Positions 1 through 29,501 of a stretch of 29,501 nt of DNA are shown piece by piece. The number at the start of each line of letters is the position of its first letter. Positions within the stretch are counted from its first letter, which is position 1. The stretch lies in IMG/VR virus record IMGVR_UViG_3300009474_000347, positions 1-29,501 of that record; one strand, 5' to 3'. A model generated the notes under the pieces. That model was given only the letters and a program-made list of their open reading frames with translations, made no database searches and had not been told where the DNA came from. The stretch is from a virus. The translations under genes were made by a program, and so were the position numbers.

Positions 1-756
1 TTTCAGATCAAGTACATCTTTCAGTAAGCCAAAAGCACTGGTCGACATTCCGTCATCATTCAACATCGACTGAAGCGCTTTAGTCTCATAGTCTTCTACG
101 ACATCTGAGTCACCTGCATCGACGTCAGACGCCACGGCGAGATAACGCTGAACTTCAGGTGTGAACTCAGCAGAAGGAGATCCTAAAGACTGGACAGCAA
201 ACTTTTGAAGCACATTATTAAGGGCTTCTTGAAAATTAAACTTAGGGCGTTGTGTAGTTCCTCCCTGCTGAGCAGTAGCTGGCCCGGTCTGCCCAGCCTG
301 AACTGGAGTTGAACCCAGGAACTTCTGAAGCTCGGAAAAAGATTTGACGGGCTGACCGTAATAACTTTTTCCCTGTAAAGTCGGCAAAGAAGCCCACTCT
401 GGAGCTAACTTCGCGACAGTCTGCGGAGTAGGGCGATCAACGTAAGGGTTAACGCCACGGCGCTCGATCAGTTCGAGAGCAGCTTGATCCTGAGCGCTAG
501 GGCTGAAATCTTTAAGTCCAAGTTGTTTAGCTACACCCGCATAAGTGCCGGGCATGAACTGATACCGTCCAGCGGCCGCACTACCCCGAGGGAAAGTAGG
601 CGTGGTGATAACTCGATCTGGATGGCGGCTGAAATCTGTAAAGCGGCCGCCGCCAAACATTACGTCATAGCCTGCACCCTTTCGAGCACGATCAGTACCT
701 TCTGCGTAAGCAATTAGGTCTAACCACTGTTGTGCTACCGGGTTTGAAACAGGCAT
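1..756 (-). CDS. Lambda-R-like (GH104-type) peptidoglycan hydrolase, 3' end beyond the window
   Basis: The start ATG is at 754-756 and 252 codons run without a stop to the left edge, so the C-terminus is missing. Residues 11-125 follow the pattern of lambda endolysin R, a lytic transglycosylase that cuts the glycan strands of peptidoglycan. Visible are IAYAEGTD with Glu19 (the position of the catalytic Glu19 of lambda R), GYDVMFGG (30-37), AAGRYQFMPGTY (61-72), LGLKDFSPSAQDQAALELI (79-97) and WASLP (121-125). Lambda R is about 158 residues. This protein continues with a Gln/Thr/Gly-rich linker (about 150-172) and an uncharacterised helical-looking region to at least residue 252. That extension could mean a virion-associated hydrolase rather than a plain endolysin. 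No holin is visible next to it. The enzymatic family is fairly sure; lysis versus entry role is open. Confidence 0.85.
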   Translation of the reverse strand, partial: MPVSNPVAQQWLDLIAYAEGTDRARKGAGYDVMFGGGRFTDFSRHPDRVITTPTFPRGSAAAGRYQFMPGTYAGVAKQLGLKDFSPSAQDQAALELIERRGVNPYVDRPTPQTVAKLAPEWASLPTLQGKSYYGQPVKSFSELQKFLGSTPVQAGQTGPATAQQGGTTQRPKFNFQEALNNVLQKFAVQSLGSPSAEFTPEVQRYLAVASDVDAGDSDVVEDYETKALQSMLNDDGMSTSAFGLLKDVLDLK

Positions 757-793
757 CTTCTTAATATCCTTACGTCAATTTTACCGTTTCTAT

Positions 794-1048
794 CTACTCT
801 TTAACGGAGAGGTCTTCGTCGTCAAAGAGATCGACGTTCGTGTCTACACACACTCCGATCTGATCCATAACAGTTTTATACGCACGTTCCTTGCAAATCA
901 TTTTGATGACGATCGTCCAGAAAAACTGATCCCGCTTAGCCGGGTCGTCAATGGATTTCGCTCGGTTACGAATGCGAGTCAAGACAAACTCGTCTTCGAC
1001 GTGTAAACCGCAGGACAGCTCTGTCCTGCCGTTGCGATGCTTACTCAC
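794..1048 (-). CDS. Hypothetical small acidic protein
   Basis: The protein has 84 residues, ATG start. I do not recognise the family. It is hydrophilic, with a central predicted helix (residues about 22-60, containing RIRNRAKSIDDPAKRDQFFW) and a strongly acidic C-terminus (VDLFDDEDLSVKE). There is no signal peptide or membrane segment. It lies on the same strand between the hydrolase and the FGDPNM-motif gene, with 37 nt and 64 nt gaps, so it could belong to the same transcript. The reading frame is supported by position and strand rather than by homology. Confidence 0.6.
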   Translation of the reverse strand: MSKHRNGRTELSCGLHVEDEFVLTRIRNRAKSIDDPAKRDQFFWTIVIKMICKERAYKTVMDQIGVCVDTNVDLFDDEDLSVKE

Positions 1049-1112
1049 GGTCGGAATCTCGGCTTTCCTAATGCTAGCCCAGATTACCTTACATTATTAA
1101 AGTGCACAGAGC

Positions 1113-1370
1113 TCACCAATTCTTACACGACCAATAGCCTGCCGTTAACTTACTCTTCTTTTCATCACAACTATGACGTGATCTGAAAGCTTTCTTGCGA
1201 TCTGGGTTATCACTACGATTCTCCATGTTCGGGTCACCAAACCGCACGAGACGGACCTTGTTCCCCTCCTTGGCCGCAACGGAGTATTCCTTTCCGCTCT
1301 GAACATCTCGTTTTGGAGAATTATACGATTTAAACACCTCCCCAGCGATCCGGATCACGGTGAGTCTCAC
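1113..1370 (-). CDS. Small basic phage protein with FGDPNM motif and RxRHxCD...YWSCKNW tail
   Basis: The C-terminal half matches a pattern I recall from many aquatic phage genomes: LVRFGDPNM, DNPDRKKAFRSRHSCD, then a terminal TAGYWSCKNW. The two cysteines and one histidine (HSCD, WSC) could bind metal, but this is inference. Function is unknown; in other phages the domain occurs alone or fused to larger structural or assembly proteins. The start is uncertain. The listed start is a GTG; a second GTG lies 4 codons downstream (MIRIAGEVF...), and a further GTG before FKSYNSPKR gives the version that best resembles what I remember of the family. No convincing Shine-Dalgarno sequence decides between them. 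Confidence 0.72.
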   Translation of the reverse strand: MRLTVIRIAGEVFKSYNSPKRDVQSGKEYSVAAKEGNKVRLVRFGDPNMENRSDNPDRKKAFRSRHSCDEKKSKLTAGYWSCKNW

Positions 1371-1486
1371 GCACTAGACTCATCATACTTACAAAAAGCT
1401 TAAATTGACGTTACAAAACCCGAGCGTCCCGCAACACAGCGCAAATAGTGGTACCATAACCCAGTAACTTTTCTTCCGCATACACA

Positions 1487-1747
1487 ATGTCGGACGGTAA
1501 AACCTTGCTCACCATTGCCGAAACTGCTGAACTTCTGAACTGCAGCTCTGGTTTTGTGCGCAAGCGCATCGCTTTATCTGAAGCTAACCAACCCGGTGGC
1601 TGGCCCACCTCCGTTTACGTGAACCTGCAACCGAATGGTGCAAAATCCCTGTACCGCATCAAGAAAGACGCACTTGAAGAGTATCTGCAAGGTACTTCTG
1701 CAGCTAAAGTAGAAACTGTTGAAACCGAAATGGCTCTCGCAGCCTGA
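1487..1747 (+). CDS. Excisionase-like / MerR-type winged HTH DNA-binding protein
   Basis: The 86-residue protein has the layout of the Xis/HTH_17 family: LLTIAETAELLNCSSGFVRKRI (residues 7-28) as helix-turn-helix, then a wing-like segment, and YRIKKDALEEYL (56-67), the usual closing helix after a Y-R-I strand. Such proteins bind DNA as excisionases or small transcription regulators. It lies on the plus strand, opposite to the flanking late genes, and is followed after 6 nt by the Dps-like gene, so the two probably form one transcript and it may regulate that unit. No integrase is in the window, so excision is not supported by context. Start ATG at 1487; no good ribosome binding site is seen. 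Confidence 0.75.
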   Translation: MSDGKTLLTIAETAELLNCSSGFVRKRIALSEANQPGGWPTSVYVNLQPNGAKSLYRIKKDALEEYLQGTSAAKVETVETEMALAA

Positions 1748-1753
1748 TAACAA

Positions 1754-2293
1754 ATGACATTCTCTGGTTCTTTTGAATCCACGCCTTCTTCTGAGCTTGT
1801 CCCCTCGGAAACAACGGTAGTAATTCAAGAACTAGAGGAGCGAAGGGTCACGTTGGAGGATTTGTTAATCCAACTCGTGGCCCTTTCGTCACATCTACAC
1901 CAGATCTACACTCAATCGCATCTAATTCACCTCAATATCGAAGGACCTCTGTTCCTTCCGTTACATAAATTCCTCAAAAAGCAGTATTTTGCGCACATCG
2001 ACCAGTTCGATCAGGTTACTGAGTTCGTCCGGACCATGGACACACTCATGCCAATGTGTGAAAAAGGTCTTTTAGGCGCTTATAAAGGCTTCAAGCACGT
2101 TAAATCGTACGAAGCTCGCGAAATGTTGATTACTTACCTGCAAAACCTAGAGAAAATCGGTATGCAGGCTAAGGAAATCGGTGAACTGGCCCGTGAAATC
2201 AAAGCCCCGGATGTAGAAAACTACATGGCGGAGCTCGTAGGCCAGATGTTCAAAGCCTCCTGGAAGATTAAAGCTTCCCTGAGGTCCTCTTAA
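1754..2293 (+). CDS. Dps/ferritin-like protein with intact ferroxidase ligands
   Basis: The 179-residue length is typical of Dps, the 12-subunit cage that oxidises Fe(II) with hydrogen peroxide, stores iron and can bind DNA. The ferroxidase signature is complete: His59, His71, Asp86 and Glu90 have the H-x11-H-x14-D-x3-E spacing of Dps. The local context IHLNIEGPLFLPLH resembles the family's HWNVxGxxFxxLH. The Asp that E. coli Dps has four residues after the second His is Lys75 here. The C-terminal ASWKIKASL (168-176) matches the closing helix of Dps (typically AWMLRA). The first about 30 residues form a Ser/Thr/Glu-rich tail with no Lys/Arg cluster, so DNA binding through that tail is not supported. 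It follows the HTH gene by 6 nt and overlaps the HNH-like gene tail to tail by 26 nt. Confidence 0.85.
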   Translation: MTFSGSFESTPSSELVPSETTVVIQELEERRVTLEDLLIQLVALSSHLHQIYTQSHLIHLNIEGPLFLPLHKFLKKQYFAHIDQFDQVTEFVRTMDTLMPMCEKGLLGAYKGFKHVKSYEAREMLITYLQNLEKIGMQAKEIGELAREIKAPDVENYMAELVGQMFKASWKIKASLRSS

Positions 2294-2777
2294 ATTTTTG
2301 TCCGGGGATTACCTTTTGCATAACAGCGTCATAATGAGACCAACCCAGATTTAAACGTCGAGAAATAGTAGTGTGACTGATACCAATTTCTAAAGACCAT
2401 TCTTTAATTGTTTGACACTTACCGTTAATAGTTAAATAAACACACATTGATCGATTTCTATTTTGCTCCGTACGCGTTGCCCATTTGCAATTCTCTGGAC
2501 AATAATTTCCATTAATATCAATCCGCTCTATAGAGTACTCTTTACCAGGACGTTCTTTCATATCCATTAAAAAATTTTCAAACGTATTCCATCGATCACA
2601 AACCCGGATACCTCTTGCCCCGTAATTAGAGTAACCGTTTGCTTTCGGGTTGTTACAACGAGATCTCATATTATGCCAACTAGAGTGAGTTAAAGAACGA
2701 ACTCCATTGATCGAATGTCCGTGACGTTTTAAAACCACTGTTAACGTTGTAGGAGTAACCAGTATAACAGGCCACAC
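2268..2777 (-). CDS. HNH/AP2-type homing-endonuclease-like protein with C-terminal HTH
   Basis: The core SSWHNMRSRCNNP, YGARGIRVCDRW, FLMDMKERPGKEYSIERID, GNYCPENCKWATRTEQNRN belongs to a common phage family annotated as HNH or AP2-like endonuclease. A C-terminal helix-turn-helix follows (TIKEWSLEIGISHTTISRRL). Such genes are typically free-standing selfish endonucleases that spread by cutting phage DNA. The frame is open upstream to 2918, but that part lies inside the tail-fibre-like gene in another frame and is probably not translated. I take GTG at 2777, 8 nt after that gene's stop. GTG at 2738 is the alternative and gives a start closer to the conserved domain. Its 3' end overlaps the Dps-like gene by 26 nt. 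Confidence 0.75.
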   Translation of the reverse strand: MWPVILVTPTTLTVVLKRHGHSINGVRSLTHSSWHNMRSRCNNPKANGYSNYGARGIRVCDRWNTFENFLMDMKERPGKEYSIERIDINGNYCPENCKWATRTEQNRNRSMCVYLTINGKCQTIKEWSLEIGISHTTISRRLNLGWSHYDAVMQKVIPGQKFKRTSGKL

Positions 2778-2784
2778 TTCGCGG

Positions 2785-3426
2785 CTAAACCTGAGCCCAT
2801 CCGGCAGCCGTGTAAATATAAAGTCCACTAGGGGCTGCTGTCTGATAAAACAATGTCCCCTGTTGAGCGGATCCCGGTAAAGCTGCGTCAATAGCAGCGA
2901 CGGGAATACCCGTGGCAATCACCGTGCCACTCGAAAGTAAACTACCCGAGGACAAAATAGAAGTCGAAGAAAAAGTAGACGAAAAACTTCCGCTAGCAAA
3001 AATAGCTCCGGAAGCGAGAATAGCTGTACTAGCTTGAGTTGCGAAATCTGCCGTGATTGCTCCAGAAGCAATAAGTGCAGTATTAGCTTGAGTTGCGAAA
3101 TCTGCTGTATCAGCATACCCGGCACCAATTTTTACCCACGCGGAACCAGTCCAGACGTTTAAGTAAGAGTTCGGGCTGCTGCTATCAGTCCAGAGCTCTC
3201 CGACCGAGTTGCCGGGAATACCCGCAGGGGTTGAGTTCGGTGCGGTAGTGCCGTAGTGCGCAGGACCAATTTTACGAATGCTGCCTGCGGTGTCTTCGAA
3301 ATAAAGACCCGGATCAACGGCACCCCGAGAGATGGCGAGTTCGCCTCCTTGTACAACAACACCGCTGGGTCGATCAGACGAAAGACCAGAGCGCTTGAGA
3401 AGTAAAATAGAAGGAGTAGATGTCAT
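2785..3426 (-). CDS. Tail-fibre/host-recognition-type structural protein
   Basis: The 213-residue protein has a phage-fibre composition: rich in Ser, Ala, Gly and Thr, with no Cys. The segment GNSVGELWTDSSSP...LNVWTGSAWVKIG (about 71-100) and the end GTLFYQTAAPSGLYIYTAAGWAQV are the short beta-strand motifs typical of virion fibres, where lines of the type LWVDTS...LYVYDGSAW recur. Residues about 106-141 hold two near-identical 18-residue repeats (TADFATQA-x-TA-x2-ASGAI), followed by a Ser-rich stretch (ASGSFSSTFSSTSILSSGSL). The start ATG shares one base with the stop of the upstream gene (TGATG), implying translational coupling. The protein looks complete, although an HNH-like gene sits directly behind its stop codon. 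Confidence 0.78.
   Translation of the reverse strand: MTSTPSILLLKRSGLSSDRPSGVVVQGGELAISRGAVDPGLYFEDTAGSIRKIGPAHYGTTAPNSTPAGIPGNSVGELWTDSSSPNSYLNVWTGSAWVKIGAGYADTADFATQANTALIASGAITADFATQASTAILASGAIFASGSFSSTFSSTSILSSGSLLSSGTVIATGIPVAAIDAALPGSAQQGTLFYQTAAPSGLYIYTAAGWAQV
3030..3105. repeat. Two 22-nt perfect direct repeats, 54-nt period, in the fibre gene
   Basis: The sequence tagcttgagttgcgaaatct followed by gc occurs at 3030-3051 and again at 3084-3105. The 54-nt offset is exactly 18 codons and matches the 18-residue protein repeat of the fibre-like gene, so copy number could change without frameshift. Confidence 0.85.
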
Positions 3427-4961
3427 CAGTACGTTCCACCATTTATGAGAGACGGGAAACCAGCTGGTGGTATTAGAACACCGTTGGCGTACTCGCCTCC
3501 ATCCAGTATATTAGTCGGCTGCTCTACCAGAACACCGTTTTCGTACGTTCCGCCGTCATAGGTCGTCAGGTCTTCAAAGTTAATTGGAGCAAACGGGTCG
3601 AACTCATCGACCGTAAACATCTCGAAATAACCCTTGTTAATTGTAGAAGGTCCAGTTAAGTCCCCGTAATTTAATGTCTTAGACATCATATTATACATAT
3701 CTGGATATGTCATATGAGTTGGCATATCATCTTTCGTTGGCGAGTACCGTTGCCACCAACGAAGATCCTTTTCCCGACGAAGGAAGTCAGACTGCTTCTT
3801 AAGATCGCGATCAAATTTCTCTCTGTAATATTCGTTCATCGGCTCATCCGTCGGCTGTGGTAGCCACGGTGCCGTCATGTTCCCTTGACCGTACTTACGC
3901 TGCAGATCCCACATAGCGGCGTAAATGTGTTTACACCATTTGGGTTGGTAGTAGAAAAAGTTAGGGTCAGAGTAAACCGGCTGTGTGTAACTAGGTATGT
4001 TGTAGATCTCGTTTGTGTAAATAAAGCCAAACGTCCTGGCGAAACCGGGATTGTCTAAGGAGTTTGAGATTCGATTGGTTTGGTCGACACCCGCATCGTA
4101 AAAACCGGGTGCCATATTCAGTACGCCTGTGTACGGGTATTTCCGTTTGATGGAAGCCTGGTAGAGATCAAAACCTTCTCTACCTAAAAAGTCCGGACAA
4201 GTACACTGAGTCCGCATCTCTGTTGTCAGGTATTCGCCAACAGCAGGCGGACCGGATGCAGGAATAGTCATCTTGTTTTCGTCAACAACAGACCAGCTGT
4301 TAGCTGCCGAAAACGACAAAAAGAGTGTGTTGAAGATCGGAGCGTAGGAAGGAGTTACGGGTACACCGTTAATCCCCACAGCGGTAACGGTGTAATTATT
4401 AAACCCAAACTTTTTGTCTGTTCCATCCGCGTTAAATCGATTAGATACTACTTCTCCAGTAAAGAAAGAAATAGGCGCTCCAAAGTTGCTACTTAAACGA
4501 ACGGCATAAGTATTTTCGTTGTAGGTCGTTACAGACTGAACAGCGTAGTCAAAATCAATAAATCTGAACGAATCACGTGGACGTACACCAACCATCCACA
4601 TTTTCATATCCGACCGAGTTGTCGGATACATAAAACACAATCCCGGAAGGAATACACCAACTCCGGGTGTACCCGACACAAAATATTTGAAGCTGTACGT
4701 TAGTCCACCGTACGCCTCTTGGGCGTACATCGACATCTCGTAACCACGCCTCCAACGAGACCAAAGTGAGGCGTAATCGTAGTCACTAAGTACGCTGAAA
4801 TCTTTTGTTCCTACAGCAGGTCTAAACCGACGCTCAAAAGGAAGGGGGCGCAAAAGCTCCCCCTGATTATCCGAACCTTTAATCGGAGATACTTTGTTTA
4901 ACCCAGCGTTCGCCTTGAACGAGTTGAAGTTAAAACTATCTGACCCGCGTCGGCGTGCCAT
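3426..4961 (-). CDS. Large virion-type protein with SWIM-like CxC...CxH signature and C-terminal GGxY repeats
   Basis: The 511-residue product is rich in Tyr, Phe and Trp. I do not recognise the full-length family. Two features stand out. First, C253-T-C255-P-D-F and, 87 residues later, C343-K-H345-I reproduce the CxC...CxH order of SWIM zinc fingers. Second, the last about 50 residues contain repeats: YDGGTYENGVLVEQP, LDGGEYANGVLIPP and a terminal INGGTY. The N-terminus is basic (MARRRGSDSFNFNSF). It is coupled at its 3' end to the fibre-like gene (TGATG) and lies 3 nt after the 184-residue structural gene, so a baseplate, tail or head-tail role is plausible. The link to structure is positional inference. 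Confidence 0.75.
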   Translation of the reverse strand: MARRRGSDSFNFNSFKANAGLNKVSPIKGSDNQGELLRPLPFERRFRPAVGTKDFSVLSDYDYASLWSRWRRGYEMSMYAQEAYGGLTYSFKYFVSGTPGVGVFLPGLCFMYPTTRSDMKMWMVGVRPRDSFRFIDFDYAVQSVTTYNENTYAVRLSSNFGAPISFFTGEVVSNRFNADGTDKKFGFNNYTVTAVGINGVPVTPSYAPIFNTLFLSFSAANSWSVVDENKMTIPASGPPAVGEYLTTEMRTQCTCPDFLGREGFDLYQASIKRKYPYTGVLNMAPGFYDAGVDQTNRISNSLDNPGFARTFGFIYTNEIYNIPSYTQPVYSDPNFFYYQPKWCKHIYAAMWDLQRKYGQGNMTAPWLPQPTDEPMNEYYREKFDRDLKKQSDFLRREKDLRWWQRYSPTKDDMPTHMTYPDMYNMMSKTLNYGDLTGPSTINKGYFEMFTVDEFDPFAPINFEDLTTYDGGTYENGVLVEQPTNILDGGEYANGVLIPPAGFPSLINGGTY

Positions 4962-4964
4962 GGA

Positions 4965-5519
4965 TCAATAGAATCCGCCTTGCGCAAGCACCGTAATGCC
5001 GGAAGGACTCAAACCGCCAGAGATAGCAGCGTTGCCTTCGCCGAGATAGCCGGCACACAGAATGTATCCTTTTTCCAGATACAAACCTTCAGACTTGCCT
5101 AATTCAATAGGAGCGGCTAATGCCGTATTACCTGTCTGAGGAGTCGGAGCGTTGGTAGCCAGGAGCTGAACACTCTGAGGATAACCAACAGTCGAACCGC
5201 TCAGGCCGACTTCAACCCGACCAACCATTAGGGCGGAAGAAGTCGAAGGTGCTGCCTGATTAGGCATGTAGACGTAGAAGCCAATATCAACGGTACGCAT
5301 ACCGCTGTTATCGGGGTAGTCCTCATTCGAGACAATCGCAATGTCTTCAACTAGCGCAGCATCTTCGGAGGGAAGATCGCCCACGCGGACAAGTTGCACC
5401 AAATCGGTAAGATTTGGGTTAGTAGGATCCGCGACAGGAGTCGAGCTAGTAATACGTGCGCCCCGTAAGAACGGACGATCTACAAGACAAGGCTGTTTGT
5501 TGGTGCTAGTCGAGGCCAT
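4965..5519 (-). CDS. Putative structural protein, beta-rich
   Basis: The protein has 184 residues and starts MASTSTNKQPCLVDRPF. It is Ser/Thr/Gly/Pro-rich with alternating hydrophobic residues throughout, suggesting beta structure, for example ALMVGRVEVGLSGSTVGYP and GLYLEKGYILCAGYLGEG. The end ITVLAQGGFY recalls the GGTY end of its downstream neighbour. The segment ELGKSEGLYLEKGYILCAGY looks like the small beta-barrel folds of phage tail or decoration proteins, but no family is assigned. It sits between the 132-residue gene and the SWIM-signature gene, with 3 nt to the latter. A minor tail or virion surface role is inferred from context only. Confidence 0.65.
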   Translation of the reverse strand: MASTSTNKQPCLVDRPFLRGARITSSTPVADPTNPNLTDLVQLVRVGDLPSEDAALVEDIAIVSNEDYPDNSGMRTVDIGFYVYMPNQAAPSTSSALMVGRVEVGLSGSTVGYPQSVQLLATNAPTPQTGNTALAAPIELGKSEGLYLEKGYILCAGYLGEGNAAISGGLSPSGITVLAQGGFY

Positions 5520-5547
5520 CTGTTCGCTCTAGATTAATTTGTAAAGG

Positions 5548-5946
5548 TCACGCAGAGGGCTGCGTTTGACCTTCAGGCGAAGAAGGACGTTCTTTGCGGG
5601 TGAACTTATCCTGGGTTTCCGCAAAAAGGCGATCGAGGATACGCTCTAAGGTAGTGTCCTGTTTCTGACCGAAGTAATCAGAAAGAGCACGCGTGGCCAT
5701 ACCCATAGGAGCAGGCTCCATACCCTTAACGCCACGAATGACATTGCCGATACCCTCAGCCAGAGATCCGATCCCTAAAGCAATTTCACCGAAAGAACGA
5801 CCGGGTTTTGTGGGGCTCGGTGCCATAACCTGGCTTCCATAGCTTGGAAAACCACCGGGGAATTGACCGGAAAAATCAATACCGAGGTCTAGTTTCGGAG
5901 CACCCGGAGAAAAAACTCGGGAATCGAAGGGATTGAAGTCTGCCAT
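5548..5946 (-). CDS. Hypothetical virion-associated protein
   Basis: The protein has 132 residues. The first half is Pro/Gly/Phe-rich and probably disordered (DFSGQFPGGFPSYGSQV). A glycine-rich hydrophobic helix follows, GEIALGIGSLAEGIGNVIRG (about 53-72), too polar and short to be a clear membrane anchor. The C-terminal half is charged and helical (TTLERILDRLFAETQDKFTRKERP). I do not recognise it. It starts 5 nt after the stop of the 576-residue gene, and both share a low-complexity, internal-virion-like composition. A minor virion or assembly role is inferred from context. Confidence 0.6.
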   Translation of the reverse strand: MADFNPFDSRVFSPGAPKLDLGIDFSGQFPGGFPSYGSQVMAPSPTKPGRSFGEIALGIGSLAEGIGNVIRGVKGMEPAPMGMATRALSDYFGQKQDTTLERILDRLFAETQDKFTRKERPSSPEGQTQPSA

Positions 5947-5951
5947 CGGAT

Positions 5952-7682
5952 TCAGCGGTACATGTTGACGGGAGGCTGCCCGATGTAAGCGGCAGATCGA
6001 GGAGCCATAAATTGACGAAGATCGGCGCTTCCTTGGAATTGCCCGGTGGGGTCTTCCATGCCCATCTTCATCGAGCCTTCTACTAGTTTATTCACATTTG
6101 TACCAGCTTCAGACGTAATTTCAGTCTGTTTTGCCACGGGCATTTGCTGACTGGGCATCGTGCGACGTTGCTCCATCAAGCGATAGGCGAGAACCGGGTT
6201 AGCTTTAGCCCACTGCTCGAAGGCAATATCAGTTTCGATACCAACAGAGCCGGGAGCACCCATTCCTTTGAGTGCTTCGATAGTCGCAGCAGGTTGACCA
6301 GCCTTCGTAGCAGCTGCCCGCTCTACGGCGTACATCCCGCGAGCACCGGAACCTAAGCGACCGGCACCTTGAGCTTGAGCGTTAGCAGCGGCTTGACGGT
6401 AATTGGATTCACCATCATTAGTGCGGATAACTACTTGACCCGCGCCCATCATGCCGGGCTGAGTCATGCCGCGCATGGCAGGCTCCATAGCCTCGGGAGC
6501 TGGAGGGTTAGCGGTATTCGGGAGGTTAGGAGTCCCTAGGGGAGCGGGAATCTGAGCCGCAGGATTACCGCCGGTAACAGCAGGAATCTTGGCACCGACC
6601 TCGGGATTCGCCGTGGTTGGACCCATGGGGGATTCCGGACTGAGCTGACTCCGGACTAAATCAAGCATGAATTGTTTTGATTCTTCCGCTGTTGGACCTT
6701 GATCTTGTCGCTCACTTTCGCCGGTCATATTAAGAAGTGCGCCGAGACCTCCCACACCGGCTAAACCAGCAGCAGCTTTATAAAGGTTGGAAAGATCGGC
6801 TTGCCGGGTTCCCCCAACAGCGTTACGGGCGCCCATTGTCGTTACGGCATCGCTGCCCATAAGGGGGCGGCTAGCTAAAGAAGTCAAAGCTTCGGTCTGA
6901 GCAGGTGTCATCGCACCGCCACGGGTAATGTCTTCGATACGAACACGCTCAACGATGGGCTCGGTTACTTGGCCGCCTGGAGAACGAGTAATAGCGCCAG
7001 GACCCTGATCACTCATCCGAGCAAGACCGCCAGTAGCACCTCCACCAGAGCCGCCCTTAACCATCCCTGCGGAACCCTGGCGCATTAAACCGCCAGGCTC
7101 GCCATACTCCAAAGCGCGGAGATAATCGATTCCTTTCGGACCTACAAGATTGTCAAACACTTCTGCAGCAGGGATGCCATAGGCATCACTTGCCTTATTA
7201 GAGATGGCGAGAATAGAACGGTAAGTACCCGGATCAGTAGAAAGTAACTGTTGGGCTGCCTCAGACTGAGGAGCCCACGCGGGGACGGGAGCTTGAGGAG
7301 CGTTAGGGGCTAAAGCACCAGAGCGGCCAGTAATGGTAGTGCCTGGAGTGGATAAGGCCTCCCGGATTGGGAGAGGCATTTGACCGGGTGCCTGGGGTAC
7401 GCCAGGGCCACGGCGAGGACCAACGGGGGTAATGTCAGGAGCTTGGGGATACTGAGCACGACGAGGAAGAGTACCAGCCGGAACTTCACGCGGAACGGGT
7501 AGCTGCTTTTGGAAACGCCCCGTGGCGGGATTCGGAGGGACATTGATACGAGGCTGGACCGGAACAGGGCCGCCTTTTTTTACAAAAGATTCAAAAAAAG
7601 CGCGAACGACAGGCTCAAGTGTCTGCAGTTCGCGCATCCCTTGGCGCCCCGCTCCAACTAAATCTCCTAAAAGCCCAGCCAT
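5952..7682 (-). CDS. Large low-complexity, probably internal virion protein
   Basis: The 576-residue product is very rich in Pro, Gly, Ala and Met and mostly predicted disordered (examples: LPVPREVPAGTLPRRAQYP, GGNPAAQIPAPLGTPNLP). Short ordered-looking islands exist: LLSTDPGTYRSILAISNKAS, an Ala/Gly hydrophobic patch LYKAAAGLAGVGGLGALLN (about 299-317), and IAFEQWAKANPVLAYRLMEQ (about 485-504). The patch is glycine-broken and is not a firm transmembrane segment. There are no cysteines. Such proteins in tailed phages often travel inside the head or are ejected with DNA, but no homologous domain is visible. It is followed by the 132-residue gene after 5 nt and preceded by the 206-residue gene after 25 nt. 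Confidence 0.65.
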   Translation of the reverse strand: MAGLLGDLVGAGRQGMRELQTLEPVVRAFFESFVKKGGPVPVQPRINVPPNPATGRFQKQLPVPREVPAGTLPRRAQYPQAPDITPVGPRRGPGVPQAPGQMPLPIREALSTPGTTITGRSGALAPNAPQAPVPAWAPQSEAAQQLLSTDPGTYRSILAISNKASDAYGIPAAEVFDNLVGPKGIDYLRALEYGEPGGLMRQGSAGMVKGGSGGGATGGLARMSDQGPGAITRSPGGQVTEPIVERVRIEDITRGGAMTPAQTEALTSLASRPLMGSDAVTTMGARNAVGGTRQADLSNLYKAAAGLAGVGGLGALLNMTGESERQDQGPTAEESKQFMLDLVRSQLSPESPMGPTTANPEVGAKIPAVTGGNPAAQIPAPLGTPNLPNTANPPAPEAMEPAMRGMTQPGMMGAGQVVIRTNDGESNYRQAAANAQAQGAGRLGSGARGMYAVERAAATKAGQPAATIEALKGMGAPGSVGIETDIAFEQWAKANPVLAYRLMEQRRTMPSQQMPVAKQTEITSEAGTNVNKLVEGSMKMGMEDPTGQFQGSADLRQFMAPRSAAYIGQPPVNMYR

Positions 7683-7707
7683 TAGAGTGCTCTACTTTAT
7701 GTGTATG

Positions 7708-8328
7708 TTAGCGCCAATTCGCGTAGAAAAACAGGCGATCAGCTCGTGACACATCAGGAGGACCAGGAAGGGCTTGAATGAATTCCCCTCCACTACGCTC
7801 GAAGCGATATCGAGCTGCCACGGGGTCTCGGTAATTAGGAACGTAGAGCATCTGCGCTAACCTTTCTGTCTCATATAGATAATTTTCTCTCCAGATACGT
7901 GCGGTCTCTCGTTTATCTTGAATATTAATAGAACGGCTGACGTCACCTAAAATTGTTTCTTGGCGACTTGTAGCACGCCCAGTGGCTAACTCAGTTAAAC
8001 GCTCTGCTTCTTCGCAGCGTTCAATTTGTTGAACAATTTTGTCGTAATAGAACTCGCTAGGGATGCTGTTACAAGCCTCCATCAAACGAGCGTAATCGCC
8101 CGCAGGAACCGTAGCGATATTATACCCAAGATGGTATGCAGTACGACTAAAGTTAAAATCGTCAAGTCTGTGACCGAAAACTTGAGCAGGATTACGAGTT
8201 AGCTGATTAACTGCAGCATAAATTACTTCACGCTTAGTAGCATCTGTAGTATTAGGTTGAAATACTACGCCTTGCTGTGCTAAGTAACTTTGTAGTTGCT
8301 CAAGCTCCTGTTGAGTAAACTGAGCCAT
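7708..8328 (-). CDS. Hypothetical helical protein, possible head-tail or virion component
   Basis: The protein has 206 residues, largely alpha-helical and charged, and begins MAQFTQQELEQLQSYLAQQG. The middle holds ARLMEACNSIPSEFYYDKIV and a long charged helix (QQIERCEEAERLTELATGRA). The C-terminus is aromatic and basic (YVPNYRDPVAARYRFERSGG; RADRLFFYANWR). No family is recognised. Its position between the internal-virion-like gene and the HhH gene suggests a late, virion-related role. Two short perfect palindromes lie in the 62-nt leader upstream. Confidence 0.62.
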   Translation of the reverse strand: MAQFTQQELEQLQSYLAQQGVVFQPNTTDATKREVIYAAVNQLTRNPAQVFGHRLDDFNFSRTAYHLGYNIATVPAGDYARLMEACNSIPSEFYYDKIVQQIERCEEAERLTELATGRATSRQETILGDVSRSINIQDKRETARIWRENYLYETERLAQMLYVPNYRDPVAARYRFERSGGEFIQALPGPPDVSRADRLFFYANWR

Positions 8329-8363
8329 CCGTAAACCAACCCGTCATATATCTAATCTTACCG

Positions 8364-8392
8364 AACTTAAGTTATTTAGATAGAACTAGTTC
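8364..8392. repeat. Two 10-bp perfect palindromes in a leader region
   Basis: aacttaagtt (8364-8373) and gaactagttc (8383-8392) are each self-complementary and lie 19 bp apart, centre to centre, just upstream of the 206-residue gene. The second overlaps the stop region of the HhH gene. The pair resembles a double operator, but neither is flanked by a clear promoter. They could be chance AT-rich palindromes. Confidence 0.35.
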
Positions 8393-8828
8393 ACTCGACG
8401 TAAATCGAGTCGTCAGCCAGAACCTCATCCCAATCAACCCGCTTAATCGAACGGAGTTGATCCAGTTTTGTAAAACGCTCACCGGGAAGCGACTGCTTGA
8501 GTTCGTAAATCTCAGTTGCGGTTTTCAAACCCACTCCTTTAAGAATCTGAGTCAGCATTTGAGGCGTGGCGTTATTCAGATTGATCCGATTCAACGCCGG
8601 AACTTCCGAACGAACAATCTGACGACCACGGCGCTGCTTAACGGGTTTTGCGCCCTCTTCAGGCTCTTTAACGGACTCAGTGAGCTGCTCTTTGTAAGCA
8701 AAAAATACCTTACCAGTAGTCTGAGATCGAACCATATGGTACTCACCGTCGTCGTGAGTACTCAAGAGATCTACTTTGACACCGCTGGGTTTGTAGGTGT
8801 ACTCCTTCATTTGAGTGGCAGTCATCAT
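8391..8828 (-). CDS. ComEA-like helix-hairpin-helix (HhH) protein
   Basis: The protein has 145 residues. Residues about 81-135 form a tandem HhH unit: INLNNATPQMLTQILKGVGL, KTATEIYELK and FTKLDQLRSIKRVDWDEV. This is the pattern of ComEA/UvrC-type HhH domains, which bind the DNA backbone without sequence specificity. The N-terminal part (about 9-49) is a small beta-rich domain (YTYKPSGVKVDLLSTHDDGE), joined by a basic linker (KPVKQRRGRQIVRS). A role in DNA handling during packaging, replication or ejection is inferred. Two adjacent ATG codons (8828 and 8825) could serve as start. It is transcribed divergently from the plus-strand gene at 8891. Confidence 0.75.
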   Translation of the reverse strand: MMTATQMKEYTYKPSGVKVDLLSTHDDGEYHMVRSQTTGKVFFAYKEQLTESVKEPEEGAKPVKQRRGRQIVRSEVPALNRINLNNATPQMLTQILKGVGLKTATEIYELKQSLPGERFTKLDQLRSIKRVDWDEVLADDSIYVE

Positions 8829-8839
8829 GTAGCCATAAT
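8811..8839 (+). promoter_or_regulatory. Candidate sigma70 promoter for the plus-strand gene at 8891
   Basis: TTGAGT (8811-8816) and CATAAT (8834-8839) are separated by exactly 17 bp and match the -35 and -10 consensus at 4/6 and 5/6. Transcription would start near 8846, about 45 nt before the ATG. The -35 part lies inside the start of the divergent HhH gene. Confidence 0.5.
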
Positions 8840-8890
8840 CTAAGACAGTTTACCCAAGATAGACTGAAAAAAGCCAGTCGTAACCTCCAA

Positions 8891-9316
8891 ATGCCCAACC
8901 CCACTAAATTTCGTTTAGCAGGACAGGCGATCCCCGTACTTAATACGGTATTAGATATCGGTAACGTCGGGTACGAACTGGTTAATCCTAACGAGCCACG
9001 CAGAGCCCAGCGGTTATTAAATGCTGCGATTGTAGGTGGGGGCAATGTAGGCGCAGGTATTCTTACAGGGGGAGCTGATGTAATCCCTCAGTTACTGGGA
9101 GCATTCGGTGTTAAATCTCCTGCTCAAAACGTAAATCCAGATGCCCAGCTCCGTCGTCTTGCTTATCGATTAGGACAGGGTAAAGAAATCGGCTTACACA
9201 ACGAACAGCAAGACGCCGCTATCCGCCAATTAGCTCAGAAAGTACAGCGAGAACAGATGCTCAATCCAGATGAAATTCGCTTGATTAAACAAGCTTTTTC
9301 GTCTGGAACATACTGA
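8891..9316 (+). CDS. Hypothetical protein on an isolated plus-strand island
   Basis: The protein has 141 residues, pI probably basic. Residues about 11-30 (AGQAIPVLNTVLDIGNVGYE) and 46-73 (AAIVGGGNVGAGILTGGADV plus IPQLLGAF) are glycine-rich and hydrophobic, as in small membrane-interacting or internal phage proteins. The C-terminal half is a charged helix pair (RQLAQKVQREQMLNPDEIRL) ending SSGTY. I do not recognise it. It stands alone on the plus strand between minus-strand late genes. No Shine-Dalgarno sequence is obvious before the ATG. The gene is supported by the upstream promoter candidate and by clean codon structure. Confidence 0.65.
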   Translation: MPNPTKFRLAGQAIPVLNTVLDIGNVGYELVNPNEPRRAQRLLNAAIVGGGNVGAGILTGGADVIPQLLGAFGVKSPAQNVNPDAQLRRLAYRLGQGKEIGLHNEQQDAAIRQLAQKVQREQMLNPDEIRLIKQAFSSGTY

Positions 9317-9320
9317 TAAT

Positions 9321-9345
9321 AAAAAACCCCTCCCGAAGGAGGGGT
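9321..9345 (-). terminator. Intrinsic terminator after the capsid-partner gene
   Basis: Read on the minus strand, ACCCCTCC-TTCG-GGAGGGGT forms an 8-bp GC-rich stem with a UUCG tetraloop (9326-9345), followed at once by TTTTT. It lies 23 nt after the stop at 9368 and ends the capsid transcript. On the plus strand there is no U-tract, so it is a poor terminator for the gene ending at 9316. Confidence 0.9.
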
Positions 9346-9367
9346 CTCCACCCGAACCTGAAGTTTA

Positions 9368-10246
9368 TCAGGAAGGAACAGTAGAGGTGTACACGGTGGA
9401 TTCCACCACGCCGCCGGGCTGAAGAGCCAGGTCGTCGCGCTTGGGAGCAGAATCAGGTACGATCCAGCACACTTCGCACACGGCGAGTGCTTTGTCCTTA
9501 CCTTTGAGGCTGCCCACACCGGCACGGGGGTCGAAAGTACCCGAAGCCAGAGTCAGACCAGAAGCCACGACACCGCCAAGGTTGCGGGTGGCGAACAGCT
9601 TCCAAGTGGTCTCAGCCGCGAGAGCGGAGAGGTTGTTGGAGTTGATGATGTTCACCGAGGCATTGCTGCCGTTCTCGATGCGGCTGCTGGAACCGGTTAC
9701 GGACACACCGAACTGACCCGACACCACGGTGCCGTCGCTGCGGAGACCTTGGTTCATTGCGGGAACCAGGGTCAGCTGAGGAGTAGCGGAACCGCCACCC
9801 ACACCGCTGCTGATCACGTCGCCGCCGTCCACACGGAGGGAGGCACGGTACACATAAGCGCCAGCAGGCACTTTAATACCGTCGGTGATATCCGAACGGA
9901 TGTCCTTGTGGAAATCCGGAGAGGGGATGATCACATTGGCGCTGCTGAAGGCTTGGTTAGAGCCGTTCAGACCGGAACCATAAGGCTGGGTGTAGTAATC
10001 CAGCTGGTTGTTGGTACCGAGGGCCTGGTAAGACAGGTCGACGTAACCGATTGCCTGTTGGGCAATCCAACCGGGACGGAACACCACGCCGACAGGACCG
10101 CCAATCGGTTGATTGGTCAGGGTTTCGGAGGTTCCGTTCTCGTTGTTAAAAACAACGGACTTTTCTTCGTGCCAGTAACGAAGAACATTGGTGTAGTTAC
10201 CAGGATAAATCTTGGCAACTTGGAGCTGGTTAGAGTTGATTGCCAT
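9368..10246 (-). CDS. Highly translated capsid-associated protein (decoration or minor capsid candidate)
   Basis: The protein has 292 residues and is beta-rich, with strongly biased C/G-ending codons like the capsid gene next to it, which suggests high expression. It begins MAINSNQLQVAKIYPGNYTN and ends VVESTVYTSTVPS. The middle is Ser/Gly/Asn-rich (SGQFGVSVTGSSSRIENGSN), as in virion surface proteins. No known family is recognised. It starts 14 nt after the capsid stop behind the strongest ribosome binding site in the window and is followed by an intrinsic terminator, so it is the last gene of the capsid transcript. A capsid decoration, vertex or major tail protein role are all possible; context favours a high-copy virion protein. 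Confidence 0.72.
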   Translation of the reverse strand: MAINSNQLQVAKIYPGNYTNVLRYWHEEKSVVFNNENGTSETLTNQPIGGPVGVVFRPGWIAQQAIGYVDLSYQALGTNNQLDYYTQPYGSGLNGSNQAFSSANVIIPSPDFHKDIRSDITDGIKVPAGAYVYRASLRVDGGDVISSGVGGGSATPQLTLVPAMNQGLRSDGTVVSGQFGVSVTGSSSRIENGSNASVNIINSNNLSALAAETTWKLFATRNLGGVVASGLTLASGTFDPRAGVGSLKGKDKALAVCEVCWIVPDSAPKRDDLALQPGGVVESTVYTSTVPS

Positions 10247-10252
10247 CGTTAG

Positions 10253-10262
10253 TTACCTCCTC
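10253..10262 (-). promoter_or_regulatory. Consensus ribosome binding site overlapping the capsid stop codon
   Basis: The minus strand reads GAGGAGGTAA, 6 nt before the ATG at 10246; its first two bases lie in the capsid TGA stop. This near-perfect Shine-Dalgarno fixes the start of the capsid-partner gene and couples the two genes. Most other genes here have weak or no such site. Confidence 0.85.
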
Positions 10263-11376
10263 AAGCGTTAAAGGAGTACGCGATGGTGGCGAAATCAGCG
10301 TTCAGAAGTTCGAAACCTGCGTACAGGCTCCAAATCATCATGATGAAACGGCTGAAGTCGTCATTGTTGTTCAGCAGCACCTGAGCGTTGTTGCCGCCGA
10401 TACCGACGCCCACGCTCTGAGGACCGAAGAACATACCAATAGCGCTCTCGTAAGAAGCAGCGGTACCACCGATGGTGGCACTCTGCGACTGAGAGGGCAT
10501 GTTGGTGGATTCGAAGAAGCGAACGCCTTCGAACACGAAGCCGGTGGGCATAATCGGCTCACCAGCCACGAAGGTGGCCTGACCGAAGCCCTGACCCATG
10601 TACAGCGCAGCGTTGGGCTGCATTGCCGACATGAGGGGGTTGATCTGACCATTGCCAGGATAACGAGCGACCTCGCGGAAATCGCTGTTCTGACGCAGGT
10701 GCATCAGGAAGGTGGGATCGCAAACGCAGCGATAGAAACCGTCCTGATAGGTAGGAACGTTACGCTTACGCAGGCTCTTCACCACGCGCAGCAGGTCGTC
10801 CTTAACGTCGAACTTAGCTTGTTCGGCGTTGCTGTAGGTCAGAGAACCAACAGCGAGATCACCAGGGTAGTAGTAACCACCTTGGGTGTCAGAAGCCTGA
10901 CCCTTAGAAACAGCTTTCAGGAGTTCGTTGATGAACACCCGGTCGCGCCAACGACGGTAGTCGTCGAGCAGAGTCAGCGAACCAATCGACTGGTGGAAAG
11001 CGGTCAGGTTGCCGGTATCCAGCAGCAGACGCTGAGCGGTGATCAGGGTCTCGCGAGCAATCTTGAAGGTGCTCGGTTGAGTGGGATCACTCGGGTCAGC
11101 AGGACCGGTGTACTCGCGAAGAGTCACGAGCACTTTGTCCTTCACGATGTTGCGGCTGTTAGCAGTACCGATGGTCTGCTCTGCAGTACGCTCACGTGAC
11201 TCTTTGCTTCCCGGATTGCCCCAGAACCTGTAGCGGTCTAACTGCACAGTCTGGCCTGGCTGCTTGCTGAAGTCATGAACGACCACAGGCTCTGCTGCCA
11301 TCTCCACAACGTACGCGGGGTGCGGACGATAGAGCTCGGCGCCGAGAAGCTTCGGGAAATCATTATCGACAAACAC
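10261..11376 (-). CDS. Major capsid protein (HK97 fold, N4-gp56-like)
   Basis: The protein has 371 residues. The middle region LLRVVKSLRKRNVPTYQDGF, YRCVCDPTFLMHLRQNSDFR, EVARYPGNGQ and then GEPIMPTGFVFEGVRFFEST follows the pattern of N4-type capsid proteins: arginine-rich helix, Y-x-C-V-x-x-P, LR...DFRE, then G-V-R-F-x-E-S/T in the P domain. The C-terminus is hydrophobic (IWSLYAGFELLNADFATIAY). Codons are strongly C/G-ending, as expected for the most abundant virion protein. The start is GTG, preceded by GGAG with 9-nt spacing. A 9-bp inverted repeat lies upstream. Gene order (portal, scaffold, capsid in the direction of transcription, with small genes between) supports the call. Confidence 0.82.
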   Translation of the reverse strand: MFVDNDFPKLLGAELYRPHPAYVVEMAAEPVVVHDFSKQPGQTVQLDRYRFWGNPGSKESRERTAEQTIGTANSRNIVKDKVLVTLREYTGPADPSDPTQPSTFKIARETLITAQRLLLDTGNLTAFHQSIGSLTLLDDYRRWRDRVFINELLKAVSKGQASDTQGGYYYPGDLAVGSLTYSNAEQAKFDVKDDLLRVVKSLRKRNVPTYQDGFYRCVCDPTFLMHLRQNSDFREVARYPGNGQINPLMSAMQPNAALYMGQGFGQATFVAGEPIMPTGFVFEGVRFFESTNMPSQSQSATIGGTAASYESAIGMFFGPQSVGVGIGGNNAQVLLNNNDDFSRFIMMIWSLYAGFELLNADFATIAYSFNA

Positions 11377-11404
11377 TGTCGATATCTCCAGAAACTACAA
11401 AACA

Positions 11405-11431
11405 AGTTTAACCATAAATAGCGGTTAAACT
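11405..11431. repeat. Perfect 9-bp inverted repeat in the capsid leader
   Basis: agtttaacc (11405-11413) and ggttaaact (11423-11431) are exact reverse complements separated by 9 nt (ataaatagc). The repeat lies in the 80-nt gap between the structural gene ending at 11457 and the capsid start. As RNA it would form a hairpin about 30 nt before the GTG; as DNA it could be a dimer operator. A T-rich stretch (TTGTTTTG on the minus strand) follows, so a weak terminator is a third possibility. Confidence 0.7.
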
Positions 11432-11456
11432 ACGAGAAAATGTCGCATTTTTAGCG

Positions 11457-12206
11457 TTAGATCGATTTTTGGTTGCTGCTGTTGACCGAGGGGCTGAAGT
11501 TGCGTACTAGGTTCCGCACAGACTCAGAGTTCTGTAAGTAAATAGAGCCATAATTAGACACATATCGAGCAGCACCGCCCCGATAAACAGAGCGAAGCGC
11601 AGTAGACATCAAGCCAGGAACCGTGGACCTGACAGTTTCAGTGTATGTTTTACAGTAAACTGGAGGATTGTAAACCCATTCAGAGCGATTTGATGTTCCC
11701 TGGGATCCGAGACTATTCGTTAAGAGACCGCCCTCATACCGACCGTGGGTAACCCCACCACCTGTTCTGCCTTGAGCGGAAGTATTACTTTCTGGGGTGT
11801 TATAGGGCGTGTAGTTCTGATTATCCGGAGCGGCACCACCGAAATATGTGTACTTACCTGCGTCACGAAGACCAAATTCTGGACCAATAGACGTCTGAAC
11901 CTTGGCGTTAGCGATCGTCGTAACGCTTAACGCTCTGTAACCGTTGTAAACACCAAGAACTCCGCTGGCTTGGTAGTCGGAATCCTGAAAATCAGTCCAA
12001 TAACCCGAAATAGCGGGAGGGACTGCTCGCCACGCTGTGGTTGAATACACGCCAGAGGTCATCGGACCCGACGTAACGATGCCTAGGTCTGCTCCGGTGT
12101 CTACGATTCCTGAACTTACGACGATATAACCTTCAGAAATCGGTCCACTCTGAAGTCTGTGTAATCCAGTGTCGTATTTGTAGTTGGAGAGAGGAATGTA
12201 GCCCAC
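11457..12206 (-). CDS. Putative structural protein, Gly/Ser/Thr/Tyr-rich
   Basis: The protein has 249 residues. The N-terminal half has beta-strand-like repeats with the element SG-hydrophobic (VVSSGIVDTGADLGIVTSGP, MTSGVYSTTAW), reminiscent of virion fibre or spike proteins. The middle is Gly/Asn-rich and probably flexible (GGAAPDNQNYTPYNTPESNT). The C-terminus is more basic (TALRSVYRGGAARYVSNYGS; VRNLVRNFSPSVNSSNQKSI). No family is recognised. It lies immediately upstream of the capsid gene in the transcript, separated by the 80-nt leader with an inverted repeat. A head or tail structural role is inferred from position and composition. Confidence 0.62.
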   Translation of the reverse strand: MGYIPLSNYKYDTGLHRLQSGPISEGYIVVSSGIVDTGADLGIVTSGPMTSGVYSTTAWRAVPPAISGYWTDFQDSDYQASGVLGVYNGYRALSVTTIANAKVQTSIGPEFGLRDAGKYTYFGGAAPDNQNYTPYNTPESNTSAQGRTGGGVTHGRYEGGLLTNSLGSQGTSNRSEWVYNPPVYCKTYTETVRSTVPGLMSTALRSVYRGGAARYVSNYGSIYLQNSESVRNLVRNFSPSVNSSNQKSI

Positions 12207-12236
12207 TTATTTACACCAACTACATATATTGTAGCC

Positions 12237-12404
12237 TTACTCAGGTGTAACAGGCGTAATTTGACTATTTAAAGTCTGGATGTCGTTGCTGATCAGCGCC
12301 ATATCGCGTTCATAGGCCGCTTTCAACTCAGAAAGCTCTTTTTTAAGCGTCTCCAGCTCGTCAGCAGGGGAAATACGCTTGCGGCGACCAATCGGATTAG
12401 CCAT
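12237..12404 (-). CDS. Small coiled-coil protein (55 aa)
   Basis: This short gene encodes MANPIGRRKRISPADELETL followed by KKELSELKAAYERDMALISN and DIQTLNSQITPVTPE. Residues 14-48 show heptad-like spacing of Leu/Ile/Met and are a likely coiled coil; the N-terminus is basic (GRRKR). The start ATG overlaps the stop of the upstream 60-residue gene in an 8-nt ATGGCTAA overlap, which supports translation. It ends 30 nt before the 249-residue gene. Function is unknown; a small assembly or scaffolding-helper protein would fit the position. Confidence 0.7.
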   Translation of the reverse strand: MANPIGRRKRISPADELETLKKELSELKAAYERDMALISNDIQTLNSQITPVTPE

Positions 12405-12579
12405 TTGAACTCTGTTTCTTACGTTTAATATACTCGGAAGCTTTTTTCTTCGCTTTAACGCGTTCGGGCAGCTTCCCTTTGGTTTTTTCCTCGTACTCTT
12501 TTACTTTTTCCTTCGAAATCTCACCACGCTCCTGCATGGCGTAAAATTTGCGCCTTTGCGCTTCAGATTTGAACGGCAT
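12397..12579 (-). CDS. Small basic protein with C-terminal ASEYIKRKK motif
   Basis: The protein has 60 residues, about one third Lys/Arg. The beginning MPFKSEAQRRKFYAMQERGE is a pattern I recall from many small phage proteins (MPFKSxAQRRKFYA), usually near head genes and without known function. The end KKKASEYIKRKKQSSNG resembles the end of the 76-residue protein at 16709-16939 (RRRASEYIRRKTSKNG). It is the first gene after the scaffold terminator and is coupled to the coiled-coil gene by an 8-nt overlap. DNA or RNA binding is plausible from charge alone. Confidence 0.72.
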   Translation of the reverse strand: MPFKSEAQRRKFYAMQERGEISKEKVKEYEEKTKGKLPERVKAKKKASEYIKRKKQSSNG

Positions 12580-12620
12580 AACTGTAAAAACCCTCAGTTA
12601 ATCGTACCGTACACCTAGAC

Positions 12621-12653
12621 AATAAAAAACCCCGCTCGCTCAAAGCGGGGTTT
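12621..12653 (-). terminator. Intrinsic terminator after the scaffold gene
   Basis: Read on the minus strand, AAACCCCGCT (12653-12644) pairs with AGCGGGGTTT (12636-12627) around a 7-nt loop, followed by TTTATT. It lies 25 nt after the scaffold stop and should end or attenuate transcription coming from the portal/scaffold genes. The plus strand has only TTTG after the stem, so action in that direction would be weak. Confidence 0.88.
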
Positions 12654-12677
12654 GTCCCCATCGTCCCTAATTGTAGA

Positions 12678-13589
12678 TCAGGCGTTGTCCAGGAACAAGA
12701 GTTTCGAGCGGAAAGCTTCGGGACCCATGTTAGCGAGATAGCGCCAAGCGTTCTCAGGGCTCTGATTCATCACCTGGCTGAAGTTTTGCCACTGAGAATC
12801 AGCGTCAGGAGAAGGGGCACCGGCCACAGCAGAAGCGGGCACGGCGGGAACCTGATCGTACTGAGGATTGTACTGTTGAGCAGGTTGCTGTTCGTCTACA
12901 GGATACACTTCAGTAAAGAAACGGTTGGTGTAATCGGCTAAGTGATCAGGATCAGTCAGGATAGCTTCCATAGCAGCCCCGCGATTGGAAACTTCCTCCA
13001 GCACTTGATGCTGCTGAATCAGCGCATCTTCGAGCGTGGTGGCGTACTGATTGAGGATGCCGGGAGCCTCAATGCCGAAGTGATTAACGACGGCGGTTGT
13101 TTCGGGACTTAGGCTTGGAGCCTGTCGTTCCGTAGAAGTCGGATAAGAAGTTTGGGTCGTAGACCCGTTGCTGTAGGAGGTCGGCTGAGCCGTAGGGGCT
13201 TGGTAAGCCCACGGTTGGGCCTGTGAAAGCTGACTGAGTTGTTGAATATCCGCCGCCGTCAGTTGGGGTTGCGCTGACGGTGCTGTCTGGCTGGGCGACG
13301 GGGAGAGCCGGGACACGATCCGGTCCAAGCTGCCCAGCGCTGCTTCCCACGGATTGTTCGGGGAGTAAGCGGACGGAGACTGGTTGTACTGGCTGTTGGT
13401 AGAAGGGACCGTAGCCTGTTGTGCCGGCGATGGCGCTTGGGGCATAGCTGCCGAAGGCACCGCCTGGGTACTCGCTACCCATTGCGGGTAAGCGGTTGAG
13501 CCCTGGTCCGCCACCGGGGCCGCCGCCTGAGGGGCTGCTACCGCCGGGGAGACCGGGCTCGGGATCGAAGCTGGGATCTGCTGGCTCAT
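12678..13589 (-). CDS. Probable scaffolding protein, overlapping the portal gene in the +1 frame
   Basis: The protein has 303 residues. The first about 150 are Pro/Ala/Gln/Ser-rich and disordered. The rest is helical and acidic: VVNHFGIEAPGILNQYATTL, EDALIQQHQVLEEVSNRGAA, DPDHLADYTNRFFTEVYPVD. It ends MGPEAFRSKLLFLDNA. Its location between portal and capsid, disordered acidic character and helical C-terminus fit a scaffolding protein, which shapes the procapsid and is then lost. The start ATG lies inside the portal gene: 506 nt are read in both frames. The ribosome binding site (GGGCAG) is weak. A later start at Met49 (13445) would still leave a 362-nt overlap. Confidence 0.75.
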   Translation of the reverse strand: MSQQIPASIPSPVSPAVAAPQAAAPVADQGSTAYPQWVASTQAVPSAAMPQAPSPAQQATVPSTNSQYNQSPSAYSPNNPWEAALGSLDRIVSRLSPSPSQTAPSAQPQLTAADIQQLSQLSQAQPWAYQAPTAQPTSYSNGSTTQTSYPTSTERQAPSLSPETTAVVNHFGIEAPGILNQYATTLEDALIQQHQVLEEVSNRGAAMEAILTDPDHLADYTNRFFTEVYPVDEQQPAQQYNPQYDQVPAVPASAVAGAPSPDADSQWQNFSQVMNQSPENAWRYLANMGPEAFRSKLLFLDNA

Positions 13590-15321
13590 AGCTGCCCGAG
13601 TAAGTCAGTTCTTGCGCGAGGTGGTCAAACGTCCTATAAAGTAAGGGCGTTAGGTTTAGCCGAGGATCAGCCGCTAAAGGCTGATTAGGGGCTAAAGGAT
13701 GCGGGGCTTGTAGCATCTGGTTCAATAGTAGCAAGAATTGCTGCATTGCGCCCTGCGTTTGTTGAATCATTCGGAAAGGAAAGCCCCTCAACATTTCCGA
13801 ACGTTCCAGATCAGTTTTATCTGGGAACAGATACTTCAGAGCTTCGACACTATCCACGCCGAGCTCTTGCAAGTTCCGAACTACGATTGACTTCTGGTTG
13901 ATATCGTACGCAGTATCTTCGTACACATCACCTTGGAATCGATACGTTACAGCACGATCTCCGTCAGGAGGCAGTCCGAAAACACCGCGTGGGACTTTGT
14001 TATCAGCGAGTGCAGCTTGAATCGCTAAATCAACATTTTCTTCATACTTTGTTAGTTTCGATTGGTACTTAAGGAGCGTCTCTTCTGTTTGTTCTTTGGG
14101 TTCTTTCGGAGGGACTAAGCCCATAACCGAAATAAAGCTTTCGCGGAAAATTTGCTCCTGATGGTACAGGATCATTTCCAACAAACGGCAGAAACCGTAG
14201 GTCAGAAAACTCTTATTTTTACGAAGAGCAGTCGCTTGAGCGCGACCCATAAGTCCTTTAATTTCTGTCGCAGTGGCTCCGGCGCTGATTGATATTTCAT
14301 CAACACCACCCAGGGCTGTTCGAATCTCCTCTCGTAATAAAAGCGCATAGCGATTCATATCCCCGTTAACGGGGTCTGGCGTCATGTAGCCCACGCGGTC
14401 GGAGGGCTCAACGTTGGCGATAATACGGGGAACCCGCAGTCCGCCTAAACCAGACTGAGAACCGAAAGGTTCCGAAACACGTGTCGAGGGAGAATCGATC
14501 CCAGCGAAACCACTCTGACTGCTGATCGTGGGACGGAACGTGCGGTCCGCGTCCGAAGCCTCGACCAGATCACTACGAGGACGCGAACTGATCAGCGTGG
14601 GGTTGCCGAAGAACTCAATGTTCTTGGCGATGTTCTGCATCATCTGATCGTGCAGAACAATTTGTTGCATGAAGGGTTCGAACTCCCCTTCACCCTCGGT
14701 GCCGCTGGCGTTGGGTTTGTTTAAAACCTCAACAGCGGGGATAAAACCGAGAGTATTTGGTCGGCTGTTTTTAGGGGTAATTAAAGAACCGGGCTCAAGC
14801 TCGAAACTCAGCTCACTATTTGCTTCATATTCTGTAATTTTATCGTTGGTGATCGAGATCCGAACATAGCGCTTGTTTTGCCCTTGAGTTTCGGCAGGCA
14901 GCCCAATAGCGCTGTTACGAATCTTATAGCTATAGATGATTACGACTTCTTCGATCTCACCGTTAATGTCGTGGTAGACACGGTATTGAGTCTTATTAAA
15001 GAAATAAATCTGATATTTCAGCTTCGGATCAGGACGGAAGTAGAACAAGCCACAGCCGTCGATCAAAAAATTTCGAATGATCGAAGGAAAACGAATATCC
15101 AACCGGTTCAGTTGGATAAGATCTTCGATAAACTTTGTCCGAGCTTTATAGGTGTCCTGTTCGCAGTAGAAAAAGAGCCCCTTCTTCATCATCAGCAGCG
15201 TCATTTGCTGCAGATGACTAAGGACAACCATAGTCGCAGATTGTTTGCTGCGATCCTGAGTTCTAGAAGCTTCTAGAATCTCGTTAAACCGCTGCCGTAC
15301 GCTTAGGTTGTCCGCAGGCAT
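13084..15321 (-). CDS. Portal protein with a long low-complexity C-terminal tail
   Basis: The protein has 745 residues. The first about 570 look like a portal, the dodecameric ring through which DNA enters the head: helical N-terminus, a beta-rich middle (YQIYFFNKTQYRVYHDINGE), LGFIPAVEVLNKPNASGTEG (about 191-210), EFEPFMQQIVLHDQMMQNIA, and the stem-like EEIRTALGGVDEISISAGAT and ATEIKGLMGRAQATALRKNK. Portals are usually 450-600 residues (N4 about 760). From residue 578 on, the chain is Gly/Pro/Ser/Tyr-rich (GGSSPSGGGPGGGPGLNRL) and ends in the basic GSKPKSRNNRRR; this part is encoded on DNA that also encodes the scaffold N-terminus. An 18-bp perfect palindrome lies near the 5' end. Confidence 0.85.
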   Translation of the reverse strand: MPADNLSVRQRFNEILEASRTQDRSKQSATMVVLSHLQQMTLLMMKKGLFFYCEQDTYKARTKFIEDLIQLNRLDIRFPSIIRNFLIDGCGLFYFRPDPKLKYQIYFFNKTQYRVYHDINGEIEEVVIIYSYKIRNSAIGLPAETQGQNKRYVRISITNDKITEYEANSELSFELEPGSLITPKNSRPNTLGFIPAVEVLNKPNASGTEGEGEFEPFMQQIVLHDQMMQNIAKNIEFFGNPTLISSRPRSDLVEASDADRTFRPTISSQSGFAGIDSPSTRVSEPFGSQSGLGGLRVPRIIANVEPSDRVGYMTPDPVNGDMNRYALLLREEIRTALGGVDEISISAGATATEIKGLMGRAQATALRKNKSFLTYGFCRLLEMILYHQEQIFRESFISVMGLVPPKEPKEQTEETLLKYQSKLTKYEENVDLAIQAALADNKVPRGVFGLPPDGDRAVTYRFQGDVYEDTAYDINQKSIVVRNLQELGVDSVEALKYLFPDKTDLERSEMLRGFPFRMIQQTQGAMQQFLLLLNQMLQAPHPLAPNQPLAADPRLNLTPLLYRTFDHLAQELTYSGSYEPADPSFDPEPGLPGGSSPSGGGPGGGPGLNRLPAMGSEYPGGAFGSYAPSAIAGTTGYGPFYQQPVQPVSVRLLPEQSVGSSAGQLGPDRVPALPVAQPDSTVSATPTDGGGYSTTQSAFTGPTVGLPSPYGSADLLQQRVYDPNFLSDFYGTTGSKPKSRNNRRR
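15261..15278. repeat. 18-bp perfect palindrome inside the portal gene
   Basis: ttctagaagcttctagaa is fully self-complementary. It encodes part of ILEASRT near portal residue 15-20. It could be a protein-binding site or a chance result of a Leu-Glu-Ala-Ser-Arg coding run. Confidence 0.6.
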
Positions 15322-15340
15322 CGACGTGTTCCTTTATAAG

Positions 15341-15505
15341 TCAGCGAGAACCGGCTTCCCGCTCCTTTGTACGCATCATACGAGCTTTCCGTGCTTTACG
15401 GACAGCTTCACGACGTACTTCATTACGCTCAGAACCTTCCTTTTCACCGCCGCCCTGGCGACCAGCAAAAGGCTTTTTGATCTGTTCCGTCATGAGATCA
15501 GCCAT
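15341..15505 (-). CDS. Small basic protein (54 aa)
   Basis: The sequence is MADLMTEQIKKPFAGRQGGG, then EKEGSERNEVRREAVRKARK and ARMMRTKEREAGSR. The second half is a highly charged helix with many Arg/Lys. The start overlaps the stop of the GT17 gene in an 8-nt ATGGCTGA overlap, and the stop lies 19 nt before the portal start. These contacts support a real, co-translated gene too short for default gene callers. Function is unknown; a nucleic-acid-binding or assembly-helper role is possible from charge. Confidence 0.65.
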   Translation of the reverse strand: MADLMTEQIKKPFAGRQGGGEKEGSERNEVRREAVRKARKARMMRTKEREAGSR

Positions 15506-16310
15506 TGGGAAGTAGATACTCGCGCACTCTCTCTATTTTAAACAGTTCAGGAGGCAAAAGTTCACAAGGATAGGAAGTTAACAAATGATCTTGTCGACCT
15601 AACATATCAGTATTACCTTCTTTTGGTTCAAAGTTATCACATAATTTTTGAATTTCAGGACGATCCCATACGTAATATTCTGCAATAGAGCGGAGTTTAG
15701 TTTTACGTTTATTAGAATCACCCATCCAACTTAAGTGCCAACCCGCGTCCCTAGTTCCAAAAAAGTAATTGTGTTGCGTGGAACGCATATAAGAAAGAGA
15801 ACCAAAATTTTTTAATCGACGAACAGTACTAACGACACTACATCTCCAGTCAAAAAGTTCGCCGTCGGGTGACATAAGTTGTCTATCGGCTCGACCATAG
15901 TGCATAGACATACTCAAACGTACGACTTTATCTTTCTCTTGATTGACAACTTGCACTAATTCGTCAAATTTTGTCGGGTTTGCTATCTCATCGCAATCAG
16001 AGCAAATAAAAATAGTATCGTCTGGCAACATGTGTAAACCTACACCTAACGCGTCTCGTTGACCTCGTTCACGAATCCACGGATCAGGAGCTTCGTCAAA
16101 TGAAGGGAGTTCAACATGGAGAACTTGAATTTTCTCCTCAGGAAGCCCGAGTTCTCGAATTGTATCAAGACAGGTAAAAGGCTTTTCTTCACCGCGATGA
16201 GTTCGATTGGCGTCCGTAATCAAAAAACCGTCGACATAATCTTCGAGAGAGCGGATACGGAGCTCTAAAATTTCACGCTCGTTAAAGTAGGGAAAACAAT
16301 CTACAAGCAT
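15498..16310 (-). CDS. Family 17 glycosyltransferase (GT17, N-acetylglucosaminyltransferase-like)
   Basis: The N-terminus MLVDCFPYFNEREILELRI followed by LEDYVDGFLITDANRTHRGE is diagnostic of GT17, whose eukaryotic members add a beta-1,4-GlcNAc to mannose on glycans. The metal-binding motif is visible as CSDCDEI (Asp105 and Asp107 counted from the chosen start). A conserved-looking Trp-rich part follows (DAGWHLSWMGD). Length 270 residues is usual. I chose the ATG at 16310 because the family starts there; an in-frame GTG at 16349 would add 13 residues. No good ribosome binding site is seen at either. Donor and acceptor cannot be deduced. It is one of several glycan enzymes among virion genes and is AT-richer than the capsid genes. 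Confidence 0.85.
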   Translation of the reverse strand: MLVDCFPYFNEREILELRIRSLEDYVDGFLITDANRTHRGEEKPFTCLDTIRELGLPEEKIQVLHVELPSFDEAPDPWIRERGQRDALGVGLHMLPDDTIFICSDCDEIANPTKFDELVQVVNQEKDKVVRLSMSMHYGRADRQLMSPDGELFDWRCSVVSTVRRLKNFGSLSYMRSTQHNYFFGTRDAGWHLSWMGDSNKRKTKLRSIAEYYVWDRPEIQKLCDNFEPKEGNTDMLGRQDHLLTSYPCELLPPELFKIERVREYLLPNG

Positions 16311-16386
16311 TGTGAGGAAAAAAGCTAAGCCATAGTAACTCGACCTCACAGTTTTTGCAAGATAACACTGAAAACTTTATATAAAA

Positions 16387-16716
16387 TTAAGTAAAGCGAG
16401 GAATTACTTCTCCACGGTGGGCGTCCTCAACCTGAGCTGACTCAGCTGCGCGGCGATTTGCACGAGTCTTCTGCATCAACTCTTGCTTGATATCCTCCAT
16501 AGGATCCCCCGTGGGCTGGAATCCTTCCTCAAATACACCATAAGGTGCGTTCATAGGAGGTACAGGAGCGTTATAAGCTTGATCTTCTAGTTGACTTGTA
16601 TATTCATCGCTACGCATACTGGCTCGCTGAGCCTTCATCTGGCGACGAGCTGCTAGCTCCTGAGCGTTAAACGCACGAGTAAACAGATCACCGGCTTCGA
16701 GAAACGGATCAGCCAT
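16387..16716 (-). CDS. Hypothetical helical protein (109 aa)
   Basis: The protein starts MADPFLEAGDLFTRAFNAQE. Two charged helical parts (QELAARRQMKAQRASMRSDE; MEDIKQELMQKTRANRRAAE) flank a Pro/Tyr-rich, probably flexible segment (YNAPVPPMNAPYGVFEEGFQ). No family is recognised. Its start overlaps the stop of the 76-residue gene in an 8-nt ATGGCTGA overlap, so it is translated from the same message. It is the last of a run of four or five small coupled genes that starts near 17643. Context suggests a late assembly or virion-internal role. Confidence 0.66.
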   Translation of the reverse strand: MADPFLEAGDLFTRAFNAQELAARRQMKAQRASMRSDEYTSQLEDQAYNAPVPPMNAPYGVFEEGFQPTGDPMEDIKQELMQKTRANRRAAESAQVEDAHRGEVIPRFT

Positions 16717-16939
16717 TTTTAGAAGTCTTTCTCCTAATGTACTCGGAAGCGCGGCGTCTTGCTTCTCGCGCCTTATCAGTGTTCGCTACCTGAGTATTTA
16801 CAGGCTTATCACCTGCTGTAGCGCGTTTCTTTTTTTCGTCGGTAGCCCGACGTTCTTCAGGACTGAGAGAAGCCCACGCGGCACGTGGAAGGTATCGCTC
16901 AGTCCGTCCTTTCTCGCGTGCTTTGTCAGCCAAGGCCAC
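16709..16939 (-). CDS. Small basic protein with C-terminal ASEYIRRK motif
   Basis: The protein has 76 residues, very rich in Arg, Lys, Ala and Glu. It begins MALADKAREKGRTERYLPRA and ends KAREARRRASEYIRRKTSKNG (last 21 residues, quoted in part as RRRASEYIRRKTSKNG). The end is closely similar to that of the 60-residue protein at 12397-12579. The start overlaps the upstream 67-residue gene by 14 nt and the stop overlaps the 109-residue gene by 8 nt, so all three are co-translated. Function is unknown; the shared tail may be a common targeting or binding signal. Confidence 0.68.
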   Translation of the reverse strand: MALADKAREKGRTERYLPRAAWASLSPEERRATDEKKKRATAGDKPVNTQVANTDKAREARRRASEYIRRKTSKNG

Positions 16940-17129
16940 CCATCATCGCTTTAGCTGCTGCTGCCCGAGCAAGCATTTCGTTTTTAAGGGGATTTACCAA
17001 TCCCTGAGCGATTACATCTGAAGCTGCCTTACTTTTAACGGCTCGAATCAGATCTTCAGCGTCCCCAAGGACCCGTTCCCGGAAGGTAGATCCCCCAGAA
17101 AGATAACTAACGAGATCCGCGGCATCCAT
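16926..17129 (-). CDS. Hypothetical small helical protein (67 aa)
   Basis: It begins MDAADLVSYLSGGSTFRERV and continues with an amphipathic helix (LGDAEDLIRAVKSKAASDVI), then an Ala-rich end (MLARAAAAKAMMGGLG). No family is recognised. It starts 2 nt after the DUF5872-like gene and overlaps the 76-residue gene by 14 nt. That tight packing supports it as a real member of the small-gene run. The Ala/Met/Gly-rich end is not long enough to be a membrane anchor. Confidence 0.65.
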   Translation of the reverse strand: MDAADLVSYLSGGSTFRERVLGDAEDLIRAVKSKAASDVIAQGLVNPLKNEMLARAAAAKAMMGGLG

Positions 17130-17131
17130 AA

Positions 17132-17362
17132 TCAGTCTTTTTTGGACTTCTCGTACTCTTCACGAGTTTGCCAGTCTTCCTTGGACCAGCGGCTCAAGCG
17201 GTTGGACGAAGATTTTTTACCTTCGTAAGTACCGCCGGCTTCTTTATAGTACTTGGTTGCGAGCTGCATCGCTCGTGCCGAGTGCCCACCTAATTTCTTA
17301 CGGGCTTTAGCTTTCGCTGCCGCCCACTTTTTAGGATCACGTTTTTTAGCGATTTCAGCCAT
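17132..17362 (-). CDS. DUF5872-like small basic protein
   Basis: The 76-residue protein MAEIAKKRDPKKWAAAKAKA, then RKKLGGHSARAMQLATKYYK and EAGGTYEGKKSSSNRLSRWS matches a family I recall from many aquatic phages and large viruses (pattern DPKKWAxAKAxAxxKxGGxHSARAMQxAxKxYKxxGG...W). Its function is unknown. The frame is open up to 17425, but the real start is the ATG at 17362 because it shares one base with the stop of the upstream gene (TAATG) and matches the family's N-terminus. It is followed after 2 nt by the 67-residue gene. Confidence 0.82.
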   Translation of the reverse strand: MAEIAKKRDPKKWAAAKAKARKKLGGHSARAMQLATKYYKEAGGTYEGKKSSSNRLSRWSKEDWQTREEYEKSKKD

Positions 17363-17643
17363 TAATATAAAACCATAACGTTTGTGACGTTTCCACTGAT
17401 TAATGCTGTTGCAGATATAGGGCAAATAAAATCACCATTTAGATGATCATTTTCGCATACTTGTCCAGGTGCGTCAGAAAACTCTAAAGCTAAGGTTTTA
17501 TTATTGCCCCCACCATTTTGAATAAACAATGCGCGACAAGAAGGAAAATTAACTCTTCCATCAGAGGGAACCCATTTAAATCCGCTGGTATAAGGAAGGC
17601 TAGCCGTCTGCCCGTAAATAGACCCAAACGCTCTTACGTCCAT
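17362..17643 (-). CDS. Small beta-rich protein, possibly a virion (spike-base-like) protein
   Basis: The 93-residue protein has the order RALFIQNGGGNNKTLALEFS, a short loop, DFICPISATALISGNVTNVM and a terminal VLY. This resembles small phage beta-barrel proteins of the spike-base type (C-R-A-L-x-V-G..G...., LP...I..TGTTA..IVALY). The match is by pattern only and is weak. It is coupled to the DUF5872-like gene by a TAATG junction. Alternatives are a minor tail or decoration protein. Confidence 0.6.
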   Translation of the reverse strand: MDVRAFGSIYGQTASLPYTSGFKWVPSDGRVNFPSCRALFIQNGGGNNKTLALEFSDAPGQVCENDHLNGDFICPISATALISGNVTNVMVLY

Positions 17644-17671
17644 GAGTAATCTGTTTTCCTACATTATAGGT

Positions 17672-17953
17672 TCACTGTTCGCTCTCTTCGATCAACCGGT
17701 CCAAATACCATCTAGCTTTTTTCAAATCCTGAACTTTGTTTTTGTGTTCTGTGCGCCACAGGTACTTGATGATATTTCCGCGACAGTAGGCTTTAAAACC
17801 CTCAAACCCTAAAGCGGCCTTAAGAGCTTCAATACACTCAATGCCGCCTTGCGTATAGTGAGCTGGGTGATTTACAGGATCGTTAAGCTGGGTTGAACCA
17901 GTAGATTGTCCCTTGCTCTCGTTCGACAAATCGTCGTAATCTGTACGCGTCAT
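17672..17953 (-). CDS. DUF3310 protein (T7 gp1.7-type family)
   Basis: The protein has 93 residues. The C-terminal two thirds match DUF3310: NHPAHYTQGGIECIEALKAA, GFKAYCRGNIIKYLWRTEHK, DLKKARWYLDRLIEESE. The best studied relative, T7 gp1.7, is a nucleotide kinase acting on dTMP and dGMP, but that protein is longer and many small DUF3310 proteins have no tested activity. The first about 28 residues (MTRTDYDDLSNESKGQSTGS) are polar and probably disordered. A nucleotide-metabolism role would fit the dCMP deaminase at the right end of the window, but it lies among late genes here. Confidence 0.85.
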   Translation of the reverse strand: MTRTDYDDLSNESKGQSTGSTQLNDPVNHPAHYTQGGIECIEALKAALGFEGFKAYCRGNIIKYLWRTEHKNKVQDLKKARWYLDRLIEESEQ

Positions 17954-18033
17954 CTCTAAATAAAGTCTGTTGGTAGTGGTGACCGTTCAGAACATAACAC
18001 ACCGACACATACTGTGCACCTCGATGCGCCACT

Positions 18034-18933
18034 TTACAATTTAAACATCTGTTTACAGTCTATCAAGTTACTAGACTTCTTAAGAAGCTCTTTAGTGTAC
18101 TTAGTATCGTCATGTTTAATTAAGCAACATTCATGCGGTACATATTTACCATCTTCCTCGACCACGGGGATCCAACGGCGGTGCTCGTGCCCCGTAGGAA
18201 CATTTTCAAAAGCTAAACCCATCGAACTACGGTCAGCTAAAGGCCAGTTACGGATCCCAACAAGCTCATAACTGCGAACGGGGTCCATACTTTGACTTCT
18301 AACGTATTTAACGGCATCTTGTTGATCCAAAATCATCGCGCCGTAGTAAGGATTCGACACTTGTGCAAAAAACTTGATGTCCGGGTCGACCACGAGCATC
18401 TTTTTGACCTCAAACCCGATGTCGTGCCAAACGTTCGGGGTCTCTCGCGTCAAGGAGAACGTGTGGTAGTTATCGAAGGGGATTTTCAGACCCGCGTACT
18501 CCTCATATCTGACGAAACCTGGCTCGAAACCGGCCGCACTTAACCTGTTTTTCCACCTAAACCAATATTTTAAATTTTCGTATGTCAGGATCATATCGTT
18601 CTCCTGATAAACGTAGAAATCTGCCGTGTAGTTCATACAAGCCAGTACAAGATCGGTCTTATGTGCCCATGTGAGCTCCCAACCGGAATATTCAGGTCCG
18701 CAAACTTTGATTTCTATGTTTAATTTCGAAAAATAAGGCTCTAGAATACTTTTTAGGGTCTCTACGTCTTTTTCTGACTCGTAATCTACATAAATATTTA
18801 TTTTTACTTCTAAATCATAATCTAAATAAGCGCGAACAGTGTTAACTAATGAATTTATACGTTTTAAAGGTTGGTGAGCCGTTATCGCGACCCACATTCG
18901 AGACCCAGAAAGCGTGGAAGTGTGAGTTTTCAT
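18034..18933 (-). CDS. Putative glycosyltransferase (GT-A-like)
   Basis: The 299-residue protein begins with a Rossmann-like first strand and loop, MWVAITAHQPLKRINSLVNT (13-32), then strands KINIYVDYES and IEIKVCGPEYSGWELTWAHK. ADFYVYQENDMILTY (104-118) contains an E-N-D triad at the place where GT-A enzymes carry the metal-binding DxD. NPYYGAMILDQQDAV is in the C-terminal half. These features suggest a nucleotide-sugar-dependent transferase, but no specific family is recognised. The start is the ATG at 18933, which shares one base with the terminase stop (TGATG); the open frame further upstream lies within the terminase gene. Low-GC codons resemble the other glycan genes. Confidence 0.62.
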   Translation of the reverse strand: MKTHTSTLSGSRMWVAITAHQPLKRINSLVNTVRAYLDYDLEVKINIYVDYESEKDVETLKSILEPYFSKLNIEIKVCGPEYSGWELTWAHKTDLVLACMNYTADFYVYQENDMILTYENLKYWFRWKNRLSAAGFEPGFVRYEEYAGLKIPFDNYHTFSLTRETPNVWHDIGFEVKKMLVVDPDIKFFAQVSNPYYGAMILDQQDAVKYVRSQSMDPVRSYELVGIRNWPLADRSSMGLAFENVPTGHEHRRWIPVVEEDGKYVPHECCLIKHDDTKYTKELLKKSSNLIDCKQMFKL

Positions 18934-20453
18934 CAGTACTCGATCGAGAAGTTCCCGCGACGCTGTAAAAATGTAATCAGCCAAGTGTATGCGTCCAATA
19001 AATCGTCATGAGCTGTAGCACCGACGTTAATCAACTGGTCAAAAAGACCATCAAACTTACGGTATTTGTTAAAAGTCACCTTTTTATTCTCTAACAACCC
19101 CAAGGTGCCCCTAAATCTAGCAATTTTGTCCCCTCGGAAACCCTTGACTTCATGAATATGGAGGTTACTTAGACCTCGCTCATTAAGAAGCACCCGTCTG
19201 AGGTCCGCCGCAAGGGATGCCTGGTACGCAACAGACTCAACCACGAGCGTAATCGTGGAATATGTCGGGAAAAATTGTCCGTCTTGCTGCGTAAGGATGC
19301 CCCATTCCAACAGCATGTCGCACAATAGGTCGATTTTTTCGAGGTTTCCGATGGATCGACACTGATGCGCATCAATTATGTAGTAGTTATCCTTAAGCCG
19401 CCCACCTAGCACAAACGCTGTGTAATCACTCGTTTCGTTTTTACTCGCCGAGAGGTCAATACCGACAGCCAAACTGTCAAACTCGGTAACCACTTCACCC
19501 TTAATAAGTAGATCAGGAGACACAACCAAGTCAGAAGTCATGACCGGTTGCTGCTGATACTGATACGCGAACGCAACAGGATCCAGTTCCTTCTGGCCGA
19601 GAAGGTAATCGGCACTCCATTGTTCTGGCCAATAGCTGACGGGTTCACCACGATCGTCATATGTGATCGCTTCCTGCGTTACCTGCTTCCAACCCTTCTC
19701 CGGGATAAACATCGTCTTGTGGATGTCCAACGGGTGGAAACGAGTTCCCAGGCAAATCGATCTCCCGCCTTCAAAAATAATCGGAGCGATCACAGAGCTC
19801 CAGTTATTATTCATTTCATCCCTAATAGCAGGGTTTTTAATATCCGCACTGGACTTAATAGGGTCATCTACGATAACAATATGAGCACGTTTAGACGTAA
19901 TAGAGCCTCGCAGACCTGCAGCACGTAATGTAAACTCTTCGTCACCGAGCCTGGGGATACCTGCATAATCGAAGTCAATCGACCAACCGATATCTGACTG
20001 CATACCCGAGCGAAGCTTTACACGCGGGAATACTTTGCGATACTCAGGAGAGTCGATAATCTGCTTGATAATACGGCTCTTGGGGATAGCTGTGGCAATG
20101 TTGTACGAACAGTAAATAATCTGGAGAGGTCTTTTTTCAGTGGTGTGTCGACCGATAATCCACGCGGTAAACAGGTTCAGCACCGTGGACTTCGCGGAGC
20201 CCCTCGGTGCCAAAATATCCAGATTTTGCCCAGCAATATCTAGTAAGTACTTATTTGACTCGCCTGTAATCAAGTGTCTGTGCCACTCCAGCATGTGACG
20301 AGCTGGAGTTTTGTCTAGAATAGTACAGAAAGTATGAAAGTCATTAGCTGCTCTAGTGTATATAGTGTCGATCGATTTATCGGTGCTCTCTGAGGCTTTT
20401 TTAGCCTGCAGTTGAGCACTGCGACGGTAGGCGAAAGAGGCACGGCTAGGCAT
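18933..20453 (-). CDS. terL: Terminase large subunit (ATPase and nuclease)
   Basis: The 506-residue length is usual. The N-terminal ATPase has Walker A PRGSAKST (83-90), Walker B IVIVDD (192-197) and the coupling-type segment SICLGTRFHP (232-241). The C-terminal RNase-H-like nuclease has GIDLSASKNETSDYTAF (331-347, Asp333), VVESVAYQ (404-411, Glu406) and AHDDLLDAYTW (481-491, Asp483/484/487), giving the acidic metal cluster. TerL docks on the portal and pumps and cuts DNA during packaging. No small terminase subunit is recognised with confidence nearby; the 176-residue gene at 22762 is a weak candidate. It is transcribed divergently from the GT4 gene across a 54-nt gap. Confidence 0.95.
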   Translation of the reverse strand: MPSRASFAYRRSAQLQAKKASESTDKSIDTIYTRAANDFHTFCTILDKTPARHMLEWHRHLITGESNKYLLDIAGQNLDILAPRGSAKSTVLNLFTAWIIGRHTTEKRPLQIIYCSYNIATAIPKSRIIKQIIDSPEYRKVFPRVKLRSGMQSDIGWSIDFDYAGIPRLGDEEFTLRAAGLRGSITSKRAHIVIVDDPIKSSADIKNPAIRDEMNNNWSSVIAPIIFEGGRSICLGTRFHPLDIHKTMFIPEKGWKQVTQEAITYDDRGEPVSYWPEQWSADYLLGQKELDPVAFAYQYQQQPVMTSDLVVSPDLLIKGEVVTEFDSLAVGIDLSASKNETSDYTAFVLGGRLKDNYYIIDAHQCRSIGNLEKIDLLCDMLLEWGILTQQDGQFFPTYSTITLVVESVAYQASLAADLRRVLLNERGLSNLHIHEVKGFRGDKIARFRGTLGLLENKKVTFNKYRKFDGLFDQLINVGATAHDDLLDAYTWLITFLQRRGNFSIEY

Positions 20454-20507
20454 ATCAACAAACTGACAGTACTGCTATATTGATTGTACTAGAAACTCAG
20501 ATCAAGC

Positions 20508-21680
20508 ATGTCGAAAATTCTCTGGTATGGAGATGCTTGTAGTAACACCGGGTTTGGCCGTGTAACACACAGTGTTCTGGAGCATTTAAGCAAAGATCAT
20601 GAAGTTTGTGTTTTAGGTATTAACTATACCGGGGATCCCCACACCTATCCGTACAAGATCTATCCAGCTTGCGCAGGTGGGTCCCAGGACCGCTTTGGAA
20701 TCAACAGGATCCCGGAAATCTTAACGAAGGAAAAACCGGACGTCGTTATCTGTCTGAACGACATATGGATCGTCAATCAGTTCTGGGAGCGCTGTCACTT
20801 CCTGAAGGACGATTTGGGCTTCAAATTCATCGCTTATTTCCCTGTCGATAGCGAGAGCTACTACCCGGATATGTTGCAGCACATGCCTTTCTGGGATCTG
20901 GCGATCACCTTTACTGTTAACTGTGCGCACCGAATCATGGCGCACAAAATCAACATACCTCGACTAGGTGTACTCCCCCACGGTGTAGATAGCGGCAGGT
21001 TCTACCCAACCGACAAGAAAGAGGCAAGGGAACAACTAGGACTCCCTCTGGACAAATTTATAGTTTTCAACGGCAATCGCAACCAGCCTCGTAAGCGGAT
21101 CGATCTGACGATCCAAGCCTTCGCGGACTTCGCGGTCGACAAACCGGACACGATGCTTTATCTCCATATGGGGGCGAAAGATCTTGGATGGGACGTCATG
21201 CCGTTGTTCCACCGGGAGATGACGAAACGGGGACTCGACGACAAACATCGACTGATCCTGACCTCACCTAACATGAATTACATGGATGCTCCTCCAGATA
21301 CATTATTAAACACTATTTATAACGCTTGCGATGTTGGTCTTAACACCGCTGACGGTGAAGGCTGGGGCCTCGTTAGTTTCGAAAATGCAAGCTGCCGTAA
21401 GCCTCAAGTAGTCCCGAATCACACCGCGTGTAAAGATATTTGGGAAGGGGCGGCCCAACTCGCGGATATTGCCACGTGGGTCGTCGATAAAGATCTAGGG
21501 GTGGAGAGAGGTCTTGTAAACGTGAAGCACACAGCTGAACTTCTGACCGAGCTCTACGCGGACAAGGGTATTTACGAAGAAGTTGCCGCTGCTTGCTACG
21601 CAGTGACTCAGCGTCCCGAATATCGCTGGGAGTCCGTAGCCATGGGATTCTCGAAAGCTATCTCCGATCTTGCCGCCTGA
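20508..21680 (+). CDS. GT4-type (GT-B fold) glycosyltransferase
   Basis: The 390-residue protein has the two Rossmann halves of GT-B enzymes. The N-terminal half starts MSKILWYGDACSNTGFGRVT, with the usual Gly-rich acceptor-side loop. The C-terminal donor half has LPHGVDSGRFYP (156-167), FNGNRNQPRKRIDLTIQAF (187-205) with the phosphate-binding Arg/Lys, and the E-x7-E element E284-GWGLVSF-E292 followed by ASCRKPQVVP. This is the layout of family GT4 retaining transferases. Donor and acceptor are unknown. It is followed by the beta-propeller gene with a 2-nt gap, so the two form an operon on the plus strand in the middle of minus-strand late genes. Confidence 0.85.
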   Translation: MSKILWYGDACSNTGFGRVTHSVLEHLSKDHEVCVLGINYTGDPHTYPYKIYPACAGGSQDRFGINRIPEILTKEKPDVVICLNDIWIVNQFWERCHFLKDDLGFKFIAYFPVDSESYYPDMLQHMPFWDLAITFTVNCAHRIMAHKINIPRLGVLPHGVDSGRFYPTDKKEAREQLGLPLDKFIVFNGNRNQPRKRIDLTIQAFADFAVDKPDTMLYLHMGAKDLGWDVMPLFHREMTKRGLDDKHRLILTSPNMNYMDAPPDTLLNTIYNACDVGLNTADGEGWGLVSFENASCRKPQVVPNHTACKDIWEGAAQLADIATWVVDKDLGVERGLVNVKHTAELLTELYADKGIYEEVAAACYAVTQRPEYRWESVAMGFSKAISDLAA

Positions 21681-21682
21681 TC

Positions 21683-22765
21683 ATGCAGATATCTCATCGT
21701 TTCTTTCATGCTTATAGTGACGTTCTGTTTCCTATCAAAACAGAATCGACTGGAGTTCCAACTGTGTACGCACAAGCGGAGCAATTAGGCGGCAAATTTA
21801 CCCGGATCGTAAACGGGCTTCCTGAAAACACGATCGCAAACTTTAACCCGTCTGTAATCAGATACAACAACACCGATTACATAGCGTGGCGCTGTCAGCC
21901 GCAACCATTCGGCTTCAGGCACGATATGAAGTACTTCTATTTAAACGGACAGCCCAACGATATTTATATCGGAATGCTGGGCACTGACGACGCCAGCATT
22001 ATCGGGGCTAAAAAACTCCGCCCTAAAAAGCATCGCCTTAGTTACGAAGATCCTCGTTTGTTTAAAGGTCCCGACGACCAACTGTACGTACAATTCGTAA
22101 CTTCTACGTATGCCAGTCGGTATGACACAAAAGACTACAAACTGTTTCACCAGCCGAAGGTATCCGTCTGCTGGGTAAACGAAAACTTCGAAGCTGTTCA
22201 ATCAGCCACGCCTCCGATTGGTGAAAATCTCGTCAAAGGAAAAGCCGAAAAAAACTGGTGTTTCTTCTCGCGTAACGATGAGTTGGCTTGTCTTTATTCA
22301 ACTCGTCCCTTGGTCGTCGAAAGCGAAAAAACACCTCGAATCGAACTAGACACGCAGGTTCTTGACACGGTAACGCGTGGAGCACCGACGTTTAACTCGA
22401 CAGCTCCTATCGACCTTGGGTACGGTTACTTAATTTTCTACCACTGGAAACACACGACTTTTGCCCCTGGTGGTAAACCGTATCTTATATATCACGTCAG
22501 CGCTTATATGGTAGATAAAGAGTTCAAAAAAGTAATTTACTTAATTGATAAACCATTGTTTACCGGGTCTTTGAATGACCGCGTAATCGAATGGACGGAT
22601 CTAGGAGGAAACCCGGTCTCCAATCAACCGGCGGTCATCCTTCCATTTGGGGCATATGTAAACGGAACAGAGCTCGTTATGTCTTTAGGCGTAAATGATG
22701 CCTTTATGGGTATCTTTAGAACCCAGCTGGAGAACATTATGAAACTTCTGAAGAAAGTCGATTAA
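21683..22765 (+). CDS. GH130/GH43-like five-bladed beta-propeller carbohydrate enzyme
   Basis: The 360-residue protein shows regularly spaced propeller-blade motifs: NFNPSVIRYNNTDYIAWR (53-70), SYEDPRLFKGPDDQLYVQFV (120-139), KAEKNWCFFSRNDELACLYS (187-206) and RGAPTFNST...GYGYLIFYH (232-254). The E-D-P-R, E-K-N-W and G-A-P...L-I-F-Y-H elements follow the order seen in GH130 mannoside phosphorylases and related GH43/GH32 propellers. Whether it hydrolyses, phosphorolyses or only binds glycans cannot be told. The ATG at 21683, 2 nt after the GT4 stop, is the natural start; the open frame further upstream lies inside the GT4 gene. It overlaps the next minus-strand gene by 4 nt, tail to tail. Confidence 0.72.
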   Translation: MQISHRFFHAYSDVLFPIKTESTGVPTVYAQAEQLGGKFTRIVNGLPENTIANFNPSVIRYNNTDYIAWRCQPQPFGFRHDMKYFYLNGQPNDIYIGMLGTDDASIIGAKKLRPKKHRLSYEDPRLFKGPDDQLYVQFVTSTYASRYDTKDYKLFHQPKVSVCWVNENFEAVQSATPPIGENLVKGKAEKNWCFFSRNDELACLYSTRPLVVESEKTPRIELDTQVLDTVTRGAPTFNSTAPIDLGYGYLIFYHWKHTTFAPGGKPYLIYHVSAYMVDKEFKKVIYLIDKPLFTGSLNDRVIEWTDLGGNPVSNQPAVILPFGAYVNGTELVMSLGVNDAFMGIFRTQLENIMKLLKKVD

Positions 22766-23292
22766 GACTTTTCTTCATTTTCCATGGTTGTCCAGACAAG
22801 CAGCGAGGCGTCCTCTAATAAAGCTTGGACGCCTGGTTGCCCATCAAACGTCTGAACAAGCTCGCGCAAACAACGATCAGCGCCAGCGAGTAATAAACCA
22901 CGGCGATCAAGACCGTCGGAAATAGACCGTACCGCCTGAATGTGACTGCGAAGCTCTTTTTGCAGCGCTGATATTTTAGTGGCTGCGGTAGCATAATCTA
23001 ACATTTGATTCTGAGTCATATCTCGCACATTACGGATATCCAGTTGAAGATCATCGATCTCGCGCAGCAGGACCTTACGAAGATCCTCTTTTGGATATTT
23101 TTCCTGAATCCAGGCCGTAAGATCGGAGATACTGCCAGCGTAAGCGGGGTTTAAAAAGCGAGCATAAAGATAAGCTTCAATATCTGATGTAGTGTTTTTT
23201 GCATAATATACAAACGCGTCTTTCTGAGCTTTGTCGAGCGAAGCTAACCACGAGGCAACCGTGGTGGAATCCCCGATAGCGGATTTGATCAT
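22762..23292 (-). CDS. Hypothetical helical protein (176 aa), possible assembly or ejection protein
   Basis: The protein is almost wholly alpha-helical. The segment DLRKVLLREIDDLQLDIRNV, followed by NQMLDYATAATKISALQKEL, looks like a coiled coil (residues about 69-118). The N-terminal part (WLASLDKAQKDAFVYYAKNT; ARFLNPAYAGSISDLTAWIQ) resembles a small helical domain as found in DNA-binding small terminase subunits, followed by an oligomerising coiled coil, but no family is recognised. The start shares ATGA with the stop of the upstream 239-residue gene. Its position behind candidate internal virion genes also allows a virion role. Confidence 0.62.
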   Translation of the reverse strand: MIKSAIGDSTTVASWLASLDKAQKDAFVYYAKNTTSDIEAYLYARFLNPAYAGSISDLTAWIQEKYPKEDLRKVLLREIDDLQLDIRNVRDMTQNQMLDYATAATKISALQKELRSHIQAVRSISDGLDRRGLLLAGADRCLRELVQTFDGQPGVQALLEDASLLVWTTMENEEKS

Positions 23293-24008
23293 GCGAATGC
23301 TCGCTGGCCGGCCATCGCCATTCCAGCACCGAACCGCTTCACTGCCAACTGGCCTTCAACTTGACCACGCTGCAGAGCTAAAGCATTGCGTGTGTCTTCT
23401 TGAGCTTTAGCGATATTTAAATTAGTTTGCGTCGTGGCCAATACCTGCTGGTTACGCGTCTTAGCGGCTTCTAAACCTGTTTGAGCTGCGGCAGTCACCG
23501 TAGGAAGGAGAAGCTGAGTTTCACCTTGTAATCCAGTTTGCTGCAACGCACCAGCCGTGGTACCGAATTGCTTAGCTAACGCAGAAGCGGTTTCAGGACC
23601 GAGCATCTCGGTTGCGAGCTTCGCTTTGCCTGCAGCTTCTCCCAGCCCGATAGCACTGCTAGCGAGCTGAGACGCAATACCAGTCTGAAGACCCGCAGCC
23701 GTTAAATCCTTTTGTTTGGCAACGTCGAATTGACCAAGTGCACTCTCAAGAGCTACGTTGGCACGATTACCAAGAAGACCTGTGTAAGCACCGGTCATAG
23801 CGGCAAGCTCCTGACCGGCCAACGTGCTTTTGACCTGGCCAGGTATTAACTGGGCATATAAAGAGGAGAAGTCAGCTTGACCTCCCCCGCCTCCCATAAA
23901 CGCACCAGCTAATGAACCGATTCCACCTAGGGCGGATCCGATCCCCATTAAGGTGCCGCCAGTACCGGCGAATAGCGCAGGGGCGGCAGCGGCAACAGGT
24001 GCAGCCAT
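23289..24008 (-). CDS. Ala/Gly-rich candidate internal virion or ejection protein
   Basis: The protein has 239 residues. It begins MAAPVAAAAPALFAGTGGTL, then GIGSALGGIGSLAGAFMGGG: a long hydrophobic, Gly-rich segment (about 4-42) that could insert in membranes. The remainder is a long Ala/Gln-rich helical region with heptad-like spacing (ALESALGQFDVAKQKDLTAA; NLNIAKAQEDTRNALALQRG). This layout is typical of podovirus internal core or ejection proteins such as the T7 gp14 class, although no sequence match is claimed. It is coupled to the next gene by ATGA and starts 2 nt after the 245-residue gene. Confidence 0.68.
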   Translation of the reverse strand: MAAPVAAAAPALFAGTGGTLMGIGSALGGIGSLAGAFMGGGGGQADFSSLYAQLIPGQVKSTLAGQELAAMTGAYTGLLGNRANVALESALGQFDVAKQKDLTAAGLQTGIASQLASSAIGLGEAAGKAKLATEMLGPETASALAKQFGTTAGALQQTGLQGETQLLLPTVTAAAQTGLEAAKTRNQQVLATTQTNLNIAKAQEDTRNALALQRGQVEGQLAVKRFGAGMAMAGQRAFA

Positions 24009-24010
24009 AA

Positions 24011-24748
24011 TTAACCTCGGGGGCGGATATTGAAGGGAGCCGTAGATGCTTTGTAGATCTCGGCGAAGTTAGAAAGATTCGGAGTCATTGCCGAAACCGT
24101 AGCAAGACCTAATGCCATCTGCTGACGAGCATTAGCCTCAATTTGAGCCGTTTTAATGGCTTGCCACGCTTGAATGTTCTGACGTTCGATCTCTGCCGCT
24201 TGCTTCTGACGCTCACGTGGAGCACGCAAGGCGCTAAGAACCGTGGAAGCCTCGATTAAGTTACGGGTTTTGATCCGACTTAATTCTTCCTGATACGCGG
24301 GATCTGCGTAGCGATCAATGCGCTCTAAGATCTCAGACGTAATAGGTTCTTGTTCTTGCTTAGCCCCTTCACCATCTAAAGATGGTCCTCCTCCGGGAGC
24401 TTTAGCACCCGTATCAGCGTTTGTGTCAGCGGAGGCGTCTCCGTTGTTATTCGAATCTTGCTTATCATTCTGTTGTACTGTCTCGGGAGGAGTGTATCCT
24501 TTCGGATAAGCACCAAAGACTTCTTTGTAAGACTCTGGGCTTTGATACCCATAGTCCTTACCTGCGTAATAAACAGGTCTGCCGCCGAGCTTAGCTGCTT
24601 GTCCTACAGACGGTTCAGTTGCAACGTCACGTCGAGAAGCGTCGCGAAATGCTTCGAGACCCATCCGTGTGAGCATCGGCGAAGGCGAAGGGATCGCGTA
24701 ACTCGCTACGTCTAAAAGGCGATCTTCAAGAAACTGAAGAGGATTCAT
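24011..24748 (-). CDS. Candidate internal virion protein (245 aa)
   Basis: It starts MNPLQFLEDRLLDVASYAIP behind a good ribosome binding site (AAGGAGGT, 10 nt before the ATG). The middle (about 92-135) is Asn/Asp/Gly-rich and disordered (NNNGDASADTNADTGAKAPG). The C-terminal about 100 residues are a long charged helix (LIEASTVLSALRAPRERQKQ; AAEIERQNIQAWQAIKTAQI) and end MTPNLSNFAEIYKASTAPFN. No family is recognised. Position between two other helical, Ala-rich genes suggests a set of proteins that assemble together, probably inside the virion. Confidence 0.65.
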   Translation of the reverse strand: MNPLQFLEDRLLDVASYAIPSPSPMLTRMGLEAFRDASRRDVATEPSVGQAAKLGGRPVYYAGKDYGYQSPESYKEVFGAYPKGYTPPETVQQNDKQDSNNNGDASADTNADTGAKAPGGGPSLDGEGAKQEQEPITSEILERIDRYADPAYQEELSRIKTRNLIEASTVLSALRAPRERQKQAAEIERQNIQAWQAIKTAQIEANARQQMALGLATVSAMTPNLSNFAEIYKASTAPFNIRPRG

Positions 24749-24763
24749 TGTCCAACAACCTCC

Positions 24764-25318
24764 TTAGGTCGCCCCAGCAATCGATTGCAGGACGTTGCTG
24801 TTATCCAGTCTATCTTGCGCTAACACGTTCTTAATCGCCGAATCAAGAACATTTTGAGCGAAATTGTAGGAAGAGCCCACGCGTTCGCGTTGGATATCCC
24901 CGAGAGAACGGACCTCTTGCTGCTCGATAGCAGCTTTACCACGGGCAAGTTCGTTAAGATACTCGTATTGCCTCTTAAGTTGCTCCATCTGCATTTGACG
25001 TTCATTAAGGCTCTGAGCCTGCCTTTCTAAACGTTGCTCAACACCTCCCATAAACTCCTCAGGAGAATCCAGCGGAGGCAAATCAAAACCAAGATTATTT
25101 AAAAGATTACGTCTGAATTGCTCATTAGCGTAGTACTGCGAATACGCAAGCTCAGGAGCAGCTCCTTGGAAGTATGGTTTACTGACTGCGGATTCAGCCA
25201 CGTCGTACTGCGATGGAGCTGCGGCAGCGGCTGCGGGGTTAGAAAGATTATTAGCAACGACATCCGAAAGCAAGCTCAGTAAGAACTGCCCAGCAGTACC
25301 AACGATAGGAGCAGCCAT
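24764..25318 (-). CDS. Candidate internal virion protein with hydrophobic N-terminus (184 aa)
   Basis: It starts MAAPIVGTAGQFLLSLLSDV, similar in style to the 239-residue protein (both MAAP followed by a hydrophobic segment). A poly-Ala stretch follows (NPAAAAAAPSQYDVAESAVS). The centre is a coiled-coil-like region, VEQRLERQAQSLNERQMQME and QLKRQYEYLNELARGKAAIE (about 93-132), and it ends VLQSIAGAT. No family is recognised. The start shares one base with the stop of the 77-residue gene (TAATG). A membrane-active or ejection role is inferred from composition and neighbours. Confidence 0.65.
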   Translation of the reverse strand: MAAPIVGTAGQFLLSLLSDVVANNLSNPAAAAAAPSQYDVAESAVSKPYFQGAAPELAYSQYYANEQFRRNLLNNLGFDLPPLDSPEEFMGGVEQRLERQAQSLNERQMQMEQLKRQYEYLNELARGKAAIEQQEVRSLGDIQRERVGSSYNFAQNVLDSAIKNVLAQDRLDNSNVLQSIAGAT

Positions 25319-25551
25319 TAACTTCCAGCGGGATTATCGTAAGAAGTTCCGGACGGGATCTTCTTATTTGATTTTACACCTTCAGTCTCACCTGGGGGGA
25401 TAATTCCAAGGCTCAACTGATGTTTGGAGGGAAGTGAAGCGGTCTGAGGAAAGTTAGACCGAATGTACAGACTCAAAAACGAAGAGGGATTCAGAGGCGG
25501 AGAATCCCTTCGAACGTCGAGTTCTCGCAGCTGTTGCTCTCGGACGTTCAT
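25318..25551 (-). CDS. Hypothetical small protein (77 aa)
   Basis: The sequence begins MNVREQQLRELDVRRDSPPL and continues with a short hydrophobic part (SSFLSLYIRSNFPQTASLPS) and a polar tail ending GTSYDNPAGS. There is no recognised family. It starts 1 nt after the stop of the 167-residue gene and is coupled to the downstream gene by TAATG, which supports translation. The composition suggests a mostly unstructured small virion or assembly protein. Confidence 0.6.
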   Translation of the reverse strand: MNVREQQLRELDVRRDSPPLNPSSFLSLYIRSNFPQTASLPSKHQLSLGIIPPGETEGVKSNKKIPSGTSYDNPAGS

Positions 25552-25552
25552 G

Positions 25553-26056
25553 TTAGCCCAGTTCCTGATAAGCCACGGAAGCGGGAATGGAGCTGCTGGA
25601 GGGCGCGTTCAGAACAGAGTATTGCCCGCCGTAGTTAGGAAGATCGTATTCAAGAGGACGTTGACGGCTGAGGTACTCGGCACCTTCCATTCCGTCATTA
25701 CGGAGGTTCTGTACAAAATCCAGGAACATCTCCATCAAACCAGGATCCTGGAACAACATGCCTACAAGTTCCTGCAGTTCTGCTTCATCGGAGGGAGAGG
25801 TCGCCGTGGCCTGTAAACGACGCATTAACTGCCCACGAACCTCAGGCTGAGAGTTATCGGGATATCCGTTTAACGACCGAGTAGGCGACGTCATAATTCC
25901 GTCCCCTTCCCGACCGGGCATAGGAGGTGCAACCCGGTGAAAATTACGCAGAACAGCGGCAGTCATAGGAGCCGCAGCAGCCATTTCGGCAGGGGTTTTA
26001 GGGCAAGGAAGACCTAAAACACGAGATGCGAACTCATAATCCTGGGGACTAAACAC
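25553..26056 (-). CDS. Hypothetical protein (167 aa), late-region
   Basis: I take the GTG at 26056 as start (MFSPQDYEFASRVLGLPCPK), which overlaps the end of the HTH gene by 8 nt and has AGAGGCGG upstream. The frame is also open to a TTG at 26095, which would add 13 basic residues read from within the HTH gene. The protein has a helical Ala/Met-rich part (TPAEMAAAAPMTAAVLRNFH), a Pro-rich linker and an acidic helical section (SPSDEAELQELVGMLFQDPG; LMEMFLDFVQNLRNDGMEGA). The end is polar (NAPSSSSIPASVAYQELG). No family is recognised; context suggests an assembly or internal virion protein. Confidence 0.62.
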   Translation of the reverse strand: MFSPQDYEFASRVLGLPCPKTPAEMAAAAPMTAAVLRNFHRVAPPMPGREGDGIMTSPTRSLNGYPDNSQPEVRGQLMRRLQATATSPSDEAELQELVGMLFQDPGLMEMFLDFVQNLRNDGMEGAEYLSRQRPLEYDLPNYGGQYSVLNAPSSSSIPASVAYQELG

Positions 26057-26318
26057 CTGAACACACCGCCTCTGTTGCTTCCATCTTAGACGCAATCCGA
26101 AGAATATCGCCAGGCTGGACGTCCAAAACTAAACAGATGCGCTCCAGAACTTCCGGGGAGGGAATGTAAAACTTGTCGGAGTAAATCTTCCGTGTCGTAG
26201 TGGGCGACAGATCAGATATTTTGCTGAATTTAAAAGACGTAATAGCTTTGTCGTCCAAAACAGAACGCAAAGTATTGACTAATCGCCCTTCAGTGGGGTA
26301 AGAAGAGTAGAAAGGCAT
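26049..26318 (-). CDS. XRE/Cro-type helix-turn-helix regulator (89 aa)
   Basis: The region GRLVNTLRSVLDDKAITSFK (11-30), FSKISDLSPTTTRKIYSDKF (31-50) and SPEVLERICLVLDVQPGDIL (54-73) is the five-helix XRE domain. The end with L-x-x-I-C-x-x-L-D-V-Q-P-G-D-I-L is typical of the YozG/HTH_26 subgroup. Such small proteins bind operator DNA. It is coupled by an 8-nt overlap to the 167-residue gene and preceded by a 28-nt gap after the YkgJ-like gene, so it is embedded in the late operon and could adjust its own transcript. No palindromic operator was recognised in the short leader. Confidence 0.82.
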   Translation of the reverse strand: MPFYSSYPTEGRLVNTLRSVLDDKAITSFKFSKISDLSPTTTRKIYSDKFYIPSPEVLERICLVLDVQPGDILRIASKMEATEAVCSGV

Positions 26319-26346
26319 CGCGCTGCCTCAAGTATCAGTATCTTAA

Positions 26347-26670
26347 CTATATCTTGACTAAGTAAGATTCGTCCAAATCTGAATCCAAAATAAGAGTGTT
26401 GCAGCTAACGGCGTTTAATCGGAACCACGCGTCTAAGTCGTATCTAGATTCCTCACCAAGTTTTTTAATATTACACAATAAGGGTCTATCATCATACACA
26501 CTACACAAGCCGTTCTGTAACTTCACACAAGCACCGTTAATATCCGTGTCGTAGGGAAAAGCTTCAATAGCTTTGTACATAACTGGAAGATCTTTATAGT
26601 TATTTATGTTATCCTGAATTTCTCGTATTTTCCCACAACATAGTCCGCAGCTAGTACAAGGAAAATCCAT
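26347..26670 (-). CDS. YkgJ-like cysteine-cluster (zinc or Fe-S binding) protein
   Basis: The 107-residue protein carries the YkgJ family signature: C5-T-S-C8-G-L-C11-C12 at the N-terminus, then C48 and LCSVYDDRPLLCN (55-67, C56 and C66). The consensus is CxxCGxCC...C...CxxYxxRPxxC. The family is thought to bind zinc or an iron-sulfur cluster through these cysteines; its reaction is unknown, and members often sit beside glycan or protein-modification genes. It starts 2 nt after the stop of the GT2-type gene, so they are co-translated and may act together. The region is AT-rich compared with the capsid genes. Confidence 0.83.
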   Translation of the reverse strand: MDFPCTSCGLCCGKIREIQDNINNYKDLPVMYKAIEAFPYDTDINGACVKLQNGLCSVYDDRPLLCNIKKLGEESRYDLDAWFRLNAVSCNTLILDSDLDESYLVKI

Positions 26671-26672
26671 AA

Positions 26673-27437
26673 CTAGAAACCTAAATTTTTAGCTCTAACA
26701 AATTCAAGATTGTAAGTCGTAAGACTTACTGGAAGCGCTTCGTTATTAAAAGGATGTGGATACACGTCGCCCTCAATGTGGGCTTGCCACGCTGGGCTCC
26801 ACTTGGCGTGCAAGTAGTGCTTGTTCATTTCGTGCGCAATATGAATTTTTTCAGCTAGCGCAGGTTCACTGCGCCATGTCTGAGAACCGTCGGCGTAGTC
26901 CCCGCAGGTCTCACCGTGGAAGTAAGGAACGCCAACAGACATATGACGTTTCAATTCCTTATGTTTAAAACGCTGTCCATACTCCATATCTTCACAGTAC
27001 GCTGGGTATAAATTTTCGTCGAACAAACCATAATTCTGAACAACCCAATCTTTAAGTAAAAAGAAATCCCAACTTCCATTTTCTCCATGAACGATACCTA
27101 CTTCAGGGTCTTCAGCATGAGAAACCGCGTTTTTTAAAAAACCTGGAGTAAACATAATGTCGTGATTTACAATGATCCAATAGGGACTGTTCATAAAGCA
27201 TTTTATAATCATATTCCAGTACCCACTACAACCAATATTAGCTGGCATATGACATACTTTTACATTTTTAACGTATTTGTGAGGAACTTTCTTAAGTAAA
27301 TCAAGTTCTTCGGTTATTTGATCCCTGCCGTTGTTATTAAAGACAACAAAGGTATCTACAGGATAGTCTATACTGTAAAATAATCTGTAAACCCAATGAG
27401 GAGCGTTAACAATGCCAGTGCCTATAACCGGAATCAT
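26673..27437 (-). CDS. GT2-type (GT-A fold) glycosyltransferase
   Basis: The 254-residue protein shows the order of a GT-A inverting transferase: short first strand (MIPVIGTGIVNAPHWVYRLF), DTFVVFNNNG (28-37), PANIGCSGYWNMIIK (65-79), WIIVNHDIMFTPGFL (87-101) with Asn-His-Asp in place of DxD, and GLFDENLYPAYCEDMEYGQR (137-156). That last motif (G-x-F-D-E....Y-x-E-D-x-E/D) is strongly associated with GT2-like rhamnosyl- and related transferases; Glu149 or Asp150 would be the catalytic base. Substrates are unknown. It lies head-to-head with the plus-strand HNH gene across 37 nt, and is coupled to the YkgJ-like gene downstream. Confidence 0.8.
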   Translation of the reverse strand: MIPVIGTGIVNAPHWVYRLFYSIDYPVDTFVVFNNNGRDQITEELDLLKKVPHKYVKNVKVCHMPANIGCSGYWNMIIKCFMNSPYWIIVNHDIMFTPGFLKNAVSHAEDPEVGIVHGENGSWDFFLLKDWVVQNYGLFDENLYPAYCEDMEYGQRFKHKELKRHMSVGVPYFHGETCGDYADGSQTWRSEPALAEKIHIAHEMNKHYLHAKWSPAWQAHIEGDVYPHPFNNEALPVSLTTYNLEFVRAKNLGF

Positions 27438-27474
27438 CTGAGGTAAACTGGACTGACACTATGGTACCAGAAGC

Positions 27475-27960
27475 ATGGGTCGAAATCCAAAGTACGTAAA
27501 TGAGTTCGACTATTATCTACAGAAAATAAACATCCAATCCCCGACTCAGTGCTGGAACTGGGTAGGAAGTGTAAAAGACTGCGGTCACGGAATGTGGGGC
27601 TATAAGTCTTACCGGAATGGGACAAAAATAGCGAGTAGGGAAACGTACAGGTTATTTAAAGGAGATCCAAAGGATATGTTCGTGTGTCACAGTTGTGGGA
27701 ACCCTAGGTGCTGTAACCCAAACCATCTTTATTTAGGAACAGCTAAACAAAATCAAATGGATAGAGTAAAACACAACACGAGTAACAGAGGCAGCAGGTG
27801 CGGAACAGCCAAATTAAACGAAGATCAAGTGATACATATAAAAAAATTAATAAAAAATAAAGTAAAACTTATCGACATTGCAATAAAATTCGGTGTGTCT
27901 GAAAGCACTGTAAAAGCAATAAAACAAAATAGGAACTGGGCGCACTTAAAAGTTGATTGA
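27475..27960 (+). CDS. HNH homing endonuclease (HNH_3 type) with C-terminal HTH
   Basis: The 161-residue protein has QCWNWVGSVKDCGHGMWGY (25-43), SRETYRLFKGDPKDMFVCHS (54-73) and CGNPRCCNPNHLYLGTAKQN (74-93). Together they form the beta-beta-alpha-metal HNH nuclease with His72, Asn81 and His84. A NUMOD-like spacer (CGTAKLNEDQVIHIKKL) and a helix-turn-helix (IDIAIKFGVSESTVKAIKQN) complete the usual homing endonuclease layout. Its DNA is strongly A-rich (many AAA/ATA codons), unlike the capsid genes, consistent with a mobile gene inserted between the GT2-type and FkbM genes. It is on the same strand as FkbM, 32 nt upstream. Confidence 0.88.
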   Translation: MGRNPKYVNEFDYYLQKINIQSPTQCWNWVGSVKDCGHGMWGYKSYRNGTKIASRETYRLFKGDPKDMFVCHSCGNPRCCNPNHLYLGTAKQNQMDRVKHNTSNRGSRCGTAKLNEDQVIHIKKLIKNKVKLIDIAIKFGVSESTVKAIKQNRNWAHLKVD

Positions 27961-27968
27961 AGTGCTAA

Positions 27969-27974
27969 TATAAT
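27969..27974 (+). promoter_or_regulatory. Perfect -10 hexamer before the FkbM gene
   Basis: TATAAT lies 18 nt before the ATG at 27993. The best -35 match is CTTAAA with an 18-bp spacer (3/6), so the site would need an activator or is fortuitous. If used, the leader would be only about 12 nt. Confidence 0.3.
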
Positions 27975-27992
27975 TCCAGATTTGCTCCTACA

Positions 27993-28700
27993 ATGGCCAT
28001 CTGCGTCTGGAATCCAGAGTTAGACCAGATCACTGCAGCGCAGGGACTGACCTTCTTAATGCACCGGGACGAATCAGCTCAGTGCCAAATGCACAACGTC
28101 GGAGTACCCGAGGCAGCAATCATCAACTGGGCGAAAAAGCAGTTTGCCGACAAAAATAAAACTTTTATCGACGGAGGAGCTCATATGGGCGTCTACTCTG
28201 TCCTTCTCGCAGATAGCTTTAAGGAAGTCCATGCTTTCGAAGCCCAGCACAGAACGTATTTACAGCTCTGCGGAAACCTATTTTTGAACGAAAAAGAAAA
28301 TGTACGTCCGTACAACGTGGCCATCACAAGTCCACCCAAAGCAAATCAAATAACAACTCTGTCAATCGTATCGGAAGACGGCGGAGGGTCAACCATTTGT
28401 CCTCCCCACGCCCCTGTGCTCTCGACAGAGAAGGTTGCGACAAAAACAATCGATAGCTACCACATTGAAAATGTCGGTCTAATCAAGTTGGATATAGAAG
28501 GTAATGAGCTCTGCGCTCTAGAAGGAGCGCGGAATACAATCGAAAAAAACTACAAACCTCCGATCATTTTCGAAGCAAACAACGACGCATGGTTCGCCGA
28601 CCAGAAAGAGGAGCTATTTAACTACCTAAACAAAATCGAGTATGACATCGTAGAGATCAGACCTTTTAACAATATGTATGTAGCTCTTAAACGTCAATAA
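27993..28700 (+). CDS. FkbM-family SAM-dependent methyltransferase
   Basis: The 235-residue protein has motif I TFIDGGAHMGVYSVLLA (57-73) for S-adenosylmethionine binding, the acidic end of strand 2 VHAFEAQ (79-85), and LIKLDIEGNELCALEGA (162-178). This last element (hydrophobic-K-x-D-I/V-E-G-x-E) is diagnostic of FkbM enzymes, which O-methylate sugars or other small hydroxyls. Phage copies often sit near glycosyltransferases, as here. A role in capping or modifying a glycan made by neighbouring transferases is plausible but not shown. It overlaps the dCMP deaminase tail to tail by 14 nt. Confidence 0.88.
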   Translation: MAICVWNPELDQITAAQGLTFLMHRDESAQCQMHNVGVPEAAIINWAKKQFADKNKTFIDGGAHMGVYSVLLADSFKEVHAFEAQHRTYLQLCGNLFLNEKENVRPYNVAITSPPKANQITTLSIVSEDGGGSTICPPHAPVLSTEKVATKTIDSYHIENVGLIKLDIEGNELCALEGARNTIEKNYKPPIIFEANNDAWFADQKEELFNYLNKIEYDIVEIRPFNNMYVALKRQ

Positions 28701-29127
28701 CAATAAGATCAATACCTGCTTCAGAAAACATAGCCTGGGACATATTGAAGCTCTCTTCCCAACGATCCGGGATTGTGGTATTTGGGACAACGACTCGCCG
28801 AATACCCGCCTGGATCAAGAGGGTGCAGCAGCTGCTACAGGGTATAAAAGGCCAAACATAAATATCAGCATCAGCAAGAGAAATTGCATTTTTGGCTGCC
28901 TGCGCAATCGCATTAGCCTCTGCGTGGACAGTGCGTAAATACTTTTCATTCCGGTTCTCCAAACGACCAGGCAAATCGGCAACCCCACGCGGGAAACCGT
29001 TGTATCCGGTTGCCAGAATACGACGATCTTTAACGGCGACAGCACCAACTTGAGTACTAGGGTCTTTAGACCAACTAGATATGTGCTTAGCAAGTTCGAG
29101 AAAACGAACGTCCCACTTAAGAGTCAT
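28687..29127 (-). CDS. Deoxycytidylate (dCMP) deaminase
   Basis: The 146-residue enzyme converts dCMP to dUMP, feeding dTMP synthesis during phage replication. The zinc site is complete: H68-A-E70 in TVHAEANAIAQAA and P96-C97-S-S-C100 in FIPCSSCCTLLIQAG. SWSKDPSTQVGAVAVKDRRI and ATGYNGFPRGV match the family's substrate-binding parts. I start it at the ATG at 29127 (MTLKWDVRFLELAKHISSWS), 1 nt after the upstream stop (TGATATG). The open frame begins at a TTG 15 nt earlier, which is less likely. Allosteric regulation as in T4 cannot be judged. Confidence 0.93.
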   Translation of the reverse strand: MTLKWDVRFLELAKHISSWSKDPSTQVGAVAVKDRRILATGYNGFPRGVADLPGRLENRNEKYLRTVHAEANAIAQAAKNAISLADADIYVWPFIPCSSCCTLLIQAGIRRVVVPNTTIPDRWEESFNMSQAMFSEAGIDLIVIDV

Positions 29128-29128
29128 A

Positions 29129-29428
29129 TCAGACGAAAGCAACGCGATCCGAGGAGGAGTCTGAGCACAGATACACCATGCCTGGAGCCCACTCCTCTAA
29201 CCTACCTGTCGTGTCATTTTTAACGATATAGAAAGGTTTACGGGTCCCCGTCTTCGTTTTGCTCTCACCGTAGTCAACGATGACGCCAGTTCGATTTGGT
29301 CCGCCAAGATTTGCGCTGGGCTTGCGCTTACCGATCCGATCTCCGATTTGAAATTTCATGTTGGGTTTGCGAGAGGACATGGTTTTCAAGCAGTTGTTTG
29401 CGTCTAAAACCGCAAAGACTGCCCGCAT
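29129..29428 (-). CDS. Small SH3/KOW-like protein, start uncertain, frame open to the right edge
   Basis: The C-terminal about 76 residues start MKFQIGDRIGKRKPSANLGG and continue with NRTGVIVDYGES, KPFYIVKNDTTGRLEEWAPG and MVYLC. This is the layout of small KOW/SH3-like barrels (G-D-x-V...G-x-V..., Y-x-V....EEW). ATGs at 29359, 29380 and 29428 are all possible starts and none has a clear ribosome binding site. The frame stays open to the last base of the window (VDAFWSDEFKDETLSSLHRM), so the gene may be longer and begin outside. It ends 1 nt before the dCMP deaminase start. Function is unknown. Confidence 0.6.
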   Translation of the reverse strand: MRAVFAVLDANNCLKTMSSRKPNMKFQIGDRIGKRKPSANLGGPNRTGVIVDYGESKTKTGTRKPFYIVKNDTTGRLEEWAPGMVYLCSDSSSDRVAFV

Positions 29429-29501
29429 TCTATGTAGAGACGAAAGAGTCTCATCTTTAAACTCGTCAGACCAAAAAGCGTCTACACACGCAATAAGAAG
29501 T

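Follow-up and report, generated by a model that had tools for sequence, protein, structure and literature searches.

The window analyzed here, 29,501 nucleotides of an uncultured virus genome (IMG/VR record IMGVR_UViG_3300009474_000347), is part of a phage of ~75-87 kb related to Synechococcus phage S-EIV1. The clade to which it belongs consists of uncultured cyanophages and is sister to the lineage of the lake virus S-EIV1. Six ORFs for glycan-related enzymes lie in the window, together with the following context and accessory genes:

10261..11376, minus strand, major capsid protein (MCP; context); PHROG 1357, E 3e-22; 69% identical to S-EIV1
13084..15321, minus strand, portal/virion structural protein (context); PHROG 20475, E 2e-162
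15498..16349, minus strand, GT17-family glycosyltransferase; Pfam PF04724, E 9e-15, 55 bits against a cut-off of 26
17362..17643, minus strand, hypervariable 93-aa protein between the GT-A and GT17 genes, recognized by locus-pair identity
18034..18894, minus strand, glycosyltransferase with GT-A fold and no family assignment, predicted by AlphaFold, Foldseek and VIA
18933..20453, minus strand, terminase large subunit (TerL; context); PHROG 38, E 4e-75; 52% identical to S-EIV1
20508..21680, plus strand, GT4 (GT-B) glycosyltransferase; Pfam PF00534, 29.1 bits against 26.4; PHROG 2170, E 1e-45
21683..22765, plus strand, GH130-superfamily five-bladed propeller; Pfam PF04041, E 4e-9, 36.3 bits against a cut-off of 26
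26347..26670, minus strand, CxxCxxCC cysteine-cluster protein directly adjoining GT2; Pfam PF03692, E 7e-9
26673..27437, minus strand, GT2-family glycosyltransferase; Pfam PF00535, E 4e-6, 27.4 bits against 23.3; PHROG 29879, E 5e-18
27993..28700, plus strand, FkbM-type O-methyltransferase, accessory; Pfam PF05050, E 8e-12, 46 bits against 22.7

A sequence-only reading of the window had proposed six such enzymes dispersed through a virion gene module on both strands, and both parts of that description are borne out. All six ORFs were found on the strands it had given, five of them score above the Pfam curated cut-offs, the protein at 18034 is assigned to the GT-A fold by its AlphaFold model, and PHROG profiles place TerL, portal and MCP around them. 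All six genes are conserved, with invariant motif residues in alignments of their homologues, and dN/dS is 0.02-0.06 where dS is unsaturated; they are therefore more than chance ORFs.

The protein at 18034 has no match in Pfam or PHROG. Its AlphaFold model, built from 46 relatives, has a pLDDT of 94.8, and the Foldseek and VIA searches retrieved mainly nucleotide-sugar GT-A enzymes (best Foldseek match E 1e-5, probability 1.0; best VIA match Z 11.2, 3.4 Å over 174 residues). The predicted structure is that of a GT-A fold glycosyltransferase, and the enzyme appears to represent an unassigned glycosyltransferase family. The motifs D-x-Y-x-Y-x-END and WP-x-ADRSS are invariant among homologues. 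The start codon is the ATG at 18894 and not the TTG at 18984: residues 1 to about 25 of the longer reading have no counterpart in relatives, whose sequences are interrupted there by stop codons. The search for close cellular homologues gave a single one (41% identity), in a Thermodesulfovibrionia MAG; its neighbors are motA/motB and the genes of a CheY-like regulator and of a Maf-type glycosyltransferase. No flagellin gene was found on the same contig, the flagellin of the MAG being on another, and no second full-length homologue was found in 396 surveyed genomes of the same phylum.

Alignments of five enzymes were used in PDB sequence-profile searches, of which only GT4 gave a match, to B736L of chlorovirus NY-2A (PDB 3OY2, E 7e-33); GT17, the GT-A enzyme, GH130 and GT2 returned nothing meaningful. 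GT4 carries an E-x7-E motif and a conserved GEGWGL..FE segment. The best-bound donor of B736L is GDP-mannose, yet the capsid glycan of NY-2A contains no mannose, which leaves B736L itself unexplained (PMC9614988). The GH130 gene starts 2 nt past the GT4 stop codon. Its product was modeled with a pLDDT of 89.4 and is nearest to the GH130 phosphorylases 1vkd/4udk (VIA Z 24.8, 3.0 Å over 272 residues), followed by GT108 (Z about 21) and GH43 (Z about 17); residues E122-D123-P124-R125 are invariant. The GH130/GT108 structural matches are enzymes acting on beta-mannosides. A trimming role had been suggested for the propeller and is not supported: with phosphorylases, a mannoside synthase and GT108 transferases among its relatives, the enzyme may take part in building the glycan. 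We predict either a phosphorylase or a GT108-like beta-mannosyltransferase, two activities that the fold does not distinguish.

GT17 retains the acidic metal-binding (DxD-type) motif SD-x-DEI, conserved at 97% or above in the homologue alignment. Its true start is probably the ATG at 16310, because the proteins of relatives begin near residue 9-14. The window GT17 is only 50-51% identical to those of its nine closest relatives, as against 83% to that of the other subclade, and the divergent block spans about 15.6-16.44 kb. The window thus carries a foreign, swapped-in GT17 allele relative to its closest phages.

Co-occurrence was counted by searches with 49 records; the related contigs that bear TerL number 43, all from one clade and phylogenetically non-independent. 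GT17, the GT-A enzyme and GT4 are each present in 43/43; GH130 is present in 42 of the 43, the one exception being truncated (42/42 contigs covering the position), and GT2 in all 35 whose contig covers it. The five genes hold the same positions, order and strand in every related contig covering them, without a loss across TerL identities of 81-100%, and in all complete relatives examined the enzyme genes are interleaved with TerL and portal. The gene-order comparison that the sequence-only reading had suggested therefore speaks for a multi-enzyme set over independent occurrence of each gene. FkbM, whose SAM-binding motif D-x-GAHMG-x-YS is conserved, is not supported as an essential member, being found in 22/43 relatives and missing from one subclade (G020-like). 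All six enzymes that had been named are present, and the set is larger than six: in relatives it continues just past the end of the window with a CmcI-type O-methyltransferase and a patchily distributed GT47, giving five to eight sugar-building or capping enzymes per genome in the clade. The CxxCxxCC protein, present in some relatives only, is a possible accessory member of the module.

The sister lineage differs sharply. Its 80 loci keep TerL, portal and MCP without the enzyme set; GT4 is the sole enzyme retained, and it lies away from TerL. S-EIV1 itself (KJ410740) resembles the window in TerL (52%), MCP (69%) and portal (42%) and has a GT4 homologue (46% identity), but lacks homologues of GT17, the GT-A enzyme, GH130, GT2, FkbM, the O-methyltransferase and GT47.

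Linked or fused counterparts of the enzymes occur in other phages. A 901-aa ORF comprises a GH130-like domain, GT17 and GT2 in one protein; the genes preceding it encode a tail fibre of 1146 aa and a collagen-like fibre with Mtd_N. Its N-terminal domain has no Pfam match, gave a poor single-sequence hhalign result and scored no better than shuffled controls with the GH130 profile in hmmsearch; after homologues were added, hhalign reached a probability of 36% (E 4e-4), and the S-SCSM2R homologue has a sub-threshold GH130 match (E 1e-4). We therefore call the domain GH130-like with moderate confidence, on profile similarity. Elsewhere a GT17-methyltransferase fusion is followed by GT2, and a methyltransferase-GT2 fusion by GT17-GT17. 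S-CBS4 carries GT4-GT2-methyltransferase between portal and MCP, and phage DSL-LC02 has a GH130-like and FkbM pair between collagen-like and fibre genes. All four Synechococcus myophages RB11-B, S-B05, S-B43 and RN05-S have a GT17 homologue, which in RB11-B directly adjoins FkbM.

We favor, with somewhat better than even confidence, the reading that this clade-specific module decorates virion proteins, probably fibres, with glycans capped by methylation. Soluble enzymes made alongside the virion proteins would draw on host nucleotide-sugars in the host cytoplasm; none of the enzymes has a membrane segment, and the Pfam matches of one complete relative include no sugar-nucleotide synthesis gene. 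Two or three GT-A enzymes (GT17, the 18034 enzyme and GT2) together with GT4 would build a short oligosaccharide on a fibre or another exposed virion protein, the GH130/GT108-like propeller would add, or reversibly remove, beta-mannose, and FkbM and the CmcI-type O-methyltransferase beyond the window would cap the chain by methylation. The GT17 allele swap would change one linkage or the terminal sugar. The analysis shows the genes and their folds, their conservation in a shared gene order under purifying selection, the fusions and the swapped allele; that they form a single pathway, and its donors, acceptor and role, we infer. Mannose is suggested because B736L prefers GDP-mannose (PMC9614988) and GH130/GT108 enzymes act on beta-mannosides. 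A protein acceptor is favored over a lipid because the enzymes lack membrane segments, the fusion and the DSL-LC02 pair lie beside fibre genes, and the GT-A homologue is near motAB and a Maf-type gene; lipid-linked sugars, too, can serve soluble peripheral glycosyltransferases as substrates. The same neighborhoods give the virion decoration proposed in the sequence-only reading indirect support. More tentatively, and with rather less than even confidence, a hitherto undefined phage glycan system can be proposed. Its core of GT17, GT2 and a GH130/GT108-like enzyme, joined by O-methyltransferases, would equip fibre or capsid proteins with an oligosaccharide that contains mannose and is capped by methylation, would recur in unrelated phages as separate genes or a single fused polypeptide, and would exchange its GT17 step between clades in the manner of an antigen-type switch.

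The enzymes might instead alter the polysaccharide on the surface of the infected host, which could, for instance, block superinfection or keep progeny from re-binding to debris. O-antigen loci typically hold mixtures of GT2, GT4 and FkbM. Temperate phages alter host serotype with glycosyltransferases (PMC12619734), and the FkbM-GT17 pair of RB11-B sits within a large cluster of sugar-nucleotide and fucosyltransferase genes. Neither the window nor the Pfam matches of the complete relative include a flippase, an initiating phosphoglycosyltransferase or a membrane-anchored enzyme, however, the enzyme genes are interleaved with virion genes, and the fused form stands beside tail fibres. Long-lived serotype conversion is unlikely because no integrase was seen. 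We regard host-surface remodeling as the less likely reading, though with an appreciable probability.

Less probable still is that each gene is a moron with a role unrelated to the others, that chance brought them close to virion genes, and that the pattern records common descent only. Their scattered strands and positions and the patchiness of FkbM and GT47 would suit this account, as would GT4, which stands by itself in S-EIV1 but is grouped with other enzymes in S-CBS4. The persistence of all five core genes under strong purifying selection argues against it, as does the recurrence of GT17-GT2 adjacency or fusion and of methyltransferase fusions in other phages. Glycosylation of modified bases in the phage DNA seems very unlikely. 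T4-like phages use glycosyltransferases in this way (PMC9614988), base glycosylation by phage enzymes is more widespread according to Pyle et al. 2024, as cited in PMC12619734, and a dCMP deaminase is encoded at 28687-29142. Against this, a scan of the complete relative covering ORFs above 75-100 aa and away from chunk edges gave no dCMP/dUMP hydroxymethylase among the Pfam matches, its thymidylate synthase is ThyX, and the GT17/GH130/FkbM combination and fibre-gene neighborhoods do not fit.

Virion glycosylation is a known kind of system; the enzyme combination and its conservation appear undescribed, and the enzyme set did not turn up in literature searches on S-EIV1 glycosyltransferases and on phage GT17. 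In mycobacteriophages, as summarized in PMC12619734 from Freeman et al. 2023, glycans are reported on capsid and tail-tube subunits and are said to shield against immune responses; both systems would use phage-encoded glycosyltransferases, whereas the families here (GT17, GH130-like, FkbM) are a different set and belong to a cyanophage clade. The chlorovirus capsid N-glycan machinery (PBCV-1 A064R, A111/114R; PMC9614988, PMC7826918) likewise combines viral glycosyltransferases and methylation into a capped virion-protein glycan. The window GT4 is a profile-level homologue of B736L, but chloroviruses infect eukaryotic algae and use other glycosyltransferase families. We know of no GT17/GH130 core in them. 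RB11-B resembles the window in having GT2 genes near its GT17 and FkbM, but there the locus is one large cluster that includes genes for nucleotide-sugar synthesis and, as far as the genome was read, lies apart from the virion genes, and GH130 and the GT-A enzyme were not seen in it. Maf-type flagellin glycosylation islands share cytosolic protein glycosylation and the gene neighborhood of the cellular GT-A homologue, but the phage has no flagellin and the window no Maf-type enzyme.

Tailed-phage virion glycosylation is, to our knowledge, documented in few systems. A widespread cyanophage clade that keeps a five-enzyme core near its packaging genes, beside a sister clade without it, offers a natural with/without comparison for the role of a virion glycan; because the sister lineage has the same virion genes and lacks nearly all the enzymes, the virion-coating idea is testable. 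For expression and assay, the three-domain fusion provides a single protein, while a specific change in linkage or terminal sugar is what the swapped GT17 allele leads one to expect.

As to acceptors, Ser/Thr-rich surface proteins had been suggested; Ser+Thr content was highest in the ORFs at 2785-3426 (25%) and 11457-12206 (22%), and neither this nor N-X-S/T content made a clear acceptor stand out among the ORFs. The 93-aa protein at 17362..17643 falls below 65% identity in 33% of locus pairs whose TerL are 96-99.9% identical, the highest fraction among the genes tested, and speculatively it is a candidate exposed virion protein or acceptor.

Six genes of the window encode putative glycan-related enzymes:

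15498-16349 (-), GT17
18034-18894 (-), GT-A enzyme
20508-21680 (+), GT4
21683-22765 (+), GH130
26673-27437 (-), GT2
27993-28700 (+), FkbM methyltransferase

GT17, GT4, GH130, GT2 and FkbM each scored over the Pfam curated cut-off. The 18034 protein had no family match, and its model, built from an alignment of 46 relatives (mean pLDDT 94.8), was placed by Foldseek and VIA-align mainly with nucleotide-sugar glycosyltransferases of the GT-A fold at the top ranks. For the GH130 model the closest superposition was with mannoside phosphorylases of GH130 (Z 24.8, 3.0 Å over 272 residues), followed by a mannoside synthase (Z 23.6), mannosyltransferases of GT108 from Leishmania (about 21) and GH43 (about 17). 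Invariant motif residues are kept in all six enzymes and dN/dS against near relatives is 0.02-0.06 wherever dS was measurable, confirming the genes as genuine.

Each gene was searched in 48 IMG/VR contigs and in Synechococcus phage S-EIV1. A window-type terminase (81-99% identity) was present in 43 of the 48 contigs, and GT17, the GT-A gene and GT4 each occur in all 43. GH130 was found in 42, the one exception starting inside GT4, and GT2 in 35, the remaining eight stopping short of its position by coordinates. The gene-order comparison proposed in the sequence-only reading thus finds five genes together in every contig covering their positions. FkbM occurs in 22 of the 43 and is absent from the subclade typified by contigs G020, G025 and G030. 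The seven large (78-87 kb) relatives examined share one gene order and strand arrangement: GT17 lies on the portal side, the GT-A gene overlaps the end of the terminase gene, GT4 and GH130 form a two-gene unit running opposite to both, and GT2 and, where present, FkbM follow. The six genes had been described as distributed through a virion gene module; the observation is real, and stronger than could be known from the window: they form a conserved core module rather than a scatter. Relatives carry further members of the set, namely a GT47 and a CmcI/Methyltransf_24-type O-methyltransferase, the latter shared by the G020-like subclade; in contig G001 these two genes lie about 1.7-3 kb past the FkbM gene, outside the window's end.

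The S-EIV1 sister lineage was sampled as 80 loci with terminases at least 85% identical to that of S-EIV1. Near the terminase in these loci, none of GT17, GT-A, GH130, GT2, FkbM, the O-methyltransferase or GT47 was found; portal and capsid homologues were detected. Among 16 contigs of this lineage searched whole, GH130 was not found and GT4 occurred in seven, away from the large terminase subunit (TerL). The sister clades differ all-or-none, which is one phylogenetic contrast and not many independent ones.

Contigs without a window-type terminase were reached through GT2 homologues in other phages, and in these GT17 and GT2 adjoin each other. At locus L357 (8051-10753) a single 901-aa ORF carries GT17 (residues 343-646, E 3e-107) and GT2 (651-901, E 8e-103). 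Homologues of its N-terminal 340 residues, annotated as 'MGP protein' and 'beta-mannosyltransferase', occur in phages S-SCSM2R, DSL-LC02 and DSL-LC01. The S-SCSM2R homologue matched GH130 weakly (E 1e-4, under the cut-off), and a four-sequence profile of the domain matched the window's GH130 profile (E 4e-4, probability 36%) in an alignment running through the NPSI, EDxRL and EKNW landmarks. We regard this domain, with moderate confidence, as a predicted GH130-like propeller. Other contigs have GT17 fused with a Methyltransf_24-like domain, or GT2 carrying an N-terminal methyltransferase domain. FkbM adjoins GT17 in phage RB11-B, and in S-CBS4 the interval from portal to MCP (major capsid protein) contains a homologue of GT4 together with a weak GT2 and a methyltransferase.

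Three neighbourhoods point to a virion protein as candidate acceptor. The L357 fusion comes after genes for a 1146-aa tail fibre and for a fibre that has collagen repeats and an Mtd_N domain. In DSL-LC02, a metagenome-assembled genome (PMC10611076), the GH130-like gene and one of FkbM/radical-SAM type are flanked by a gene for a collagen-like protein on one side and by tail-fibre genes on the other. In the genome collection the GT-A enzyme had one close cellular homologue (L404:9977-10852, 41% identity, a Thermodesulfovibrionia MAG), which neighbours motA, motB, a CheY-like regulator, a Maf-type glycosyltransferase, GT9 and radical-SAM/methyltransferase genes; the flagellin of this MAG sits on a different contig. 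No membrane segment was found in any of the enzymes, which fits soluble protein glycosylation and is compatible with lipid-linked acceptors too. We lean towards virion-protein glycosylation as the best-supported mechanism, and consider its main rival, remodelling of the host surface, rather unlikely.

The nearest solved relative of GT4 is chlorovirus B736L (E 7e-33), for which GDP-mannose was the best-bound ligand, yet the NY-2A capsid glycan is without mannose (PMC9614988). Mycobacteriophages and chloroviruses provide known cases of virus-encoded virion glycosylation. The open-access literature searched appears to contain no description of this combination of enzymes, of its constant location in the clade, of the three-domain fusion or of the GT-A family, absence there being weak evidence of novelty.

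The window's GT17 shares 50-51% identity with that of nine phages whose terminases are 95-100% identical, and 83% with the G020-like subclade. The divergent block (about 15.6-16.44 kb) is close to the GT17 gene itself, and its flanks retain 73-98% nucleotide identity. Since GT17 type elsewhere tracks terminase clade (139:3 versus 2:53), the window's copy is a clear gene-sized replacement. The most variable gene tested (17362-17643, -) encodes 93 aa and lies between GT17 and the GT-A gene, with <65% identity in a third of near-identical phage pairs; speculatively, its product could be an exposed protein.

The window is the entire 29,501-base IMG/VR record and shares 52% (terminase), 69% (MCP) and 42% (portal) identity with S-EIV1, cited in PMC5332604 as a widespread cyanophage lineage. 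The host of the window's phage is inferred from this kinship. The window's relatives reach 75-87 kb, and an 85,268-base relative has its GH130 gene divided between both contig ends, as would be expected of a complete circular genome. TerL is interrupted by long in-frame insertions, consistent with inteins, in locus L002 (with the S-EIV1 terminase) and contigs G014, G017, G019 and G033, at two different sites, one following approximately residue 87 and the other approximately residue 199; the window's copy has no such insertion.

Further observations concern other genes. A CxxCxxCC cysteine-cluster protein (PF03692; 26347-26670, -) lies 2 bp from GT2 and is patchy in relatives, as is an HNH homing endonuclease (27475-27960, +). 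A dCMP deaminase (28687-29142, -; Pfam E 1e-23) is missing in the G020-like subclade. An ORF at 2268-2918 (-), whose G020 homologue is HNH-like and which is patchy among relatives, overlaps the 3' end of a fibre-like gene (2785-3426). A ferritin/Dps-like protein (1754-2293, +; Pfam E 7e-10) adjoins tail-fibre-like genes, and its S-EIV1 homologue is annotated as DNA-binding ferritin-like. The replication region of the complete relative G016 (L366) encodes MoxR-type AAA and von Willebrand factor A domain proteins.
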